Assembly: GCF_001510655.1 (NCBI RefSeq)
Contig: NZ_LMVC01000005.1
Span: 138,411-202,410, forward strand
Source of the DNA: Fictibacillus sp. FJAT-27399
GTDB taxonomy: Bacteria; Bacillota; Bacilli; Bacillales; Fictibacillaceae
Direction of reading: 5' to 3'
Length of the DNA: 64,000 bases
Shown here: positions 1 to 64,000 of the stretch, piece by piece
Layout: every line of letters begins with the position of its first letter
Position numbering within the stretch: position 1 is the stretch's first letter
Program-made: the position numbers and the translations under genes
Notes under the pieces: model-generated
What the model was told of the DNA's origin: nothing
Databases searched by the model: none
Seen by the model: only the letters and a program-made list of their open reading frames with translations

Positions 1-1327
1 AGGTCCCCACGCTCCGCTGTACAGCTTTGACGAGCGTACGGCCGACTGTTTCTGTTCCGAGAAGGACAACAAAACAGGACAGTAAAATCCAATATTGATG
101 GGCAGGGGAATATATGTGGCCGAGCACAATCGATAAGCCTCCTGCGATCAATGCCTGGATGGCTTTTTTGGTCGTAGGACGCATCCCTTCCTCTTCTTCA
201 TTCTTTGCATCTTCTTCAGTGTCTTCTTTTTCAAGCGGATCCGAAGTTCCGCCATCACTGCTTGTTCTCTGCAGGGACTGTTGAAGCCCGAACGCCCCAT
301 CAATAATATGATTGGCAATCGACTCTATCCTCCGGATCAGGTAAAGCCATTCTTCATTTCTTTTATCCAGCTTCAAAGTACGAAGCAGCTGCCTGAGCGA
401 TTGTAAACTGGCTGCTGCGTTCTCCAAGTAATGCACCTGTTCCCTGTTGAGCACTTCGGCCTCACGAATCGATTGAATAACAAGCAGCAGCGAGGAACGT
501 ATTGAATGGTTTTCGAGCGCCCGGTGTTCTTTTAGACGTCGTATGGAGGGTGACAAGGTTTCCATCAGCATCGCTGTATCAAAAATGTACAGGCGAAGCT
601 GGCTGGTGCTGAGACCGGGCCATATACCTCCTGGATCTGTAGAACCAAGCTCATTTGAGACTACACGTGCATAATCTCCGAGCTTTTTGACATTCCGGTC
701 GAGATTTGCCAGCCTCTGCTTATCTAATTTAATATCCCTTACGATATCAATGACAATATTCAGCGTAAGATTTGCCTGTATATGAAAAGAACCCATGGAG
801 CGTTTTAATACTTCTTCAGGCTTGTCCTTAATGAGGATAAAATTATAAAAGTAAGCAAATAAAATACCTGTTGCTATGGAAGCAAACAGCCAGGGAACCT
901 GAGCGAAAGTAACTTTAAGGAGCATAACAAAATAAAAGGACATGAATGCAATCATGCAGATAGAAAAGTAGCGGCTTCCAAAACGTTGAAGATAAAGCGC
1001 TAAAAATACAACAAGAAGTAAAAACAGATCCGCTGCAATCCCCCATTTGGATAGCCATGATCCGGTGGCGAGAGAACATGCACTCGAGGCGGCAAGCAGA
1101 ACGGTCGTCAGTTTCTGTTCTTTTTCTGTATCATCGTTTACTACAAGAATCCCCATCATCCCTACCACACCAGCAAAAATAGCTGCTGTGATCTGGCCTC
1201 CGGCACTCAGTACGATAATCAGCATGACTACTACTGAACTAATGACACTCAGCGTCACTTTACTCGCTGTCCTCAACCGTTTCCTGCCTGGATCTGACGC
1301 AAGCAGCCGATACATCCAGTACCTCAT
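1..1327 (-). CDS. FUSC family membrane protein, C-terminus beyond the window
   Basis: Reading the minus strand from an ATG at 1327 gives an uninterrupted frame of 442 codons running off the window edge. A GGGGGGAT ribosome binding site precedes the start. The N-terminus has a block of hydrophobic segments (about residues 15-175), then a long soluble region, then an acidic linker (about residues 370-390), and the visible end (about residues 395-442) starts a second hydrophobic block ending in TVGRTLVKAVQRSVGT. This layout, and that end motif, are typical of FUSC (fusaric acid resistance / aromatic acid exporter-like) proteins. The substrate is unknown. It is transcribed in the same direction as the liv operon but separated from it by a terminator. 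Confidence 0.75.
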   Translation of the reverse strand, partial: MRYWMYRLLASDPGRKRLRTASKVTLSVISSVVVMLIIVLSAGGQITAAIFAGVVGMMGILVVNDDTEKEQKLTTVLLAASSACSLATGSWLSKWGIAADLFLLLVVFLALYLQRFGSRYFSICMIAFMSFYFVMLLKVTFAQVPWLFASIATGILFAYFYNFILIKDKPEEVLKRSMGSFHIQANLTLNIVIDIVRDIKLDKQRLANLDRNVKKLGDYARVVSNELGSTDPGGIWPGLSTSQLRLYIFDTAMLMETLSPSIRRLKEHRALENHSIRSSLLLVIQSIREAEVLNREQVHYLENAAASLQSLRQLLRTLKLDKRNEEWLYLIRRIESIANHIIDGAFGLQQSLQRTSSDGGTSDPLEKEDTEEDAKNEEEEGMRPTTKKAIQALIAGGLSIVLGHIYSPAHQYWILLSCFVVLLGTETVGRTLVKAVQRSVGT

Positions 1328-1464
1328 TTGATCCCCCCTTCTGCTGAATTAGCTTTTCTGTGCATTATATCGTTTTACGTGAGCTTCACACAATGAATGT
1401 AACTTGTAAAATGACTCTTTATTTTATATCCATAATTTGCTGTCCCATAAACCGTACATGTAAA

Positions 1465-1497
1465 AAAACCGGCTCCAAAAGGAACCGATTTTTTTGC
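1465..1497 (-). terminator. Terminator of the liv operon
   Basis: On the minus strand the arms CGGTTCC and GGAGCCG pair around a TTTT loop (one G-U pair) and are followed by a T run. It lies 9 bp after the livF stop codon. Confidence 0.75.
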
Positions 1498-1505
1498 ATC
1501 TTTTA

Positions 1506-2213
1506 TTAATGTCCGCCAAGATAGGCCATTTTCACCTGCTCGCTTGAAGTGAGCTCCGCTGCATCACCTGACAGCACGATTCGCCCTGTCTCTACGACAT
1601 AGGCACGGTTAGCGATGGAAAGCGCCAGATTCGCATTTTGCTCCACGAGTAAAATAGTCGTTCCCGCTTTGTTGATCTCTTCGATTATTCGAAAAATCGT
1701 CTTAACCAACAGCGGCGCCAGTCCCATGGAAGGCTCATCAAGCAGCAGCAATCTCGGCCTGGCCATCAATGCCCGCCCCATGGCAAGCATCTGCTGCTCC
1801 CCTCCGGACAGTGTTCCGGCCTGCTGTTTCAGCCGCTCAAGCAGTCTTGGAAAAAGCTCATACACCTTTTCCAGGTCCTGCTTAATCCCGTCTTTATCTT
1901 TCCTTAAGAACGCGCCGAGCTGAAGATTTTCCTCTACGGTCATATTCGCAAACACACGGCGGCCTTCAGGAACATGAGAGATTCCCTGTTTTACAATCAT
2001 TTGTGCGGCTTTTCCATTGATCGATTTGCCCTCATAAAGGATTTTCCCCTGCTTCGGTTTCAACAGTCCGGAAACGGTTTTAAGCAGAGTACTTTTGCCG
2101 GCTCCGTTCGCACCGATCAGCGTAACGATCTCGCCTTGATTGATTTCAAGCGATATGCCCTCAAGCGCCTGAATGTTGCCGTAATAAACGTTAATATCCT
2201 CTACCTTCAGCAT
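1506..2213 (-). CDS. livF: Branched-chain amino acid ABC transporter ATPase LivF
   Basis: ATPase subunit of a high-affinity leucine/isoleucine/valine-type importer, acting on the cytoplasmic face with LivG. The 235 residues show Walker A GANGAGKST (34-42), signature LSGGEQQ and Walker B LLLLDEP followed by SMGLAP, which is characteristic of LivF. Its ATG overlaps the livG stop by one base (TAATG), so the two are probably translationally coupled. It is the last gene of livJHMGF and is followed by a terminator. Length is normal for the family. Confidence 0.93.
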   Translation of the reverse strand: MLKVEDINVYYGNIQALEGISLEINQGEIVTLIGANGAGKSTLLKTVSGLLKPKQGKILYEGKSINGKAAQMIVKQGISHVPEGRRVFANMTVEENLQLGAFLRKDKDGIKQDLEKVYELFPRLLERLKQQAGTLSGGEQQMLAMGRALMARPRLLLLDEPSMGLAPLLVKTIFRIIEEINKAGTTILLVEQNANLALSIANRAYVVETGRIVLSGDAAELTSSEQVKMAYLGGH

Positions 2214-2992
2214 TATGAAACCTCCTCGCCCAGATACGCTTCGATGACTTTTGGGTTGTTCTTAATTTCTGATGGTGTCCCTTCAGCAATGAGCTGGCCA
2301 TGGTCAAGAACGTAAATCCGTTCACAGACACCCATGACGAGCGGCATATCATGTTCAATGAGAAGAACGGTCAGATTGAATTGCTTCCGGATGAAGGCGA
2401 TCAGATTCATTAATTCTTTTGTCTCATGAGGATTCATCCCGGCTGCCGGTTCGTCGAGCAGCAAGAGCTTCGGGTTGGCGGCCAGGGCACGCGCGATCTC
2501 GAGACGGCGCTGCTGGCCATATGGAAGGTTCTTCGCCTTTTCATCTTTAAATCTGTCCAAATTAAAAATCTTCAAGAACTCTGTCGCTTTCACGTCCATT
2601 TCCTTTTCTCCGGAAAAATGTCCCGGAAGCCTGAAAATCGAGCTTAAAAGAGTATGCTTAGCCTGTGAATGGTAAGCCACTTTTACATTATCAATAACGG
2701 ACAGTTCCCCAAACAGCCGTATATTCTGGAACGTCCGGCTGATTCCATTTCTCGTAATCTTGTAAGGAGGAAGGTTGTTCAGCCTTTTCCCGTTCAGCGA
2801 GATTTCCCCTTCCGTAGGAACATAAACCCCGGTCAGCATATTAAAGAAGGTCGTTTTCCCAGCACCGTTAGGTCCGATCAGTCCTGCCATCTCGCCAGGA
2901 AACAATTCAATGTTCACATCCGAAACCGCTCTCAGCCCCCCAAAGCGAATACCGATGTTGTCTACTTTAAGCAACGGTTTGCTTGTTTCCAT
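2213..2992 (-). CDS. livG: Branched-chain amino acid ABC transporter ATPase LivG
   Basis: Second ATPase subunit of the importer, 259 residues. Walker A is GPNGAGKTT (40-48), the degenerate signature is LPYGQQRRLEIARAL, and Walker B is LLLLDEPAAGMNP, all LivG hallmarks. A strong AAGGGAGGAG site precedes the ATG, which lies inside the 3' end of livM (26-bp overlap). LivG pairs with LivF beneath the LivH/LivM membrane pair. Confidence 0.93.
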   Translation of the reverse strand: METSKPLLKVDNIGIRFGGLRAVSDVNIELFPGEMAGLIGPNGAGKTTFFNMLTGVYVPTEGEISLNGKRLNNLPPYKITRNGISRTFQNIRLFGELSVIDNVKVAYHSQAKHTLLSSIFRLPGHFSGEKEMDVKATEFLKIFNLDRFKDEKAKNLPYGQQRRLEIARALAANPKLLLLDEPAAGMNPHETKELMNLIAFIRKQFNLTVLLIEHDMPLVMGVCERIYVLDHGQLIAEGTPSEIKNNPKVIEAYLGEEVS

Positions 2993-3941
2993 CCTTCGCT
3001 CCTCCCTTCGTCTTCTTTCCTTTGCTGAAGATTGACGTAATCTCTTTCGTCCCCATCAATCCTTGAGGGCGGTACAGCATGACGACAATGAGGACGATAC
3101 TATAGATGATCATCCTCGTTTCAGGATAATCCTGCAGGAACGTGGAAACCACAGTTAGAAGGATCGCTGCAATAACAGAACCCGATAAGGAGCCAAGCCC
3201 TCCGAGTACAACGAAAATCAAAATATCAAATGATTTCAGGAATCCAAAGTTCGAAGGCTGGATAATGTAGAAGTTATGAGCATACAACCCACCCGCAATT
3301 CCAGCAAAGAAGGCGCCGATGACAAAGGCAGTAACCTTATAATAGGTCGTATTGATTCCCATCGCGTCAGCCGCGGTTTCATCTTCCCGAATGGAAATAC
3401 ATGCCCGGCCATGTGTGGAATTTGTAAAGTTTACAATAACAAGGATAGCAATGAGCATACAGCCGAAGACCCACGGCCATGTCGTCAAGTGGTTGACCTG
3501 CATGCCGCTCGCTCCGCCTACATAATCCAGGTTCAGAAACACAATACGGACGATCTCACCAAATCCAAGAGTTGCGATGGCAAGATAATCGCCTTTTAGC
3601 CGAAGACTTGGAAACCCGATAATAAAGCCCGCCAATGCGGCAACCAATCCTCCAACGAGAAGAGCTGCTGCAAAAGGAAGCTCCAGTTTCATAGTGATAA
3701 TCCCAGACGCATACGCGCCTACGGCAAGGAAACCTGCATGTCCAATAGAAAACTGCCCTGTAATGCCAATGATCAAGTGAAGCGAGACGGCCAATATGAT
3801 ATTAATAGCAATAAAGATCAGTGTATTTACATAAAAGAGGTTCAGCATTTGGCCCGTGATCATGAACTGGATAACACCAAAGATAACGAGAGACAAAACG
3901 ATGGATGTCCAAAAGAGCTTAGCTTGTTTAAAAATCGCCAT
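2967..3941 (-). CDS. livM: Branched-chain amino acid ABC transporter permease LivM
   Basis: Membrane subunit of 324 residues with about eight to ten hydrophobic segments and the LivM pattern GITGQFSIGHAGFLAVGAYA, followed by the conserved EIVRIVFLNL and ADAMGIN loops that contact the ATPases. The C-terminal tail is basic (KGKKTKGG). It starts 13 bp after livH and overlaps livG, so it belongs to one transcript. ATG preceded by GGGGGAACG. Confidence 0.92.
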   Translation of the reverse strand: MAIFKQAKLFWTSIVLSLVIFGVIQFMITGQMLNLFYVNTLIFIAINIILAVSLHLIIGITGQFSIGHAGFLAVGAYASGIITMKLELPFAAALLVGGLVAALAGFIIGFPSLRLKGDYLAIATLGFGEIVRIVFLNLDYVGGASGMQVNHLTTWPWVFGCMLIAILVIVNFTNSTHGRACISIREDETAADAMGINTTYYKVTAFVIGAFFAGIAGGLYAHNFYIIQPSNFGFLKSFDILIFVVLGGLGSLSGSVIAAILLTVVSTFLQDYPETRMIIYSIVLIVVMLYRPQGLMGTKEITSIFSKGKKTKGGAKDGNKQTVA

Positions 3942-3953
3942 ATTCGTTCCCCC

Positions 3954-4841
3954 TTATACCTTTTCTCTTTTATATTTGCCGAACAATCCTGAAGGAAGAA
4001 AGATGAGAATCAAGATAAGGACAACAAACGCTGCCCCATCACGCCACAAAGAGTAACCAAACGCACTGACGAGCGATTCGATGACACCCAGCAGCAATCC
4101 TCCCACCATCGCCCCGGGAAGAATTCCGATTCCCCCAAGAACAGCGGCAACAAAGGCTTTTAGTCCAGGAATGACACCCATTAAAGGTTCAATCTTAATA
4201 TAGTAAACTCCGAAAATAACACCCGCTGCCCCTGCAAGCGCAGAGCCGATCGCGAAAGTAGCAGAAATTGTGCGGTCAACGTTAATCCCCATCAGCTGTG
4301 CTGCTTCAGCATCAAAGGATACAGCACGCATTGCTTTACCGATTTTCGTTTTATGTACGATGAACTGTAAAATGATCATGAGCGCTACCGAAACACCGAG
4401 GATCAGCAGCGACTGGCTGTTAATTTTCGCGCCAAAAATGTGGATAGCATGTTCCGGCAATACATCGCCAGGGTACGCTTCAGGCTGTGCACCCCTTACA
4501 TAGATAAAGCCGTACTCAATTAAAAGAGAGACACCGATCGCTGTAATCAATGCCGCGATCCGAGTAGCGTTCCTTAGCGGTTTATACGCGATGCGTTCGA
4601 TCAGCACCCCGAAAATCGCACAGACTGCCATGGCAAGAATCAATGATAAGAAAAACGGGATGTGCAAAACTGTAATGGAATAGAAGCCAACAAAGGCGCC
4701 TACCATAAAAACATCGCCATGCGCGAAGTTGATCAATTTAACAATTCCATATACCATCGTGTAGCCAAGAGCAATGAGGGCATAGATACTGCCGAGTGAT
4801 ATACCATTGACCAGCTGTTGTATGAGTTCCATCTCCGACAC
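3954..4841 (-). CDS. livH: Branched-chain amino acid ABC transporter permease LivH
   Basis: Membrane subunit of 295 residues. The start MELIQQLVNGISLGSIYALIA is typical of LivH, as are the GYTMVYGIVKLINFAHGD motif and the AAQLMGIN cytoplasmic loop. An AAGGAGTG site precedes the start. It is separated from the binding-protein gene by 68 bp containing a perfect 10-bp hairpin, while the downstream genes are tightly packed. Confidence 0.92.
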   Translation of the reverse strand: MSEMELIQQLVNGISLGSIYALIALGYTMVYGIVKLINFAHGDVFMVGAFVGFYSITVLHIPFFLSLILAMAVCAIFGVLIERIAYKPLRNATRIAALITAIGVSLLIEYGFIYVRGAQPEAYPGDVLPEHAIHIFGAKINSQSLLILGVSVALMIILQFIVHKTKIGKAMRAVSFDAEAAQLMGINVDRTISATFAIGSALAGAAGVIFGVYYIKIEPLMGVIPGLKAFVAAVLGGIGILPGAMVGGLLLGVIESLVSAFGYSLWRDGAAFVVLILILIFLPSGLFGKYKREKV

Positions 4842-4871
4842 TCCTTAATATGTCCATTTCCTGAAAACACA

Positions 4872-4897
4872 GAATAGGGGGACGGAGCCCCCTATTC
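4872..4897 (-). promoter_or_regulatory. Intercistronic hairpin between livJ and livH
   Basis: GAATAGGGGG and CCCCCTATTC form a perfect 10-bp stem with a 6-nt loop, just after the livJ stop codon. No T run follows, so it is more likely an mRNA-stabilising or partial-attenuation hairpin that keeps the binding protein in excess over the membrane subunits, as is common in ABC operons. That role is inferred. Confidence 0.55.
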
Positions 4898-4909
4898 GTT
4901 AAACTGCTC

Positions 4910-6082
4910 TTATGGATTGATTTTTGTATTAAACTCTTGTTTGCCGTCTTTGTACTCAAGAATAGATGCTGATTTGATCGGGTCATGTTTCTTATCCAAT
5001 GTCAATTTACCGGAAACAAGGGAAAGATCTTTTGTCTTCGCTAATGCTTTTGCAATTTTTTCAGGGCTGGCATCGCCTGAACGCTTGATGGCATCAGCAA
5101 GGTAGTACGCTGTATCATAGCCAAGTGCACTGAAGGCATCTGGAGATTTCCCTTTATATTTCTTTTTGAATGCATTTACAAAGTCTTGAATCTTCTTATC
5201 AGGGTCTCCGGAAGAATAGTGGTTCGTGATGTAAGTGTTATTGAGCGCTTCCGGTCCAGCGATCTCTACAAGTTTAGGAGAATCCCAGCCGTCTCCGCCC
5301 ATGAACGGTGCTGTAATGCCGATCTCACGCGCCTGCTTGATGATCAAGCCGACTTCCTCATAATAGCCAGGAAGGAAAATGAAGTCCGGTTTTGCTGCTT
5401 TTAAGCGGGTAAGTGTAGCACGGAAGTCGGTATCTTTAGCGACATAGGCTTCCTCGGCCACGATGCTGCCGCCATTTTTCTTATAAGCAGATTTAAACGC
5501 TGAAGCCAGCCCTTTGGAATAATCGCTCGCACTGTCGATGAACACAGCCGCTTTACTCGTTTTCAATTTATCTGTCGCAAAGTTCGCAGCCACTGTTCCC
5601 TGGAACGGATCGATGAAACATGTACGGAACACATAATCATTTACTTTGCCGTCTTTATTTGTGATATCAGGGTTTGTTCCTGTCGGTGTGACGAGCGGAA
5701 CTTTGTTGCTTTGAGCGATCTGTACCTGAGCCAGTGTATTCGTACTCGTTGCAGCACCGATTACTGCCGCTACTTTATCCTGGCTTACGAGCTTCACTGC
5801 TCCGTTCGTCGCTTCTGCCGCTTCCGATTTATTGTCTACTTTCACAAGCTTGATTTTCTTGCCTTTAATCCCCTTTTTATTGATTTCGTCCAATCCAAGC
5901 TGAAGGCCTTCTGCGATAGATTGACCGTAGGAAGCTACGCCTCCCGAGAGCTCAAGGTTGGCTCCGACTTTAATTGTTTCTTTTCCTCCTGATCCGCCTG
6001 TCGATGCTGCACCGCAGCCCGCCATGACTCCTGCTGATAATGACAAGGAAAGAAAGATCCCAGCAAGTTTTCTCTTCTTCAT
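4910..6082 (-). CDS. livJ: Branched-chain amino acid ABC transporter substrate-binding lipoprotein
   Basis: First gene of the liv operon. The 390-residue product starts with a lipoprotein signal: KKRK, a hydrophobic core, then lipobox VMAGC with Cys23 as the lipidation site. The mature part begins with KETIKVGANLELSGGVASYG and continues with TNTLAQVQIAQSNKVPLVTPTGTNPD, typical of the type I periplasmic-binding-protein Leu/Ile/Val receptor family. It captures the amino acid outside the membrane and delivers it to LivHM. The exact ligand (BCAA, another amino acid or amide) cannot be told from sequence. AGGGGGATGAG ribosome site. Confidence 0.9.
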   Translation of the reverse strand: MKKRKLAGIFLSLSLSAGVMAGCGAASTGGSGGKETIKVGANLELSGGVASYGQSIAEGLQLGLDEINKKGIKGKKIKLVKVDNKSEAAEATNGAVKLVSQDKVAAVIGAATSTNTLAQVQIAQSNKVPLVTPTGTNPDITNKDGKVNDYVFRTCFIDPFQGTVAANFATDKLKTSKAAVFIDSASDYSKGLASAFKSAYKKNGGSIVAEEAYVAKDTDFRATLTRLKAAKPDFIFLPGYYEEVGLIIKQAREIGITAPFMGGDGWDSPKLVEIAGPEALNNTYITNHYSSGDPDKKIQDFVNAFKKKYKGKSPDAFSALGYDTAYYLADAIKRSGDASPEKIAKALAKTKDLSLVSGKLTLDKKHDPIKSASILEYKDGKQEFNTKINP

Positions 6083-6121
6083 TTTCTCATCCCCCTATTT
6101 TTTGTGAAAATGAAAACTATC

Positions 6122-6141
6122 TACAATATTTAAATATTGTA
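6122..6141. promoter_or_regulatory. 20-bp perfect palindrome upstream of livJ
   Basis: TACAATATTTAAATATTGTA is identical to its reverse complement. It lies 40 bp upstream of the livJ start, where an operator overlapping the promoter would be expected. The cognate protein is unknown. Confidence 0.5.
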
Positions 6142-6150
6142 AATAAAATC

Positions 6151-6165
6151 AATATTCTGAAAGTA
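6151..6165. promoter_or_regulatory. CodY-like box upstream of the liv operon
   Basis: AATATTCTGAAAGTA matches 12 of 15 positions of the CodY consensus AATTTTCWGAAAATT. CodY represses branched-chain amino acid uptake genes in Bacillaceae, so the position is biologically sensible. Confidence 0.45.
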
Positions 6166-6350
6166 TTTTACATGAGATTTCTCAACTCGTCTACCGTATT
6201 TTTTCTAGCGCAAAATTCCTGCTTGTTTTCTATAATTTTATAAAAAAAGACAAAAAACGAAAAAAGACAGGGGATTGATGCGTGATTTACAGGTTTTTTT
6301 GTTTATAATAGCTAAGGTAGCTAAAGGTAATTTTGTTTCCTTGCTGTGAA

Positions 6351-6359
6351 TGATATAAT
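6351..6359 (+). promoter_or_regulatory. Extended -10 promoter of glnS
   Basis: TGATATAAT is a perfect extended -10 (TGn plus TATAAT). No good -35 hexamer is seen at the right spacing, which fits an extended -10 promoter. The leader to the start codon is only about 30 nt, leaving no room for a T-box. Confidence 0.55.
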
Positions 6360-6395
6360 GGTGAGATAGAATGCTAACAGAAAGGCTGATACGGG

Positions 6396-8054
6396 ATGGA
6401 AGAAAATTCGAATTTTATTAGAAGCATCATTAAAGAGGATTTGGAATCCGGCAAACGGGACACCGTCATCACTCGTTTCCCGCCAGAACCGAACGGTTAC
6501 CTGCACATCGGGCACGCCAAATCCATTGTTATAAATTTTGGGCTCGCCGACGAGTTTAACGGGCAGACCAACCTTCGCTTCGACGATACCAATCCACTAA
6601 AAGAAGACCGTGAGTATGTCGATTCGATCAAAAACGATGTCGCATGGCTGGGCTATGAATGGGAAAACCTTCGCTTCGCCTCCGACTATTTTGAGGAAAT
6701 GTACAGCCGCGCTGTCCTGCTTATCAAAAAAGGAAAAGCATACGTCGATGATTTGTCACCGGATGAGATCCGCGAATACCGCGGAACGTTAACTGAACCC
6801 GGAAAAGACAGCCCGTACCGTGACCGTTCTGTTGAAGAAAACCTTGACCTCCTTGACCGCATGCGCAAAGGCGAATTCCAGAATGGTGAAAAAGTGCTCC
6901 GCGCCAAAATCGACATGGCGTCCGGGAACATTAACATGCGTGATCCGGTGATCTACCGTGTATCCCACGCGACCCACCATAATACAGGAGACGCTTGGTG
7001 CATCTACCCAATGTACGCGTTCGCTCATCCGCTTGAGGATGCCATTGAGGGTGTAACACACTCTCTTTGTACGACTGAGTTTGAAGAACAGCGTCCTCTT
7101 TATAACTGGGTGGTAGAAGAGTGCGAGATGGAAAGCCAACCTCAGCAAATCGAGTTCGGCCGTCTGAATATCGAAAATACAGTCATGAGCAAACGTAAAT
7201 TAAAACAGCTTGTTGACGAAGGCTATGTTGACGGCTGGGATGATCCGCGCATGCCGACCATTTCAGGACTTCGCCGCAAAGGATATACCCCTGAAGCGAT
7301 CCGCGAATTCGTACAGGCGACCGGTGTTTCCAAAGGGTCCGGTGCTGTAGACGAAGCGATGCTTGAGCACTTTGTGCGTGAAGACCTAAAGATGAAGGCT
7401 CCTCGTACGATGGGTATCCTGAATCCGTTAAAAGTCGTCATTACGAACTATCCTGAAGGACAAGTTGAAATGCTGGATGCGGAAATCAACCCTGAGAACC
7501 CTGAAATGGGCACACGCCAAATTCCTTTTTCACGTGAGATCTATGTGGAACAGGATGACTTCATGGAGAACCCTCCAAAGAAATACTTCCGCCTCTTCCC
7601 TGGCAACGAAGTCCGCTTAAAGCATGCGTACTTCATTAAATGTGAGGATGTCATCAAAGACGAGGATGGAAATGTCATCGAGCTTCACTGTACGTATGAT
7701 GTGGAAACGAAGAGCGGCAGCGGTTTTACAGGCCGTAAAGTAAAAGGGACCCTTCACTGGGTGGATGCGTCACAGGCCATTCCAGCTGAGTTCCGATTAT
7801 ACGAGCCGTTGATCCGCGATGAAGATCTGAAGGCTGCTGATGAGAGTGAAGACAAAACGTTTATCGATTTTGTCAACGAAGACTCATTGATCATCCAAGA
7901 AGGGTTCATCGAGCCAAACATGAAGGACGCGAAGCCGCAGGACAAGTTCCAGTTCTTCCGTCACGGCTATTTTAACGTCGATCCAAAGCATACGGTCGAG
8001 GACAAGATCGTGTTCAACCGCATCGTATCATTGAAAAGTTCATTTAAGCTCTAA
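6396..8054 (+). CDS. glnS: Glutaminyl-tRNA synthetase
   Basis: Class I aminoacyl-tRNA synthetase that charges tRNA-Gln directly. The 552-residue protein has [16 protein letters not shown] with the HIGH motif at 37-40, the LRFDDTNP segment typical of GlnRS/GluRS, and the KMSKS-equivalent MSKRK at 264-268. It is followed by a two-domain beta-barrel anticodon-binding region ending in [13 protein letters not shown]. The C-terminal region and MSKRK separate it from bacterial GltX. AGAAAGG lies 10 nt before the ATG. GlnRS is patchy in Bacillaceae, many of which make Gln-tRNA by GatCAB amidation instead, so this gene may be acquired. Confidence 0.95.
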
Positions 8055-8063
8055 GTTTAAAGT

Positions 8064-8110
8064 AAAAACCGGTTCTTTAGGGGCAACTGCCTCTCAGGCC
8101 GGTTTTTTTG
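8064..8110 (+). terminator. Terminator of glnS
   Basis: AAAAACCGG pairs with CCGGTTTTT across an interval that can itself fold (GAGGC-like arms), followed by a T run. It starts 10 bp after the glnS stop. Confidence 0.8.
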
Positions 8111-8138
8111 TGTTTGAATGAATGTTGATGGGAGCGTT

Positions 8139-8256
8139 GCTAGTTTCCATAATGCCGTTTTGGCGGGTATTTCTGCTGTTTCAGCGGGTATTTTCAAATT
8201 TTGGCAGGTAAATTTCTGCTTCCGCGGGTAAGTCACTCATATCGGCGGGTAAACCG
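8139..8256 (+). repeat. Five-unit 20-21 bp tandem repeat, GCGGGTA core
   Basis: Copies of the core G-C-[GA]-G-G-T-A start at 8163, 8184, 8204, 8224 and 8245, giving spacings of 21, 20, 20 and 21 bp. Each core is preceded by T-rich sequence (TTTTG, TTTCA, TTTTG, TTCC, ATCG). The array is introduced by GCTAGTTTCCATAAT, which also introduces a second array at 12138. It lies between the glnS terminator and the kinase promoter. The intervening bases vary between units. Confidence 0.8.
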
Positions 8257-8293
8257 CATCATCGCCCAGGCAGGCCATCCAAACAATATCCAT

Positions 8294-8323
8294 TTGAAGG
8301 AAACAGACGCTTTGGCGTATAGT
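8294..8323 (+). promoter_or_regulatory. Sigma-A type promoter of the kinase/regulator operon
   Basis: TTGAAG (8294-8299) and TATAGT (8318-8323) are separated by 18 bp, 30 bp before the proposed start codon of the kinase. Confidence 0.5.
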
Positions 8324-8352
8324 AGAAACAAAGAAACAAGGAGGAATGCCGC

Positions 8353-9978
8353 CTGAAAGCCATAAAAGTTTCGCTGCAGATTAAAATACTCGGGCTCGTC
8401 CTGCTATTGGGTGCATTGCTGATCTTGTTGCTGACAGGGTATTTCAGTTATAAAGAGAGTAAACAAATTGAAGAAAATAAAGGGCGGCTGGCCCTCGAGT
8501 TATCAAAATCCATATCCTTCATGCCTACGGTTATTGATGCTTTCAAATTGAGCGATCCATCCAAAACGATACAGCCTCTCGTTGAAAAGATACGTAAACA
8601 TACTGGTGCTGAATTCATTGTGGTCGGCAACACATCCGGCATCCGCTATTCACATCCCATCCCTTCAGAAATCGGAAGAAAAATGACTGGGGGCGATAAT
8701 GACAGAGCTCTTAAAGGGGAGTATTACGTTTCACAGGCAAAAGGTTCTCTCGGTCCCTCTCTCAGAGGAAAATCCCCGATCTATAACCAGCAAGGAAAGA
8801 TCATCGGCCTCGTTTCCGTAGGATTTTTGTTGGAAGACATTCATGAACAGATCATGAACAACTTCTTAAAAGTCCTTTTTGTTTCTCTCATCGCACTGCT
8901 GGTTTCTGTGATTGGGAGCTATATCCTTTCTAGAGATATCCGGCGAGATACAATGGGGCTTGAACCGTATGAGATCGCCGCACTGTATAAAGAAAAGAAC
9001 GCTGTGTATCATTCCGTTAAAGAGGGCATCTTGGCCATTGATAAAGAAGGACGGATAACGAATATGAATCAATCGGCCAAGAAGCTGCTCGATATTGAAG
9101 GATCTGTCCGGCATATGAAAGTGGACGGCCTTTTTCCTTCCGCTTATCTTTATGAGGTGTTAAAGCACGGTAATCCCCAAAGTGATAAAGAGATGTTTTG
9201 GAAAGATAAAACAGTGATCGTTAACTGTACCCCTCTCTTTCATCAAAACAAGATCAGCGGCGTGGTTGCTTCCTTCCGGGACAAAACAGAGGTGGAGCAG
9301 ATGATCAATACCCTTTCTGAAGTCAAACAGTATTCTGAAGACCTTCGTTCGCAAACCCATGAGTTTACTAATAAATTATACGTTCTGTATGGTCTCTTGC
9401 AGCTTGGTGAATATGAGCAGGCCATCAGTATGATCAAAAGCGAAACACAGGTCCTGCAATTTCAAAATTCCGTCGTCTTTAACCAAATTAAAGATACAAA
9501 AGTACAAGCGATTCTATTAGGCAAGCTGGGAAAAGCTTCTGAGAAAAAAATACAGTTTGAGATCGCTTCTGATAGTTTTCTGGAAGAACTGCCGGCACAC
9601 TTCAAGCTCTCCAGCTTAATTGTTATTCTTGGAAATTTAATTGATAACGCTTTCGAAGCGGTTTATCATGTGAAGAGCCCGAAAGTCACGCTTTTTGTTA
9701 CCGATATCGGCAGTGAAATTATTTTTGAAATTGAGGATAATGGCAAAGGAATAAACGTTAAAGAAATCCCGCTTCTCTTCAATCGGGGCTACACTTCTAA
9801 AGACGGAGATGAACCAAGAGGATATGGCTTATCAAATGCGGACGAAGCTGTACGGGATATGAATGGAATAATTGAAGTGCAAAGTAATCCAGGCACTGGT
9901 ACTGTATTTACGGTGTATCTTCCTAAGAATGATAAGGGAGCTGATTCATATGATCAAAGCAGCCATAGCCGAAGATGA
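8353..9978 (+). CDS. CitA/DcuS-family sensor histidine kinase (citrate/dicarboxylate sensing)
   Basis: Membrane sensor of 541 residues. The N-terminal helix (about 10-30) and a second helix (about 168-190) enclose an extracellular PAS-like ligand domain, followed by a cytoplasmic PAS domain, a Spo0B-type dimerisation region with QTHEFTNKL (phospho-accepting His336), and an HATPase domain with NLIDNAFEA and GYGLSNADEAV. The best start is CTG at 8353: it has AAGGAGG at 8338-8344, 8 nt upstream, and yields the family-typical LKAIKVSLQIKILGL start. The alternative TTG at 8407 has no binding site and would cut into the first helix. It overlaps the regulator gene by 29 bp and, judged from the next gene, probably senses citrate or a related acid. 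Confidence 0.88.
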   Translation: MKAIKVSLQIKILGLVLLLGALLILLLTGYFSYKESKQIEENKGRLALELSKSISFMPTVIDAFKLSDPSKTIQPLVEKIRKHTGAEFIVVGNTSGIRYSHPIPSEIGRKMTGGDNDRALKGEYYVSQAKGSLGPSLRGKSPIYNQQGKIIGLVSVGFLLEDIHEQIMNNFLKVLFVSLIALLVSVIGSYILSRDIRRDTMGLEPYEIAALYKEKNAVYHSVKEGILAIDKEGRITNMNQSAKKLLDIEGSVRHMKVDGLFPSAYLYEVLKHGNPQSDKEMFWKDKTVIVNCTPLFHQNKISGVVASFRDKTEVEQMINTLSEVKQYSEDLRSQTHEFTNKLYVLYGLLQLGEYEQAISMIKSETQVLQFQNSVVFNQIKDTKVQAILLGKLGKASEKKIQFEIASDSFLEELPAHFKLSSLIVILGNLIDNAFEAVYHVKSPKVTLFVTDIGSEIIFEIEDNGKGINVKEIPLLFNRGYTSKDGDEPRGYGLSNADEAVRDMNGIIEVQSNPGTGTVFTVYLPKNDKGADSYDQSSHSRR

Positions 9979-10627
9979 TTTTCGAATAGCCGATATACAT
10001 GAAAAGTTTTTGAAGAAATTCAATGAGATTGAGGTGGTCGGAAAGGCATTGACCGGAGAACAGACGCTGCAATTGCTGAAAACAACGGAACCCGACCTGC
10101 TTCTTCTTGATGTGTATCTGCCTGATATGCTGGGCTCTGAGCTCCTCCCTCTCATCCGTGAGCACTTTCCTAAACTGAGTATTATCATGATTACAGCCGC
10201 GACGGACAAGGAGTTCCTTGAGAAAGCCCTGGGATATGGCGCGGAGAATTATTTAATCAAACCCGTGAGCCGGGAACGATTTGATGAGATCATCCAGTCA
10301 TTTATTAAAAAGCATGCTCTCCTTTCTTCCAGCGAACAAGTGAATCAAAACCTGATTGATTTGATTTTTGATAAGAGGAAACTTGAGCCATACAAAAAAG
10401 GAACCACCTTCCCAAAAGGAATCGATGAGATCACACTGGGCAAAGTGAAGGCCGTCCTTCAGGCAAAAAGGGACGGGCTTTCTGCAGAGGAAGTCGGAAA
10501 CGAGATTGGAGCTTCAAGAATTACTGCCCGACGGTATCTCGAGTACCTCTCCTCCATAAACGAATCCAAAGCCGAAGTTGTCTACGGTATTGTCGGCCGC
10601 CCCGAAAAGAAATATTATCCCCTGTAG
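9950..10627 (+). CDS. CitT/DctR-family response regulator
   Basis: Response regulator of 225 residues. The receiver domain carries the acidic pocket EDD (8-10), phospho-acceptor Asp54 in LLLLDVYLPD, the conserved Thr in IMITA and Lys in LIKPV. The C-terminal domain (about 150-225) contains the helix-turn-helix LSAEEVGNEIGASRITARRYLEYL found in CitT/DctR/MalR regulators. The ATG at 9950 is chosen because of AAGGGAG just upstream and because the product then begins MIKAAIAEDD. It sits directly after its kinase and before the citrate transporter, which it most likely activates. Confidence 0.9.
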   Translation: MIKAAIAEDDFRIADIHEKFLKKFNEIEVVGKALTGEQTLQLLKTTEPDLLLLDVYLPDMLGSELLPLIREHFPKLSIIMITAATDKEFLEKALGYGAENYLIKPVSRERFDEIIQSFIKKHALLSSSEQVNQNLIDLIFDKRKLEPYKKGTTFPKGIDEITLGKVKAVLQAKRDGLSAEEVGNEIGASRITARRYLEYLSSINESKAEVVYGIVGRPEKKYYPL

Positions 10628-10660
10628 GAGGATGGCGAAATCGCCGTCCTCTTTTAGTTT
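10628..10660 (+). terminator. Terminator after the response regulator gene
   Basis: GAGGATGGCGA and TCGCCGTCCTC pair (one mismatch) directly after the stop codon, followed by TTTT. The tail is short, so some read-through into the transporter gene is possible. Confidence 0.6.
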
Positions 10661-10713
10661 TCTCATGAACTTTATGTACAAAATTAATTTAAAGTACTTT
10701 AATAACTTTATTT

Positions 10714-10727
10714 TGAAAACGTTTTCA
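10714..10727. promoter_or_regulatory. cre box (CcpA catabolite repression site)
   Basis: TGAAAACGTTTTCA is a perfect palindrome and a full match to the cre consensus TGWAANCGNTNWCA. It lies 52 bp before the transporter start codon. CcpA repression of citrate uptake when sugars are present is established for B. subtilis citM, so repression here is a close analogy. Confidence 0.85.
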
Positions 10728-10778
10728 TTTCAGAATATTTCGTTTACACTCAACTTACTTACAAAAGGGGTGAAGACG

Positions 10779-12077
10779 ATGCTCGCATTATTAGGTTTTT
10801 TAATGATACTTACATTCATGGTTTTAATTATGACTAAACGCCTGACCGCCATGATCGCCTTGATGGTTGTCCCTGTAGTTTTCGCCTTGATTGGCGGATT
10901 CGGCAAAGATATCGGACCGATGGCGCTAGAGGGCATAAAAAGTGTAGCGCCTACAGGAATCATGATCCTGTTCGCCATTCTCTTCTTCGGCATTATGATT
11001 GATGCCGGTGTGTTTGATCCCATTATCTCAAGCATTCTGAAAGTTGTAAAAGGAGATCCTGTAAAGATCGCCATCGGAACAGCAGTACTGGCTTTGTTAA
11101 TTTCGTTAGATGGTGACGGCACGACGACCTACATGATCACCATCTCAGCAATGCTTCCATTGTACAAAAGAATTGGCATGAGGCCTCTTGTTTTGGCCGG
11201 TATTGCCGTATCTGCCTCCGGTGTGATGAACCTCCTTCCATGGGGCGGTCCTACTGCCAGAGCGATGACAGCGCTGCACCTCGGGATGTCTGATATCTTT
11301 ACGCCTGTAATTCCATCCATGATCGGCGGCGTAGTGTTCGTCCTGTTCATGGCCTTTATTCTCGGAAAAAAGGAACGCAGCCGTGTAGGTGTTCTTGAGA
11401 TTGATTATAAAACAATGGCGATGCAGGCCGCTGCTGTTGATGCTGATGCTGTCGGTTTAAAGCGTCCAAAGCTCATCGTAGTGAACTATCTGCTAACGAT
11501 CCTGCTTCTTGTTGCATTGATCAAGGAACTTTTGCCAACAACTGTTTTATTTATGATTGGCTTTGCTATTGCCATTACGATGAATTATCCAAAACTGCGT
11601 GACCAGAAAGAAAGAATCGCCAACTATGCTGATAACGCCTTATCTGTCGTCACGATGGTTTTTGCCGCAGGTATTTTCACAGGAATTCTTTCAGGTACAA
11701 AAATGGTAGATGCTATGGCCAACACAATGATCACACATGTCCCTGATGCATTGGGTTCACACTTTGCGCTCATTACAGCCATCATCTCTGCACCGTTTAC
11801 CTTTTTCATGTCCAATGATGCCTTTTATTACGGCGTCCTGCCTTTGCTTGCCAAAGCAGCTGCTGGATACGGCATTGATCCAGCCATGATCGGACGCGCT
11901 TCCCTTTTAGGATTGCCGGTCCATCTATTAAGTCCATTGGTCCCTTCTACTTATCTATTAGTCGGCATGGTGGGCGAAGACTTCGGAGACTTGCAGCGAG
12001 GCTTCCTGAAATGGGCCTGTGGTGCAACCGCGGTAATGATTCTCGTAGCTCTCGTCTTAACGATCATTCCGTTTTGA
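10779..12077 (+). CDS. citM: CitMHS family citrate transporter
   Basis: Secondary transporter for citrate complexed with a divalent metal, in symport with protons. The 432-residue product has about 11-12 membrane segments. Family features include LLISLDGDGTTTYMI in the first half and FFMSNDAFYYGVLPLL in the second, plus the C-terminal HLLSPLVPSTYLLVGM motif. The frame is open further upstream, but the ATG at 10779 has AAAAGGGGTG in place and gives the family-typical N-terminus. It is controlled by the upstream cre box and probably by the adjacent two-component system. Whether the metal is Mg (CitM-like) or Ca (CitH-like) cannot be said. Confidence 0.92.
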   Translation: MLALLGFLMILTFMVLIMTKRLTAMIALMVVPVVFALIGGFGKDIGPMALEGIKSVAPTGIMILFAILFFGIMIDAGVFDPIISSILKVVKGDPVKIAIGTAVLALLISLDGDGTTTYMITISAMLPLYKRIGMRPLVLAGIAVSASGVMNLLPWGGPTARAMTALHLGMSDIFTPVIPSMIGGVVFVLFMAFILGKKERSRVGVLEIDYKTMAMQAAAVDADAVGLKRPKLIVVNYLLTILLLVALIKELLPTTVLFMIGFAIAITMNYPKLRDQKERIANYADNALSVVTMVFAAGIFTGILSGTKMVDAMANTMITHVPDALGSHFALITAIISAPFTFFMSNDAFYYGVLPLLAKAAAGYGIDPAMIGRASLLGLPVHLLSPLVPSTYLLVGMVGEDFGDLQRGFLKWACGATAVMILVALVLTIIPF

Positions 12078-12085
12078 GTTTAAAA

Positions 12086-12122
12086 AGAAAGGAAGGCAGC
12101 GTGCCTTTCCTTTCTTTTTTTT
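12086..12122 (+). terminator. Terminator of the citrate transporter gene
   Basis: GAAAGGAAGGCA pairs with TGCCTTTCCTTTC (one bulge), followed by a long T run, 9 bp after the stop. Confidence 0.8.
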
Positions 12123-12137
12123 GCTTATGATAGTGTG

Positions 12138-12255
12138 CTAGTTTCCATAATATCGTTTTGGCGGGTATTTCTTCTGTTTCGGAGGGTATTTTTGGATTTT
12201 GGCAGGTAAATCCTCTGTTTTGGCGGGTAAATGTTTCATTTCGGAGGGTAAATCT
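12138..12255 (+). repeat. Five-unit 20-21 bp tandem repeat, GCGGGTA core (second copy)
   Basis: Cores start at 12161, 12182, 12202, 12223 and 12244: spacings 21, 20, 21, 21 bp. The array aligns almost without gaps to 8139-8256, including the lead-in GCTAGTTTCCATAAT, the order of units and parts of the spacers; two cores here read GAGGGTA. It lies between two convergent terminators. Confidence 0.8.
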
Positions 12256-12277
12256 ATTTACAGGGCCATACCCATAG

Positions 12278-12304
12278 AAAAAACAGCCAAAACGGCTGTT
12301 TTTT
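12278..12304 (-). terminator. Terminator of the DUF6526 gene
   Basis: ACAGCC and GGCTGT flank a short AAAAC loop with A and T runs on the two sides, so it can work on both strands. It abuts the stop codon at 12306. Confidence 0.75.
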
Positions 12305-12305
12305 C

Positions 12306-12740
12306 CTATACCCGATAGTAATCCCCGCGCCATTCATTGATCGCCTGCTTAATTTCTTTAGAACGCAAACTTTCTTCAGCTGCTCTTTGGCTCAACGCCG
12401 GCAGTTCTTGATCACTGGCAAAGCGCAAAGCGACAATCTGTCCGGTTGTCAGCCTGGAATCCATGAGCTTGCCGGTCAGTACAAAGTGCCGCAGATTCTC
12501 TTCGGCACGGATGGCCCGGTCTTGCGCCTTCAGCGGGTAGCTTCTCACAAGGGCAAATAAAATAACCAGTGACCCTGCCGCTAAAAGCACCACAAAGGCA
12601 AGAAGTACATTCTCTCCATTACTCAGCGAACGTACAAAGTAAACCAGTGCTGTTACGAGTGTTCCCAGCACGAAAAGGGACAGGACATAATGAAACAACG
12701 GATGCATCCGTGTATGGTTTTGATAGTTTTGATTTTCCAT
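12306..12740 (-). CDS. DUF6526 family membrane protein
   Basis: Small protein of 144 residues with two adjacent membrane helices (about 15-37 and 44-66) and a basic, soluble C-terminal half (KAQDRAIRAEENLRHFVLTGK). The N-terminal QNYQNHTRMHPLFHYVL segment matches the DUF6526 family as I know it; its function is unknown. TTAGGAGG precedes the ATG. It follows the ABC exporter genes by 28 bp, so it may share their transcript. Confidence 0.7.
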   Translation of the reverse strand: MENQNYQNHTRMHPLFHYVLSLFVLGTLVTALVYFVRSLSNGENVLLAFVVLLAAGSLVILFALVRSYPLKAQDRAIRAEENLRHFVLTGKLMDSRLTTGQIVALRFASDQELPALSQRAAEESLRSKEIKQAINEWRGDYYRV

Positions 12741-12768
12741 GTTATTTTCCTCCTAATTTTCGAACTTC

Positions 12769-13869
12769 TTATTCCCACTTAAACGTGAGGCTCGCTACGA
12801 TAAAGGCACCAATCAGCCAGCAGCCGAGAATCAGGGCCTCTGTTCCCAGGCTCATAAACGAAGCGCCAACATTCATCGTCTCCCTCATCGCAGTTGTTAA
12901 GTGAGCTATGGGAAGGATATGCACGATCGGCTGAAGAAATTCCGGCATATTTTTAATTGGAAAGAACACTCCGCCCAAAAACAGCATCGGAAAAGATAGG
13001 AAGCCTGCGATCGGTCCTGCACTTTCCGGTGTTTTGGCAATCCCTGCAATGATAAAGCCAATCGCCATGAACGCGAGTGTACCCAAGATGACAAAGCTCA
13101 CGAGGGTCAGCCACGATCCCCGGATTTCCACATCAAAGACAAGACGGGCAACGCCAAGAACAATGAGTGCCTGCAAGCCGTTCAGCATCAGCCGGGCGGT
13201 AATCTGTGCCGCGATAAAGGTGTGGGCTTTCAATGTCGTTCCCTGCATCCTCCGCAGGATTCCGCGTTCGCGCCATGATGCGATCTGTCCTGCTACCCCG
13301 TTCATGTTGTTGCTCATGATCATCATCGCCACGATCCCCGGGACAAGAAAGTCGATATAGCGGAGATTCAGCGTCTCTACCCCTTTTGGGTTGATGACCA
13401 CCGATGGCTTATAATCCGCCTTTTGTTTACTGATGGCATCGACCGCATTATTCACGAGCTGCTGTCCAACCTGCGAGACAGCCATGTTCGTTTCATTATA
13501 AAAAACAGGAAGCCTGAACGGCTTTTCACCCTGAGCCGCACTCTTCATCCTTGTTTCATAGCCTTTCGGGACCTGCAGTACAAGCTGGACGTCTCCTTTT
13601 TTCAGCTTGGAGAGCGCCTCTTTTTTACTCGATGATTTTTCGAGTGATACCGCTTCGTTTTTCTTCAAAAGACTTGCAAGTTGTTTAGATTGGGCAGATT
13701 GATCCTGGTCCACATATCCGATCGTGACCGACACGCCGTTTCCATTGCCGAGAAAAGAGCCGAGCATGACCATGAGGAAGATCGGAAACGCAAGCGTCCA
13801 GAACAAGACCTGGCGGTTGCGCAGGAAAATGCGTAATTGAGCTAACGTTAATTGCCAGTATGCTTTCAT
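12769..13869 (-). CDS. ABC-2 type transporter permease
   Basis: Membrane subunit of 366 residues in the ABC-2 family. One N-terminal helix (about 22-42) is followed by a large extracytoplasmic domain (to about residue 175, with FYNETN and the NLRYIDFLVPGIVAMMIM re-entry), then five helices including the GGVFFPIKNMPEFL motif typical of drug/antibiotic or lipid exporters. Its ATG overlaps the ATPase stop by 4 bp. The substrate is unknown. Confidence 0.85.
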   Translation of the reverse strand: MKAYWQLTLAQLRIFLRNRQVLFWTLAFPIFLMVMLGSFLGNGNGVSVTIGYVDQDQSAQSKQLASLLKKNEAVSLEKSSSKKEALSKLKKGDVQLVLQVPKGYETRMKSAAQGEKPFRLPVFYNETNMAVSQVGQQLVNNAVDAISKQKADYKPSVVINPKGVETLNLRYIDFLVPGIVAMMIMSNNMNGVAGQIASWRERGILRRMQGTTLKAHTFIAAQITARLMLNGLQALIVLGVARLVFDVEIRGSWLTLVSFVILGTLAFMAIGFIIAGIAKTPESAGPIAGFLSFPMLFLGGVFFPIKNMPEFLQPIVHILPIAHLTTAMRETMNVGASFMSLGTEALILGCWLIGAFIVASLTFKWE

Positions 13870-14795
13870 CCTTCTCTCAAGCTCCTTCCTGTCATATGGA
13901 TGAACACATCCTCCAAAGTGGCGGTGCGTGTCTGCAGATCGGTCAGTTTCAGATCTTTTTCAGATGCGGTCTGAATCAGGCTGGTCAGCGTCTGCTGTAG
14001 ATTATCGGTATAAAGCACTTGAACATCCTTATGGCTGCCTGTCTGCTTGACCCCTTCAATTTCTTTTAAATCCAGGACGGGTGCATCTTCTGTTAAACGG
14101 AACTCAACGGCGCTGTCCGACTGAAGATTTTTCACCAGATTCTCAGGTGTATCCAGTGCAATCAGCTGTCCCTGATCCATAATGGCAATCCGGTCACAGA
14201 GCACATGAGCTTCATCCATATAGTGCGTTGTCAGCATGACCGTCTTTCCTCTTTCCTTCAAATTCAGAATGATATCCCACAAGGTACGCCGAGCCTGCGG
14301 ATCAAGTCCTGTTGTCGGTTCATCCAGGAAAATGATCCAGGGATCGTGCACGAGTGCCAGCGCAATCGCCAGCCTCTGCTTTTGGCCGCCTGATAAGCTT
14401 TTGATCCGGCTTTTACGCTTATCGGTTAAAATCATGTCTTCGATCAGATCTGGAATGGATATATGCTTGGGATAGAAGCTGGCATACATTTTCAAAATCT
14501 CTTCAACGGTCAGCAGTTCAAACAGCGTCGTAGATTGAAGCTGTACTCCAATCACTTCCTTGACGTGTTCCAGGTGCTTCTTAATATCAAATTCACCGAT
14601 CCAGGCTGTTCCTTCATCCGCTTTTCTCAGGCCGACAAGCATTTCCAGCGTTGTCGTTTTTCCGGCTCCGTTCGGACCGAGCAGCCCGAATACTTCACCT
14701 TTATGTACTTCAAAGTCAACTCCCTTTACGGCGATAAAATCACCATAGCGTTTCACGAGATGCTCTACTTTAATAATGGGCTCCTGTGAACTCAT
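13866..14795 (-). CDS. ABC transporter ATP-binding protein (exporter type)
   Basis: Cytoplasmic ATPase partner of the adjacent ABC-2 permease. It has GPNGAGKTT, signature LSGGQKQRLAIALAL, Walker B IIFLDEPTTGLDP and H-loop TTHYMDEA, with a C-terminal accessory domain of about 90 residues as in drug/ABC-A type ATPases. GGAGG at 14802-14806 sits 6 nt before the ATG at 14795 but directly against an in-frame ATG at 14801, so 14795 is preferred (309 residues). Confidence 0.88.
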   Translation of the reverse strand: MSSQEPIIKVEHLVKRYGDFIAVKGVDFEVHKGEVFGLLGPNGAGKTTTLEMLVGLRKADEGTAWIGEFDIKKHLEHVKEVIGVQLQSTTLFELLTVEEILKMYASFYPKHISIPDLIEDMILTDKRKSRIKSLSGGQKQRLAIALALVHDPWIIFLDEPTTGLDPQARRTLWDIILNLKERGKTVMLTTHYMDEAHVLCDRIAIMDQGQLIALDTPENLVKNLQSDSAVEFRLTEDAPVLDLKEIEGVKQTGSHKDVQVLYTDNLQQTLTSLIQTASEKDLKLTDLQTRTATLEDVFIHMTGRSLREG

Positions 14796-14830
14796 TGCCA
14801 TCCTCCATCCTATAAAAAACTTTCATTCAT

Positions 14831-14869
14831 AAAAAAAAGAGCTAGATCCCTTCTATGAGATTCTAACTC
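14831..14869 (-). terminator. Terminator of the SIMPL gene
   Basis: On the minus strand GAGTTAGA pairs with TCTAGCTC (one G-U pair) and eight T residues follow. Confidence 0.7.
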
Positions 14870-14893
14870 ATTTCTTTTGAAATTTATGTTTTT

Positions 14894-15556
14894 TTATGGC
14901 GTATAAAAAAATTCTGCCTCGATACGTGCCGTAATCTCATTCTCACCAGTTTGGATCGGCACGGAACTTCCCTGTGACAGCATCGCTCCCTGAAACGGAA
15001 CAGGCCCTGGATGGATGCCCTTTGACAGCTCTGTTACTTTTGCCGGAACCCGATTGAGCGTGACACCAAGATCACGGGATATAGCCCTCGCTTTTTGCTG
15101 TGCACTGTTTACGGCAAGCGACAGAGCTCGGTTATAAAAAGCATCTGGAGAAGACACAGTGAACTGAATCGATGATACGGAATTTGCTCCCTGGCTGACC
15201 GCTGTATCAATCACGGCTCCCGTCCTGCCCACATCATCCACCGTTACCTGAAGCTGATGGTTTACCTGATAGCCTTTAAGATTCTGCTGTCCGTTCTCAT
15301 AAACATATTGCGGTTCAATGCGATAGAGTGAGGTCTGGATGTCTTTGTTCTTGATCCCCATCGTTAACAATCCATGAATGACGTTTGCCATGATCTCATT
15401 GTTCTGCTTTTGCGCAGTGTTCACATCTTTATTTTCCGTGATTACGCCTAAGGAAAGCTTGGCTTGATCGGGTACGGCAAATACGGAACCCTCACCGGTT
15501 ACCTTGATGATGTTCCTCATATGTTCAGCTGTAAATTCCGGCCGGTTGTAATACAT
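14894..15556 (-). CDS. SIMPL domain (DUF541) protein
   Basis: Protein of 220 residues beginning near NIIKVTGEGSVFAVPDQAKLSLGV, the start of the SIMPL/DUF541 fold, followed by IQTSLYRIEPQYVYENG and GYQVNHQLQVTV, all characteristic of the family (relatives: E. coli YggE, Brucella BP26). No signal peptide is seen. The ATG at 15556 is chosen because GGGGAGGGG precedes it by 5 nt; the frame stays open upstream but has no better start. Monocistronic by appearance. Molecular function in bacilli is unclear; YggE has been linked to oxidative stress. Confidence 0.82.
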   Translation of the reverse strand: MYYNRPEFTAEHMRNIIKVTGEGSVFAVPDQAKLSLGVITENKDVNTAQKQNNEIMANVIHGLLTMGIKNKDIQTSLYRIEPQYVYENGQQNLKGYQVNHQLQVTVDDVGRTGAVIDTAVSQGANSVSSIQFTVSSPDAFYNRALSLAVNSAQQKARAISRDLGVTLNRVPAKVTELSKGIHPGPVPFQGAMLSQGSSVPIQTGENEITARIEAEFFYTP

Positions 15557-15900
15557 ATAAGCCCCTCCCCATTGTACCGTTACATCATAGTCTATGCGGT
15601 ACAACGCAGGCTCATAACAAAGCCCCCTAAAGACAGCTCGACTTTAACCAGAGTGAAGGATCGCCCCTTTTGTTGACCAGATGTTACGAAACAACTTCAT
15701 GATCTCTCATAGTAACCAGACCCTTCCACCCTGCACCGAATACCTTTTTCTATTCCCTGTAGGAAAAAGGAGGAAATAGTTAAAACAGGAAAAATTATCT
15801 ATATGGGTGTAAAAGTTTTGTAAAAGGGATTTTTAACGAGAAGGATTAGTTTTTGTTTCACAATATGGTAAAATAAGGATATTTTTAAGGGGGAACGTAT
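15557..15900 (+). promoter_or_regulatory. Intergenic region with extended -10 promoter for the 15901 gene
   Basis: No gene is seen in the 344 bp. TGG plus TAAAAT at 15867-15874 resembles an extended -10 promoter, followed by AAGGGGG at 15887-15893, 7 nt before the GTG start. A short hairpin (CCTTTTTC at 15743, GGAAAAAGG at 15762) contains an isolated AAGGAGG with no usable start codon after it. Confidence 0.4.
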
Positions 15901-16812
15901 GTGAGAGAAAAGTGGTTTTGGGCAGGCATTATTCTGGCTGTGTTGAGTTGGATCGGCAACTCCCTCTATTATCAGTCAAAGCAGATTGAGCATCCGATCT
16001 TTTTAAAGCACTATTACGAGGCAGCAGATGACGGAGATCAATATTTAAAATTTTATTACTTAGCAAATCGTGAAGACAAGCAAGATTTACAAAGTGTCCG
16101 TATTAAGGACGCTGTAGTGTTTCCCTACTCCCAAGATGATTTTATGGCGGGTGAAAATAATCCTTCCGTTGAACAGGAATACACTCATCAGGATTTAAAA
16201 GTGTTTACCGTTTCACTGAAGGATATGCTTTCACAGATGAAGAATAAAGAAGCTTTTTCTTTTAATAAAATGAAGGTTGTCATGAACAACGGCCAGAGCT
16301 TTACGGCCGACATCGGGCATGTGACGATCCATAAAAAATATAAGGATGATAAAATTCTGGAGGAACAGATTGCAAGCGGAAGCAATTTTGGTGATATAGG
16401 ACTGTTTCAGGCATTGAAACCAATTACGCTGACAAGTGTCAGTCTGCCTTTTGAAAAAGAAACGGAAAGACTAGTTTCGTTGAAAGCAAATACCGATCAG
16501 GAAGCTTTGATTAAGGAAGCCGAAAGCGATGACCCTTTCGGCTGGACGGATCATGAGAAAAAGAGTCATAGCAGCTACCAGACTTTAAATCCGCATAAGA
16601 ACTTTAGCATAAAACTAAAACAGAAGGATTGGCTTGAACTAGCCACAAGGTTTAAAGCTAGTACTCTCGCGTACTGCGATTTTTCTGTAAAGCTGCACGG
16701 AACAAGTAAGGGAAAGCCCTTTGTTTCTACCGCATTAGTAGACTATCAGCCGGTTCTCAGCCAGAGTGATGTCGACCGCATCATATTAAGGAACGGGGGC
16801 GGGGGGAAATGA
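15901..16812 (+). CDS. Hypothetical protein with N-terminal membrane anchor
   Basis: I do not recognise this 303-residue protein. It starts with GTG (AAGGGGG 7 nt upstream; the nearby ATG is followed at once by a stop) and has one N-terminal hydrophobic segment (about residues 5-22), then a hydrophilic region rich in Lys and Asp, consistent with an extracytoplasmic domain held by an uncleaved anchor or signal peptide. There is one internal Cys (in LAYCDFSV). The C-terminus ends GGGGK where the next gene overlaps by 4 bp (ATGA), implying coupled translation with a polytopic membrane protein. Confidence 0.7.
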   Translation: MREKWFWAGIILAVLSWIGNSLYYQSKQIEHPIFLKHYYEAADDGDQYLKFYYLANREDKQDLQSVRIKDAVVFPYSQDDFMAGENNPSVEQEYTHQDLKVFTVSLKDMLSQMKNKEAFSFNKMKVVMNNGQSFTADIGHVTIHKKYKDDKILEEQIASGSNFGDIGLFQALKPITLTSVSLPFEKETERLVSLKANTDQEALIKEAESDDPFGWTDHEKKSHSSYQTLNPHKNFSIKLKQKDWLELATRFKASTLAYCDFSVKLHGTSKGKPFVSTALVDYQPVLSQSDVDRIILRNGGGGK

Positions 16813-17369
16813 GAGAAAGTTTTCACAAGCTGTTCTGGGGATTTCTATTGATTTTAATCGAGATACACATAATAGCAATTGATATTTTGCCAGACCCTGT
16901 TGGCTACTATCTCATCGTATCTGGTCTTGGACTGCTAACGATCAATAATAAAGCCCTGAAAAAAGCAAAATATTTGGCATTAGGCCTCGTGTTTATATCC
17001 ATCCCTACTGTCTTTATCCAGAAAAATGTCACTGGAAATACTTCCGGACAGCTGTTTGATCTGAGCCTTTGGCCAATATATACGCAAGTCATTGGAATTT
17101 TAAAGCTGATTCTCGTTTTCTATGTGTTTCAGATCCTGCAGGATGTCGCTATGAAAAAAGGAGATCAACAGCTGTACGCTTCGGCCAGATACCGTTTTGT
17201 TTCCTATATGGCCGTCATGCTCATTTTGAACATCACCTTACCTTTCACAATGAATATCATCGGGGATTTGATGACTGCTTACACCGTTGTCTTCTTGCAG
17301 CTATCCCTTTTGGTAGAAGTTATGTTTTTGCTGTTGTTAAGGAAGTACAGGAAGGTTTTTAGCAATTGA
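16809..17369 (+). CDS. Hypothetical polytopic membrane protein
   Basis: Unrecognised protein of 186 residues with about five to six membrane segments: after an N-terminal helix (10-27) comes ILPDPVGYYLIVSGLG, then helices at about 55-70, 88-115, 135-150 and 158-178. The GYYLI motif with nearby acidic residues recalls small bacterial membrane proteins of unknown role. Its ATG overlaps the stop of the anchored protein upstream, preceded by a GGGGGCGGGGGG stretch that doubles as the ribosome site. The pair probably forms one membrane complex; no substrate can be proposed. Confidence 0.68.
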   Translation: MRESFHKLFWGFLLILIEIHIIAIDILPDPVGYYLIVSGLGLLTINNKALKKAKYLALGLVFISIPTVFIQKNVTGNTSGQLFDLSLWPIYTQVIGILKLILVFYVFQILQDVAMKKGDQQLYASARYRFVSYMAVMLILNITLPFTMNIIGDLMTAYTVVFLQLSLLVEVMFLLLLRKYRKVFSN

Positions 17370-17387
17370 ATGATAGATTGCTGGCAG

Positions 17388-17415
17388 TAAAAAGAGAAGG
17401 CATCCTCTCTTTTTT
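17388..17415 (+). terminator. Terminator of the 15901-17369 gene pair
   Basis: AAAAAGAGAAGG and CCTCTCTTTTT form a hairpin with loop CAT, one mismatch, followed by more T residues. Confidence 0.75.
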
Positions 17416-17581
17416 ATTTACTATTTTTTCTAACTTGTATAATTCCACCCCGAAAGATTCAATATAATCCATATTTCACCTTATTTATTTCACCATGTGA
17501 GCAGGAAATTTGTACGATTAACCATCGTTTGAAATACTTTGAGGTGGGTTGTCAATCCTATAGAAAAAGGAGAGTGTCGTA

Positions 17582-18226
17582 ATGAAAGTCTTTTTAGTAG
17601 GAGCAAATGGACAAATTGGGCGTAAACTGGTTGAGCTCTTGGGAAGCAGTTCGGAGCATTCCGTCCGGGCGATGATTCGAAACCCGGAACAAGCGAATGA
17701 ACTTGAGAAGCTAGGAGCTGAAACCGTAGTGGCGAACTTGGAGGGCAGTGTTTCTGAATTGGCAGAAGTCGTTAAGGGAAGCGATGCGATTATTTTCTCG
17801 GCCGGATCCGGAGGGAGCACCGGCTCTGACAAAACCCTGCTCGTTGATTTGGACGGAGCGGCTAAAATGGTAGAAGCTGCTGAACAGGCCGGCGTCGACC
17901 GTTTTGTGATGGTCAGTGCTTTACAGGCGCACAACCGGGAAAACTGGAACGAAAAGCTTCGGCCTTATTACGTGGCCAAGCATTATGCAGATAAAATTCT
18001 TGAAAGCAGCAGTTTGAACTACACGATCGTACGACCGGGCGGACTATTGAACGAGCCTGGCACAGGAAAGGTCGAAGCAAGCAATAACCTCGGAAGAGCT
18101 TCCATCCCCCGTGAAGATGTAGCGCAAACCGTATTGGCTGCTCTAACCGAAGAACACACATTTAAACGCTCGTTTGATTTGATTTCAGGAGATCAAACGA
18201 TTCAAGAAGCGTTGAAGAACGTATAA
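17582..18226 (+). CDS. NAD(P)-binding atypical SDR protein, YhfK-like
   Basis: Protein of 214 residues with the nucleotide-binding glycine motif GANGQIG (7-13), then AMIRNPEQ (dinucleotide specificity loop, Arg favouring NADP), ADAIIFSAGSGG-like beta strand, and the NADR-type end RPGGLLNEPGTGKV. It matches the YhfK / SDR_a5 atypical SDR group (about 214 residues in B. subtilis YhfK). Active-site Tyr-Lys of classical SDRs is not clear, as usual for this group. AAAGGAGAG precedes the ATG. A weak sigma-B-like pattern, GTTTGA - 13 bp - GGGTTG, lies near 17530-17555. Monogenic with a strong terminator. Confidence 0.85.
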   Translation: MKVFLVGANGQIGRKLVELLGSSSEHSVRAMIRNPEQANELEKLGAETVVANLEGSVSELAEVVKGSDAIIFSAGSGGSTGSDKTLLVDLDGAAKMVEAAEQAGVDRFVMVSALQAHNRENWNEKLRPYYVAKHYADKILESSSLNYTIVRPGGLLNEPGTGKVEASNNLGRASIPREDVAQTVLAALTEEHTFKRSFDLISGDQTIQEALKNV

Positions 18227-18228
18227 AA

Positions 18229-18284
18229 AAAGGCTGGCCTCAAAGGACACATCTTGTGCTCTTTTGAGGCCAGCCTTATTTTTT
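18229..18284. terminator. Strong bidirectional terminator between convergent genes
   Basis: AAGGCTGGCCTCAAA pairs with TTTGAGGCCAGCCTT, with an A run before and a T run after, so it serves both the YhfK-like gene and the convergent DUF445 gene. Confidence 0.85.
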
Positions 18285-19541
18285 TTATATTAAAGCCTTA
18301 AATGTCGTTAAGATAAGTCCGATTAAAAACCCGCAAATCGCTCCGTTCACCCTGATCCACTGCAATTCTTTACCTACGTTGTTTTCCATCATATCGATCA
18401 GTGTTTCATTATCCAATTTATCAAGGTTTTCTTTCACAAGATTGCCTATTTTGGAATGGTTGCTTTCAATTAAAGTGGAAATTTGGTTCTGCAGCCACTT
18501 TTCAATGCTGTCGATTTTTTCAGGATCATTTTTTGTTCGATCAATGAGGTCTCTTATAAATGAAATCACATATCGATCAATAAACGCTTCATCTTGGGTC
18601 AGCAGCAGCAATTTATTTTGAACCTGGCACAGAATGTTTGTAATTTGATCCGCAGGACTCCATGTATTGACCATGTTATCTTTCCACTCATTTAGTTCAG
18701 CCGCCAAATTTTCTCGGTCTTGTACACTTTCTAACTCTTTGCGGATTCGATTAAGGATTAACTCCCTGTATGGATTATCTTTGTCTTGCAAAAGAATGAT
18801 TCTTTTAAGAAAAAATGGCTGCAGGATATTGCCCAGCTTTTCTTCATTAATAAAATTGCTAAAAGATTGAAGGGCCATTTTAATAAACCCATCGGCCTCC
18901 GTATTATCCAGCAGTTGTTTCGCCATTTTGCCGATTTTTCTTTTTGTATCTTCCCTTGCCATCCACTTTTGTGTCTCGGCCAGAATATAATCAAAGGCTT
19001 GATCATGCATATTTCTGTCCAGGGCCTTATTAATCATGCACTGCAGAAAGCCTGCAGCATCCAGGGAGCGCAGATAGTTCTTCAGCTCTTTTTCAATATA
19101 CGGAGCGATATTTTCCGGATTGATATGGCGTATCGCCTGCTGAAGAAACGTTCCGACTCCTTTATGAAAGGAATTGGAATCCAATTCTTTCTCTGCGATT
19201 TTTATAAGTTTCTCTGTAATTTTAATTTGCTGGATTTTCTTCTGAATACTTTCTTTTGTCAGCCAATCATTTTCAAGCATGGATACGATGGCTTTCATCA
19301 TCCTGTCACGGTTCTTTGGAAGCAACGCCGTGTGAGGAATCGGTATGCCAAGAGGATGGCGAAAGAGAGCAGTAACCGCAAACCAATCGGCCAGCCCCCC
19401 TACGAGTCCTGCCTCAAATCCCCCTTGCAGCAATTCTCCTATAAAAGAATCTTGAAATGGGATGGTTCCGAGAAACCCTGCTCCCATTACTCCCAATGAA
19501 ATTTTTGCAAAATATTTTGATTTCTTTTCCTTTTTTTCCAT
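18285..19541 (-). CDS. DUF445 domain-containing membrane protein
   Basis: Protein of 418 residues. Near the N-terminus is a glycine-rich hydrophobic stretch and then EAGLVGGLADWFAVTALFRHPLGIPIPHTALLPKNRDR, diagnostic of DUF445. The middle (about 95-380) is predicted helical and contains FINEEKLGNIL-type repeats; the C-terminus returns to the membrane with INGAICGFLIGLILTTF (about 398-414). CAGAGGGAAG precedes the ATG. The family is widespread in Firmicutes and lacks an assigned function. Confidence 0.85.
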   Translation of the reverse strand: MEKKEKKSKYFAKISLGVMGAGFLGTIPFQDSFIGELLQGGFEAGLVGGLADWFAVTALFRHPLGIPIPHTALLPKNRDRMMKAIVSMLENDWLTKESIQKKIQQIKITEKLIKIAEKELDSNSFHKGVGTFLQQAIRHINPENIAPYIEKELKNYLRSLDAAGFLQCMINKALDRNMHDQAFDYILAETQKWMAREDTKRKIGKMAKQLLDNTEADGFIKMALQSFSNFINEEKLGNILQPFFLKRIILLQDKDNPYRELILNRIRKELESVQDRENLAAELNEWKDNMVNTWSPADQITNILCQVQNKLLLLTQDEAFIDRYVISFIRDLIDRTKNDPEKIDSIEKWLQNQISTLIESNHSKIGNLVKENLDKLDNETLIDMMENNVGKELQWIRVNGAICGFLIGLILTTFKALI

Positions 19542-19609
19542 GGTAACTTCCCTCTGACATTCATTTGCTTAAAACTATACCATAAAACAGTGGATTGGCT
19601 GAAAAGTTT

Positions 19610-19638
19610 GCCGCCAGTATTTTCCCTTTAGCCGCCAG
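19610..19638 (-). repeat. Degenerate two-unit 21-bp repeat, GCCGCCAG / CTGGCGGC
   Basis: GCCGCCAG occurs at 19610 and 19631, exactly 21 bp apart. On the minus strand it reads CTGGCGGCTAAA and CTGGCGGCAAA, close to the TTGGCGGGTAAA form of the arrays at 8139 and 12138. It lies just downstream of the SRPBCC gene. Confidence 0.4.
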
Positions 19639-19649
19639 AAAGCCCGCGC

Positions 19650-20081
19650 TCAGCGCCCTTTCAGATAGCTCTCGAGCCCGCTGTTGGCTGATTCATAGGC
19701 CGGACGCATCGCTTCCATTCTCTTTGTTGACAAAAAAGCGGTAAATAAACCACTAAACTGCTCCCCTTGAACCACTTTGGTCGTATCACCGAGATCTGTC
19801 AGCTCCCAGTAATGATAACCGGTTAAGATACCGGGTACCCCGCCCGTCCATGCCAGCTTTCTGTTCGGATCAAATTCCAGTACCTTAGCTTTAAAACAAA
19901 AAGGGATGCCGTTGCCGACCGGTGATTTGACTCGAACGGACAGGCTGCTTCCTTTCCTGCATTCACCTTTAATCGAAACAATCTGCGGGTTCCATAACGA
20001 ATGTGTTCCTGTGTCTGCAATAACCTTCCAAACTGCTTCAATCGGGTAAGGCAGCAGGCAATCTGTCATTAATTTTTTCAT
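19650..20081 (-). CDS. SRPBCC family (START-like) protein
   Basis: Protein of 143 residues with the START/Bet v 1-like polyketide-cyclase pattern: IEAVWKVIADTGTHSLWNPQIV near the N-terminus, LEFDPNRKLAWTGGVPGILTGYHYWEL in the middle and a long C-terminal helix. The N-terminal MKKLMTDCLLPYPIEAVW is normal for the family, and the size fits. Such proteins bind hydrophobic ligands; the ligand here is unknown. GGGAAG lies upstream of the ATG. Confidence 0.82.
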   Translation of the reverse strand: MKKLMTDCLLPYPIEAVWKVIADTGTHSLWNPQIVSIKGECRKGSSLSVRVKSPVGNGIPFCFKAKVLEFDPNRKLAWTGGVPGILTGYHYWELTDLGDTTKVVQGEQFSGLFTAFLSTKRMEAMRPAYESANSGLESYLKGR

Positions 20082-20271
20082 GCTGCTTTACTTCCCTTTC
20101 TCTATCCCACACTTTACTCTCCTTCCATCGTAACACAAGCTTGCGTTACACATAAAAAGATTGACTATTTCTGAATTTCCGTAATAAAATGATTTTACGT
20201 ACAGTTATTTTTTTACGTAATTCATCCTTGTTATACATTCTTCTATAACCGAATGGAGAGGAGAAATGACT

Positions 20272-21306
20272 ATGCATGTATTAGTGATTGGCGGCACCAG
20301 CTTTATGGGTCCAGAGGTTATTAAACGATTGTTTAACCTTGGACACGAGGTCACGGTTTTTCACAGAGGGCAAACAAAATCAGATTTGCCTCCTGGGGTG
20401 CATGAAATTCTTGGTGACAGAAACGAATTACTTTCTTATCGGGCTACTATTCAGAAGCTAGAGCCTGATGCGGTTCTGGATATGATTTGTATGACTGAAA
20501 CACAGGCCAAAGAGCTTGTTCAAACGGTTGATGGCATTGTAAACCGTATCATTACAGCAAGTTCTCAGGATGTTTATCGTGCTTTCGGACTTGTTAACGG
20601 GACCGAAAAGGGTGCGATTGAACCGGTACCCATTGGTGAAGATGGTGCTTTACGCCACAACTTGTATCCCCAGAGAGAGTTTGCGAAAACAGAGGAGAGG
20701 CGCAATTATGATAAAATTTTAGTGGAGCGCACAATAATGAACCACCCGACGATTGAAGGAACGGTTATAAGACTGCCTGCCGTTTACGGTCCGAACGATA
20801 GGGCACATCGATGGTATTCCTTTATAAAACCGATGAGTGATCAACGCCCCTGGATCCTCCTCCCGGAAAGCCTTGCTGACTGGAGATGGACCCGAGGGTA
20901 TGTGGAAAATATGGCCGAGGGTATTGTTCAGGCTGTAGTAGATGAACAAGCGAAAGGAAAGGTCTACAACCTCGGTGAGAACGAGGCATTCACCATGAAA
21001 GAATGGATTAAGAGGCTGGCCTCCTCTCTCCATTGGAAAGGAAAAATCGTTATATTACCAGATAGCCTGCTTCCTGAAGCCTACTCCTGGGGAATTAATG
21101 CTGAACAAGATGTCATCTTCACTTCTGATAAAATACGGAACGAATTAGGCTTTAAAGAAACGGTTTCATTAGAAGAGGGGTTGAAACGTACGATTGATTG
21201 GGAACTGAAAAACCCTCCAGAAACTCACGGATTGGACTACGAAGCTGAAGACGAGATCATGAGGCTTCATCATGCAAAAGGGGCTGTCCTGAAAGTCGAA
21301 AATTGA
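20272..21306 (+). CDS. NAD-dependent epimerase/dehydratase family (extended SDR) protein
   Basis: Protein of about 344 residues. It starts MHVLVIGGTSFMGPEVIKRL, an atypical GGTxFxG nucleotide-binding loop, and has RLPAVYGPNDRAHRWYSFIKPM and YNLGENEAFTMKEWIKRL typical of extended SDR (epimerase) proteins of Bacillales. Start at 20272 is preferred to the in-frame ATG at 20266, because GAGAGGAG lies 8 nt before it. The reading frame runs into the left end of a dispersed repeat at 21280: the final residues KGAVLKVEN and the stop codon come from the repeat, so the native C-terminus was probably replaced. Substrate unknown. Confidence 0.82.
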   Translation: MHVLVIGGTSFMGPEVIKRLFNLGHEVTVFHRGQTKSDLPPGVHEILGDRNELLSYRATIQKLEPDAVLDMICMTETQAKELVQTVDGIVNRIITASSQDVYRAFGLVNGTEKGAIEPVPIGEDGALRHNLYPQREFAKTEERRNYDKILVERTIMNHPTIEGTVIRLPAVYGPNDRAHRWYSFIKPMSDQRPWILLPESLADWRWTRGYVENMAEGIVQAVVDEQAKGKVYNLGENEAFTMKEWIKRLASSLHWKGKIVILPDSLLPEAYSWGINAEQDVIFTSDKIRNELGFKETVSLEEGLKRTIDWELKNPPETHGLDYEAEDEIMRLHHAKGAVLKVEN

Positions 21307-21583
21307 CCTTCAGCAGCTCCTTTTTGGCTTGAAAATCTTCAATGAAAAGTTGATTGAAGTGGAAGGTGCGAGACTCCTCGAAAATGAACTTCACATTTTC
21401 TTCGTGCGATAAAAAGCTGCCGGAGCCTTCCTTGTCCTGCGGGACTAGCGTGACAGGTGAAACTACCGTAGGCACTAGCGCCAAAAAGTAGGCGTTCACG
21501 CCGGTAAGGCTCACCGCACGCCCCGCGGAAAGCGAGCACCCTGGAACGGAAATCAACAGCTTACAGACTTCTTGGACAGCCCC
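21280..21583 (+). repeat. Dispersed 0.3-kb inverted-end element, copy 1
   Basis: 304 bp bounded by GGGGCTGTCC and GGACAGCCCC, flanked by AAAA and TTTT. The left end folds as a terminator-like hairpin: GGGGCTG...CAGCTCC with inner AAGTC/GACCTT, followed by TTTTT. About 90 percent or more identical by eye to the copies at 33149 and 36304. It overlaps the 3' end of the SDR gene. No transposase is encoded. Confidence 0.85.
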
Positions 21584-21608
21584 TTTTGCTTCTTCTTATA
21601 CACATTAT

Positions 21609-21971
21609 TTAAAAATGATCGGCCCTATTGTATTCACGCAATAGGGCTTCCACCTTCAACGCCTTGCCGACATCGCCTTTGACTTTCAATTTCCCCATCA
21701 TGAAGGCCGCGGTACCGTTCAGTTTGCCTAAAAGCATTTTCTTGAAGTTGGGATAAGAAATGAGGATGACACAATCTGCCCGCTCTTTAAAATTTTCCAC
21801 TACTTTTGCACTTCCGTCATTCAAGTGAAGCTGAAACGAGTATTCCTCGTCTGTGATGTCATATTGATACGCAGCCTGAACTCCTTGAATCGGTCCCGGA
21901 TTTTCATTCAGCACATGTTCAATTTTTTTTACCGTTTCCTGTACAGTCAATTCTTCGATCGTTTTTGGCAT
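21609..21971 (-). CDS. SCP2 sterol-binding domain protein
   Basis: Single-domain protein of 120 residues with the SCP2 pattern: DEEYSFQLHLNDGSAKVVE, ADCVILISYPNFKKMLLGKLNGTAAFMMGKLKVKGDVGKALKVEALL. The KLKVKGD segment is diagnostic. SCP2 domains bind lipids or acyl-CoA in a hydrophobic tunnel; here it is probably a fatty acyl carrier or ligand-binding accessory. AAGGAGGAAGAG precedes the ATG. Last gene of a three-gene operon after the DUF4442 and reductase genes. Confidence 0.85.
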   Translation of the reverse strand: MPKTIEELTVQETVKKIEHVLNENPGPIQGVQAAYQYDITDEEYSFQLHLNDGSAKVVENFKERADCVILISYPNFKKMLLGKLNGTAAFMMGKLKVKGDVGKALKVEALLREYNRADHF

Positions 21972-21983
21972 TTCTCTTCCTCC

Positions 21984-22496
21984 TTATTTGGATTCTATTT
22001 TCGGCAGTGAGACAACGTTCCCTGATGATGGATTGCTTTCCCGGTCTTTTTTTCGGATATAAATGGTTTTCTCCACTACGGCATGGACCGTGCCGCTCTC
22101 ATCAACAAGCTCTACGTCATACACCCGGTCAAGACTCCGTTTTCCCTCAAGAGCTCTCTTAACTTCATCCAGCTCTTCATACGTTATCTTAAACGTAGCG
22201 TTCAATGTGCTTTTGCCCGGCTTTTTAAACCGGATGGAGGCGGCTTTATCCCATACGATATAATCATTGCCGAGCATTTTTAAGAACATGTACATATAGA
22301 TGGGATCCACCGCACCATACATGCTGCCGCCAAAGATCGTGCCGACATAATTTCGGGTACGCCAGTTAAGCGGCAGCTTGATGCGGATCTCCGAATAATC
22401 TCCAGCAATATAGATGACTCTTGCTCCCGTCCCTCTAAAGGCAGGAAACAAGTTAAAGCCGCAGCGGACAATCCTCGTCTTCCAGGATTCTTTCAT
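21984..22496 (-). CDS. DUF4442 hotdog-fold (thioesterase-like) protein
   Basis: Protein of about 170 residues with RIVRCGFNLFPAFRGTGARVIYI, then NYVGTIFGGSMYGAVDPIYMYMFLKMLG, the DUF4442 version of the hotdog fold related to PaaI thioesterases. AAAGGGG lies 8 nt before the ATG at 22496, which is preferred to an in-frame GTG 9 bp upstream. It sits 12 bp before the SCP2 gene and 50 bp after the reductase gene. Inferred role: binding or hydrolysis of an acyl thioester. Confidence 0.8.
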   Translation of the reverse strand: MKESWKTRIVRCGFNLFPAFRGTGARVIYIAGDYSEIRIKLPLNWRTRNYVGTIFGGSMYGAVDPIYMYMFLKMLGNDYIVWDKAASIRFKKPGKSTLNATFKITYEELDEVKRALEGKRSLDRVYDVELVDESGTVHAVVEKTIYIRKKDRESNPSSGNVVSLPKIESK

Positions 22497-22547
22497 CTTG
22501 AACACCCCTTTCTTCGCTATGAGTGTTTTCGGAATTTTACTGTCCTC

Positions 22548-23609
22548 CTACTTCACTTGAATTAATTTATCAGGATCTGTCCTTTGCATTTTATAATATT
22601 TCACCATGCTGGACACATAATTTTTAAAATCAGGACATTGAACGCCGCCTTTTGCCAGCACATCCTTGGCTCCTGAAGCATCATATTGTGAGGTACATCG
22701 GAAATACTCCAGCGCTTCTTTTTCTACTTTAAAAAAACGCCGGAATATAGAAATAGAAAGAGCAAATTCAACAAGAGCTGGTGAAATGGTCCACGAAGGT
22801 GTTTTGCCGAGCAGCTCGTTGCAAACCATGCGGTAAAGCTCCCGGCTTTCATAAGGTGAAGGATCTGTGAGGTGGAACGTCCGATTTACGGCGTCTTCTG
22901 ATTGCGCCAGACACAATGTGGCATCAACGATATAGTCAGCAGGCACAACGTTAAACAGGGCCTCCGACTTGCCCAAATAAGGAATAGGTATATATCGAAG
23001 ACGGTCTAAAAAGCGCATAATAAAGTAGGGGCCATCAAACTTAACCGTCTCCCCGGTCACGGAATGTCCCACCACTACCCCAGGCCGAATAATGGTGTAA
23101 GGTACATTTTTAAGCTCTGCCACGAGCTTTTCTGCTTCAAACTTTGTAGATTCGTAATGGTTCTTAAAGGTCTGTCCTTGATCAAGCTCATCTTCTTTAA
23201 TAACGCCAACCCTTTTTCCTGAAACATAGGCTGTGCTGAAGTAGATGTAGCGCTCTAAGAGTGGAAGTGATTGAGCGAAGGTGTTCACATTGCGAGTGCC
23301 CGTTATGTTGACGTCTTCTGCAATCTTTTTTGGTACGGCAAGATCATAAACCGCAGCCAGATGAAAGACATGTGTCATATGTTCCTTCAGCCACTCTGTT
23401 TGTTCAGCATCCAAATCAAGTCCATCCTTCGTAATATCTCCTGCAAAAAGACGCACATTTTGCTTGTTAGCTGCCAAGCGCTCTGCTTTGTCCAGCTGGC
23501 TGGGGTGGACAATAAGCGCGAATTGCGTATCTTCATTTCGCTGCTGCATTTCTTTCAGAAGCTTTGAGGCAAGAAAACCAGGATAACCTGTCACTAAACA
23601 TCCTTTCAT
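22548..23609 (-). CDS. SDR family oxidoreductase, thioester-reductase-like
   Basis: Protein of 353 residues of the extended SDR class. Nucleotide loop VTGYPGFLASKLL (7-19), HLAAVYDLAV after the fourth strand, active-site-like YFSTAYVSGKR with NHYESTKFEAEKLV (the YxxxK-type pair), and TIIRPGVVVGHSVTGE. This pattern matches the NAD_binding_4 / male-sterility group that reduces acyl thioesters. AAAGGAGG precedes the ATG. First gene of the operon with DUF4442 and SCP2, under an operator that matches the TetR gene upstream. Confidence 0.82.
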   Translation of the reverse strand: MKGCLVTGYPGFLASKLLKEMQQRNEDTQFALIVHPSQLDKAERLAANKQNVRLFAGDITKDGLDLDAEQTEWLKEHMTHVFHLAAVYDLAVPKKIAEDVNITGTRNVNTFAQSLPLLERYIYFSTAYVSGKRVGVIKEDELDQGQTFKNHYESTKFEAEKLVAELKNVPYTIIRPGVVVGHSVTGETVKFDGPYFIMRFLDRLRYIPIPYLGKSEALFNVVPADYIVDATLCLAQSEDAVNRTFHLTDPSPYESRELYRMVCNELLGKTPSWTISPALVEFALSISIFRRFFKVEKEALEYFRCTSQYDASGAKDVLAKGGVQCPDFKNYVSSMVKYYKMQRTDPDKLIQVK

Positions 23610-23636
23610 GAACCATTCGCCTCCTTTAGCAGTAAA

Positions 23637-23654
23637 TACGAATACGTACTGGTA
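23637..23654. promoter_or_regulatory. TetR-type operator before the lipid operon
   Basis: TACGAATACGTACTGGTA differs at two positions from the perfect palindrome in front of the tetR gene (24315-24332). It lies 28 bp upstream of the reductase start. Confidence 0.6.
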
Positions 23655-23687
23655 CTACTTCCGTATAAAACCAGCAAACAGCCGATT

Positions 23688-24296
23688 TTATAAAGATAGA
23701 TTGACATAAGCTCCGACAACAATCCGGTTAAGCAAACGGGCCAGCCGGTCCAAATCCAGCTCAATGTCTGATTCAAACAGGGTTTGGATGACGACCTCAT
23801 TGACCGCACCGACCATGGCCTGTGAGACGACCAATACTTCCTGATCAGGAACGGATGCTGGCATGGTCCCCTGAACCGTATTATAGAGCAGGCTGGCAAA
23901 TCGGCGATAGGCTTCCCGGCGAACATTCTCTACCGTAAGGCTTACACCCACTGAATCAATTAATAATAGTTTGGCAGCGTTAGACTTCATTTCGCATATT
24001 TCAATATAACGGCGGATGCCGGCGTAGGCTTTTTCGCTAATTTTCTCTTCCCTTTGAACAGTAGCTTCCACATCTGCAATGATCTCTTCAGCCAGCTGTG
24101 TGCATAGGGCGGCAAGCAGCTCCTCTTTGCTGCCAAACGATTGATAGAATGTTGTTTTTGACACCCTCGCCAGCTCAACAATCTCAAGGACTGACGTTTC
24201 CTTATATCCCTTAACCGTATAGAGTTGGAGCGCGGCATACAGCATTTTGTCTCTGGCTTCTGTCGGCATTTCTGTTACAAAAAGCACATTCATCAT
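23688..24296 (-). CDS. TetR/AcrR family transcriptional regulator
   Basis: Regulator of about 202 residues. The helix-turn-helix is seen in LYTVKGYKETSVLEIVELARVSKTTFYQSFGSKEELLAALC (about 28-68), the standard TetR N-terminal domain, followed by an all-helical ligand domain. Tandem ATG codons mark the start; the ribosome site is weak, and a later ATG (residue 10) is possible. Matching palindromes lie both upstream of this gene and in front of the lipid operon, so it most likely represses itself and that operon, with an acyl-CoA-like inducer as a guess. Confidence 0.88.
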   Translation of the reverse strand: MMNVLFVTEMPTEARDKMLYAALQLYTVKGYKETSVLEIVELARVSKTTFYQSFGSKEELLAALCTQLAEEIIADVEATVQREEKISEKAYAGIRRYIEICEMKSNAAKLLLIDSVGVSLTVENVRREAYRRFASLLYNTVQGTMPASVPDQEVLVVSQAMVGAVNEVVIQTLFESDIELDLDRLARLLNRIVVGAYVNLSL

Positions 24297-24314
24297 TCCA
24301 TTCTTTCATATGTG

Positions 24315-24332
24315 TACGAGTACGTACTCGTA
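24315..24332. promoter_or_regulatory. Perfect 18-bp palindromic operator of the TetR regulator
   Basis: TACGAGTACGTACTCGTA equals its reverse complement and lies 18 bp upstream of the tetR start. Its near-copy lies at 23637. Confidence 0.7.
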
Positions 24333-24357
24333 TTTTACGTATAACTTGCAGCCCCTG

Positions 24358-24840
24358 TCAATCGGCTGCAGCATCATTTACTGCTCTTGAAGGGAGCTGC
24401 TTGAAAAAAGGAACCTTCTCTGCACCTGTCATACGAGCATACACAAACAGCTGTCCTTTATGGTGGATCTCATGATCAATTAAACTTTCAATCCAATACT
24501 TTCCTGGCGCCTCATACCCGAAAATATCAATTTTCTTGCTCAAATGAGCACTTTCCAGAACAGAAAAATCCCTTTTTGATTTCTGAGTGAACTCCTGAAC
24601 GATCTCCCGCACCTCATCCATCGTTTGAAACTCACGCGGTGTGGCAGGCGATACAAACTGCCCGTTTTTAATCGTTTCCAAAAACATTTCTGTGGAACTT
24701 GCGATATGAACCGCCAGCTCTCCCATTGAAAAACCATCTTTCCACGGTTTAAAAAACACATGCTCCGGCCCTATCTGATCCAGCAGATCGTGCAGTACAG
24801 TCCTGTGTTTGAGCCAATTTTGATAGTATTCTTCCACCAT
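24358..24840 (-). CDS. DinB family protein
   Basis: Protein of 160 residues of the four-helix DinB fold. The metal-ligand histidines are visible in MGELAVHIASS and in IESLIDHEIHHKGQLFVYARM, the hallmark end of the family. KPWKDGFSMGEL is also typical. Members are thiol-dependent or divalent-metal enzymes, or of unknown role; many follow DNA damage control, but nothing here shows this. AGGAG site upstream. Monocistronic. Confidence 0.88.
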   Translation of the reverse strand: MVEEYYQNWLKHRTVLHDLLDQIGPEHVFFKPWKDGFSMGELAVHIASSTEMFLETIKNGQFVSPATPREFQTMDEVREIVQEFTQKSKRDFSVLESAHLSKKIDIFGYEAPGKYWIESLIDHEIHHKGQLFVYARMTGAEKVPFFKQLPSRAVNDAAAD

Positions 24841-24917
24841 TTTTTATCGCTCCTATCTCAAATTTCCAATATAAACTAATTCGATGTTCCTCGTCTTTAC
24901 CCTTTATTAAAGAACAC

Positions 24918-24944
24918 AAAAAAGTCCAGCACTTTTCTGCTGGA
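24918..24944 (-). terminator. Terminator of the berberine-enzyme remnant
   Basis: On the minus strand TCCAGCA and TGCTGGA pair and are followed by CTTTTTT, directly after the stop codon at 24945. Confidence 0.75.
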
Positions 24945-25409
24945 TTATGGCCGGGGTGATCCGTTGATTCCCTGAGGAAAGGTGAAGACATTATAGGGAT
25001 CATATTTTTTATTTACTTTTTTTAATCGCGGTGCATTCCATCCGAAATACTCTTTTTCATAATGCCTTAAGTGGCTGTATGGAAAGTTGACAAAAGAACC
25101 TTTTGTCAGGGATTTTACATAAGGAAATCTTTTCTTCAGCCACTGTGTGTTCTCTTCGGCAAATGCCGGATCGGTCCAGACCGTTTGAATTCCCATAATA
25201 TAATCAGCTTGCCGATAAAAGAATGCCGTTTCAAAAGGATTGATCTGGCTGGCCTTTCCTCCTAAAGCATATACCGTAATAGCTGCGTAAATTGACCCCT
25301 CAGCCCGTTTGCTGATCAGCCCGACAATATTTCGGATCTCTTTTTCACTGTATTTCCTGTACACAAATCTTCCCGTAGATTTAAAACGCTCATACTCTGG
25401 ATAGGTCCT
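24945..25409 (-). pseudogene. Remnant of FAD-dependent oxidoreductase (berberine-bridge-enzyme-like), C-terminus only
   Basis: The frame encodes only the C-terminal end of a berberine-like FAD oxidoreductase: YERFKSTGRFVYRKYS at the start, and the BBE-domain end YFGWNAPRLKKVNKKYDPYNVFTFPQGI. Family members have about 450 residues; the N-terminal FAD domain is missing. Similarity continues upstream of the first possible start (a GTG within RFVYRKY) to a stop codon near 25411, after which sequence is unrelated. A dispersed element lies 90 bp upstream, so loss by rearrangement at the repeat is plausible. The retained terminator suggests recent decay. Confidence 0.8.
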
Positions 25410-25500
25410 CTATCCATACATAGTGGAGAAAAAAACTCCCTATCCTAAGTTATGTGGTGAAAGGACAAACAGTCATTTTTTTTTATGAATTTATAAAAAC

Positions 25501-25784
25501 GGGGCTGCCCAGAAAGTCGAAAATTGACCTTCAGGCAGCCCCTTTTTGGCTTGAAAAATCTTCAATGAAAAGTTAATTGAAGTGGAAGATGTGAGACTCC
25601 TCGAAAATGAACTTCACATTTTTTCGTGCGATATAACGCTGCCGAAGCTTTCCTTGTCCTGCGGGACTAGCGTGACAGGTGAGACTCCCGCCGGTGCTTG
25701 CACCAAGAGGCTCACCGCACGCCCCGCGGAAAGCGAGCAGCCTGGAACGGAAATCAACAGCTTACAGACTTCTTGGACAGCCCC
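25501..25784 (+). repeat. Dispersed 0.3-kb inverted-end element, copy 2
   Basis: 284 bp from GGGGCTGCCC to GGACAGCCCC. Its left-end hairpin is perfect here: GGGGCTGCC pairs with GGCAGCCCC followed by TTTTT. It has a shorter centre than copies 1, 3 and 4 (the AGTAGGCGTTCACGCC part is missing). It lies just downstream of the ABC permease gene and may act as its terminator. Confidence 0.85.
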
Positions 25785-25792
25785 TTTCCTGT

Positions 25793-26797
25793 TTATTTTT
25801 TTTGTTTATAATAGGTTAACGCCAGTGCAAATGCGAGAACCGCTCCCTTCACAATGTCCATGGAATAGTAAGGCACAGACATCATGACAAGGCCATTCTG
25901 CAGAATGCCAATCAATACTGCGCCGATCAGGGTTCCAAAAGCATTGGGTTTGCCTGCACCAAACACCGAAAAACCAATAAAAGCCGCAGCCACAGCATCC
26001 ATTAAATATGGAGTGCCTGCATTGATTTCAGCAGTCATCACTCTTGATGCCAAAACAATGCCGCCGATCGAAGCAAAAAGAGCGGACAGCAGATAGGCCG
26101 CTACCTTATATTTGTTTACAGGGATGCCTGAAAGCCTTGCTGCTTCTTCATTCCCGCCGATGACATACATGTACCGGCCGTGCTTTGTGTAATTGAGAAG
26201 AACATGGACGAGAACGACTGCCGCTGCCATGATCACGATGATCCAAGGGACTTGTCCTATTTTCTCGAACGCTGCACTGATCTTGCCCGTTGCAAACGTT
26301 CCATCAGGCATGACCATGTTTTGCGAGATGGTCGCCCCTTTCGTGTACGTGAGTGCAATCCCCTGGATGATAAACATGGTGGCAAGCGTCAGGAGCATAT
26401 CCGGTATTTTCACTTTAACAATCATCACGGAGTTAATGATGCCTACAATCAGAGCGGCAGCGAGGGCGGAAAGAATCGCTACTACCGTGTTCTGGGAGAA
26501 CCAGACAAACATTGAGATCGCAATGGCATTCGAAAGAGAGGCCACAGATCCGACAGAAAGGTCAAATCCGTTGACGGACAGTGATATCGTAATGCCGATC
26601 GCAATGATGGTAACGATGGAGATCGACCGTAAAATGTTCATCAGGTTATGTCCCTGCACAAAGGATGGATTGGCCGCAGTGAACACACCAATTAAGACCA
26701 GAATGGTTAAGATCGTTCCATATTTATAAAAAAAGTCGAACAGCTCAAATTTCTTTTTTGGAGAAACTTGGGCCGGTATTGGTTTTGAAAGCTCCAT
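25793..26797 (-). CDS. Sugar-type ABC transporter permease (RbsC-like)
   Basis: Membrane subunit of 334 residues with about eight to ten helices and the family motifs NPSFVQGHNLMNILR, ISLSVNGFDLSVGSVASLSNAIA (the conserved GxxDLSVG) and GTPYLMDAVAAAFIGFSVFGAGKPNAFGT. Its ATG abuts the stop of the ATPase gene. Part of a binding protein - ATPase - permease operon under a SAM riboswitch; therefore the sugar may be a methionine-cycle compound such as methylthioribose (inference). Confidence 0.9.
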   Translation of the reverse strand: MELSKPIPAQVSPKKKFELFDFFYKYGTILTILVLIGVFTAANPSFVQGHNLMNILRSISIVTIIAIGITISLSVNGFDLSVGSVASLSNAIAISMFVWFSQNTVVAILSALAAALIVGIINSVMIVKVKIPDMLLTLATMFIIQGIALTYTKGATISQNMVMPDGTFATGKISAAFEKIGQVPWIIVIMAAAVVLVHVLLNYTKHGRYMYVIGGNEEAARLSGIPVNKYKVAAYLLSALFASIGGIVLASRVMTAEINAGTPYLMDAVAAAFIGFSVFGAGKPNAFGTLIGAVLIGILQNGLVMMSVPYYSMDIVKGAVLAFALALTYYKQKK

Positions 26798-28297
26798 CTA
26801 CCTTCCTCCTGTTGAATAGAATAAGAGCTCTTCTTCCGTCGCTGCTGAGGTTTCGAGCTCTTTCACACTGCGTCCGTCATATAGCACGTAAATACGGTTC
26901 GTGATACCTAAGATCTCTGTAAACTCTGAGGACGCATAAAGGATGGCTTTGCCCCGTTTTGCCAGCGCAGAGATCAATTCAAAAATGTCCTTCTTAGCAC
27001 CTACATCAACACCCTTCGTCGGCTCATCAAAAATATAAACATCGGCATCTGCGATAAGCCATTTGCCGATCGCGATCTTTTGCTGATTGCCCCCGGACAG
27101 ATTTTGAACCTTCGTTTTCTCAGTTGGCGTCTTAATGCCTAACGTTTGAATGATTTCAACAGCCTTTTGCTTTTCCGCCCGGCGATCCAGAAAACTTAGT
27201 ACCTTGGTGAACTGTCCAAGATTGGCCGCTGTTAGATTAGCAGCAACCGATTCCGCGACCAGAATCCCCTCTTTTCTCCGTTCTTCCGGAACGAGAGCCA
27301 GGCCATGCTTTACCGCCTGATGCGGGTTTTTCAGCTTCAGTTTCTTCCCCTTGAGAAGAACAGCGCCTGCTGTAATTTTTGTACAGCCGAACAGGATTTT
27401 GCACAGCTCTGTTTTTCCTGCTCCTACAAGTCCCGCGATTCCGATAATTTCACCAGCACGGACCGTTAAGTTCAAATCCTTGATCTTCTCGGCGTCAGAA
27501 AGCCCTTTTACCTCAAGAACAGTTTCTCCCACTTTTCCGTTCAAGGCAGGAAACTGCTCATCCAGCGCCTTGCCAAGCATCTGCTCGATGATCCGGTTGA
27601 TTGAAGTTTCCGAAATAGATTCTTTTATGACTAACTCACCGTTCCTCATCACCGTAATGTCATCACAGATTTCAAAGATTTCCGGCAGCCGGTGAGAAAT
27701 GAATATGATGCCTACATTTTTAGACTTCAGGTTTCTGACAATCCGGAACAGTTCGTTTGTTTCTGAATGGCTTAACGGCGCAGTCGGTTCATCCAAAATT
27801 AGAAAACGGCACTGTGCTGAAACCGCTCGGGCGATGAGAACCATCTGCTTTTGAGCAAGTGTAAGCTCACTGACCAGCTTTTTGGAAGAGACGTTGATGT
27901 TCATCTCTTCTAAAATTTGCGACGCCTTCTTATGCAGCTGTTTCCATCTTACAAGCTGCTTTTTACTCATCTCGTTGACCAGATCATGCAGCAGAATATT
28001 TTCACCAACGGTTAAATACGGGATCAGCGCGGTGTCAACCTCTTGATGGACGATTTGAATTCCTTCGTCCAGGGCATCTCTCGGCGAAGTGATGGCCGCT
28101 TTTTTTCCGTCCAAATGAATCTCGCCCGTGTAATGATTGTAGGCTCCCGACAGAATCTTCATAAGGGTCGATTTCCCAGCCCCGTTCGCTCCGATCAGCG
28201 CATGAACCCGGCTGGTTTCACTGGCAAAGCTCACACGATTCAACGCTTTTACACCCGGAAATTCAATACCTATATCCTTCATCTCCAACAGAGCCAT
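26798..28297 (-). CDS. Sugar-type ABC transporter ATP-binding protein (RbsA-like, two ATPase domains)
   Basis: About 499 residues with two fused ABC domains. The first has GANGAGKST and LTLAQKQMVLIARAV (degenerate signature); the second has GLVGAGKTE and LSGGNQQKIAIGKWL, the RbsA/MglA pattern. The start is placed at 28297 since AAGGGGAG precedes it and the product then begins MALLEMKDIGIEF; an open frame extends 19 codons upstream without support. It follows the binding-protein gene across an unusually long, repeat-filled 530-bp gap. Confidence 0.9.
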   Translation of the reverse strand: MALLEMKDIGIEFPGVKALNRVSFASETSRVHALIGANGAGKSTLMKILSGAYNHYTGEIHLDGKKAAITSPRDALDEGIQIVHQEVDTALIPYLTVGENILLHDLVNEMSKKQLVRWKQLHKKASQILEEMNINVSSKKLVSELTLAQKQMVLIARAVSAQCRFLILDEPTAPLSHSETNELFRIVRNLKSKNVGIIFISHRLPEIFEICDDITVMRNGELVIKESISETSINRIIEQMLGKALDEQFPALNGKVGETVLEVKGLSDAEKIKDLNLTVRAGEIIGIAGLVGAGKTELCKILFGCTKITAGAVLLKGKKLKLKNPHQAVKHGLALVPEERRKEGILVAESVAANLTAANLGQFTKVLSFLDRRAEKQKAVEIIQTLGIKTPTEKTKVQNLSGGNQQKIAIGKWLIADADVYIFDEPTKGVDVGAKKDIFELISALAKRGKAILYASSEFTEILGITNRIYVLYDGRSVKELETSAATEEELLFYSTGGR

Positions 28298-28374
28298 CTG
28301 CTTCTCCCCTTCCCTCAAAGCAAACACTCTCTTAACTTTAGGCTGTTTTCGCAATCTTTATTGCTCTTGGGAGG

Positions 28375-28520
28375 AGTTGATTTCCGTTCCAGGCTGCTCG
28401 CTTTCCGTGGGGCGTGCGCTGAACCCCTCGGCTCAAGCACCTTTGGGTTTCACCTGTCACGCTAGTCCCACAGGAGTCACGCACCTTACACTCCAATCAA
28501 CCTGTCGATGAAGAATCAAT
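28375..28520 (-). repeat. Decayed copy of the 0.3-kb dispersed element
   Basis: Sequence from GTTGATTTCCGTTCCAGG through GCTCGCTTTCCG and CACCTGTCACGCTAGTCCC to CTCCAATCAAC follows the order of the intact elements, but both inverted ends are gone and the centre is shortened. It lies inside the SAM-riboswitch operon. Confidence 0.65.
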
Positions 28521-28687
28521 ACAAAAACCATCACAAAGCAACAATCTTTTAGAAAAGAGCCTAACTTTAAAAAGAGAGTGTGCGTTTTCATTTTGCATAA
28601 ATAAAACTGCATTTTGATTAGCTTTCTTACATACATCACATACTGATGTGTGCAAGAGACCCTCAAATCTTTTACTTTACATTCATG

Positions 28688-28810
28688 GAATGGGACTGCT
28701 GGTGTAGTATGAGCCAGCAATTGTAAAATTGAATAGCCGAAAATTGAACTCAAGAAAGAGCTCACTTTTTCTTGTGCGGTTCAATTTATTAGGCTATTCA
28801 AGTCCCATTC
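28688..28810 (-). repeat. Long hairpin element with inverted ends inside the ABC operon
   Basis: GAATGGGACT (28688-28697) and AGTCCCATTC (28801-28810) are perfect inverted ends. Inside lies a second stem: GAATAGCC (28731-28738) with GGCTATTC (28792-28799), continuing with TTGAAC/GTTCAA and AGAAA/TTTCT. It follows the binding-protein stop codon by 20 bp and may lower transcription or stabilise the upstream message. Confidence 0.6.
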
Positions 28811-28829
28811 TTCTTCCTGAGAGTTTCAG

Positions 28830-29945
28830 TTATTTTTGGTAGTGATCCTTAAGTGTCTTCATCCAATCTTCCTCAAACGCATCAGACTGGCCCCAGCCTT
28901 TAATTTCCTTGGACAGGTTGACCATGTTCACACCCTCGTTTGATTTTTGAAGATCCTTTTGTGAAACGAGAGAAGCTTTCAAATCATATTTTTGAGGTGT
29001 TTTTTCACCCGCAAGCTTTTTAGCAAGAATTCTCATATCCACTGCCCCAATGAGCTTAGGATCAACGGCAGCCGTGTACTTCCAAGCACTTTCTTTTTGC
29101 TGGATTTCTTGAAGGTCTGCATTGGAGACGTCAATTCCGTAAATTTTGATTTCGTTGCGTCCCGCTTCTTTAATCGCACGTGCAGCCCCGATCGCAAAGG
29201 CATCCCATGTGGCAAAAATGGCATCAATCTCGCCTTTTTTATGTTTGTTCAGCATGGCCGTCACCGCATTTTGCGTCTGGACCGACGTATCTGCAGAAGC
29301 AACGCCAAAGCGTTCTACTTCCTTGATTCCCGGGTTATTCTTCAATGTTTCTTTATAGACGGCGTTGCGTCGCACCATCGGCGGGAACCCGTCTACCCAA
29401 AGATAAACGATGTTGGCCTTCCCTTTGTTCTCTTTAACGAGCTGATCGAGAGCCAGCTTGGCAAGGGCTTCATCGTCCTGAGACGTAAGTGTGACACCGC
29501 CTACTTTCGCGAGGTCCGGATTGGAATCAAACGTCACCACGTTCTTTCCTTTTTCCCGCAGTTTCTTAATATCGTTTATGGTAGCCGCATCATCACCGTG
29601 AGAGATGATAAAACCGTCGTAATTCTCATCAGCCGCCTGGGCAATCGCATCATGGAACTTGGCGGTATCACCGTTTGCTGTGTAGGTATCAACGGTAAAA
29701 CCAAGTGCCTTTCCTTCCGCTTTAGCACCTGCTAAAAATTGGGCTGTATGATCATCACCGCCGATTTTACGGATAACCTTGATTCGGGCTCCCTGCCCTT
29801 TGGCAAACCGCTTCGGCACGTTATCGAACGAAACCTTTTCATGTTTGCCAGCTGATGAAGCGGTATTGCTTCCGGATGAACAGCCCGTTAATAAAAGTGA
29901 TAAAGCCACCGCGGAGATTGCCGCGCAATTGATGAATCGTTTCAT
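28830..29945 (-). CDS. Sugar-type ABC transporter substrate-binding lipoprotein
   Basis: Binding protein of 371 residues with a lipoprotein signal (lipobox LLTGC, then a Ser/Gly-rich linker). The mature part has the type I sugar-binding pattern FIISHGDDAATINDIKKLREKGKNVVTFDSNPD, ATWDAFAIGAARAIKEAG and IYGIDVSNADLQEIQ, as in RbsB-like proteins. It is the first gene after a SAM-I riboswitch. The riboswitch points to a ligand linked to methionine or SAM salvage; 5-methylthioribose is the best guess. Direct ligand assignment is not possible from sequence. Confidence 0.88.
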   Translation of the reverse strand: MKRFINCAAISAVALSLLLTGCSSGSNTASSAGKHEKVSFDNVPKRFAKGQGARIKVIRKIGGDDHTAQFLAGAKAEGKALGFTVDTYTANGDTAKFHDAIAQAADENYDGFIISHGDDAATINDIKKLREKGKNVVTFDSNPDLAKVGGVTLTSQDDEALAKLALDQLVKENKGKANIVYLWVDGFPPMVRRNAVYKETLKNNPGIKEVERFGVASADTSVQTQNAVTAMLNKHKKGEIDAIFATWDAFAIGAARAIKEAGRNEIKIYGIDVSNADLQEIQQKESAWKYTAAVDPKLIGAVDMRILAKKLAGEKTPQKYDLKASLVSQKDLQKSNEGVNMVNLSKEIKGWGQSDAFEEDWMKTLKDHYQK

Positions 29946-30012
29946 TTCCCCAACTCCCTTTTTTGTATATCTCTCTTCTCAAGCCGGCGGGAGGACAGGC
30001 CCTTCAGCACAT

Positions 30013-30182
30013 AAAAAAACCTCTCTGGAAAAAGAGAGGTTTCATCACTTATGTATAACGGATTCGTCCTCTCTTATCTCTCAAAACAGACATGCTGTTT
30101 TGCTGGAATTAGCACCAATTCCATTACGGAACGGTTGCTGGGCGTCATAGGGCCAGTCCCTCTGCCACTCTTGATAAGAGAA
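30013..30182 (-). promoter_or_regulatory. SAM-I (S-box) riboswitch with terminator
   Basis: Read on the minus strand, CTCTTATCAAGAG opens the aptamer, followed by GAGGGACTGGCCCTATGACGC, CAGCAACC, GGTGCTAATTCCAGC and the closing P1 strand GAGATAAGAG (to about 30070). These are the conserved S-box blocks. The expression platform is a terminator, AACCTCTCT/AGAGAGGTT with a T run (30013-30042); its 5' arm can pair instead with the AGAGAGG just after P1 as antiterminator. SAM would thus switch the importer off. Classification is by motif reading, not covariance search. Confidence 0.95.
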
Positions 30183-30214
30183 TGAATATTTAATTTTTAG
30201 AAAATATAGTTATT

Positions 30215-30243
30215 ACTTTAATCCGCAAATGGGGGAAAGTCAA
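30215..30243 (-). promoter_or_regulatory. Sigma-A type promoter of the riboswitch operon
   Basis: On the minus strand TTGACT (30243-30238) and TAAAGT (30220-30215) are separated by 17 bp, about 35 bp before the aptamer. Confidence 0.6.
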
Positions 30244-30259
30244 TGGTTTTTTTATCATA

Positions 30260-30288
30260 TAAAAAACCTCTCCACAACGAGAGGTTAA
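30260..30288 (-). terminator. Terminator of the VCBS-like gene
   Basis: On the minus strand AACCTCTC pairs with GAGAGGTT around a short GTTGTG loop and is followed by TTTTTT, 11 bp after the stop. Confidence 0.75.
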
Positions 30289-30298
30289 TCCACCAGGC

Positions 30299-31006
30299 TT
30301 ATCCTCGGATATCCCCTCCAAAGATCGCAACGTTCTGCACCTCCGCACCAAACTCCCGGCCATTCCACTTCAGGGTAGTCTGGACATAGCCAAGGCGGTC
30401 AGCGTTATATCGGCCGGCGATGTTTTGGTAAGCCAGCAGTTCATACACGCCATTTCGGTCAAAGTCAACCGGGTAAAGACCGCTTAAAGATGAGACAAAT
30501 CCTTGTATGGGAGCCTTTAATTTTCCATTCGGGTAGTAAATCTCAGACAAGTATTCCTTGTCCTTCGTACTCAAATCGATAATAAATTTTTGCTTCAGGT
30601 TGTAGCTGTTCACCTGTGCTTTATATTGGTCCAGATAAAAAACCCTGTACTTCCATTGGTCACTGAATACACCAGAGTCAAAAAGCGGCCCGAACTGCCC
30701 TCCTCTGTAGGAAAATACATAGGCGTTGATCATGCCTCCGCTGCCTCCTGTATCCATGACCACCATGATGTCTTCTACCTTGTCACCTGTAAAATCACCG
30801 AGAAAAAGGGTTGGATTGTATCCTGAATTTTCTTTAATAGGGATCTGCTTGTACTGGTTGGTCCTGCCGTCCTGAACGACGGCCGCAATGTTCACCCAGT
30901 ATGGACTATCCGCTGTTTTTTCAGCAATAAGATACACCGTATCCAGCGAACCGTCTCCGATGATATTCCCTCTTTTCATATCGACTACCTGCCGCTGTCT
31001 GTACAT
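30299..31006 (-). CDS. VCBS/FG-GAP repeat-like protein
   Basis: Protein of 235 residues without a signal peptide. Acidic beta-propeller-type calcium motifs are visible: GDGSLDTVYLIAE near the start, LFLGDFTGDKVEDIMVVMDTGGSGG in the middle and PVDFDRNGVYELLAYQN near the end. Bacillaceae have similar secreted-looking but leaderless VCBS proteins of unknown role, some linked to spores. AGGGGTG precedes the ATG. It is divergent from the LysR gene and has its own terminator. Confidence 0.7.
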   Translation of the reverse strand: MYRQRQVVDMKRGNIIGDGSLDTVYLIAEKTADSPYWVNIAAVVQDGRTNQYKQIPIKENSGYNPTLFLGDFTGDKVEDIMVVMDTGGSGGMINAYVFSYRGGQFGPLFDSGVFSDQWKYRVFYLDQYKAQVNSYNLKQKFIIDLSTKDKEYLSEIYYPNGKLKAPIQGFVSSLSGLYPVDFDRNGVYELLAYQNIAGRYNADRLGYVQTTLKWNGREFGAEVQNVAIFGGDIRG

Positions 31007-31124
31007 GTCGCACCCCTGCCTTCCCCAGTTTCAATAAAACAGTATATGCACCTAAGCCATGTTTTGGTTTTTATTCAGATCTCGTGATACACTACAAAAA
31101 AAGACCGGACAAGCAGGTGCATTC

Positions 31125-32009
31125 GTGGATATTAAACAATTACAGTATTTTATTGAAGTGGCAAAATATAACAGCTTTACACGGGCGGCTGATGCCCTTT
31201 TCATCACCCAGCCAACCATCAGCAAGATGATCAAGAATCTGGAGGATGAGCTTGGGGTTGTACTTTTTGACCGCTCACGAAAAGGACTGACACTTACGGA
31301 TGCCGGCCAGACCATATTCGACCAGGCCAAGCTGGTCGATAAAGCATTCAACAACCTGGAGATGGAGCTGGACAACCTGCTCGGATTAAAAAAAGGGCAT
31401 ATTCGAATCGGGCTTCCTCCGATTTTTGATCCCCGCCTTTTCCCAAAACTGATCGGCAGTTTTCATGACAGATATCCCCACATTACCTTCGAGCTTATGG
31501 AAGACGGATCAAAAAAAATCGAAGAAGAAGTGGCAAGCCTTCAACTGGATATCGGGGTTGTCGTGCTTCCGACAAACAACGATATGTTTCAGCATTTTGC
31601 TTTTATGGAAGAGGACTTGCGGCTCATCATCCATCCTGACCATCCGCTTGCTGTCCGGGACGAAATAAATTTAGCTGAGCTAAGAGAGGAATCATTTATC
31701 CTTTTTAACAAAGATTTCGTCCTCCATGACCGCATCATCTCCTCCTGCAATCAGGCTGGATTCAGTCCGCACATTACGTCAGAAAGCTCACAATGGTCCT
31801 TTATCGAGGAGATGGTCGTGTGTAAATTAGGGGTCTCCCTGCTGCCCGAGAGCATCTGCCGGCATCTGACGGATGAAGTGCGTGCGATTAAAGTCGTCAA
31901 TCCTTCCATCAGCTGGCATCTCGCCCTGATTTGGAACAAAGATCAGTATTTATCTTTTGCTGCGAAAGAGTGGCTCAGCTACGCAAAAGAACAATTATCA
32001 GAAGAGTAA
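31125..32009 (+). CDS. LysR family transcriptional regulator, CidR/YwbI-like
   Basis: Regulator of 294 residues. The start is GTG at 31125, giving VDIKQLQYFIEVAKYNSFTRAADALFITQPTISKMIKNLEDELGVVLFDRSRKGLTLTDAG, a standard LysR winged HTH; the open frame before it has no good start. The C-terminal domain is a two-lobed effector-binding fold (IRIGLPPIFDPRLFPKLI). Sequence style resembles CidR/YwbI regulators, but no cid/lrg genes are adjacent, so the target is unknown. AGGTG upstream. Confidence 0.85.
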   Translation: MDIKQLQYFIEVAKYNSFTRAADALFITQPTISKMIKNLEDELGVVLFDRSRKGLTLTDAGQTIFDQAKLVDKAFNNLEMELDNLLGLKKGHIRIGLPPIFDPRLFPKLIGSFHDRYPHITFELMEDGSKKIEEEVASLQLDIGVVVLPTNNDMFQHFAFMEEDLRLIIHPDHPLAVRDEINLAELREESFILFNKDFVLHDRIISSCNQAGFSPHITSESSQWSFIEEMVVCKLGVSLLPESICRHLTDEVRAIKVVNPSISWHLALIWNKDQYLSFAAKEWLSYAKEQLSEE

Positions 32010-32016
32010 ATAACGG

Positions 32017-32044
32017 GGCGGTTCTCGAAGGAGAGCCGCCTTTT
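32017..32044 (+). terminator. Terminator of the LysR gene
   Basis: GGCGGTTCTC pairs with GAGAGCCGCC around GAAG (one mismatch at most), followed by TTTT. Confidence 0.75.
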
Positions 32045-32082
32045 GCATTTAATCATCTATGCCTTTTCTGTATATCTGAAAG

Positions 32083-32111
32083 CATTTACATAGATTTCGT
32101 CTATGTAAATG
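32083..32111. promoter_or_regulatory. Perfect 12-bp inverted repeat upstream of the thioesterase gene
   Basis: CATTTACATAGA and TCTATGTAAATG flank TTTCG. No T run follows, and the arms are AT-rich, so an operator is as likely as an RNA hairpin. A second potential stem (GGG..ACGC with GCGT.CCC, 32175-32202) lies downstream in the 120-nt leader. Confidence 0.55.
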
Positions 32112-32234
32112 ATGAAAAATAACAATTTTACTTCCTTTTCTTGGAGGCGTACACTTGGTACCTGTAAGAGGGAAACGCAAAACGACAAAGCGTCCCGATA
32201 TAAAAAGGGTGTAACACGAGAAAGGGAGATACTT

Positions 32235-32768
32235 TTGGAAGCTAAAAAAACGAGCGAAAGCCGCATTATAAATACAGATCAGGTTTTATCCTGTGACTTG
32301 AATAATTACAACACATTGTTTGGCGGAGTTTTGATGAAAAAACTCGACAGTGCCGCCTCATTATCGGCACGACGCCATGCACGTGTAAAAACATGTGTAA
32401 CAGCATCAACCGATTCGATTGATTTCTTGCATCCGATTCATCAGACCGATTCAGTATGCATTGAGTCTTTCGTATCCTATACAGGAAAAAGCTCTATGGA
32501 GATTTTCTGTAAAGTTATCGCTGAAGATATTATCACTGGGGAACGAAGAATCGCAGCTACAGCCTTTTTGACCTTTGTTGCTTTAGGTGAAGACAAACGT
32601 CCGGTTGAAGTACCGGCAGTCATCCCTGAAACAGAAGAAGAAAAATTCCTTTTTGATACTGCGAAAGACCGTGCAGAAATGCGCAAGATCCGCAGAGCAC
32701 GAAGCAAGGAGTTGGCTGAGGTTATTACACTAAGAAAACCTTGGCAGCAGGAAGGAGCATTAGTATGA
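32235..32768 (+). CDS. Acyl-CoA thioesterase, YkhA-like hotdog protein
   Basis: Hotdog-fold thioesterase of 177 residues, close in size to B. subtilis YkhA (about 179). Motifs: TDQVLSCDLNNYNTLFGGVLMKKLDSAASLSARRHA (the N-x-xGxxFGG-type active-site helix with Asp), FLHPIHQTDSVCIESFVSYTGKSSMEIFCKV. A TTG start at 32235 is chosen because AAAGGGAG precedes it by 6 nt; the frame extends upstream without similarity to the family. It hydrolyses acyl-CoA; chain length is unknown. Coupled by a 4-bp overlap to the next gene. Confidence 0.88.
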   Translation: MEAKKTSESRIINTDQVLSCDLNNYNTLFGGVLMKKLDSAASLSARRHARVKTCVTASTDSIDFLHPIHQTDSVCIESFVSYTGKSSMEIFCKVIAEDIITGERRIAATAFLTFVALGEDKRPVEVPAVIPETEEEKFLFDTAKDRAEMRKIRRARSKELAEVITLRKPWQQEGALV

Positions 32769-33139
32769 TTACGTTATGCAGCCACAGTGAATTGAAAGAA
32801 GCAAAAGAGTCCTTAGAAAACCTTGAACGCACGTACCCTTCTCTTTATGAAAAATGGGTGCACATCATCAATCTGACTCGTGCACTTCAGTTTAAATATC
32901 AATACATGGGCTGTCTTATAATGAATGAAGATTGCAGACGCTATTCCCCTGAGTTTGTTCAAGGGTCCGTCATCCGCCTCTATAAAAGTGAGATTGAAAA
33001 ACTTTTATCAGATACAGACATCGAGGCACTGCGAAAAACCATCTCCAGCTGCCCCAATGCCGGCTATGCCAAGATCAGCCTTCTGGCACTCGGAAGAACT
33101 CCGGAATCATTAGTAGGGACATCCGCGATCATCAGCTAA
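32765..33139 (+). CDS. Hypothetical protein, translationally coupled to the thioesterase
   Basis: Unrecognised soluble protein of 124 residues: helical N-terminal half (HSELKEAKESLENLERTYPSLYEKWVHIINL), then SPEFVQGSVIRLYKSEIEKLLSDTD and a C-terminal segment with SCPNAGYAKISLLALGRTPESLVG. Three Cys besides the start region (in MGCL, EDCRR, SSCPN) might bind metal but the spacing is wide. AAGGAG precedes the ATG, which overlaps the thioesterase stop (ATGA). The element at 33149 begins 9 bp after its stop. Confidence 0.72.
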   Translation: MITLCSHSELKEAKESLENLERTYPSLYEKWVHIINLTRALQFKYQYMGCLIMNEDCRRYSPEFVQGSVIRLYKSEIEKLLSDTDIEALRKTISSCPNAGYAKISLLALGRTPESLVGTSAIIS

Positions 33140-33148
33140 TCATAAAAA

Positions 33149-33452
33149 GGGGCTGTCCTGAAAGTCGAAAATTGACCTTCAGCAGCTCCTTTTTGGCTTG
33201 AAAATCTCCAATGAAAAGTTGATTGAAATGGAAGGTGCGAGACTCCTCGAAAATGAACTTCACATTTTCTTCGTGCGATAAAAAGCTGCCGGAGCCTTCC
33301 TTGTCCTGCGGGACTAGCGTGACAGGTGAGACTCCCGCAGGCGCTAGCGCCAAAAAGTAGGCGTTCACGCCGGTAAGGCTCACCGCACGCCCCGCGGAAA
33401 GCGAGCACCCTGGAACGGAAATCAACAACTTACAGACTTCTTGGACAGCCCC
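33149..33452 (+). repeat. Dispersed 0.3-kb inverted-end element, copy 3
   Basis: 304 bp from GGGGCTGTCC to GGACAGCCCC, same orientation as copy 1 and near-identical to it. It fills the space between the convergent gene at 33139 and the chemoreceptor stop at 33460, replacing a normal terminator for both. Confidence 0.87.
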
Positions 33453-33459
33453 TTTTTCA

Positions 33460-34713
33460 CTACATAGTAAAGGTATGAGTGAGTTCTTCCATTTCTTTCG
33501 CAAGTTCATCGAGTGAAGCCGTATAGGCTGACATCTCTTCAATCGAAGCTAACTGTTCTTGTGTAGCAGCCAGCACTTGCTGAGAAGACTTGGCTGTTTC
33601 AGCAGCAATGGCTGAAATCGTGTCCATAGACGAAACCGCCTGTTCATTTCCGGCAGAAACTCCGTGTACTGCACCTGATACTTGGCTGATATGTTCAGTT
33701 ACAGACTGAATGGAGTTCTGAATCTGTTTGAAGGAGGATCCTGCGTCATTCATAACACCAATTCCTTCGCTGACCTCTGCATTGACAAGATCCATCGTCT
33801 GTACTACCTGAGCGGTTTCATTTATAATATGAAAAATGATGTCACTGATCTGCTGAGTTGCTTCTCCGGACTGTTCGGCAAGCTTTCTTACTTCGCTTGC
33901 TACGACGGCGAAGCCTTTTCCGTGCTCTCCTGCCCTTGCCGCTTCAATAGCCGCATTTAATGCCAGCAGGTTTGTCTGTTCAGCAATTCCTTTGATCACT
34001 TCCACGATATTTCCGATCTCACTGGAGCGGTCTCCGAGCCCTTTTACCGTGTTGGACAACTCACTTACATTCGTGAAGATCGCGTTCATCTGCTGTTCCG
34101 CCGATCCGATGGACTGAGTTCCCATATTCGCTTTATCAAGTGTGTCATGAATGCTGCTGGAAACACGCTGCGCACTTTGGTCAACATGCTGAAGGCTCTC
34201 TGTCACCTGCCGGATGAGGCCAGCTGCTTCTGAAACGCTGTACACCTGATGCTCTGCTCCCTTGGCCGCCTCTTCCATCGTTCCGGAGATCTGTTCTGCT
34301 GCCCCCGTTGTTTGCCTGACACCATGTGATAGATGATTGGAGTACTCATTGATCGATTTAGATGCCTTCTGAATCACTGTTAACACATGTGCCCAGGAAT
34401 CCACCGTATGATTAATGCTCACTGCAATGGACTTCAGCTGACCCAGTTCCTCCTCCTTCAATCGGCTTCCCATACTGCCCTTTGCCAAGTCATGAAGGTA
34501 GTTGTTGATCGGATTCATTGGTGCAAGAAACCGCTTATGATTCAAACACGCGGATAGAATCCCTACAGCCAGTCCCATTAAGGAAGTGAACAGGGTAGTG
34601 TAAAAGAATGCCTGTCCCTGAAGACCGTTTCCGTAGCTGACAGCAGCCCCGGCCAGACAGGTTGCAGGCAGAACAATAATCAAAGTACGAAAAATATAGT
34701 GCATCAAACTCAT
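33460..34713 (-). CDS. Methyl-accepting chemotaxis protein without extracellular sensor domain
   Basis: About 417 residues. Two adjacent N-terminal membrane helices with a very short external loop (YGNGLQGQ) mean there is no periplasm-type ligand domain. After a HAMP-like linker, the coiled-coil signalling domain contains the hairpin tip [54 protein letters not shown] 8 nt upstream favours the ATG at 34713 over the open frame start 18 bp earlier. The signal could be membrane or energy state. A sigma-D-like -10 lies upstream. Confidence 0.9.
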
Positions 34714-34764
34714 GGTCTTAGTTCCTCTCATTTTTATTGAACTAGTTTACATTTATTACTAGTT

Positions 34765-34772
34765 ATATCGGT
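34765..34772 (-). promoter_or_regulatory. Sigma-D-like -10 element before the chemoreceptor gene
   Basis: On the minus strand ACCGATAT matches 7 of 8 positions of the sigma-D -10 GCCGATAT. The -35 (GCAA or TGCA at the allowed spacing) is poor. Chemoreceptor genes in bacilli are typically sigma-D dependent. Confidence 0.4.
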
Positions 34773-34802
34773 TTTTCCCAGGAACTTTGCACTATTTTAT
34801 AA

Positions 34803-34845
34803 CAAAAAACCTTGAACGCATCTGCGGATGCTGTTCAAGGTTTTT
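34803..34845 (-). terminator. Terminator of the small HTH gene
   Basis: AAAAACCTTGAAC...GTTCAAGGTTTTT with inner CATC/GATG, A and T runs on both sides. Confidence 0.8.
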
Positions 34846-34847
34846 CA

Positions 34848-35078
34848 TCAGTCTTCGTCTTTCGCATCCCAGTCTTCAGGGATCGGCTCGTTCATATACT
34901 CTTCCACCAGTTTCTTGTATTTTTCCATCTGTTCGAGGTGGGAGTTAAACTGCTCTTTATTAATCAGATACTCGCTGCCGTCATAAAAGGCACGAATCTT
35001 TTTTTGCTGAATCAAACTTTCAATATAGGATTCCGGCAGATCAAGAAATTCTGCCGTTTCTTTTAGCGAGAGATACAT
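34848..35078 (-). CDS. Small excisionase-type helix-turn-helix protein
   Basis: Protein of 76 residues. The N-terminal MYLSLKETAEFLDLPESYIESLIQQKKIRAFYDGSEYLINKEQF is an excisionase/MerR-like winged HTH (HTH_17 pattern); the acidic C-terminal tail ends PEDWDAKDED. Orphan members in Bacillaceae are common, not tied to phage, and poorly studied. No integrase is nearby, so a role in phage excision is unlikely. Own terminator; AAAAGGTG precedes the ATG. Confidence 0.8.
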   Translation of the reverse strand: MYLSLKETAEFLDLPESYIESLIQQKKIRAFYDGSEYLINKEQFNSHLEQMEKYKKLVEEYMNEPIPEDWDAKDED

Positions 35079-35173
35079 GGGTTCACCTTTTCCGTGCTGC
35101 CATTTTCACAAGCCTTACAGCACCATATCTCCCCTATTATCCACCCATTGCGGTTTTTCTTCAAGGGCTGTTA

Positions 35174-36106
35174 TTAAGAGAAAATCCTTCCGATCTCTTG
35201 AATTTCCTCTTCTGAAAGCTGCACATCGAGCGTCTTTAAGTTGTTGCTTACTTGATCGGCACGTTTGGCTCCCGGAATGATGGTGTCGATTGAAGGCTGC
35301 GTTAAATACCATGCCAAGACAACATGAGCAACCTCCGCATTCTTTGCATCCGCTATTTTACGGATTTGGTCGACCTTCTTTAAATTGCGAACAAAATTTT
35401 CACCTTGGAAGTGAGGCATTTTCGCACGAAGATCATCAAACTTTGTATCCTTGTCATACTTGCCAGCCAACAAACCGGAGGCAAGCGGGAAATAAGGAAC
35501 GAACGAAATACCTTTATCCGATGTATAAGGAAGCAGTTCATTTTCAGCGTCACGCTGCAACAGGTTATACTCTCCCTGAAAAACATCCACATAGCCGTCA
35601 ACGTTGGCTTGCTTCAATTGTTCGATGGAAAAATTAGAAACACCAATCGCCTTAATCTTTCCTTGATCCTTCAGCTCCTTTAAGGCTCCCACCGCTTCTT
35701 CCTTCGGAGTGTCTTCATCCGGAAAATGTATATAAAACAAGTCGATATAGTCGGTCTGCAGGCGCTTCAAGCTTCCTTCTACCGCTTCTTTTAAGAATGC
35801 AGGCGAGTTATCGAAAACGACTTCCTTTCCGACAAATTTATGAGCTCCTTTTGTGGCTAGTACCGCTTTATCACGGCTTCCCGTTTCTTTTAACACCTGT
35901 CCGATCAGTTCCTCTGAGCGCTCAGGTCCATAAATATAAGCTGTATCCAAAAAGTTAATGCCGATATCCAACGCCCGTCGCACCAATTCTTTTCCAGCTT
36001 CCTCATCCAGATTGGGATAGAGATTATGTCCCCCTACCGCATTCGTACCAAGTCCAATCGGGTTTACCAATAGATCTGTCTTTCCGAGTCTTGTTTGTTT
36101 CGCCAT
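35174..36106 (-). CDS. Aldo/keto reductase, YhdN-like
   Basis: Protein of 310 residues with the AKR (beta/alpha)8 pattern. Catalytic residues visible: Asp in [19 protein letters not shown] (DxAxxYG with Tyr), Lys in VLATKGAH, and the IHFPDEDTP loop in place of the usual His. NADPH-site residues [12 protein letters not shown] near the end. Sequence and length resemble B. subtilis YhdN (AKR11). It probably reduces aldehydes such as methylglyoxal with NADPH. Monocistronic. Confidence 0.88.
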
Positions 36107-36303
36107 GTGCTGCTCAACTCCTTATCTTTTGTTGGTTCTATCGTAGCAAAACGCTTGTCCAAAAGAATTTGGATTTGGGGTGCTCTTGAGTGCGTTTCTC
36201 GGGTTGAATTCCGTCCCAATTCGACAATTTGAAAATAAATGGGGTTTTTGAACATAAAATTGAAGGGCAGACTTTGCTGTTTACTCCCCTCTTTAGCAAA
36301 AAA

Positions 36304-36607
36304 GGGGCTGTCCAAGAAGTCTGTAAGCTGTTGATTTCCGTTCCAGGGTGCTCGCTTTCCGCGGGGCCTGCGGTGAGCCTTACCGGCGTGAACGCCTACT
36401 TTTTGGAGCTAGCGCCTGCGGGAGTCTCACCTGTCACGCTAGTCCCGCAGGACAAGGAAGGCTCCGGCAGCTTTTTATCGCACGAAGAAAATGTGAAGTT
36501 CATTTTCGAGGAGTCTCGCACCTTCCACTTCAATCAACTTTTCATTGAAGATTTTCAAGCCAAAAAGGAGCTGCTGAAGGTCAATTTTCGACTTTCAGGA
36601 CAGCCCC
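36304..36607 (-). repeat. Dispersed 0.3-kb inverted-end element, copy 4
   Basis: 304 bp, opposite orientation to copies 1-3, from GGGGCTGTCC to GGACAGCCCC. Nearly identical to copy 3. It begins about 200 bp upstream of the aldo/keto reductase gene and ends 9 bp from the fdhD stop codon. Confidence 0.87.
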
Positions 36608-36616
36608 CTTCCTGCA

Positions 36617-37405
36617 TTACAAAATAATTCTCTCGGGGTGCGTGTACACGTTCAACCGGCTGCCGCGGATGAATCCAACTGCAGTAATGCCGAGGTCATT
36701 CGCGAGTTCAAGCGCCAGCGTGGTTGGAGCTGACTTGGATAAAATGATCCCCGCGCCAATCTTGGACACCTTCAGCAGCACTTCTGAAGAAATTCTTCCG
36801 CTGAAGGCAATCACTTTGTCCCCCAGCGAAATCTTGTTTTTTAAACAATGTCCGTATATTTTATCGAGTGCATTATGGCGCCCGATATCAGAACGCGAAA
36901 TTAATAACTCATCATTCGTGCAAAGGGCAGCATTGTGCAGGCCACCAGTAGAGTGAAAGTCATCTGAGCTTTTCTGCATGGACTTCATGAGCGAAATGCA
37001 TTGCTCCGCCTGAATGGTTGCTTTGGACATGATCGTTTTGGCGTTTTTCACATCGCTCTGAAAATAAAACTGTCTGCTTTTTCCGCAGCAGGAACCGATA
37101 AACCGTTTGGATTGAAGCTGATTCGTGACAGGCTTCTTATCCAGTAGCTGTACATACGCAAAGCCCCGGTCTTCATCAATCGATAGCGATTCGATTTCAC
37201 GCGGCAGGCGGATCACTCCTTCTGACGCCAGGAAGCCTGTGACCAGATCCTCCATATAGGTCGGGGTGCAGACCATGGTGGCGAACTCATCATCGTTTAC
37301 AAAGATGGTTAAGGCGTATTCGGTCGCGACATGATCCTGTATTTCCTGAAATGATTCGCCATCATATTTGACAATGCTGATACTTTTCATGACCTTGTGT
37401 TTCAT
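36617..37405 (-). CDS. fdhD: Formate dehydrogenase accessory sulfurtransferase FdhD
   Basis: Protein of 262 residues needed to sulfurate the molybdenum cofactor of formate dehydrogenases. It shows TEYALTIFVNDDEFATMVCTPTYMEDLVTGFLASEGVI, the catalytic Cys motif GSCCGKS (Cys106/107), FHSTGGLHNAALC, SRSDIGRHNALDKIYG and FSGRISSEVLLKVSKIGAGIILSKSAPT, all typical. AAAGGAGCAGTT precedes the ATG. It lies 12 bp downstream of the molybdopterin oxidoreductase gene, which is its expected client. Confidence 0.95.
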   Translation of the reverse strand: MKHKVMKSISIVKYDGESFQEIQDHVATEYALTIFVNDDEFATMVCTPTYMEDLVTGFLASEGVIRLPREIESLSIDEDRGFAYVQLLDKKPVTNQLQSKRFIGSCCGKSRQFYFQSDVKNAKTIMSKATIQAEQCISLMKSMQKSSDDFHSTGGLHNAALCTNDELLISRSDIGRHNALDKIYGHCLKNKISLGDKVIAFSGRISSEVLLKVSKIGAGIILSKSAPTTLALELANDLGITAVGFIRGSRLNVYTHPERIIL

Positions 37406-37417
37406 AACTGCTCCTTT

Positions 37418-39781
37418 TTAGCTGATCTCTGTTTCCAGATCAGGAATCTGCTTCTCCAGATACTTTATATCCTTGCGGGCGTTGAACCGATCCGCTTTTT
37501 CCACTTTAACCGCTACATTATAGCTCGGCATCTTGGAGAATTCCTCGTAAACGCCTTTGGGCAAAAGGAAGTTTCCTTCTGGGAAATGCACTTCAAGGTT
37601 TCCTTTGGTAATGTCGATAAATTTTGCCCGGCCCTGGAAAACACCGTGCTGGTTGTAAACAACGATGGTTTCTCCCTCTTCAATGGAAAGTTCCTTCGCA
37701 TCCTCCCCGTTCATCAGCACATCATAACGCTCTGCGCCGTTAAACGGATCGGATTCGTTGTAGACCATCGAGTTGAACTGCTTCCCTCTTCTCGTCGTCA
37801 CATAATACATACCTTTACCCTTCTGCAGGTCTGGAATATCAACCGGGATTAAATTCCCTCTGCCATCCGGTGTCGGGCAGATGCCGTCTTCGCAGAGCCA
37901 TGCCCCTCCCCATTGGAAAACATCACCTCGCTCTTTTAAATGCTGTATACCTTCATAATTCGGGTTGGCGATGGCAATCTCGCTGCGGATCTCCTGGCCA
38001 TTCTTAAAATTTACCAAATGGGCATTCTCAGGTTTTACACGCTTGGCGAGGTCGATATAGATTTTCCACTCCGTACGGGCTTCCTCCACCTGCTGGCTGT
38101 TTCCTTGAATTTCAGGCGAAAAATACACCATGCGTTCTGTTGAGGTCGATGTGCCTCCATCCTCCTGCTCGTAGCGTGTTTTTGCAGGAAGTACGATGAC
38201 CGCTTCTTCTGCATCCACCATTGTAGACGTGTTAAAGATGATATCCTGATGCACACGAAGTTCAAGCGATGACAGGGCCCGCTCTACAAAATCGGGATCC
38301 GGCATCGTTTCAAGGAAATTGCCGCCTGACAGGTAATACATTTTAATTTTCCGTTCATGATCTTCAGGCAGAAGGATATTCTCAAGAGAAACACCTAGAA
38401 CGTCTCCTTGCCATTTCGGAATGTCAAAGCCCCACAGCTTTTGGATACGCTCGATATTTTTTGGTTCAAAATCACCGCCGGGAAGAACGAATGGATCAGC
38501 TCCCATCTCCCCAGAACCTTGAACACTGGAGTGTCCTCGGATCGGCATTAGTCCGCAATGTTTACGCCCCAGAAACCCTCTTAACAGCGCAAGATTAGCA
38601 ACCTGCGAGATGTTGTCAGAAGCGAATGTATGCATCGTTAAGCCCAATGACCAGACAAAAACACCGGATTTGCTTTTGGCGAGAAGCTCTGCGAGTTCAT
38701 AAATACGATCCTTGCTGACGCCTGATGATTCCTCAATGGCTTCCCAGCTTTGCTCCTGAACCTTTGCCTTTAATTCCTCGTAGCCATTCACATGTTCTTT
38801 TACAAACCGATGGTCGATGGCAGAACCGTGTTCTTTCTCCTCCATCTCAAACCAATGCTTCATGATACCGTGCATGAAGGCAATATCTCCGCCAATGTTT
38901 ACCTGATAAAAATCATCGGCAAGCTTTGTGCCGAACAAAGCCGACTCTCCAATCGACGGAATCCAGTATTTCTCCATCGACGGTTCACGGTACGGATTGA
39001 TGCAGATGATCTTGGTTCCTTTGCGCTTTGCTGCATACATGTACTTTGTAGAGACGGGCTGGTTGTTTGCCGCGACCGAGCCCCAAAAGACGATAACATC
39101 CGAGCCGATCCAGTCCTGGTAATTGCAGCTGGAAGCCCCTATTCCGACAGAACGCTTCAGCGCCGTTTTGGAAGGGGAGTGGCAGATGCGGGAAGCGTTA
39201 TCAATGTTATTCACGCCTAAATAGCGAGCAACCTTTGCCGCTACATAATACGATTCGTTTGTGATTCCCCTTGAGGTGAGGAAGAACGACACCTGCTTTG
39301 GATTCAGTTTCTTCATCTTGTCCGCAATTAAATTCATGGCATTATCCCATGTGATACGGGAAAATTTCCGCTCACCTTTTCGGCGGATGAGCGGATAAGG
39401 AATTCGGCCGAGCTTTCTCAGTTCGGCGCTTGAGTATTTGCGCAGCTCATCAATGTCAGCATGGACGAGCTCCTCTTTCATAGCCGGCATCGTGTTTAAG
39501 CGGAGAACGTTCAGCCGTGTTGTACAAACATGCGGTCCGGCAAGGGTTTGGTCGTACAGCCCTGAAACGCCAAGCGCACAGCCGTCACACACACCCTGTG
39601 TCAGAATGCGTCCGGCATAAAAAAGATTATCGCGGTTTTCCCATGCTACCTTCATCGTATCGCGGATATGTCCCGGTTTAATTTTTCCCAGCCCGAAAGG
39701 AACCGGGCTGACCCAATGTTTGGGAGCAGGGCTCTTAGGGAGTTTAATCGGTCCTTGATGCTTTGTTTTTCCCATGCTCAT
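37418..39781 (-). CDS. FdhF/YdeP family molybdopterin oxidoreductase (formate dehydrogenase-like alpha subunit)
   Basis: Protein of 787 residues. The N-terminus has a Cys cluster CDGC (65, 68) with Cys86, fewer ligands than the CxxCx3C...C set of classical Fe-S formate dehydrogenases. The likely molybdenum ligand is Cys200 in NASRICHSPS, aligned with the Cys/Sec of formate dehydrogenases. Further family features are VIVFWGSVAANNQPVS, MPIRGHSSVQGSGEMG and the C-terminal MoCo-binding barrel (YYVTTRRGKQFNSMVYNE, VLMNGEDAKELSIEEGE). This is the YdeP/YoaE type. Followed by fdhD. Substrate probably formate, not certain. Confidence 0.9.
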   Translation of the reverse strand: MSMGKTKHQGPIKLPKSPAPKHWVSPVPFGLGKIKPGHIRDTMKVAWENRDNLFYAGRILTQGVCDGCALGVSGLYDQTLAGPHVCTTRLNVLRLNTMPAMKEELVHADIDELRKYSSAELRKLGRIPYPLIRRKGERKFSRITWDNAMNLIADKMKKLNPKQVSFFLTSRGITNESYYVAAKVARYLGVNNIDNASRICHSPSKTALKRSVGIGASSCNYQDWIGSDVIVFWGSVAANNQPVSTKYMYAAKRKGTKIICINPYREPSMEKYWIPSIGESALFGTKLADDFYQVNIGGDIAFMHGIMKHWFEMEEKEHGSAIDHRFVKEHVNGYEELKAKVQEQSWEAIEESSGVSKDRIYELAELLAKSKSGVFVWSLGLTMHTFASDNISQVANLALLRGFLGRKHCGLMPIRGHSSVQGSGEMGADPFVLPGGDFEPKNIERIQKLWGFDIPKWQGDVLGVSLENILLPEDHERKIKMYYLSGGNFLETMPDPDFVERALSSLELRVHQDIIFNTSTMVDAEEAVIVLPAKTRYEQEDGGTSTSTERMVYFSPEIQGNSQQVEEARTEWKIYIDLAKRVKPENAHLVNFKNGQEIRSEIAIANPNYEGIQHLKERGDVFQWGGAWLCEDGICPTPDGRGNLIPVDIPDLQKGKGMYYVTTRRGKQFNSMVYNESDPFNGAERYDVLMNGEDAKELSIEEGETIVVYNQHGVFQGRAKFIDITKGNLEVHFPEGNFLLPKGVYEEFSKMPSYNVAVKVEKADRFNARKDIKYLEKQIPDLETEIS

Positions 39782-39849
39782 GCACTCCTTTTCCTCTTTA
39801 TGGAATTTTGAGTTGATTTTTATGGTTTTCCAGTGTTATTTCTTACAAA

Positions 39850-40052
39850 AAAACCAATGATTTTGAGTAAATTTGCTCGGCGCCCGTTGAACTGAGCTTA
39901 TAACAGCCCTTCTGCAGGGATATATTTTCTGAAAAAAGGGATTTCGCCTGCAAATCTCCCTGCCAAATTTTTTATTATCGAAAACGCAGCCTTTATTATC
40001 GAACAGTTCGCACTCGACACTCATCGACAAGATTAGACGCATTCATTTCCCC
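39850..40052 (+). repeat. Intergenic repeat with TTATTATCGA units, short copy
   Basis: TTATTATCGA occurs at 39972 and 39993, 21 bp apart. The downstream tail (CGACAC...TCGACA...GACGCATTCATTTCCC) matches the tail after the five-unit array at 49481 (CGACTC...TCGACA...GACACATTCATTTCCC), and the AATGAT.TTGAGTAAAT at 39854 recurs at 49356. So this is a shortened copy of the same intergenic element. The bases between are otherwise unremarkable. Confidence 0.65.
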
Positions 40053-40094
40053 TCAATCGTCTGCATGATCGAAATACCCTCACAACCCTGAAAA

Positions 40095-40147
40095 AAACAA
40101 AAACCACCGGGGACCCGATTACGCGAAACCGGGAACCGCGGTGGTAG
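40095..40147 (-). terminator. Terminator of the OFA transporter - DUF2294 unit
   Basis: On the minus strand CCACCG pairs with CGGTGG, with an inner GG.TCCCG / CGGG.CC stem, followed by TTTTTG and a second T run. Confidence 0.7.
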
Positions 40148-40188
40148 TCTTTAACAGGAACGCTGCCAAGTGCCAACACAGATGGTTC

Positions 40189-40548
40189 TTATTTTTTAAA
40201 TTTCTCTTGAATATTTTCGTCAAAAACAAAGATGGACATCCCGAAGTCTTTTTCGATATCAATATCTACGAAAAGCTCCAGAAACGTTGCGCCCAGCAAT
40301 TCTTCCATTTCCACCGGATGGTTCTTTTTGTACATGTCCTTCACCATCTCGGTGCGGGCCGAACGAAGCATCTGCTTGCCCTCATTAGAGCCTGAGATAA
40401 ACTTCTCGACCGGTGATAGATTGCCTTCCATTTCACAAATGGCCCAGTTTTTACAAAAGGTCGTTTTGATCTGCCGGGGACCTTTCCCCATATGGCGCTT
40501 ACGAAAAGCTCTTACCAGGTTACTGAATTCTGCTTCATAATTATTCAT
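40189..40548 (-). CDS. DUF2294 domain-containing protein
   Basis: Protein of 119 residues with MNNYEAEFSNLVRAFRKRHMGKGPRQIKTTF, where RxxxGKGP is the family signature, then VEKFISGSNEGKQMLRSARTEMVKDMYKK and a C-terminal DIDIEKDFGMSIFVFDENI. AAAGG lies 9 nt before the ATG at 40548. Function is not established; it is found beside formate dehydrogenase genes in Bacillaceae, as here, suggesting a role in or response to formate metabolism. Confidence 0.82.
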   Translation of the reverse strand: MNNYEAEFSNLVRAFRKRHMGKGPRQIKTTFCKNWAICEMEGNLSPVEKFISGSNEGKQMLRSARTEMVKDMYKKNHPVEMEELLGATFLELFVDIDIEKDFGMSIFVFDENIQEKFKK

Positions 40549-40592
40549 AAACGACAACCTTTATTTTTGCATTTTGCTTATAAAATTATAAA

Positions 40593-41867
40593 TCAGAAAT
40601 GCTCAACGCGCAACTGTTCGTCCGTTCCCTTCTCCCTTTTAAGCCTGCGAATATCCAGCCGTGCAAGGAAAGAAACGATAAGCGCCACAATAAACAGGGC
40701 AGCGAAGAAGGTAAGGCTTTCTGCGTAACTGCCTGTCGTATCCTTCACCCAGGCGGCAAACAGCGGACCCGCCAATCCCGCGGCTGCCCATGCTGTTAGA
40801 ATGTAGCCATGGATGGCACCGAGCTGTTTCGTTCCAAATAAATCACCGATATACGCCGGAATGGAAGCAAAGCCTCCGCCATAGCAGGTATATACGATAG
40901 CAAGCATGATTTCAAAGACGATTGTGGTTGTAACGTTCGGAAGCAAAAAGAACAGGACGATCTGCAGCACGAAGAACGTGGTGTATGTATTGGTCCTGCC
41001 GATATAGTCAGAAACAGATGCCCAGCCAATTCGGCCAAATCCGTTAAATAAGCCTAAAACACCAACCAGCGCTGCCGCTTCTGCGGTGGTCATCCCTATA
41101 CTTTCCTGAGCGAGCGGTTTAGCTGCTGACAGAATGGCGATGCCGCAGGTCACGTTAATGAACAGCATTAGCCAGAGATAGTAGAAACGTTTTGTTTTAA
41201 TCGCCTCATTGGCCGTCAGCTGTGACAAGTCCTGTGCTACAGTAGCTTTCCCGCTGTCCACCTTCTCCTGATAGCCTTCTGGAGCCCAGCCTTCCTTCGG
41301 TTTTTCCAGGTAAAGGGACGAGACCAGCATCACGATAAAATAAGAGATTCCGAGAATATAAAACGTGTTGGCGATCCCAACTGATTTAATCAGACTGTCC
41401 ATGATCGGAGAGCTGATCGCAGCCGCGAAGCCAAACCCCATGATGGCAAGCCCCGTTGCCAGCCCCCTGCGGTCAGGAAACCATTTTACTAAAGTGGAGA
41501 CAGGTGCAATATAACCGACTCCTAGGCCGATTCCGCCAAGTGCTCCATAAAAAACATACAATAGCGGCAATGATCCCAGCTGTACGGCGAGGCCAGAGCC
41601 AGACACACCGACTCCAAAAAAGACAGCAGCCAGTATACCAGCCTTTCTTGGCCCGTGCTTTTCAACAAAATGGCCCAAAAAGGCCGCAGACAGCCCCAAA
41701 AACAAGATTGCCAGACTGAACGTCAGCTGCACCTCACTTGCCGTCCACTTAAACTTCTCACTTAATGGAGTCGTAAAATTGCTCCACGCATAAACCGAGC
41801 CGATGGAAATATGAATTCCCACTCCCGACAGTGCGATCAACCATCGATTTTTGACCTTGCTCATCAT
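40593..41867 (-). CDS. OFA-family MFS transporter (oxalate/formate antiporter-like)
   Basis: Membrane protein of 424 residues with 12 helices. The family pattern GVGIHISIGSVYAWSNFTTPLSEKFKWTASEVQLTFSLAILFLG is diagnostic of the oxalate-formate antiporter branch of the MFS, as is LGGIGLGVGYIAPVSTLVKWFPDRRGLATGLAIMGFG. AGGAGAGG precedes the ATG at 41867 (a second ATG follows); the frame continues upstream without support. Gene order with DUF2294, fdhF-like and fdhD suggests formate or oxalate transport. A leader with a terminator precedes it. Confidence 0.9.
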   Translation of the reverse strand: MMSKVKNRWLIALSGVGIHISIGSVYAWSNFTTPLSEKFKWTASEVQLTFSLAILFLGLSAAFLGHFVEKHGPRKAGILAAVFFGVGVSGSGLAVQLGSLPLLYVFYGALGGIGLGVGYIAPVSTLVKWFPDRRGLATGLAIMGFGFAAAISSPIMDSLIKSVGIANTFYILGISYFIVMLVSSLYLEKPKEGWAPEGYQEKVDSGKATVAQDLSQLTANEAIKTKRFYYLWLMLFINVTCGIAILSAAKPLAQESIGMTTAEAAALVGVLGLFNGFGRIGWASVSDYIGRTNTYTTFFVLQIVLFFLLPNVTTTIVFEIMLAIVYTCYGGGFASIPAYIGDLFGTKQLGAIHGYILTAWAAAGLAGPLFAAWVKDTTGSYAESLTFFAALFIVALIVSFLARLDIRRLKREKGTDEQLRVEHF

Positions 41868-41897
41868 AACCCTCTCCTCTTTTATGTAAATAAAAAA

Positions 41898-42044
41898 CCG
41901 CCACAAACTCAACCCATAGTTACATAGCAACTATAAGAAAAAAGATTGCGGCGGCAGCAAATCACAGGTTCGCTGTGGTATAACCTATCCGGTTTTTCGA
42001 AGCGCTTACAGAAGAATCCTTTTAACAGGAGACAGGTTCGCTGT
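41898..42044 (-). promoter_or_regulatory. Structured leader with terminator before the OFA transporter
   Basis: On the minus strand CCGCCGCAA and TTGTGGCGG form a stem followed by TTTTTT (41954 to 41898), ending 30 nt before the start codon: a terminator in the 5' leader. Upstream lie two identical 13-nt hairpin sequences, ACAGCGAACCTGT (at 42044-42032 and 41976-41964). I cannot match them to a known riboswitch class. The layout implies attenuation. Confidence 0.5.
41997..42010. promoter_or_regulatory. Possible cre box in the OFA transporter leader
   Basis: TCGAAGCGCTTACA matches 12 of 14 positions of the cre consensus. It lies between the two repeated hairpins, where CcpA could act as an operator or a roadblock. 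Confidence 0.35.
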
Positions 42045-42153
42045 TCCTTGCCAAATGATTCCTTAACTTTACGTTCGCGGAATATTCAAATTTTTTCAAT
42101 CTTAATAGTAATGGAATTAAATGGGTCAGTCAAGTGTCCATATAAAAATTATG

Positions 42154-42241
42154 TCAGTTTTTTACCACGCCATGATCAATGACAAACTTTTTTTGCTGCC
42201 CCTTTGTCAAAGTCCTTATATCCAGGCGGTGCTTCATCTAT
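42154..42241 (-). pseudogene. C-terminal remnant of a zinc-dependent alcohol/formaldehyde dehydrogenase
   Basis: On the minus strand the codons read IDEAPPGYKDFDKGAAKK, then after a one-base shift at an A run FVIDHGVVKN and a stop. This is the C-terminal end of glutathione-independent formaldehyde dehydrogenase-type zinc enzymes (DAPxGYxxFDxGxAKKFVxDP). Nothing of the remaining 350 residues is present: upstream the frame is stopped at once. It lies beside formate-oxidation genes, which would be the next step of formaldehyde oxidation. Confidence 0.7.
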
Positions 42242-42348
42242 AGCCGGAAGTCAATCTCAAGTGAAAAAAATTTATCAAATCAACTTATAATACAGTTTTA
42301 ATTGCCCATTATAAGAAAGAAAATTAACAAAAGAAAAAGGTGTCCAGG

Positions 42349-43647
42349 ATGAAAAAATTTATGTTTCTTAAAGTTGTTGTAATCTCGATCATATGCATAG
42401 CAATATTCGCATGCTCCAGACCATCTACCAATAAGCAGCAAGAGGGCAATAAAGAAAAGAAGAGTACTTCGACCCCTTCTGTTAAACTTATTGGAAAATA
42501 TCCTTTAGAAAATCCGCCAAATTTATCTAAAGGTATCCATGCGGCTATGGGATCTTCTCTCCTGCATTTGCCAGGTGATCCTGATAACATTTTTTATTCT
42601 TCGTCCGACCGGGGCCCCAATGGAAAATTGACAGTAAATAGTGAAGAACGGAGAACCTTCCCAATACCAATGTATACTCCTGCAGTGTATAAAATTGAAA
42701 TTTCTAAAGGGAAAATGAAAATATTAGAACAAATTAAATTAAAGTTACCAAAAGGATCAGATCCAGTAACGGGAAACTCCTTTATTACAGGTTTGCCTAA
42801 TTTCAAAAAATCTGATGAAGCACCATATGATGCGAAGGGAAAAAGTGTTTTGTCATATGATCCCTATGGTTTAGATACTGAAGGGCTTGCTTACAATCCT
42901 ACAGATAAAACGTTTTGGTTAAGTGATGAATACCGGCCAAGTCTGGTCCAGATAAAAAAAGATGGTACCCTTGTAAAACGGTTAATACCGTCTGGGATGG
43001 AGTCTAAATTTAAAAACGCACCTCTGATTCCTATAAAAGCGAGTTTGCCAAGTGTTCTAACAAAGCGCATGGAAAATAAAGGATTCGAAAGCGTGACGAT
43101 TACTCCAGATGGACGTTATCTTTTCACGATGACACAAAGTGCACTGTCAAACCCTGGTGAAAATTCGAGAGTAGTTCGGATTCTAAAAATAAATTTAAAA
43201 AATTCAAAGGTAATAGCAGGATATGCATACATTACTGCTAATGGACAAAGGTTGGGATTTGAGCAAAAAGATATTGGAGTCTCTGATCTTTATGCTATTA
43301 ATGAACATAATCTGCTTGTCGACGAAAGAGATTCAGAAATAGGAAAAAAAGCGAAATTGAAGAAAATATATAAAATAAATGTTCAAGGTGCAACAAATAT
43401 CTTAGGAAAGGACAACGATAAAGGAAAAACGCTCGAACAAATGAACGCAAAAGGTATAAAAGCTGCGGGAATTAAAACTGTTGCTAAGGAAGAAGTTTTG
43501 AATCTTTTAAATTACGATTATCCTTATGAAAAAGCTGAGGGTATTTCGTTAGTTCAGGGCAAAAAATTGGCTGTCATTAATGACAACGACTTTGGAATGG
43601 AAGATTCGAATAGGAAAACAGAACTTTGGCTGTTCCGTTTACCCTGA
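42349..43647 (+). CDS. Phytase-like domain lipoprotein
   Basis: Protein of about 432 residues with a lipoprotein signal (lipobox IFAC, Cys close to residue 22). The mature part is an esterase-like phytase beta-propeller (PF13449 type): SSDRGPNGKL, DTEGLAYNPTDKTFWLSDEYRPSLVQIKKDGTLVKRLIPSG, GFESVTITPDGRYLFTMTQSAL, LVDERDSEIG. AAAAAGG lies 8 nt before the ATG at 42349; an in-frame GTG at 42340 is less likely. Its AT-rich codon use differs from neighbours, suggesting acquisition. The natural substrate (phosphate ester or other) is unknown. Confidence 0.85.
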   Translation: MKKFMFLKVVVISIICIAIFACSRPSTNKQQEGNKEKKSTSTPSVKLIGKYPLENPPNLSKGIHAAMGSSLLHLPGDPDNIFYSSSDRGPNGKLTVNSEERRTFPIPMYTPAVYKIEISKGKMKILEQIKLKLPKGSDPVTGNSFITGLPNFKKSDEAPYDAKGKSVLSYDPYGLDTEGLAYNPTDKTFWLSDEYRPSLVQIKKDGTLVKRLIPSGMESKFKNAPLIPIKASLPSVLTKRMENKGFESVTITPDGRYLFTMTQSALSNPGENSRVVRILKINLKNSKVIAGYAYITANGQRLGFEQKDIGVSDLYAINEHNLLVDERDSEIGKKAKLKKIYKINVQGATNILGKDNDKGKTLEQMNAKGIKAAGIKTVAKEEVLNLLNYDYPYEKAEGISLVQGKKLAVINDNDFGMEDSNRKTELWLFRLP

Positions 43648-43678
43648 AAAAACGTTACCATTACCGTAATCTAAAAAA

Positions 43679-43983
43679 GGGGCTGTCCTAGAAGTCTGGA
43701 AGCCGTTGATTTCCGTTTCAGGCCGCTCGCTTTCCGCGGGGCGTGCGGTGAGCCCTACCAGCGTGAACGCCTACTTTTTGGCGCAAGCGCCTGCGGGAGT
43801 CTCACCTGTCACGCTAGTCCCGCAGGACAAGGAACGCTGCGGCAGCGGTGCATCGCACGAAGAAAATGTGATTTTCATTTTCGAGGATCTCGCACCTTCC
43901 ACTATAATCAACTTTTCATTGGAGATTTTTTGCGCGAAAAAGGAGCTGCCTGAAGGTCAATTTTTGACTTTCAGGACAGCCCC
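43679..43983 (-). repeat. Dispersed 0.3-kb inverted-end element, copy 5
   Basis: 305 bp from GGGGCTGTCC to GGACAGCCCC, same orientation as copy 4 but more diverged, with small indels that break the open frame present in copies 1, 3 and 4. It separates the convergent phytase-like and methyltransferase genes. Confidence 0.85.
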
Positions 43984-43990
43984 TTTTATA

Positions 43991-45181
43991 TTATGGCAGT
44001 TTTTTTAGAATAACGACTTTAAGATAATCTCCTTCTTTAAACTCTTTAATCGTCTTAAAGTCTTCAGGCAGACTGTGTTCTTCAAGGATTTTATACTTGC
44101 CTCCGGTCTGGCGGAACGCTTTTTCAATAAAGCCTTTGAACTTGCTCATGCCAAACGTGCTGCAGTTGGACGAAGCGACGATCACACCATTCTTTTCGGT
44201 GATGGCAATGGCCTGTTCTAACAGAGCCGGATAATCTTTCCCTGCGCTGAACGTATGTTTCTTGGATCGCGCAAAGCTCGGCGGATCAAGGATCACCAGA
44301 TCAAACAGCAGCTTTTTTCTAACCGCATATTTGAAATAGTTAAATACGTCCTCGACGATGATGTCTTGTGACTCGTAATCGATTCCGTTGATGCTGAACT
44401 GTTCCTGCGTCTTGCTTCGGCTTCGGTTGGCCAGATCCACGCTCGTCGTTTTCACGGCTCCTCCTAATGCGGCTGCCACAGAAAAAGCACCGGTATACGA
44501 AAATGTGTTCAATACTCTTTTGCCTTCTGAATACTTGTCCCGGATGGCTTTCCGGACTTCTCGTTGATCCAGGAAAACACCGACCATCGCACTTTCATTT
44601 AAGTATGTAGCAAAATGAATGCCGTTTTCCTGAACGATGAGCGGAAACTGAGCCCGTTCTCCTTCGATGAAGTCATCGTCCTCAATGTACGTTCCTTTTT
44701 CAGCAAACCGCTTCTTCTCATAGATTCCTTTAAAATCAGTCAGATTTCTAAGCGACTGCAGAACAAATTCTTTAAATTGATAAATGCCCTCGCTGTACCA
44801 GTTGATGACGTAGTAGCCGTCAAAATAATCCATCGTTACACCGCCGATGCCGTCACCTTCACCGTTAAACACCCTGAATGCTGTGGTCAGCGGATTATCA
44901 AACAACCTCTGCCGGCTTTCGATGGCCGCCTTTATTTTCTTTTCGAAAAAATCCTGGTCGATGTTTTCCTGCGGCTTGCGGGTTAAAATCCATCCCAGTC
45001 CTTTATTCTGCTTGCCATAATAGCCTTTGCCGATAAATTTGCCGCTTTCATCAATAACCTCAATGATTGTCCCTTCTGCCAGACCTTTGTCCACGTAAGA
45101 GACGGCATCGCTTACGATCAGGGGCGATCCTCCTTTGATGCTCTTATCGGAAGATTTTATTTTTACACGAGCTGTACTCAT
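43991..45181 (-). CDS. Class I SAM-dependent rRNA methyltransferase, RlmI/YwbD-like
   Basis: About 396 residues. An N-terminal PUA-like domain (GGSPLIVSDAVSYVDKGLAEGTIIEVIDESGKFIGKGYYGKQNKGLGWILTRKP) is followed by a middle domain and a Rossmann methyltransferase with VLNTFSYTGAFSVAAALGGA (SAM motif) and LVILDPPSFARSKKHTF (catalytic DPPSF). This is the COG1092 RlmI family that makes m5C in 23S rRNA. Two adjacent ATG codons near 45181-45184 follow GGGTGG and are preferred to a more upstream TTG. Its stop is followed almost at once by the dispersed element. Confidence 0.9.
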   Translation of the reverse strand: MSTARVKIKSSDKSIKGGSPLIVSDAVSYVDKGLAEGTIIEVIDESGKFIGKGYYGKQNKGLGWILTRKPQENIDQDFFEKKIKAAIESRQRLFDNPLTTAFRVFNGEGDGIGGVTMDYFDGYYVINWYSEGIYQFKEFVLQSLRNLTDFKGIYEKKRFAEKGTYIEDDDFIEGERAQFPLIVQENGIHFATYLNESAMVGVFLDQREVRKAIRDKYSEGKRVLNTFSYTGAFSVAAALGGAVKTTSVDLANRSRSKTQEQFSINGIDYESQDIIVEDVFNYFKYAVRKKLLFDLVILDPPSFARSKKHTFSAGKDYPALLEQAIAITEKNGVIVASSNCSTFGMSKFKGFIEKAFRQTGGKYKILEEHSLPEDFKTIKEFKEGDYLKVVILKKLP

Positions 45182-45301
45182 CATTCCACCCAATTCATTG
45201 ATCAAATTTTATCAAATCATTATATTTCTTCTTCACGTTCTGTCATTATAATACTTATCGTAAAAGAAATCATTAATACCTATAAAGGAGCCAACGATAT
45301 C

Positions 45302-45595
45302 ATGCAGCATTTAATAGATGAAATCCGAAAATTCCGGGACGAACGAAATTGGGGCCCTCATCATAATCCAAAAGACCTTGCCCTTTCTATTTCACTGGAG
45401 GCGGCTGAACTGCTGGAAAACTTTCAGTGGAAAGAAAGCCAGGAAGCGGTTGATGAGAACCTGGAAGACATTAAAGATGAATTGGCTGACGTAATCATCT
45501 ACTCCCTTCAGCTGGCGGACAGGCTTGATGTGGATGTAAACGAGATTGTACGTAACAAGATGGAGAAGAATTCGGTAAAGTATCCAGTAAAATAA
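45302..45595 (+). CDS. MazG-like nucleotide pyrophosphohydrolase
   Basis: Protein of 97 residues of the all-alpha NTP pyrophosphatase (MazG/RS21-C6-like) family. The metal-binding acidic motifs are seen in SISLEAAELLENFQW and IKDELADVIIYSLQLAD; the N-terminal FRDERNWGPHHNPKDLA is typical. It probably hydrolyses non-canonical or surplus dNTPs to monophosphate and PPi. AAAGGAG precedes the ATG by 11 nt. Monocistronic. Confidence 0.9.
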   Translation: MQHLIDEIRKFRDERNWGPHHNPKDLALSISLEAAELLENFQWKESQEAVDENLEDIKDELADVIIYSLQLADRLDVDVNEIVRNKMEKNSVKYPVK

Positions 45596-45798
45596 ACGCC
45601 CCATGGGTAATCTCCAAAACTGCCGCCGTAAGAACCAAAAGTGACAGGAAGGGCTGGAACCAACTGCAGATAAGTACGTGGTTGAATCTACATGGTGCTT
45701 CTCTCTTGCTAATTTCATATTGTAATATCCAGCAATTGTGATTACTGTGAAGTTCATCATATCTAAAAAAAGGAAGCGTAAATATATTGAGTTTTTGC

Positions 45799-45839
45799 AC
45801 AAACCTAAGCCCGAGGGATCTCCTCGGGCTTAAGTTTGT
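45799..45839. other. Long 18-bp stem hairpin in an otherwise empty 400-bp intergenic region
   Basis: ACAAACCTAAGCCCGAGG pairs with CCTCGGGCTTAAGTTTGT (one mismatch) around GATCT. No T run follows on either strand, so it is not a standard terminator. It is 200 bp from the MazG-like gene. The rest of 45596-46002 shows no gene. Confidence 0.6.
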
Positions 45840-45956
45840 TAAATTGTGATTTCTTGGAGCCTGACTCCTTCTAAACAAATGTTTAGGATTCCTATACACT
45901 GACATTAAGAAAGCATGGCATTCATATCTTCCTCGACATCCCCAATGAGTTACCAC

Positions 45957-45991
45957 CAAAAAAGAGGCCCCATTTTCAGGAGTCTCTTAAT
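45957..45991 (-). terminator. Terminator of the TetR-ABC operon
   Basis: On the minus strand AAGAGACTCC pairs imperfectly with GGGGCCTCTT and is followed by TTTTTT. Confidence 0.55.
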
Positions 45992-46002
45992 ACGCATTTT
46001 AT

Positions 46003-46797
46003 TTAAATCCTTAAATCTCTCTTTCGATAAGAAACATACGTGAGCATAATTCCTGTCACAATAATCACAGCCGACAGTGCGACAAACACACCATCAAATC
46101 CGCTATTCCCTATCAGGTTCTTCGCCTCAAAGTATTTAAACGGCGTAATGTATTTAAGAGCTTCCAGCTTGTCGTTCAGTTCAATGACGATGGACAGAAT
46201 ATACGTGATGATAAGGAAGCCTGTAGCAATGGACGCAGCCAACTTCGGCCGTTTGCTGACCGATGCGATGGCCATTCCGATCGCCAGGAATAAGAGCTGC
46301 AGCAAAAACAATCCAGCCATCAATTTCCCAATCTCACTTGTATTTGCTGTGGAGTCATAGTGCATCACCATCGCAACTGAAAAAACATAGGTCACGAGAT
46401 TGAAGATCACAAGCAGTACAATGGATGCTGCAAGCTTCGATGATATAATTTGTGTTCGGGATACTGGTTTGACCATCAGAAACTCTGACGTCTTGTCACG
46501 CTCTTCTTTTGCGATAATATTGGCGCCGAGCATGACGGCATGGATAGTTGCCATCAAGACAAGATACGAAAACAGCATGCCGTAAAATCCCATGGAGGTT
46601 GATAAATCCAGTGAGCTTAACCCAAATATGGCCTGAAGCGATTTAGGCATCGCAGCAAAAATCTCGTTCACAGACTGACCGGAACTTTTCATGGTCCCAT
46701 ACTTGCTCATTCCTGAAACCACCATAAAGAGAATGCCGACGCACCACCAAATCATGGACTTACGGCTGTATTTCAACTCTCTCCAAAAGATGTTCAT
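46003..46797 (-). CDS. ABC-2 type transporter permease (second of a pair)
   Basis: Membrane protein of 264 residues with six helices. It begins MNIFWRELKYSRKSMIWWCVGILFMV and has ISKEERDKTSEFLMVKPVSRTQIISSKL-like segment AKEERDKTSEFLMVKPVSRTQ, the hallmark of this ABC-2 exporter group. It resembles the permease upstream (see YITPFKYFEA in both), so the two arose by duplication and probably form a heterodimer. 25 bp separates the two genes. Confidence 0.87.
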   Translation of the reverse strand: MNIFWRELKYSRKSMIWWCVGILFMVVSGMSKYGTMKSSGQSVNEIFAAMPKSLQAIFGLSSLDLSTSMGFYGMLFSYLVLMATIHAVMLGANIIAKEERDKTSEFLMVKPVSRTQIISSKLAASIVLLVIFNLVTYVFSVAMVMHYDSTANTSEIGKLMAGLFLLQLLFLAIGMAIASVSKRPKLAASIATGFLIITYILSIVIELNDKLEALKYITPFKYFEAKNLIGNSGFDGVFVALSAVIIVTGIMLTYVSYRKRDLRI

Positions 46798-46822
46798 CGT
46801 TTATCACCTCTTCCTTATCCTG

Positions 46823-47620
46823 CTAGGCCGCATGGATGTCCTTTTTCGTAAACAGCACATAACTGGCCGCGATCGCCACCATGACGAGGGCAGCTCCAAT
46901 ACTGATATAAACCGGCTCATAAGAGGAATGCTTCATAATATATGACAGATCAAAATATTTAAACGGTGTAATATAGCGAATCGCTTTATCCCCTATGACA
47001 GAGCCGAACATGCTGAGGATAAAGAAAGCAAAGACCGTACCTAGCGAGAGCGGCAGTACTGATCTGATCCTTGAAAAAGCTGAGGATACGAGAAAACCAA
47101 GCGACGCAAACACGAGCTGTACAAAAAAGTTTGCCGCTGACATAAAGAAGAAAGTTTTTTCGTTAAAATCTGCTGTTGCTACTGCAAACGCCATACTGTA
47201 TGAAACGGCAATAAAAATGACATTCGTGAAAATTAACGTACAAAGTACAGCCAGCAGCTTTGCGGTGATGATCTGCGCTCTCGTCACTGGCTTCGTGAGA
47301 ATAAACTCTGCTGTCTTCCCGCTGACTTCCTTGGATAAAATCCCGGTTCCAAGGTTCATCGCCTGAATGGCACCGCACAGCATCACATATAAAAAGAAAT
47401 ACGAGTAAAATCCAAGGAGTGACGTGATCGTGTTGATCTGCACGCCTAACGCCTTCAACACACCTTCCGGATAATTTTGAAGGACCTTAATAAACTGATC
47501 TCCATCTTTTTCAACCGATGGGTAGATCGAGAAAAAGAGCACCGTGACTGCCGCTAGCGCAAATGCCCAGATCAGCATGGACTTACGGTTCACCTTAAGC
47601 TCATGCAAGAAGATATTCAC
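46823..47620 (-). CDS. ABC-2 type transporter permease (first of a pair)
   Basis: Membrane protein of 265 residues, six helices, homologous to the next gene: N-terminus MNIFLHELKVNRKSMLIWAFALA, cytoplasmic loop LSKEVSGKTAEFILTKPVTRAQIITAKLLA, and RYITPFKYFDLSYI near the end. It overlaps the ATPase gene by 4 bp. Together they form an exporter of unknown substrate, controlled by the upstream TetR protein. Confidence 0.87.
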   Translation of the reverse strand: MNIFLHELKVNRKSMLIWAFALAAVTVLFFSIYPSVEKDGDQFIKVLQNYPEGVLKALGVQINTITSLLGFYSYFFLYVMLCGAIQAMNLGTGILSKEVSGKTAEFILTKPVTRAQIITAKLLAVLCTLIFTNVIFIAVSYSMAFAVATADFNEKTFFFMSAANFFVQLVFASLGFLVSSAFSRIRSVLPLSLGTVFAFFILSMFGSVIGDKAIRYITPFKYFDLSYIMKHSSYEPVYISIGAALVMVAIAASYVLFTKKDIHAA

Positions 47621-48510
47621 CTTGAACCATCCTCCTTCTCATAATAATGAAGAAAGATTTCCTCAAGGTCTGGCTCATCCACCCAAACGTTCGACAGTTC
47701 AATTTCCGCAAGCTTTTTCATGATCAAGTTAATGTTGCCACTGTATAAGAAGCTGATCTTATGATCATCACTCTCAATGTTGGTGACGCCATCCACTGCA
47801 AAACATCCAGCATCCACCAGCTGTTTTGTCTCAATTCTAATCTTCTTATGGTTGTTTTCCTGAAGGGTGCTGATCTTCTCAACCGTAATGAGCTTTCCTT
47901 CTTTAATGATGGCAACCCGGTCACACATCTTCTGCACTTCACTCAGGATGTGCGAGGAAAACAGAATGGTCGCTCCCTTTTTATTCTCCTCTTTCAAGAG
48001 ATCAAAGAACTTTTGCTGCATTAATGGATCCAGTCCCCCGGTCGGTTCGTCCAGAATGATCAGCTTCGGTTCATGAAGTAAGCCTTGAACAATCCCAACC
48101 TTTTTCCGATTTCCGTAGGACAAGTCATCGATTCGTTTATTAAGATCTAAATCCATGATTTCTGCGAGTTCATGAATCCGTTTCTTGCAGTCTTTTTTAT
48201 AGAAGCTGGCTGAATAGTTCAGCAGGTCCTTCACTTTCATTTTGTCGTAGTAGAACACCTCTGAAGGCAGATACCCGATCTGCTTTTTGATCTCCGGCCC
48301 GTACTTAATGACGTCTTTTCCGAAAATCGCAGCGCTTCCACTCGTTGGATAAATGATGGACAGCAGCGTGCGGAGTGTTGTGGATTTACCGGCACCGTTC
48401 GGACCGATGAAGCCAAAGATCTCCCCTTCTTCCACATGAAAGCTGATGTCTTCGATTCCCCTGGCATTGCCATATCTTTTCGTTAAATTTTTAATCTCAA
48501 TCACATTCAT
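47617..48510 (-). CDS. ABC transporter ATP-binding protein (exporter)
   Basis: ATPase of 297 residues: GPNGAGKST, LSYGNRKKVGIVQGLLHEPKLIILDEPTGGLDPLMQ and SSHILSEVQKMCDRVAIIKEGKLI. The signature LSYGNRKK is typical of this exporter group. GGAGG lies 8 nt before the ATG at 48510; an open frame extends 47 codons upstream into the tetR gene and is ignored. It starts 17 bp after tetR. Confidence 0.9.
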   Translation of the reverse strand: MNVIEIKNLTKRYGNARGIEDISFHVEEGEIFGFIGPNGAGKSTTLRTLLSIIYPTSGSAAIFGKDVIKYGPEIKKQIGYLPSEVFYYDKMKVKDLLNYSASFYKKDCKKRIHELAEIMDLDLNKRIDDLSYGNRKKVGIVQGLLHEPKLIILDEPTGGLDPLMQQKFFDLLKEENKKGATILFSSHILSEVQKMCDRVAIIKEGKLITVEKISTLQENNHKKIRIETKQLVDAGCFAVDGVTNIESDDHKISFLYSGNINLIMKKLAEIELSNVWVDEPDLEEIFLHYYEKEDGSR

Positions 48511-48526
48511 GGCTGCAGCCTCCTGT

Positions 48527-49156
48527 TCATTTATAAAAAGCTTTCTTAAACATTTCAATGTAAGCAGCTGCTTCAGCAAACACCTCGTCATAATCAACCT
48601 CAAGATCTTGGAGTTTAGCTTTGGCCAGAATTTCTTCACTGAGCCCTTCAAATGCCCACAGCATACTTTTTATGACCTTTGAGAGATCCAAGTCATCACG
48701 GAACTTCGAGGTGTCAATTCCATCAAAAAGCCAAGTGGAACTGCTGGCCGTAAAGGTTTTAATCCTGCTTTGAAAGTCGCTTCGAATTTGGTCTGACTCT
48801 TCCAGCATCGCTTTCTCAAAGAAACGAAAGATGTCAGGATAGGTATGAAGCAGCTCCATCTTAATAAGCGTCATGTCGTGAAGCCTTTTGAAAAAATCCG
48901 TTTCCTCCATGACTACCTTTTTATAAAAGTCTTCCATGACCACCTCGATACAGTGATCAAATAAAAAAAGATACAAGGTCTTTTTGTTCTTGAAATAGTG
49001 AAACAGCAGTCCTTTGGATATGCCGGCCTCCTTCACAATTTCATTGGTGGATGCATTGTCATAGCCCTTTTGCACGTAAACCTTGATGGCAGCATTTAAA
49101 ATTTTAATTTGTTTCTCATCTTCCAGATTGTAAAATTTCGAAAACACAGGCAGCAC
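48527..49156 (-). CDS. TetR/AcrR family regulator of the ABC exporter
   Basis: Regulator of 209 residues, GTG start. The HTH region is IKILNAAIKVYVQKGYDNASTNEIVKEAGISKGLLFHYFKNKKTLYLFLFDHC (about 17-68), followed by a helical ligand domain. It heads an operon with the ATPase and two permeases. Two matching inverted repeats (TTGACC-5-GGTCAA) lie just upstream, so it almost surely represses its own operon and is released by a transported compound. The ribosome site is weak (GAAAGAA). Confidence 0.9.
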   Translation of the reverse strand: MLPVFSKFYNLEDEKQIKILNAAIKVYVQKGYDNASTNEIVKEAGISKGLLFHYFKNKKTLYLFLFDHCIEVVMEDFYKKVVMEETDFFKRLHDMTLIKMELLHTYPDIFRFFEKAMLEESDQIRSDFQSRIKTFTASSSTWLFDGIDTSKFRDDLDLSKVIKSMLWAFEGLSEEILAKAKLQDLEVDYDEVFAEAAAYIEMFKKAFYK

Positions 49157-49189
49157 TTCTTTCGTAATTTATAACGTTATATAGTCGCG

Positions 49190-49206
49190 TTGACCAATTC
49201 GGTCAA
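49190..49206. promoter_or_regulatory. TetR operator 1
   Basis: TTGACCAATTCGGTCAA: 6-bp perfect inverted repeat with a 5-bp centre, 34 bp upstream of the tetR GTG. Confidence 0.75.
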
Positions 49207-49222
49207 TCACAGTATATGCGCA

Positions 49223-49239
49223 TTGACCAGTGTGGTCAA
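49223..49239. promoter_or_regulatory. TetR operator 2
   Basis: TTGACCAGTGTGGTCAA: same arms and spacing as operator 1. The centres are 33 bp apart, about three helical turns, so two dimers would bind on one DNA face. Confidence 0.75.
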
Positions 49240-49355
49240 CCACAACTTTTCGACAAAATTTAGCTGTTTGAACCTTATGGTTGGCAAGCAGTGAAATGTT
49301 TTTAAGGATAGGTATGAGTTTTGCCTGTTTTAGGGTTCTTTTTTTGCAGAAAATA

Positions 49356-49610
49356 AATGATGTTGAGTAAATAATGGTTTTCTGGCTTGTCTGAGAGGTT
49401 TGATCGGAGTAATTTTGGTTTATTTACAGATTTGGGGCTAAAATCCTGAGATATTATGGATGAAAGCCCAGTCAACTTTCTTATTATTGATAATCCTGAT
49501 TTATTATCGAAAAGCTCAATTTATTATCGAAAAACTGATTTTATTATGGAAATCCGAGTTTTTATTATCGAACCGTTTATACACGACTCTGTTCGACATG
49601 TTTTGACACA
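49356..49610 (+). repeat. Intergenic repeat: five TTATTATCGA units with 20-21 bp period
   Basis: TTATTAT[TCG]GA cores start at 49481, 49501, 49521, 49541 and 49562: spacings 20, 20, 20 and 21 bp. The 3' tail (CGACTC...TTCGACA...TTGACACATTCATTTCCC) and an upstream segment (AATGATGTTGAGTAAAT) also occur around the short copy at 39850-40052. A CA-rich stretch (49611-49682) follows. There is no gene in 49240-49682. Confidence 0.8.
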
Positions 49611-49682
49611 TTCATTTCCCACCATCCACCAAAGCCGATACACACAGCACGCACACCAGCCAGCAAGCACGCAGCACACAAC

Positions 49683-49716
49683 AAAAAACACCCATCCTTC
49701 ACTAAAAAGGATGGGC
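49683..49716 (-). terminator. Terminator of pssA
   Basis: On the minus strand CCCATCCTT and AAGGATGGG pair and are followed by GTTTTTT. Confidence 0.8.
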
Positions 49717-49726
49717 GCTCTCAACA

Positions 49727-50434
49727 TCATCTCCCGCGTTTCCACCTCGGAAGCTTCGGTTCTTTGACACGGATGAACCGGATGATGATGAACAGGATAT
49801 AGATGGCCAGTGCAACGTAGAAGAACACCGGCACTTTTTCAAACCTTGCTTTTGCTAAGAGGTAGAACATGTAGAACAAAAACAGAGTGACGATCACACC
49901 GTTTTTAGGCAGTTTGATGTTTTTAAAGCTTGGTATTTTAATCCTGCTGACCATGAGAACGGCCAGCCCGTAAAAGGCGATGATGAAGACCCCCAACGGA
50001 ATTACTTTTACAAACAGCACGAGAAAGGTAACGATCGCTCCAGCCAGTGTGATTGGGATCCCTGTAAAGTGTTTCAGCGACTCTTCCTGAGCGGTCACGT
50101 TGAAACGGGCCAAACGGTAGGCACCGAACACAGGAAAAATGCCGGACATCGCCACACCGTATATATAATGAAAGTCTGCAAAGTAGGTGTGAGCGGCCAA
50201 AAAGGCAGGTGCGACACCGAAAGAAACGACATCGGCAAGGGAATCCAGTTCCTTCCCCATCTCATTGGTTACGCCAAGAATTCTTGCCACCCTGCCGTCA
50301 ACCGCATCAAGCATGATTGCGATAAAGATCAGGATCGTGGCGTTCTTGCTGTCGCCATCTATAATATAGCCGATGGAAAAAAAGCCGCAATATAAATTTC
50401 CAAGTGTAAGCAGATTGGGTATATGCTTTTTCAT
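49727..50434 (-). CDS. pssA: CDP-diacylglycerol-serine O-phosphatidyltransferase
   Basis: Membrane enzyme of 235 residues that makes phosphatidylserine, the precursor of phosphatidylethanolamine. The CDP-alcohol phosphotransferase motif is complete: D43xxDG(46-47)xxAR(50-51)x8G60xxxD64xxxD68. N-terminal IPNLLTLGNLYCGFFSIGYII and six to eight helices fit PssA. In B. subtilis pssA is followed by ybfM-psd; here it stands alone with its own terminator. AAAGGACGTG precedes the ATG. Confidence 0.93.
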   Translation of the reverse strand: MKKHIPNLLTLGNLYCGFFSIGYIIDGDSKNATILIFIAIMLDAVDGRVARILGVTNEMGKELDSLADVVSFGVAPAFLAAHTYFADFHYIYGVAMSGIFPVFGAYRLARFNVTAQEESLKHFTGIPITLAGAIVTFLVLFVKVIPLGVFIIAFYGLAVLMVSRIKIPSFKNIKLPKNGVIVTLFLFYMFYLLAKARFEKVPVFFYVALAIYILFIIIRFIRVKEPKLPRWKRGR

Positions 50435-50537
50435 TTAGCACGTCCTTTGTATGTAAACTATACACTTTAATACTAATGCATTTTAGGAAATTTACAATTG
50501 CTTTTCCTATTTATAAAGGTGTTTTCCCAGTGTTTCT

Positions 50538-50957
50538 TCACATTTTTATTTTATTCAATAACTTGATAAACATTTCTATTTCTTCTTCTGAAAGTTCACT
50601 GAACGTTTCTTCATAGAAATCCTGCAGCACATCATCCATTTTATCCGCCAGTTCCTCTCCTTTTGACGTGATCGACAAATAAACGATTCTGCGGTCCTGC
50701 TCACTATGCTTACGTGTGACCAGACCGCGATTGATCAACTTATCGCTCGTTACGGAAATATGGCTGTTCGTCACTTGCAGCTGATCAGCGATTTCCGATA
50801 CCATCTGGTTACCTTGGCAGCGAAGAACCTTTAGTGCCGCATATTCATTCAGCGGAATAAAATCCTTTAGCAAAGGATGAAAACATGCCCGGATTTTCTT
50901 TGTTTGGTTTCTATAGTTTGTCACGAGATCCTTAACAAGAGTTTCTCTATTTTTCAT
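50538..50957 (-). CDS. MarR family transcriptional regulator
   Basis: Regulator of 139 residues with the winged HTH: NEYAALKVLRCQGNQMVSEIADQLQVTNSHISVTSDKLINRGLVTRKHSEQDRRIVYLSITSKGEEL. The DxRR wing (EQDRRIVYLSIT) is conserved. AAGGAG lies just before the ATG at 50957; the longer open frame upstream is not supported. It follows a second MarR gene in the same direction. Confidence 0.88.
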   Translation of the reverse strand: MKNRETLVKDLVTNYRNQTKKIRACFHPLLKDFIPLNEYAALKVLRCQGNQMVSEIADQLQVTNSHISVTSDKLINRGLVTRKHSEQDRRIVYLSITSKGEELADKMDDVLQDFYEETFSELSEEEIEMFIKLLNKIKM

Positions 50958-51012
50958 AACGATTCTCCTTGCTTGCAGCGCAGGAAATGATGATGCAATA
51001 GATTGGCACACA

Positions 51013-51462
51013 TCAAACTTTGGCTTTAATTCCAGCTTCTATTTTTTTTAACAATCGAATGTACTCATCTTGCTCTTCCTTTGACAGTGTTGAAAGCATC
51101 TCTGCCCAGAAGTGATTTCGCTTTTCTACAATAGCAGAAATCAGCGATTCACCCGTTTCCGATAATACGATCCAGACCACTCTCCGATCCTTCTCATCCC
51201 GCATACGATAGATCAGCTGTTCTTCCTCCAGCTGGTTTAAGAGTGTCGTTGTGGCTCCTGAAGTCATTCCCATCGTGTTCGAAATATCCACAACCATGCA
51301 TCTGCGTTTCTGAAACAGCATCTTTAATACCGCATACTTGGTAGCCGTTAAACTATACGGAAATTCCTTTATTTGATTTTCAATAAACGCTCTTCGCAAT
51401 TGAAAGAACGTATCCTTAATGTGGTCCAGCAGCTCGATCTGAGCTTGTAATTGTCGGTCCAT
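51013..51462 (-). CDS. MarR family transcriptional regulator divergent from the efflux pump
   Basis: Regulator of 149 residues. HTH and wing: TKYAVLKMLFQKRRCMVVDISNTMGMTSGATTTLLNQLEEEQLIYRMRDEKDRRVVWIVLSETGESL. AGAGGGGAT precedes the ATG. It lies head-to-head with the EmrAB-type genes across a 234-bp region with two palindromes, the usual layout for a pump repressor such as EmrR. A Cys in the recognition domain (RRCMVV) could sense oxidants, but this is only a possibility. Confidence 0.88.
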   Translation of the reverse strand: MDRQLQAQIELLDHIKDTFFQLRRAFIENQIKEFPYSLTATKYAVLKMLFQKRRCMVVDISNTMGMTSGATTTLLNQLEEEQLIYRMRDEKDRRVVWIVLSETGESLISAIVEKRNHFWAEMLSTLSKEEQDEYIRLLKKIEAGIKAKV

Positions 51463-51494
51463 GACTGATCCCCTCTGGGTTATTGCATTACATC

Positions 51495-51507
51495 ATGATA
51501 GTATCAT
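51495..51507. promoter_or_regulatory. Palindrome proximal to the marR gene
   Basis: ATGATAGTATCAT is a perfect 13-bp palindrome, 32 bp upstream of the marR start. Confidence 0.45.
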
Positions 51508-51580
51508 TAACCCAATAAAATTTAAAATTCATTTTTATTGTGCCTTTCAACCTTTTTGTGGTAAAGTGTTTATTTATAAA

Positions 51581-51600
51581 ATACCTTTATCATAAAGTAT
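51581..51600. promoter_or_regulatory. MarR-type operator candidate before the efflux genes
   Basis: ATACCTTTATCATAAAGTAT is a near-perfect AT-rich 20-bp palindrome of the size bound by MarR dimers, about 95 bp before the emrA-like start and next to a TATAAA-like stretch. Confidence 0.5.
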
Positions 51601-51696
51601 CTTTTCTAAAAAGTAAATCTTTCACAAAGGTATCACTCATTAACAGTTAGCTATGGTCTACAGTAAATAATATTAATAATTAAGGAGGGCAACTAA

Positions 51697-52335
51697 ATGT
51701 CTAGAGGTCGTCTACTCATGACCAACATCATCGCATTTCTAGTAGTAATCGTTTTAATTGCAGGAGGAGCGTATTACTATTTCCAAAACAACAACTACGT
51801 TTCGACGGACAATGCAAAGGTAACAGGTGAACTTCACAACATCACTGCTCCAACGGATGGAAAACTTTCAGATTGGAACTTGGAAGAAGGCAAGAAGGTA
51901 ACAAAGGATGATAAAATCGGAAAAATTTCCGGTGCTGAAAAATCCATGTCCATCACAACTCCTGCCGATGGAACCATCATTAAAAAACAAGCCAACAATG
52001 ACCAAATGGTGCAAGCTGGCCAAACACTGGCAAGTGAAGTCAACATGGATGAACTATACGTGATCGCCAACATTAAAGAAGATGAATTGAAAGATATCGA
52101 AGAGGGTGACCAGGTTGACGTTACTGTAGATGGTGATGATGAAACCACTCTTGACGGAAATGTGGAAAAAATCGGTTTTGCTACTAACTCTTTATTCTCT
52201 TTAATGCCTAAATCCAACGATGACGGCAACTACACAAAAGTAACGCAAACTGTACCTGTTAAAATTTCAATCACGAACTCATCTGATAAAGTATTGCCAG
52301 GTATGAACGCAGAAGTAAAAATTTCTAAAAACTAA
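51697..52335 (+). CDS. HlyD/EmrA-family efflux adaptor subunit
   Basis: Protein of 212 residues with one N-terminal membrane helix (about 9-28), then YYFQNNNYVSTDNAKVTGELHNITAPTDGKLSDWNLEEGKKVTKDDKIGKI (biotinyl-lipoyl-like half-motif) and MSITTPADGTIIKKQANNDQMVQAGQTLASEVNMDELYVIANIKEDEL (beta-barrel). It lacks a long coiled coil, as is normal for Gram-positive EmrA-like adaptors. AAGGAGGG precedes the ATG. It works with the MFS pump encoded 43 bp downstream. Confidence 0.9.
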   Translation: MSRGRLLMTNIIAFLVVIVLIAGGAYYYFQNNNYVSTDNAKVTGELHNITAPTDGKLSDWNLEEGKKVTKDDKIGKISGAEKSMSITTPADGTIIKKQANNDQMVQAGQTLASEVNMDELYVIANIKEDELKDIEEGDQVDVTVDGDDETTLDGNVEKIGFATNSLFSLMPKSNDDGNYTKVTQTVPVKISITNSSDKVLPGMNAEVKISKN

Positions 52336-52378
52336 TCCATCATTAGAACTGCACTTCCTAAGAAAGGAGGAAGAATAA

Positions 52379-54001
52379 ATGTCAAGCGAATTTCAACAGC
52401 CTCAAGGCTCACACGATATCAAAAGATACATTCCTTTATTAGTCATACTCATGATCGGGTTATTCCTTGCCATCCTGAACCAGACACTGCTGAACGTGGC
52501 TATTCCCCACTTGATCACAGAATTCGGAGTTTCTGCCAATACAGCTCAATGGTTATTGACAGGCTACATGCTGGTCAATGGTGCGCTCATTCCGCTATCG
52601 CCCTTTCTGATTGAACGGTTCGCGGTCCGCCGCCTCTTTTTGTTTGCCATGTTCTGCTTTACGCTAGGTTCATTGATCTGCGGGCTTTCAACGGGATTTC
52701 CTGTCATGCTAGTCGGGCGTTTGATCCAGGCCGTTGGCGGCGGTGTATTAGCACCTCTTGTCATGACCATCATCATCTTTATATTCCCTCCGGAAATCCG
52801 GGGTAAGGGGATGGGGATCTTTGGTCTCGCCATGATGTTTGCTCCGGCGGTCGGTCCTACGCTTTCTGGCTTTGTCGTGCAAAACTATGACTGGCATCTT
52901 CTCTTTACCGGAATGGTACCGCTGGGCGCCATCGTATTAATCTTTGCCTTTTTCAGACTGAAAGACATTCAGCCGCCGAAAAAGGTTAAGGTTGATGGTC
53001 TTTCCGTCTTTACGTCTCTTGCCGGTATGTCGCTGCTTCTATATGGATTCAGTGAAGCAGGAAATGACGGCTGGGATGATGCGGTTGTTCTTTCAACCAT
53101 GATTGCAGGGGCTGTCCTGCTCATGATTTTTACCATCAGACAGCTTCGTATTGAAAAGCCGCTGCTCGACATGCGGATTTTCAACTATGGAATCTTTTCA
53201 TTAGCAAGCGTTATTAACGTCGTTTTGACGATCAGTCTGTTTTCCGGGATGTTCTTGCTTCCGATCTATCTGCAGACGATCCGGGGATATTCACCGCTTG
53301 ATTCCGGACTGCTGTTGCTGCCAGGAGCTTTGATCATGCTGGTCATGTCACCTGTTTCAGGTACACTGTTTGATAAATTGGGGCCTCGTCCACTTGCCAT
53401 TTTCGGTATGGCGATCACAACGATAACGACGTATTTCTTTACAAGGCTGACAATGGATACCCCCTACACATTCATCGTGGTTCTCTATATGTTCCGTATG
53501 TTTGGGATGTCCTTCTTGATGATGCCGATTATGACAGCCGGCCTTAACCAGCTGCCGAAGCACTTGAGCAGCCATGGCACGTCCATGTCCAACACGCTTC
53601 GCCAAGTATCAGGCTCGATCGGTATCAGCTTGATCACGACCATCTTTACGAACCGTACAACGTTCCATATGAATGAGATGGAAGGAGCCATGAATACGGC
53701 CGATCCATTCTTTATGACTTCATTCCATGACTTTGTTCAAAAGGTAGCGGTCAGTCTTCATCTTCCTGTATCACAGGCCCAGCAGCAAGCAGTTCAAATC
53801 CTTTTCGGTAAAGCGAGCCAGCAGTCCAGCATCAACGGCATTAACGATGCCTTCATCATAGCAACCGTTATTTCCGCCATTGGTCTCGTATTGAGCTTAT
53901 TTCTCCGTGATGTCCGAAAAGACAAGGTTAGAGAAGCGGCTGCACCAGTACCTCAGAAAGAGGAAGTACTGCTGTTGCCAGCGCCAAAGAATGTATCCTA
54001 A
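52379..54001 (+). CDS. DHA2-family (EmrB/QacA type) MFS multidrug efflux transporter
   Basis: Membrane protein of 540 residues with 14 helices. Family motifs: FLAILNQTLLNVAIPHLITEFGVSANTAQWLLTGYMLVNGALIPLSPFLIERFAVRRLF (motifs D1 and A) and LVGRLIQAVGGGVLAPLVMTI (motif B), and the antiporter motif C GIFGLAMMFAPAVGPTLSGFVVQ. The hydrophilic C-terminus ends EEVLLLPAPKNVS. AAAGGAGGAAG upstream. Substrates are unknown lipophilic drugs or metabolites. Confidence 0.92.
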   Translation: MSSEFQQPQGSHDIKRYIPLLVILMIGLFLAILNQTLLNVAIPHLITEFGVSANTAQWLLTGYMLVNGALIPLSPFLIERFAVRRLFLFAMFCFTLGSLICGLSTGFPVMLVGRLIQAVGGGVLAPLVMTIIIFIFPPEIRGKGMGIFGLAMMFAPAVGPTLSGFVVQNYDWHLLFTGMVPLGAIVLIFAFFRLKDIQPPKKVKVDGLSVFTSLAGMSLLLYGFSEAGNDGWDDAVVLSTMIAGAVLLMIFTIRQLRIEKPLLDMRIFNYGIFSLASVINVVLTISLFSGMFLLPIYLQTIRGYSPLDSGLLLLPGALIMLVMSPVSGTLFDKLGPRPLAIFGMAITTITTYFFTRLTMDTPYTFIVVLYMFRMFGMSFLMMPIMTAGLNQLPKHLSSHGTSMSNTLRQVSGSIGISLITTIFTNRTTFHMNEMEGAMNTADPFFMTSFHDFVQKVAVSLHLPVSQAQQQAVQILFGKASQQSSINGINDAFIIATVISAIGLVLSLFLRDVRKDKVREAAAPVPQKEEVLLLPAPKNVS

Positions 54002-54035
54002 CACCCTACTCTATTAAAATCTGGAGGAATGTTTC

Positions 54036-54563
54036 ATGAATATATGTATTGTCTACGATAGTGAAGGCGGCCATACAAAGGCACTTGCCGAATCCATCGC
54101 AGCTGGAGCACAGCAAGTGAACGGCGCAAATGTCTATCTGCAGCATGTAGATGAAGCAGATGTTTACTCCCTTCCTAAGATGGATGCGATCATCTGGGGA
54201 TGCCCAGGACATTTCGGCACCATCAGCTCAGGGCTAAAAAGCTGGATCGACAAGCTTGGCTATCTATGGGCAGAAGGAAAACTAATCAACAAAGTGGGGG
54301 CTGTGTTCTGTACAACAGCTACAACTCACGGCGGTTTAGAAGCGACTCTTCTTAACCTCATTACTCCAATGCTTCACCAAGGTATGATCATCGCAGGACT
54401 TCCAGGTAATGTCCCGGAAAACGCCCTGTATGGATCTTACTACGGAGTGGGAATAACTTGTCCGATTGAAGGGAATGAACTCATTACCGAGGACGACCAG
54501 GCTCTTGGACGCGCATTGGGAGAGCGTGTAGCTCTTGTTGCACAGCAATTTACAGAACGGTAG
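54036..54563 (+). CDS. WrbA-like flavodoxin family protein (NAD(P)H:quinone oxidoreductase type)
   Basis: Flavodoxin-fold protein of 175 residues: [25 protein letters not shown] (FMN phosphate loop), [26 protein letters not shown] and [37 protein letters not shown]. The 'HGG.E.T' and 'GxPxx.G' segments are typical of WrbA. It probably reduces quinones by two electrons to prevent redox cycling. In one transcript with the drug pump (34 bp gap), it fits a quinone or redox-active toxin as pump inducer. Confidence 0.88.
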
Positions 54564-54574
54564 GTGATGGAAAA

Positions 54575-54979
54575 ATGATCGGCATATTACTTATTGTAGT
54601 CGCCGTGATTTTAATTGCAGTCTTAATTGTTATTAATACGAGGGCTTTTGCCGCTAAAGGCAAGGCGAATACAGCAGATGAAAACATGCAGTCTCCGGTT
54701 GCGAAAAAACCTATACAGGAGCCTGTACAAGAAGAAACAGCTGCCGCTGCCCAGGAAAATCACGAGAATATGGCTCCACCATCGCCAGCAATAGAAGAGA
54801 ACGTACCAGAGAAAGACCCGAATGCTATGAGTGACACGGAGTACCGTCATGCTCTGCAGCGGTTAAAAACACCTGCTAAGCCTGCCGCTCCTCCGGCTGA
54901 AACAACGGAAAAGCATTCAATGAAAGATAACGATTACCGCAGTGCTTTAAAATCAATGAATAAAAAACGCGATAACTAA
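54575..54979 (+). CDS. Hypothetical single-pass membrane protein with a duplicated YR-AL motif
   Basis: Protein of 134 residues that I do not recognise. An N-terminal helix (about 3-24) is followed by a Pro/Ala/Glu-rich linker and two copies of a short motif: MSDTEYRHALQRLK and MKDNDYRSALKSMNK (M-x-D-x-[ED]-YR-x-AL-x-x-[LM]), separated by a Pro-rich linker. The linker implies a flexible tail carrying two identical binding peptides. AGGTGATGG precedes the ATG. Last gene of the efflux operon, followed by a terminator. Confidence 0.75.
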   Translation: MIGILLIVVAVILIAVLIVINTRAFAAKGKANTADENMQSPVAKKPIQEPVQEETAAAAQENHENMAPPSPAIEENVPEKDPNAMSDTEYRHALQRLKTPAKPAAPPAETTEKHSMKDNDYRSALKSMNKKRDN

Positions 54980-54984
54980 CAGGG

Positions 54985-55019
54985 TAAAAGCCATAGAATG
55001 ATGACTTCTATGGCTTTTC
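54985..55019 (+). terminator. Terminator of the efflux operon
   Basis: AAAAGCCATAGAA pairs with TTCTATGGCTTTT around TGATGAC, with more T residues after. Confidence 0.85.
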
Positions 55020-55278
55020 TTTAATCCATTTTTATAGTTTATACGATAAGAGGTACTTTTTATGAAAGTGTAAGTGTTCATCTAATATTGTTTCTCCTCA
55101 CGATGAGATGGATCATGATACGATATGAAACGTGGGCGAGGGAGCGCGCCTGCCAGCTGATCTGCTGCCTGCGCTCAGGCTCTGAGCGGAACGAAGCGCA
55201 TCAGTTTTAAAAGATACTGGCTATTAACGGGTGAAAAAGCAGGAAGAGTTTGAACGTAAACTTTAAGAAAAGAATTTT

Positions 55279-55389
55279 ACTTGCGATTCGACAAGAGTTA
55301 CTTGCAAAAATACTGACTTTACTTGCAATAATCCACCATTTACTTGCGAGAAGGCCGACTTTACTTGCGAGAATCTACCATATACTTGC
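55279..55389 (+). repeat. Six-unit tandem repeat, ACTTGC core, exact 21-bp period
   Basis: ACTTGC begins at 55279, 55300, 55321, 55342, 55363 and 55384, with an exact 21-bp period throughout. The core is usually TTTACTTGC[GA]A, and the 10 bases between units vary. It lies in a gene-free region between the efflux operon terminator and the CBS remnant. The 55020-55278 stretch before it includes a GC-rich segment (55130-55205) with no gene I can support. Confidence 0.85.
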
Positions 55390-55448
55390 AAAACACCTCA
55401 TTTTCATAAAAAAGTCAGCCCACTGCCTCATTTCACCATACAAAAATA

Positions 55449-55488
55449 GAAAACCTGTGCCGCCATAAGGCGATACAGGTTTTACTTT
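55449..55488 (+). terminator. Terminator-like hairpin after the ACTTGC array
   Basis: AAACCTGT and ACAGGTTT, with inner CGCC/GGCG around ATAA, followed by TTACTTTTTT. No gene with a clear start precedes it, so it ends an unidentified transcript that would include the array. Confidence 0.65.
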
Positions 55489-55518
55489 TTTCTTCTTTCC
55501 TTCCGTATATGTGGTCAA

Positions 55519-55662
55519 GCCAAATTTGAAGTACTGCGTCTGCTCGCAAAGCACTATTTTAAAAAACTTCCCGCTGTAGACAAAGAAAAACGGCAAATCG
55601 GTGTCATCAGCCGCGGTGATGTCAGCCAAAAAATCCAGCAGGCCCTTCTCCCGCAGCTCTAA
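55519..55662 (+). pseudogene. C-terminal remnant of a CBS-domain protein
   Basis: On the plus strand the frame ending TAA at 55662 reads AKFEVLRLLAKHYFKKLPA, then VDKEKRQIGVISRGDV and SQKIQQALLPQL. The pattern (RR)LPVVDxxxxxVGIISRGDV is the second half of a CBS domain. No start, no first CBS half and no full protein (usually about 140 residues) precede it. The remnant is short but the pattern is clear. Confidence 0.7.
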
Positions 55663-55671
55663 CGGCTTCTT

Positions 55672-57231
55672 TTATTTTGCAGAGATGTTCGTATACTTTT
55701 CACGCAGCAGGAATTTTTGGATCTTGCCGCTCGCGTTTCTTGGCATTTCATCGACAAAGATAAATTTCCTCGGCCGCTTGTAGTCTGCCAGCTTATGGCT
55801 GTTTCTGCAGAATTCATCAAGCGCATCTTCGGTCAGCTCTCCTGCTTTTTTCACGATGACGGCCGTCACCCGCTCTCCCCACTTTTCATCCGGCTCTCCC
55901 AGCACAGCGACATCAAGAACCCCTTCATGCTCGTATAAAAGGTCTTCCACCTCACGCGGGTAGATGTTTTCTCCACCACTGATGATCATATCGTCCATCC
56001 GGTCAGAAACGAAAAGGTATCCTTCCTCATCCATATAGCCGATATCCCCGCTATGGTACCAGCCTTTATGTACAGCTTGATCTGTCGCCTCTTCCCGGTT
56101 GTAGTACCCTTTCATCATACTCGGCCCCTTGACGATGATCTCTCCAGCCTCTCCCGGCGGAAGAATGTCCTCCGGATCAGACGGCCCTTGAGTTCCCGGA
56201 CGCACGACACGAATTTCATGGTTAAAGCAGGCTTTACCCGCCGAACCTGCTTTAGCCTCCTGTTCGTCTTCAAACAAAAAGGCGATAGCCGGTCCCATCT
56301 CCGTCATGCCATACGCTTGTACAAGCTTAATGCCCAGCTTTTCACCAAGTGCCCGCACAAGAACCGGTGCCATCGATGCCCCGCCATAAAGCCCAAATCT
56401 CATGGAAGAGGTCTCGTATTGCGACAGATCTTCCTGCAGCATCATATTCCACATGGTAGGCGCTGCAAACATGACGGAAATTTTCTCGTCCTGAATCGTT
56501 TGGAGAACTTCTTTTGCATCAAAATGATGCATGATCACTGTCGTACATCCATTATGAACACGCGGCAAAAAAGCGCAGTGCAGTTCAGCACAGTGGAACA
56601 TCGGGGCTGCTGTCAGCCCTCTGTCAGATGGTCTCAGCTGCAGCGCCTGCATGCAGGTCAAACTTTGCTCGATCATGTCTCTGTGGCGGTGCATCACGCC
56701 CTTCGGCTGTCCGGTCGTTCCGCTCGTATACATGATGGCGTACAAGTCGTTTTCATCCAACTCAACATTCGGCGCCTGGGCTTGAGCTTCTTGAACCCGA
56801 TCGTGAAAACGAACTGCCTGATCCGGAACCTTCTCGCTGACCGACCAGAAGGAGACAAGCGCAAATTCATCAAACAGAACCTTTACCTGCTGCTCCAGAT
56901 CTTTTTCATAAATAAAAAGGACAGGCTTGGAATCGTTGAGTATGTACGAGACTTCACCTGACTTTAACCGAAAGTTGATGGGATTGATGACCGCGCCTAT
57001 TTTTGCACAAGCGAAGTAAACCGTCGCAAGTTCACTCGTGTTGTACATAAAAACAGAAACAACATCCCCCTTCCTTACCCCGGCTGCCAGAAACGCCTGT
57101 GCCGTGCGGTTGACATACTGATCCCATTCTCCGTACGTCCACCTTTGGCTCCGGGATAGATCGACCAGCGCCTCTTTACCTGGATACTTTCTTACCGTCT
57201 GCTCAAATAACCTTCCAATCGTCGGATACAT
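55672..57231 (-). CDS. Long-chain fatty acid-CoA ligase family protein
   Basis: Adenylate-forming enzyme of 519 residues. Motifs: AIMYTSGTTGQPKGVMHRHRDM (phosphate loop), LVQAYGMTEMGP, GWYHSGDIGYMDEEGYLFVSDRMDDMIISGGENIYPREVED (hinge and Arg/Asp), PRNASGKIQKFLLREKY (catalytic Lys). It activates a carboxylic acid, probably a fatty acid, to its CoA ester. Monocistronic on the minus strand. The exact acid is unknown. Confidence 0.9.
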   Translation of the reverse strand: MYPTIGRLFEQTVRKYPGKEALVDLSRSQRWTYGEWDQYVNRTAQAFLAAGVRKGDVVSVFMYNTSELATVYFACAKIGAVINPINFRLKSGEVSYILNDSKPVLFIYEKDLEQQVKVLFDEFALVSFWSVSEKVPDQAVRFHDRVQEAQAQAPNVELDENDLYAIMYTSGTTGQPKGVMHRHRDMIEQSLTCMQALQLRPSDRGLTAAPMFHCAELHCAFLPRVHNGCTTVIMHHFDAKEVLQTIQDEKISVMFAAPTMWNMMLQEDLSQYETSSMRFGLYGGASMAPVLVRALGEKLGIKLVQAYGMTEMGPAIAFLFEDEQEAKAGSAGKACFNHEIRVVRPGTQGPSDPEDILPPGEAGEIIVKGPSMMKGYYNREEATDQAVHKGWYHSGDIGYMDEEGYLFVSDRMDDMIISGGENIYPREVEDLLYEHEGVLDVAVLGEPDEKWGERVTAVIVKKAGELTEDALDEFCRNSHKLADYKRPRKFIFVDEMPRNASGKIQKFLLREKYTNISAK

Positions 57232-57355
57232 TCATTCTTCCTCCCATTATTTTTAGAGTAGAAACAATGCATATGTAAGATCCTTAGAAGTGACTTTAAC
57301 TTATTTATTTCACCAGATAAGATAAAAAACCTTGTTTTTAATTTATAATTAAAAA

Positions 57356-57601
57356 GGGGCTGTCCAAGAAGTCTGTAAGCTGTTGATTTCCGTTCCAGGC
57401 TGCTCGCTTTCCGCGGGGCGTGCGGTGAGCCTTACCGGCGTGAACGCCTACTTTTTGGTGCAAGCACCGGCGGGAGTCTCACCTGTCACGCTAGTCCCGC
57501 AGGAGTCTCGCATCTTCCACTTCAATTAACTTTTCATTGAAGATTTTTCAAGCCAAAAAGGGGCTGCCTGAAGGTCAATTTTCGACTTTCTGGACAGCCC
57601 C
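57356..57601 (-). repeat. Dispersed 0.3-kb inverted-end element, copy 6 (short form)
   Basis: 246 bp, orientation as copies 4 and 5. About 60 bp are missing from the interior (the stretch with GAAGAAAATGTGAAGTTC in other copies). The right end forms a strong hairpin: GGGGCTGCC...GGACAGCCCC with inner GGTC/GACT and TTTT. It lies upstream of the acyl-CoA ligase gene and 13 bp downstream of the HsdR-like gene. Confidence 0.85.
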
Positions 57602-57614
57602 TTTTCCCTTTACC

Positions 57615-58784
57615 TTAAGTTGTTACTTTGTCACTTTCTTTTACTTCATCAAAACATGCAATGATTAAACTTTTCATTTCCAATAGGTCTTCAACGGAGT
57701 TAATGTAAATTCTGCTTACCCCATTATTTTTAGGAGCAGGCTCTATTCTAAAATCCGGACATAATTTTTCTACAATATTTGTATCTAACCTTGTAATTAT
57801 ATTTCTGTTTTCTTTGTCTGAAAAAAACCGAATAAACCACTTGGTAATTACGCGATTCATTACATTAAAATAGCTTGCATTATCTTTATACTTTAAGTTT
57901 TCCACATCTCTGCCACTAACTTCTAAGGTCTCTTTAATGATTGAAAATGCTCTTAGTTCCTCATCAGTAGTTAAGACTGTCTGCTTTGAAGTATCACTTG
58001 CTTCAATTAGCATATCATCTTCCTCTACAGTTGTTTGATCTGAAACTAGAATATCTTCTTTTGGTTGATCTGCTTGAACGTTTGTAAAAGATAGACCTTC
58101 TCCTATGATTTCTAATAAAGTATGATTAATGGCTTTTTTAATAATTGGACGGAATTTCTCAAGAACTAAGGAGGTTACACGTTGATTATTTAAATCCTTA
58201 ATTAAAAATCTTACAAAGTCATCTGAGGGGTTTTTGAAAAGTTCTTTTAGAGTGGAATGAATATTGTTAGTGTAGACAAGTTCTTGTGAGAACTTAATAT
58301 TTTCTTCTATATCAAAATCTTCTTTTGTAAAATGCTCAATTACCTCAATATCAAGATTAGTTAATGATTCAATATTGAACTGATAAAACGGTTCATCATC
58401 CATAATGTTATCTTTCTTTAAATCTGTAAACAATTTGTACTCGGTTCCGTTTGTTAATATAGAGAATCTGACTTCAGGTGTTGCATTAAAATACCTGTAA
58501 ATTTGCGAACTGTGTCTATGTAATTTTTCATTAACTGACTTGGCCTCAACAAATATTATGGGTTTTCTATCTTTCTTAATTGCATAATCAACTTTTTCAC
58601 CTTTTTTAATCCCAAAATCAGAAACAAACTCCGGTTCAACTTCTAAGGGATTAAATACATCGTATCCCAGCTTTTGAATAAATGGAATGATTAAAGCTTG
58701 TTTAGTTGATTCCTCATTAATGATATGTGATTTCCTTTCAATAAGCTGTAGTGAAAGTTTTTCAAGTTCCTGTTTAAAATCCAT
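57615..58784 (-). CDS. Orphan type I restriction HsdR N-terminal-like nuclease protein
   Basis: Protein of 389 residues. The N-terminal third has NEESTKQALIIPFIQKLGYDVFNPLEVEPEF and KGEKVDYAIKKDRKPIIFVEAKS, a PD-(D/E)xK nuclease core with Asp66, Glu80 and Lys82, as in the HSDR_N_2 family. The C-terminal part, with a variable acidic linker (EEDDMLIEASDTSKQ) and a second domain (about 270-375), is unrecognised. No HsdM/HsdS or helicase is nearby. The gene is markedly AT-rich compared with neighbours and lies in an AT-rich patch next to a dispersed element, pointing to acquisition. Function could be defence or repair. Confidence 0.78.
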   Translation of the reverse strand: MDFKQELEKLSLQLIERKSHIINEESTKQALIIPFIQKLGYDVFNPLEVEPEFVSDFGIKKGEKVDYAIKKDRKPIIFVEAKSVNEKLHRHSSQIYRYFNATPEVRFSILTNGTEYKLFTDLKKDNIMDDEPFYQFNIESLTNLDIEVIEHFTKEDFDIEENIKFSQELVYTNNIHSTLKELFKNPSDDFVRFLIKDLNNQRVTSLVLEKFRPIIKKAINHTLLEIIGEGLSFTNVQADQPKEDILVSDQTTVEEDDMLIEASDTSKQTVLTTDEELRAFSIIKETLEVSGRDVENLKYKDNASYFNVMNRVITKWFIRFFSDKENRNIITRLDTNIVEKLCPDFRIEPAPKNNGVSRIYINSVEDLLEMKSLIIACFDEVKESDKVTT

Positions 58785-58981
58785 GTTATTTCCTCCTTTT
58801 TACGTTTTATATAGAATTCCTTAAGTAAATATCGATTCCTCCTTCAACCCATTCCCTAATTTATCTGAATTTAAAATTTTTTTAATAGCTAAATATAATA
58901 TGTTTATTTAATTTGTTTGTATTCTTTACTAAATTCTCACCTGCTAATAAATACTTTTTATAAATTGTTAACTAAATGTAA

Positions 58982-59009
58982 TAAAACAATTCAGACCATT
59001 TGCCGATAC
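58982..59009 (+). promoter_or_regulatory. Sigma-D type promoter of the autolysin gene
   Basis: TAAA (58982-58985) and GCCGATAC (59002-59009) with 16 bp between match the sigma-D consensus TAAA-N15-GCCGATAT at 11 of 12 positions. The B. subtilis relatives of the downstream enzyme (LytD) depend on sigma-D. Confidence 0.75.
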
Positions 59010-59073
59010 ACATCTATGAATCAAACAATTGTGAAACGTTTTGATTTTAGAATGATGTGCAGAGGAGATTGAG

Positions 59074-61230
59074 ATGAAAAAGCTAGCAATTCCGGGGTTT
59101 TGTTTTGCCGTACTAACCACAGCCGCTTTATACCAGGGTCTACATGCCAATCCCGTGTCCGCTCAGGAGTTAAAAACAAAGTATGTGAATGTCAGTGCAA
59201 GCTCAAGCCTGAACTTGCGTAAAAGCTCAACGACAAAGTCAGCCGTCATCGGCAAGCTCGTAAAAGGCAACAAAGTAATCGTCTATTCTGAAAGCAAAGG
59301 ATGGGCTAGGCTCAAATACAACGGGAAGTATGGCTATGTCAGTTCAAAATATCTGGTTTCCAAGCCTTCAACCACCAAAACCACGATAAGTGCCGCCAAA
59401 CCTACAACTGCCATTAAGTATGTAAAAGTGACCCAGGGCACGTTGAATATGCGCAAAAGCGCTTCATCCAGTGCAACGGTCATCGTCAAATTAGCAAAAG
59501 GAACAAAGGTTACGTTTTATTCCCAATCAAAAGGCTGGTCTAAAATTGCAGCAAGCGGAAAAATCGGCTACGTCAGCTCGGCTTATTTGTCCACTTCCAA
59601 ACCAGCAGCCGCCACTGCAGCACCTAAACCGAAAACCGTTACGAAATATGTTATGGTGAAAGCAGGAGACACTCTCACTCTGAGAAAAAGTGCCTCCGCA
59701 AGTTCAACGGCCGTAACAAAACTAAAGAATGGTTTGGCTGTTACGGTATATACCGAGTCGAAAGGGTGGGCCAAAATCAAAGCCAATGGCAAAAACGGGT
59801 ATGTCAGCTCCGTGTACCTTTCTGCCAAAAAGCCGGTGGTTAGTGCACCCAAGCCTGCTGCCCCTAAGACGACAACCAAATATGTAAAGGTAATATCCGA
59901 TACACTTAATCTTAGGAAAAGCCCTTCTGCAAATGCAGCCATCATCACCAAACTAGTAAATGGCCTGGAAGTTACCGTCTACTCCGAATTAAAAGGATGG
60001 GCCAGGATCAAGGCCAATAACAAAGATGGGTATGTCAATACAAGCTACCTCTCTGCAACTAAGCCAGTGGCCAGCAAGCCAGCAGAACCGGCAAAGACAG
60101 TGATTAAGTTTGTGAAGGTCGGAATAAACTCCAACCTCAACATGCGTTCCGGTCCGGCAACTACCTATTCCGTCCTGGCCGTACTTAAACACAACACACC
60201 TGTTACCGTACAATCGGAGACCAAAGGCTGGTCCAAAGTGTCTGCCGGAGGCAAAACCGGCTATGTCAGCTCCTCCTATCTTGTGAATCAAGTAGAATCT
60301 ACACCGGGAATTACGAATACTGCCTACGGAAAGACACTGGATGAGATGGTCGCCATACAAATGAAGGTGAATCCGCAGACAGATAAAAAGTACAGCACCT
60401 TTATCCGCGAAGATGCGCTTGATCTGACTAGCAGTACATCCGGAATTGTTGATGGAACCGGCTGGCGTGTCAGAGGCGGTGCTGGAGACCAGTACTGGGC
60501 TGTAGGCAATGTAAACAACGGGGACAAGCTTCAGATCGTTAATACAGTCAAAGGATCTGATGGATACAACTGGTATCAAGTGATTTACAATAAATCGTGG
60601 GTCAATGCCAGCCCTGATGACGTAAAATATTATCTGGACGTTAACAACTTTAAATCCGATGCGGTAAAGTCCTTACAATTTTTAAAGCTTTCCCAAAGTG
60701 CAAGTGTTCTTAACAGTGAAGTCAATGAACGAATTCTTTTCGGCAAAGGCATTCTTGCAGGAAAGGCTGATGCATTCATTGAGGCAGGAAGAGCATATGG
60801 AGTAAATGAAATCTATCTGATCTCCCATGCTCTGCTTGAGACAGGCAACGGTACATCCAAGCTGGCTAACGGAATTCTTTATAATGGCCAAATGGTCTAC
60901 AATATGTATGGAATTGGCGCGGTTGACAGCGATCCTATTAACATGGGAGCCAAACGAGCCTATGAAGAAGGCTGGTTTACCCCTGAGGCTGCCATTATCG
61001 GCGGAGCTCAGTTTATATCCAATGATTATATCCAGGCAGGACAGGATACTCTTTATAAAATGAGATGGAATCCATTAGCTGCGTCTTTAACAGGCAAAGC
61101 CACTCATCAATATGCAACGGATATCGGGTGGGCCTCCAAACAGACGACCCAGATGTACAATCTTTACAAACTGCTTTCATCCTATAAACTTATATTGGAT
61201 ATTCCTGCTTATAATACAATCAGCAAATAA
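59074..61230 (+). CDS. SH3b-repeat autolysin with N-acetylglucosaminidase domain (LytD-like)
   Basis: Secreted wall hydrolase of 718 residues. A signal peptide ends near VSAQE. Five bacterial SH3 repeats follow, each with LNLRKS/LNMRSG ... SKGW.K/R and GYVSS at the end (about residues 33-95, 110-172, 190-255, 270-330 and 347-405). The C-terminal third is a glucosaminidase domain with LISHALLETGNGTSKLANG (catalytic Glu in LLETGNG) and YNMYGIGAVDSDPINMGAKRAYEEGW. It cleaves the glycan between GlcNAc and MurNAc. AGAGGAG precedes the ATG; a sigma-D promoter lies 65 bp upstream, so it is part of the motility regulon. Confidence 0.93.
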   Translation: MKKLAIPGFCFAVLTTAALYQGLHANPVSAQELKTKYVNVSASSSLNLRKSSTTKSAVIGKLVKGNKVIVYSESKGWARLKYNGKYGYVSSKYLVSKPSTTKTTISAAKPTTAIKYVKVTQGTLNMRKSASSSATVIVKLAKGTKVTFYSQSKGWSKIAASGKIGYVSSAYLSTSKPAAATAAPKPKTVTKYVMVKAGDTLTLRKSASASSTAVTKLKNGLAVTVYTESKGWAKIKANGKNGYVSSVYLSAKKPVVSAPKPAAPKTTTKYVKVISDTLNLRKSPSANAAIITKLVNGLEVTVYSELKGWARIKANNKDGYVNTSYLSATKPVASKPAEPAKTVIKFVKVGINSNLNMRSGPATTYSVLAVLKHNTPVTVQSETKGWSKVSAGGKTGYVSSSYLVNQVESTPGITNTAYGKTLDEMVAIQMKVNPQTDKKYSTFIREDALDLTSSTSGIVDGTGWRVRGGAGDQYWAVGNVNNGDKLQIVNTVKGSDGYNWYQVIYNKSWVNASPDDVKYYLDVNNFKSDAVKSLQFLKLSQSASVLNSEVNERILFGKGILAGKADAFIEAGRAYGVNEIYLISHALLETGNGTSKLANGILYNGQMVYNMYGIGAVDSDPINMGAKRAYEEGWFTPEAAIIGGAQFISNDYIQAGQDTLYKMRWNPLAASLTGKATHQYATDIGWASKQTTQMYNLYKLLSSYKLILDIPAYNTISK

Positions 61231-61274
61231 AAATAAGAAAAAGCAGACTTGTTGTCTGCTTTTTCTTATTTTCT
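61231..61274. terminator. Bidirectional terminator between convergent genes
   Basis: AATAAGAAAAAGCAGAC pairs with GTCTGCTTTTTCTTATT around TTGTT, a 17-bp perfect stem. Confidence 0.88.
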
Positions 61275-61876
61275 TAATTCCAATTGATTTTTTTCACCGT
61301 AGAAAATCCATTGTGCTTTTGTAATTCTGTGTCCACATAAAAATACGGTTTTACTATGGATGGCCTAACATAAATGTACCTTGAAGTCCCTTGATTCCAC
61401 ATTTTCATTTGGTAATCAACACCTGCTCCATAGTAGTAAGCCTGCCAAACTATTTCAGAACAATAAAGATATTTTCTATTTGTAGGATCAGTAGAAACCT
61501 TGTATGTACTGTTTTTATACTTGGCACCTGTTTTCCAGTAATTATCATAAGCGTTCTTCGCTGCTTTTCCTGCTACAGTAGTACTTTTATGCCGGACTAC
61601 TTTGGTTGTATCATAGTGATCCAGCCATTTGCTGATACTCCAAACGTAAGGCTTTTTGTTGTTGCTGGTACTTGTAAAAAGTACATTCTTTCCGTCAGGC
61701 AGCACAATTCCAGCATGTCCTACCAGTTTGTAGGAACTATACGATTTTGTGATCAGTACATCGCCAGGCTTGTAATCAAAACCTTTAACTTTTGCAGCTT
61801 CTGCCGAACTCGGTCCATAAGCAAGAAACATTGAAAATAATAAAGCTGAAACCAAAATTGACTTAACTAGTTTCAT
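61274..61876 (-). CDS. YycO-like permuted papain-fold amidase, secreted
   Basis: Secreted protein of 200 residues with a signal peptide ending near SSAEAAK. The catalytic pair of the YiiX/YebB (DUF830) NlpC/P60-like group is visible: GDVLITKSYSSYKLVGHAGIV (His) and YLYCSEIVWQAYYY (Cys), in the permuted order. AAAGGAGGAG precedes the ATG at 61876; the open frame before it has no support. It probably cleaves amide bonds in peptidoglycan or lipids. Convergent with the autolysin gene. Confidence 0.86.
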   Translation of the reverse strand: MKLVKSILVSALLFSMFLAYGPSSAEAAKVKGFDYKPGDVLITKSYSSYKLVGHAGIVLPDGKNVLFTSTSNNKKPYVWSISKWLDHYDTTKVVRHKSTTVAGKAAKNAYDNYWKTGAKYKNSTYKVSTDPTNRKYLYCSEIVWQAYYYGAGVDYQMKMWNQGTSRYIYVRPSIVKPYFYVDTELQKHNGFSTVKKINWN

Positions 61877-62070
61877 AGAATTCTCCTCCTTTGTTAATAA
61901 ACACAAGTCATATTATTCCATAAATCCCTTTTGTTTGAATGGGATATATTAACTCTTTTTATTCATTATACATGGTAAGAATTCCTTAAATCGATTTTCA
62001 ACCCTATTGGGCAATCTCCAAAAATAAGGGGTGATACACACCCTACCAAAACAACAACATGAACCAACAG

Positions 62071-62099
62071 AAAAAAAGCAAACCTGTTCGGTTTGCTTT
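62071..62099 (-). terminator. Terminator of the transketolase operon
   Basis: AAAGCAAACC and GGTTTGCTTT pair around TGTTC, with T residues following on the minus strand; overlaps the stop codon. Confidence 0.8.
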
Positions 62100-63061
62100 C
62101 AATACGATTTAATCTCATTTACACATTCTACAATATTCCTGGCCTTCAGGTTGTATACTTCCTTCAAATAATCCGTTTTACCTACCTGGCCAAACTGTTC
62201 CTTGACGCCAATCCTTCTCAAAGGCACAGGACAATGCTCGCTTAATACTTCAGCAACGGCACTCCCCAGCCCTCCTATTACATTATGGTTTTCTGCTGTT
62301 ACGATTGCACCTGTTTTCTTTGCATACTTTATTATTAACTCGTTATCAATCGGCTTAATGGAATACATATCGATAACCGTTGCCTGGACTCCATTATTAT
62401 GGAGGATATCAGCAGCCTTTAAAGCCTCTGCCACCATAATTCCACTAGCGATGATAGTGACATCTCCCCCTTCACGAAGAAGCTTCCCTTTTCCCTCTTC
62501 AAATGTCTCACCAGAAGTGTAAATTTTCACGGCTGCTTTCCGCATTGTCCGTATATAGTGAACACCATATTCACCGGAAACTTTACGGAGTAAATAGGAC
62601 AGCATGGTTGAGTCGCTTGCTTCGTATACAACTGCATTCGGTATGAGACGAAGAAGACCAAGATCTTCGAAAGCCATATGTGTTCCACCATTATGTTCCG
62701 CTGTTACTCCTGAATCCGACCCTAAAATTTTTAAATTTAACCTGGCATATCCCACTGATACAAACAACTGATCAAAAGCACGGCGGGTAGCAAACTGAGC
62801 AAATGTATGAAGAAAAGGAATTTTCCCAGTCAATGCCAGCCCGGCAGCTATCCCCATCATATTTGCTTCCATGATGCCACAGTTAATCAGCTGATTTGGT
62901 ATTTGCCCTTGAATTTTATTGGTAGAAATGGAACTCATGAGGTCAGCTTCCAGTGCAATGATGTTTGGATTTTGTTTTGCCAGTTCAAGCAGAGTGCTGG
63001 CATATGCCTGCCTCATTTCAACTTCTTCCACTTCATAGGATGCAGCTGCTGATTCAATCAT
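62099..63061 (-). CDS. Transketolase, C-terminal subunit
   Basis: Second half of a split transketolase, 320 residues, carrying the pyrimidine-binding and C-terminal domains: MRQAYASTLLELAKQNPNIIALEADLMSS, FAQFATRRAFDQLFVSVGYARLNLKILGSDSGVTAEHNGGTHMAFEDLGLLRLIPN, and a Rossmann-like end KTGAIVTAENHNVIGGLGSAVAEVL. The Glu needed for ThDP (LEADL or nearby GIMEAN) is kept. Its ATG overlaps the N-terminal subunit stop by 4 bp. The heterodimer probably moves two-carbon units in a sugar catabolic pathway. Confidence 0.9.
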   Translation of the reverse strand: MIESAAASYEVEEVEMRQAYASTLLELAKQNPNIIALEADLMSSISTNKIQGQIPNQLINCGIMEANMMGIAAGLALTGKIPFLHTFAQFATRRAFDQLFVSVGYARLNLKILGSDSGVTAEHNGGTHMAFEDLGLLRLIPNAVVYEASDSTMLSYLLRKVSGEYGVHYIRTMRKAAVKIYTSGETFEEGKGKLLREGGDVTIIASGIMVAEALKAADILHNNGVQATVIDMYSIKPIDNELIIKYAKKTGAIVTAENHNVIGGLGSAVAEVLSEHCPVPLRRIGVKEQFGQVGKTDYLKEVYNLKARNIVECVNEIKSY

Positions 63062-63909
63062 CCTGTTACCGTCCTTTCCATCCTTCTCTCAAGGTCTGCT
63101 ATAGCTTCAAGTATGGCCGCTTCATCCTCAGGATTCGGACGGATGTGGTGATTGTCTGCCTTTGTTTCAAGATATGGGACACCCTGACCTTTTATCGTAT
63201 CTAATATAATGGCAACCGGTTTTTCATTTTGTGTCTTTCCAAGCTTAATAGCATCATAAATTTCCTGAATGGAGCTTCCGTCTACTTGTAGAGTATAGAA
63301 GCCAAAGGCCTTGAACTTTTCAGCAAAATCGATAGGATCGATAATGTCCTTTGTTAATCCATCGAGCTGCTTTTTATTATCATCTACAAAAACAGAAAGA
63401 TGGTTCAATTTGTGATGGGCAGCAAACTGAAACGCCTCCCAGCACTGCCCCTCATTTAATTCACCGTCACCCACAATGCAATACGTGCTATTAGAATTCC
63501 CTGACAGCTTATGGGAGAGTGCAACACCAACCGCTGCAGAAATTCCCTGGCCGAGTGAGCCTGTTGTCATATCCACTCCTGGTATAAGGTTTCGGTCAGG
63601 ATGAGAAGGCAGCGATGTCCCGTTCTGATTTAGTGTGTATAGCAGCTCTTCCCGGAAAAATCCCTTTAATGCTAATGCCGCATAATAAGCTGGACCTCCG
63701 TGGCCTTTAGATAGGATAAAATAATCCCGTTCCTCCCATCTGGGGTTGGCAGGGTCAATCTTCAAGACGCCGCCATACAACACAGCAAGGGTTTCGACTA
63801 TCGACAAGCTTCCTCCATAATGGCCAAAGCCCAGATGATAGAGTTCCTTTAACGTTTTCAGCCGAATTTGGTCTCTAAACTGTTCAATTTCGGAAATTGT
63901 ATTGCTCAT
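63058..63909 (-). CDS. Transketolase, N-terminal subunit
   Basis: First half of the split transketolase, 283 residues, with the ThDP pyrophosphate domain: LYHLGFGHYGGSLSIVETLAVLY, RDYFILSKGHGGPAYYAALALKGF, TGSLGQGISAAVGVALSHKL and the GDG...N motif VGDGELNEGQCWEAFQFAAHHKLNHLSVFVDDNKKQ. AGGAGG lies 7 nt before the ATG. Split transketolases usually accompany sugar PTS or ABC genes rather than the housekeeping pathway. A gene starting beyond the window precedes it by 27 bp. Confidence 0.92.
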   Translation of the reverse strand: MSNTISEIEQFRDQIRLKTLKELYHLGFGHYGGSLSIVETLAVLYGGVLKIDPANPRWEERDYFILSKGHGGPAYYAALALKGFFREELLYTLNQNGTSLPSHPDRNLIPGVDMTTGSLGQGISAAVGVALSHKLSGNSNSTYCIVGDGELNEGQCWEAFQFAAHHKLNHLSVFVDDNKKQLDGLTKDIIDPIDFAEKFKAFGFYTLQVDGSSIQEIYDAIKLGKTQNEKPVAIILDTIKGQGVPYLETKADNHHIRPNPEDEAAILEAIADLERRMERTVTG

Positions 63910-63936
63910 TGAAAACCTCCTATTTTGTTACTAGCC

Positions 63937-64000
63937 TCAAGCAGAAACCTCTTCCTTTTCACTTTGTGGTTTTTTTCGTAAACCGAAGAGAACTGCAATA
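63937..64000 (-). CDS. C-terminal tail of an upstream gene, cut by the window end
   Basis: The minus-strand frame ending TGA at 63937 reads IAVLFGLRKKPQSEKEEVSA. A hydrophobic end followed by a basic then acidic tail fits the last cytoplasmic tail of a membrane transporter such as a PTS IIC protein, which often precedes split transketolase genes, but 20 residues are too few to decide. It is 27 bp upstream of the transketolase N-subunit gene, so probably in the same operon. Confidence 0.5.
   Translation of the reverse strand, partial: IAVLFGLRKKPQSEKEEVSA

Follow-up and report, generated by a model that had tools for sequence, protein, structure and literature searches.

Intergenic arrays with a 20-21 bp period in a Fictibacillus genome and their association with genes of NERD-domain proteins

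Four arrays in the window and their families in the genome

The window, a stretch of 64,000 nucleotides from the genome of Fictibacillus sp. FJAT-27399 (G000; the same-species comparison genome is G449), contains four arrays in which a short core recurs with a period of 20-21 bp. All four are present essentially as given in an initial annotation of the sequence, and the common architecture proposed there is borne out. Array 1 (8139-8254, plus strand) separates the genes for GlnRS (6396-8054) and a sensor kinase (8407-9978) and consists of a lead, GCTAGTTTCCATAAT.. at 8139-8162, and five units of the GCGGGTA dialect at 8163, 8184, 8204, 8224 and 8245, four of them reading GCGGGTA and one GCAGGTA; an array also occupies this site in G449, and in G002 the site carries five diverged units. 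Array 2 (12137-12252, plus strand), with the same lead and dialect, has five units from 12160 (two exact GCGGGTA, two GAGGGTA, one GCAGGTA) and lies in a convergent gap between genes for a CitMHS transporter (10578-12077) and a DUF6526 protein (12306-12740). At the corresponding site G004 carries four units of a GGACAGTA/GGCCAGTA dialect and G005 no array. Array 3 (49480-49590, minus strand), flanked by genes for a TetR-type protein and a CDP-alcohol phosphatidyltransferase, is made up of five units from 49480 of the TTATTATCGA dialect (minus strand: TTCGATAATAAA), three exact and one each of TTATTATTGA and TTATTATGGA, with a lead-like end, ACCGTTTATACACGACTC, at 49572-49589; in G449 the site holds three units of a TTATTCTCGA type. 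Array 4 (55277-55412, minus strand) features six exact ACTTGC cores (minus strand: GCAAGTAA) spaced by exactly 21 bp (55279-55389) and a lead (TTTATGAAAATGAGGTGTTTT on the minus strand) at about 55390-55412, and its site is without an array in G449, G005, G004, G003 and G002.

The periodicity, which the initial annotation had proposed to check against background, lies far above that of shuffled sequence. A k-mer chain scan of the window recovered arrays 3 and 4 at a threshold of at least 4 units, and zero arrays in 15 third-order Markov shuffles. With a mismatch-tolerant detector (8-mer self-match, lags 20-22, at least 4 units, score at least 5), these four arrays were the only ones found in the window, and a score of at least 5 was reached 0 times in one shuffled 400 kb copy of the same genome. 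Counted genome-wide, pairs of cores numbered 17 for GCGGGTA, 105 for TACTTGC and 22 for TTATTATCGA, compared to 1, 3 and 0, respectively, in reversed-pattern controls. Each window core has a family of dispersed copies across the genome, and further dialects are present beyond the window, all with a period of 20-21 bp. An origin of the arrays from phages or plasmids was rejected, as array 4 resembles no plasmid or phage record. A two-unit ACTTGC pattern occurs in five viral contigs (raw count).

Sampling of G449 in 42 evenly spaced stretches yielded 27 arrays after removal of 5 of the 32 detector rows (four inside called genes, one AT-rich); L262, kept in this count, and L308, used in the strain comparison, also lie inside called genes. 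Around the terminus, within limits set post hoc (1.606-2.867 Mb), 18 stretches contained 0 arrays, and another 11 stretches from the 1.57-2.76 Mb region were free of detector matches outside genes. Inside one of these 11 stretches, at 1.572 Mb, lies a GCGGGTA-type array overlooked by the detector, and at about 2.39 Mb G449 has a remnant where G000 holds an array.

Within one array the spacers are mostly dissimilar and the cores constant. The ACTTGC arrays collected in G000 (at least 5 units) all have six units (14/14, two being near-identical copies), and their odd and even spacers are of two kinds, the odd ones reading TGTCGAA and perhaps resembling the Spo0A box. In G449 (n=14), six units were found in 11 ACTTGC arrays, five in two and seven in one. 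The A/T content of 53 arrays shows an autocorrelation of 0.24-0.43 at lags 20-21 and of 0.13 at lags 9-11, the latter peak standing without a shuffle control; the pattern is compatible with the earlier suggestion of proteins bound on one DNA face.

NERD-domain genes beside the arrays

The link that probably explains the arrays of the window was found elsewhere in the genome, in genes of NERD-domain proteins (PF08378) with adjoining arrays. G449 encodes seven of them, all above the Pfam gathering cut-off (7/7), each preceded by an array whose distance from the called start is 65-217 bp (7/7). G000 has seven long-type NERD loci, one of which is split into two fragments, and all seven have an array within 900 bp. 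When NERD loci and 1410 sampled genes were scored under one detector setting, a whole array of at least 3 units within 900 bp was present at 7/7 NERD loci in G449 and 7/7 in G000, versus 38/1410 sampled genes. With at least 4 units the NERD counts were 6/7 and 5/7 versus 35/1410, and with at least 3 units within 300 bp 6/7 and 5/7 versus 17/1410.

In a wider sample of 40 NERD loci from 22 genomes, chosen among the matches listed and partly from genomes with arrays already known, 33 are accompanied by an array within 900 bp, be it on one side or on both (31/38 without G000), and seven have none at the threshold. The core beside a gene is usually its own. The array is located upstream at 26 loci, downstream at 14 and on both sides at seven, and in six of these seven one core occurs on the two sides as direct repeats. 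Control NERD loci have an array at 2/29 (one upstream and coding-like, one downstream), which for upstream arrays gives a Fisher p of 7e-8 between chosen and control loci.

The cores of the window arrays can be matched to such genes. That of arrays 1 and 2 equals the core of the GCGGGTA NERD, whose gene is broken in this genome, that of array 4 equals the core of the ACTTGC NERD, and that of array 3 is one base off a core adjoining NERD L428. Among the paralogues, L425 is of the ACTTGC type and L426 of the ACTGGCGC type, while L350 and L353 have a common core, GGCATGTA; the NERD-side arrays at L353, L424, L429 and L395 comprise only 3 units. The match is incomplete: no NERD gene in the two strains carries exactly the ACTGTCC or the exact TTATTATCGA core, the part of the G449 chromosome that was sampled offers no further clear array for the dialects beside L348 and L350 (cores pattern-sorted), and the ACTTGC NERD of G449 reads 252 residues only, despite many ACTTGC arrays.

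The initial annotation had called the cores unrelated. In this genome most of them share a TTTAC-nnn-C scaffold and are related, since 20 of the 27 arrays sampled in G449 and read by inspection have cores of this type on one strand. Across genera the claim stands: when NERD-linked arrays are compared in pairs, 22 of 820 have at least two core 5-mers in common. Among 38 genomes from the same order or a closer rank, a tally by eye found a TTTAC excess (at least 5 matches over control) in 8/29 genomes with NERD and 0/9 without. A universal TTTAC scaffold was discarded, as the first pattern itself required TTTAC and the NERD-linked arrays of other genera break it.

Taken together, the association suggests that the arrays may be address tags in the DNA for a nuclease-like family about which little is understood. 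Among the matches listed in the openly licensed literature, neither such arrays nor a link between NERD and repeats is described.

Conservation of NERD proteins and divergence between strains

We compared 48 full-length NERD proteins, leaving out duplicates and lengths outside 290-375 residues. Ten columns are invariant in 48/48, including E49, Q80, D82, E95 and K97 (L426), and 46/48 contain CxxC..CxxC. A loose regular expression for the active site fits 42/48, and the column count is preferred to it. The invariant residues fit a PD-(D/E)XK active site and would make the family putative nucleases. The nuclease part matches PglW of PADLOC weakly (E 3e-5 to 7e-4) and MAD6 of NCBIfam at 26-42 bits (cut-off 460), and a search of solved structures gave two matches only, at an uninformative E of 0.5-0.8. 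Of the paralogues beside arrays, two were scanned against Pfam, and NERD PF08378 is their sole match.

Conservation of the arrays at the same loci, which the initial annotation had made a point of, turned out to be mixed. Comparing 26 arrays of G000 with G449, 20 could be placed and six could not; 13 of the placed arrays are kept, and the rest are changed (one shortened, one a remnant, four with another core, one absent). The spacers of orthologous placed arrays are mostly kept between strains. One pair (L158 versus L309) differs by an in-register loss of units of 62 bp, and neither a target duplication nor a clean insertion scar was seen at the few sites inspected. ACTTGC cores changed at 1/215 positions versus 26/471 for spacers; without one rearranged pair the counts are 2/168 versus 18/382 (p 0.05), and in a tally of five pairs within 12 differences, one pair perhaps not orthologous, 2/240 versus 19/325. 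For ACTGTCC, 1/63 core and 10/148 spacer positions are changed (p 0.18). This constraint on the cores is weak evidence for a function in recognition.

Judging by the aligned sequences, array and NERD gene differ as one block between same-species strains at two loci, where DNA identity is 58-83% over array and gene and mostly 93-99% in the flanks. Orthologous NERD proteins with switched dialect are 71.8% and 59.8% identical (n=2), those with the same dialect 88.7-99.1% (n=5, two over partial lengths). Furthermore, the C-terminal parts of NERD proteins are more similar in pairs with common core 5-mers, with 0/1000 permutations as good and, without G449, 1/1000.

A proposed recognition model and its alternatives

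We consider it probable, on the basis of these sequence comparisons, that the arrays are recognition arrays of multi-copy NERD proteins, which are roughly 310-350 residues long. Each protein would read one 20-21 bp unit with its divergent linker, zinc ribbon and tail, and 4-6 protomers would line up along one face of the DNA; an array upstream of a NERD gene would then be the encoded protein's own site, perhaps an operator. Nicking or cutting at the arrays, followed by recombination, could lead to arrays and cassettes being copied, homogenised or converted, a spread that may be likened to that of REP sequences with RAYT enzymes. We infer this binding, cutting and spread, and put forward more tentatively that NERD proteins form a new class of enzymes directed by DNA arrays, each with its own code on a 20-21 bp ruler, which spread or convert arrays together with their own cassette via cut and repair, so that strains differ in dialect at the same addresses. 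If this were true, a barely studied protein family would drive a fast-recoding intergenic layer, one dialect of which is gathered around the origin, and a large group of Bacillales intergenic repeats, none described in the literature searched, would be accounted for. The paired arrays are predicted DNA targets for NERD proteins, the pairs of paralogue and core offer a natural set for learning NERD DNA recognition, and the block-wise differences of array and gene within the species point to ongoing selection or conflict.

The convergent gaps bear on two other explanations. They enclose 20/52 arrays and make up 85/510 gaps of at least 150 bp (p 0.0005 for the excess), a count in which some orthologous arrays were entered from both strains and row L290:12607 is included among the 6 divergent cases. 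Such enrichment would fit operators or insulators after genes, bound by NERD proteins that act as regulators or chromosome organisers and whose nuclease fold does not cut. The position upstream of NERD genes, the clustering of ACTTGC arrays around the origin (KS p 1e-6) and the GCAAGTA strand being the leading one in 17/20 of them (a manual count with several near-identical copies) also agree with this, yet we regard it as rather unlikely: array presence and dialect at one site vary within the species, and the active-site residues, invariant in 48/48, count against a role in binding only, which would have no need for them. The same convergent pairs speak against array RNA as the functional form, for instance a transcript of repeated protein-binding units made where genes end. 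Among arrays in tandem contexts, GTAAA falls on the coding strand in 19/26 cases (p 0.03), but in the ACCCGC type the other strand is the leading one in 10/13 (manual count), and a structure for the repeated RNA suggested by the initial annotation found no support, as the arrays fold no better than shuffles on either strand. With RNA parameters, the mean fold z of 53 arrays (row L290:12607 and in-gene rows removed) is -0.26 on one strand and 0.0 on the other, with z < -2 in 5/53 on one and 2/53 on the other. At gathering score, the sole Rfam match of the window is a SAM riboswitch elsewhere, with none over the arrays. We hold an RNA function to be very improbable.

Somewhat less likely still than pure regulators is a conflict or defence module, in which chromosomal arrays hold or restrain a nuclease acting on invading or array-free DNA and dialects diversify against cross-talk. 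It would fit the allelic blocks with their strongly diverged NERD proteins, the matches to PglW and MAD6, and passages placing NERD nucleases in a rare proposed defence system (PMC12458937) and NERD among putative CRISPR auxiliary genes (PMC10910872). The PglW and MAD6 matches are, however, weak and confined to the nuclease part, array 4 is without likeness in any plasmid or phage record searched, and the viral contigs searched encode no NERD relative (two stretches fit the peptide pattern, neither encoding one). Finally, ordinary functionless tandem repeats, maintained through slippage or an exchange of units, might show the in-register 62 bp loss and the variable unit number of the ACTTGC arrays in G449, but hardly constant cores amid mostly unlike spacers, or six units in 14/14 G000 arrays with two alternating spacer kinds; the linkage to NERD genes also disfavours this explanation, to which we give the least credence.

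The preferred reading, recognition by NERD proteins, has parallels in known systems. In REPtrons an enzyme gene is flanked by its own repeats. Similarly, the NERD gene adjoins its own repeat, whose dispersal is seen for several, not all, dialects. REPtron repeats are short and many-copy, tied to an enzyme gene, and enzyme and repeat have co-evolved, according to PMC8266576. The enzyme there is a relative of HuH single-strand transposases, whereas the NERD protein is of PD-(D/E)XK type and no HuH or Y1 transposase was found by Pfam in the two array-side paralogues scanned. REPs are palindromic, in contrast to the arrays, which are direct repeats every 20-21 bp without a fold and without a hairpin-forming palindrome (RNA-parameter fold z near 0 for either strand in the 53 arrays). 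Another parallel is the ParR-parC plasmid centromere: ParR of pSK41 binds 20-bp repeats, and ParR specificity differs between families, as stated in PMC9426499. Direct repeats upstream of a gene are common to both systems, but the arrays are chromosomal, scattered, present in many copies and beside a nuclease-like gene, and ten proteins scanned, eight of them from the window, have no ParM or ribbon-helix-helix match in Pfam.

The NERD domain received its name in 2004 (cited in PMC12458937) and, to the knowledge of the authors of a 2022 study, had previously been unstudied in any bacterial protein; conserved residues of the NERD region matter in their protein, SmdA of S. aureus, for which the passages concerned name no DNA partner (PMC9040797). 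CRISPR arrays likewise combine a repeated motif and differing spacers near a nuclease-like gene. Unlike in CRISPR, the core here measures 6-9 bp, the units are mostly few, many array copies occur per genome and the spacers are largely kept between strains.

Periodic arrays in the window and in two genomes of the species

The initial annotation had described four intergenic arrays of 20-21 bp period with unrelated cores, and all four are present, some of the cores being variant: arrays 1 and 2 with core GCGGGTA (8139..8254 and 12137..12252), array 3 (49480..49590) and array 4 with core ACTTGC (55277..55412). A mismatch-tolerant detector (8-mer self-match at lags 20-22, at least 4 units, score at least 5) picks up only these four in the whole window and gave 0 matches on one shuffled copy of 400 kb. 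Whole-genome pattern searches showed that every window core is a dispersed family in G000, the 4.5 Mb genome holding the window, where 20 scanned stretches, 400 kb in all and partly picked around known arrays, revealed two further cores, ACTGTCC and GGGCGCG. The named proteins that best match its GlnRS come from Fictibacillus macauensis (88%) and Bacillus species, and we accordingly treat G000 as a member of Bacillales. The proposed excess of periodicity over shuffled sequence was borne out in the same-species genome G449, where 60 evenly spaced stretches (1.2 of 4.35 Mb) gave 32 matches versus 1 in shuffles; 27 of the 32 were accepted as arrays, 20 of these being of the TTTAC-nnn-C type.

In the dialects (array classes by core) that were closely inspected, a conserved lead marks one array end and an abrupt stop the other. 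Of the ACTTGC arrays, all 14 collected from G000 with at least 5 units have 6, as do 11/14 in G449, where two have 5 and one has 7. Their spacers alternate, odd resembling odd and even resembling even (mean identity 0.47-0.54 versus 0.35-0.41), a 42 bp double unit with the remaining spacer free. TGTCGAA, which presumably resembles a Spo0A box, is frequent in the odd spacers of G000. The A/T content of the arrays is autocorrelated with lags of 9-11 and 20-21 bp, the pattern to be expected of units with two A/T blocks on one face. The suggestion of a repeated RNA fared poorly, as neither array strand carries a fold signal.

Gaps between convergent genes are favoured by the arrays (20/52 versus 85/510). 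On the basis of GC skew we place the origin at the start of the contig, and ACTTGC arrays are clustered around it; GCGGGTA-type arrays show no clear deviation from an even distribution (13 arrays, KS p 0.22). Near-identical ACTTGC arrays occur at several near-origin sites (G449:C2 near 15.7, 36, 102 and 239 kb), where we suspect that ribosomal RNA operons adjoin them.

NERD genes as neighbours of the arrays

Four arrays, each of a different dialect, have paralogous genes as neighbours, and both array-side paralogues that were scanned contain a NERD domain (PF08378). Each of the seven PF08378 genes of G449 has an array 65-217 bp upstream of its called start, one array having 3 units only and two sharing the core GGCATGTA. 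All seven long-type NERD loci (~310-350 residues) of G000, including one broken gene in two fragments, likewise have arrays, two of them of 3 units. At one setting, arrays of at least 3 units lie within 900 bp of 7/7 NERD genes in G449 and 7/7 in G000 versus 38/1410 sampled genes; for at least 4 units the counts are 6/7 and 5/7 versus 35/1410. No array was reported near L430 (G000:C9:307485-307799), a different NERD protein of 557 residues that by eye appears helicase-like after its NERD part.

PF08378 is present in 300 of the 398 genomes of a class-wide list. From this list we selected 40 loci whose reading frames span ~300-375 residues, 38 from 21 other genomes and 2 from G000; an array lies within 900 bp of 33, on one or both sides (31/38 without G000), and in six of seven two-sided cases the arrays are direct repeats of a single core. 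Control NERD loci, for the most part encoding shorter proteins, have an array at 2 of 29 analysable loci, one of those coding-like. With duplicates removed and both G449 and G000 added, the count is 41/48. Arrays with other cores were seen in Bacillus sp. FJAT-14578 (L078, AGGAGT, within a called reading frame), Bacillus timonensis (L080, TCTATCGA) and Bacillus sp. EB01 (L083, TTAATT); tblastn with the NERD set over these three stretches found no NERD gene. An extreme array of 55 units lies directly 3' of the NERD gene at L397 (G095:C33).

Site turnover and co-variation of gene and core

Twenty of 26 G000 arrays could be placed in G449. Same-site conservation in a related strain, on which the initial annotation had staked its reading, held for 13 of them, with an ungapped identity of roughly 90-99%, close to the value for the remaining gap; four sites carry another dialect (L156:8946, L153:15852, L153:11133 and window array 3), one array is shortened by 62 bp, one is a remnant and one (array 4 of the window) has no counterpart. 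Where the window has array 2, the relative G004 carries another dialect, G003 a degraded version of it and G005 nothing. Window 55048-55672 is the remnant of a gene that is seemingly intact at this site in G449 and by eye looks CBS-domain-like; part of it has given way to a segment of ~450 bp with array 4 and a terminator-like hairpin, and parts of this segment are 71-77% identical to G000:C9:385859-386304.

Orthologous NERD pairs are 88.7-99.1% identical where the dialect is the same (n=5), and 71.8% and 59.8% where it has switched (n=2). At the switched loci the divergent block comprises array and gene, within flanks that are mostly 93-99% identical. In a comparison of 41 NERD proteins, those whose arrays have core 5-mers in common are also more similar in their C-terminal parts (0/1000 permutations as good; 1/1000 without G449). 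Conservation is lowest in the part that links the nuclease domain to the zinc ribbon (mean identity 0.25 versus 0.41 in the nuclease domain), a stretch in which specificity might be sought.

Between G000 and G449, ACTTGC arrays changed at 1/215 core versus 26/471 spacer positions (p 0.0006), or at 2/168 versus 18/382 (p 0.05) without one rearranged pair; GCGGGTA cores change at spacer pace (7/142 versus 16/321). The NERD gene of the GCGGGTA dialect is broken in G000, and its G449 counterpart is short, which would fit cores being needed only while their NERD works; but the ACTTGC NERD is also short in G449, and the pairs are few. We take core constraint as weak evidence.

A possible mechanism and the nearest systems

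At the level of sequence, the linkage of NERD genes to arrays, their block-wise difference, their co-variation and the invariant, active-site-like residues are established. One NERD protomer would bind each array unit, all on one DNA face, and NERD would act at the arrays, spreading or homogenising them. By organisation the closest known system is the REPtron (REP sequences with TnpA-REP/RAYT enzymes); however, its enzyme is of the HuH type and its repeat a hairpin, and since our tests of the arrays and their NERD genes showed neither feature we do not class them as such.

The titles, abstracts and passages covered in the open-licence literature contain no description of the arrays and no link between NERD and repeats. 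A 2022 study states that, to its authors' knowledge, the NERD domain was previously unstudied in bacterial proteins, and shows that conserved NERD residues matter for S. aureus SmdA (PMC9040797). Arrays and NERD may also serve in defence or in chromosome organisation. A 2025 preprint assigns NERD, as a subtype of PD-(D/E)XK, to a defence system that is itself rare (PMC12458937), and a figure legend of a 2023 paper lists it among putative CRISPR auxiliary genes (PMC10910872).

Two separate observations concern a SAM riboswitch at window 30071-30180 on the minus strand (Rfam RF00162, 95 bits) and five viral contigs (L342-L346), each with one two-unit ACTTGC pattern.
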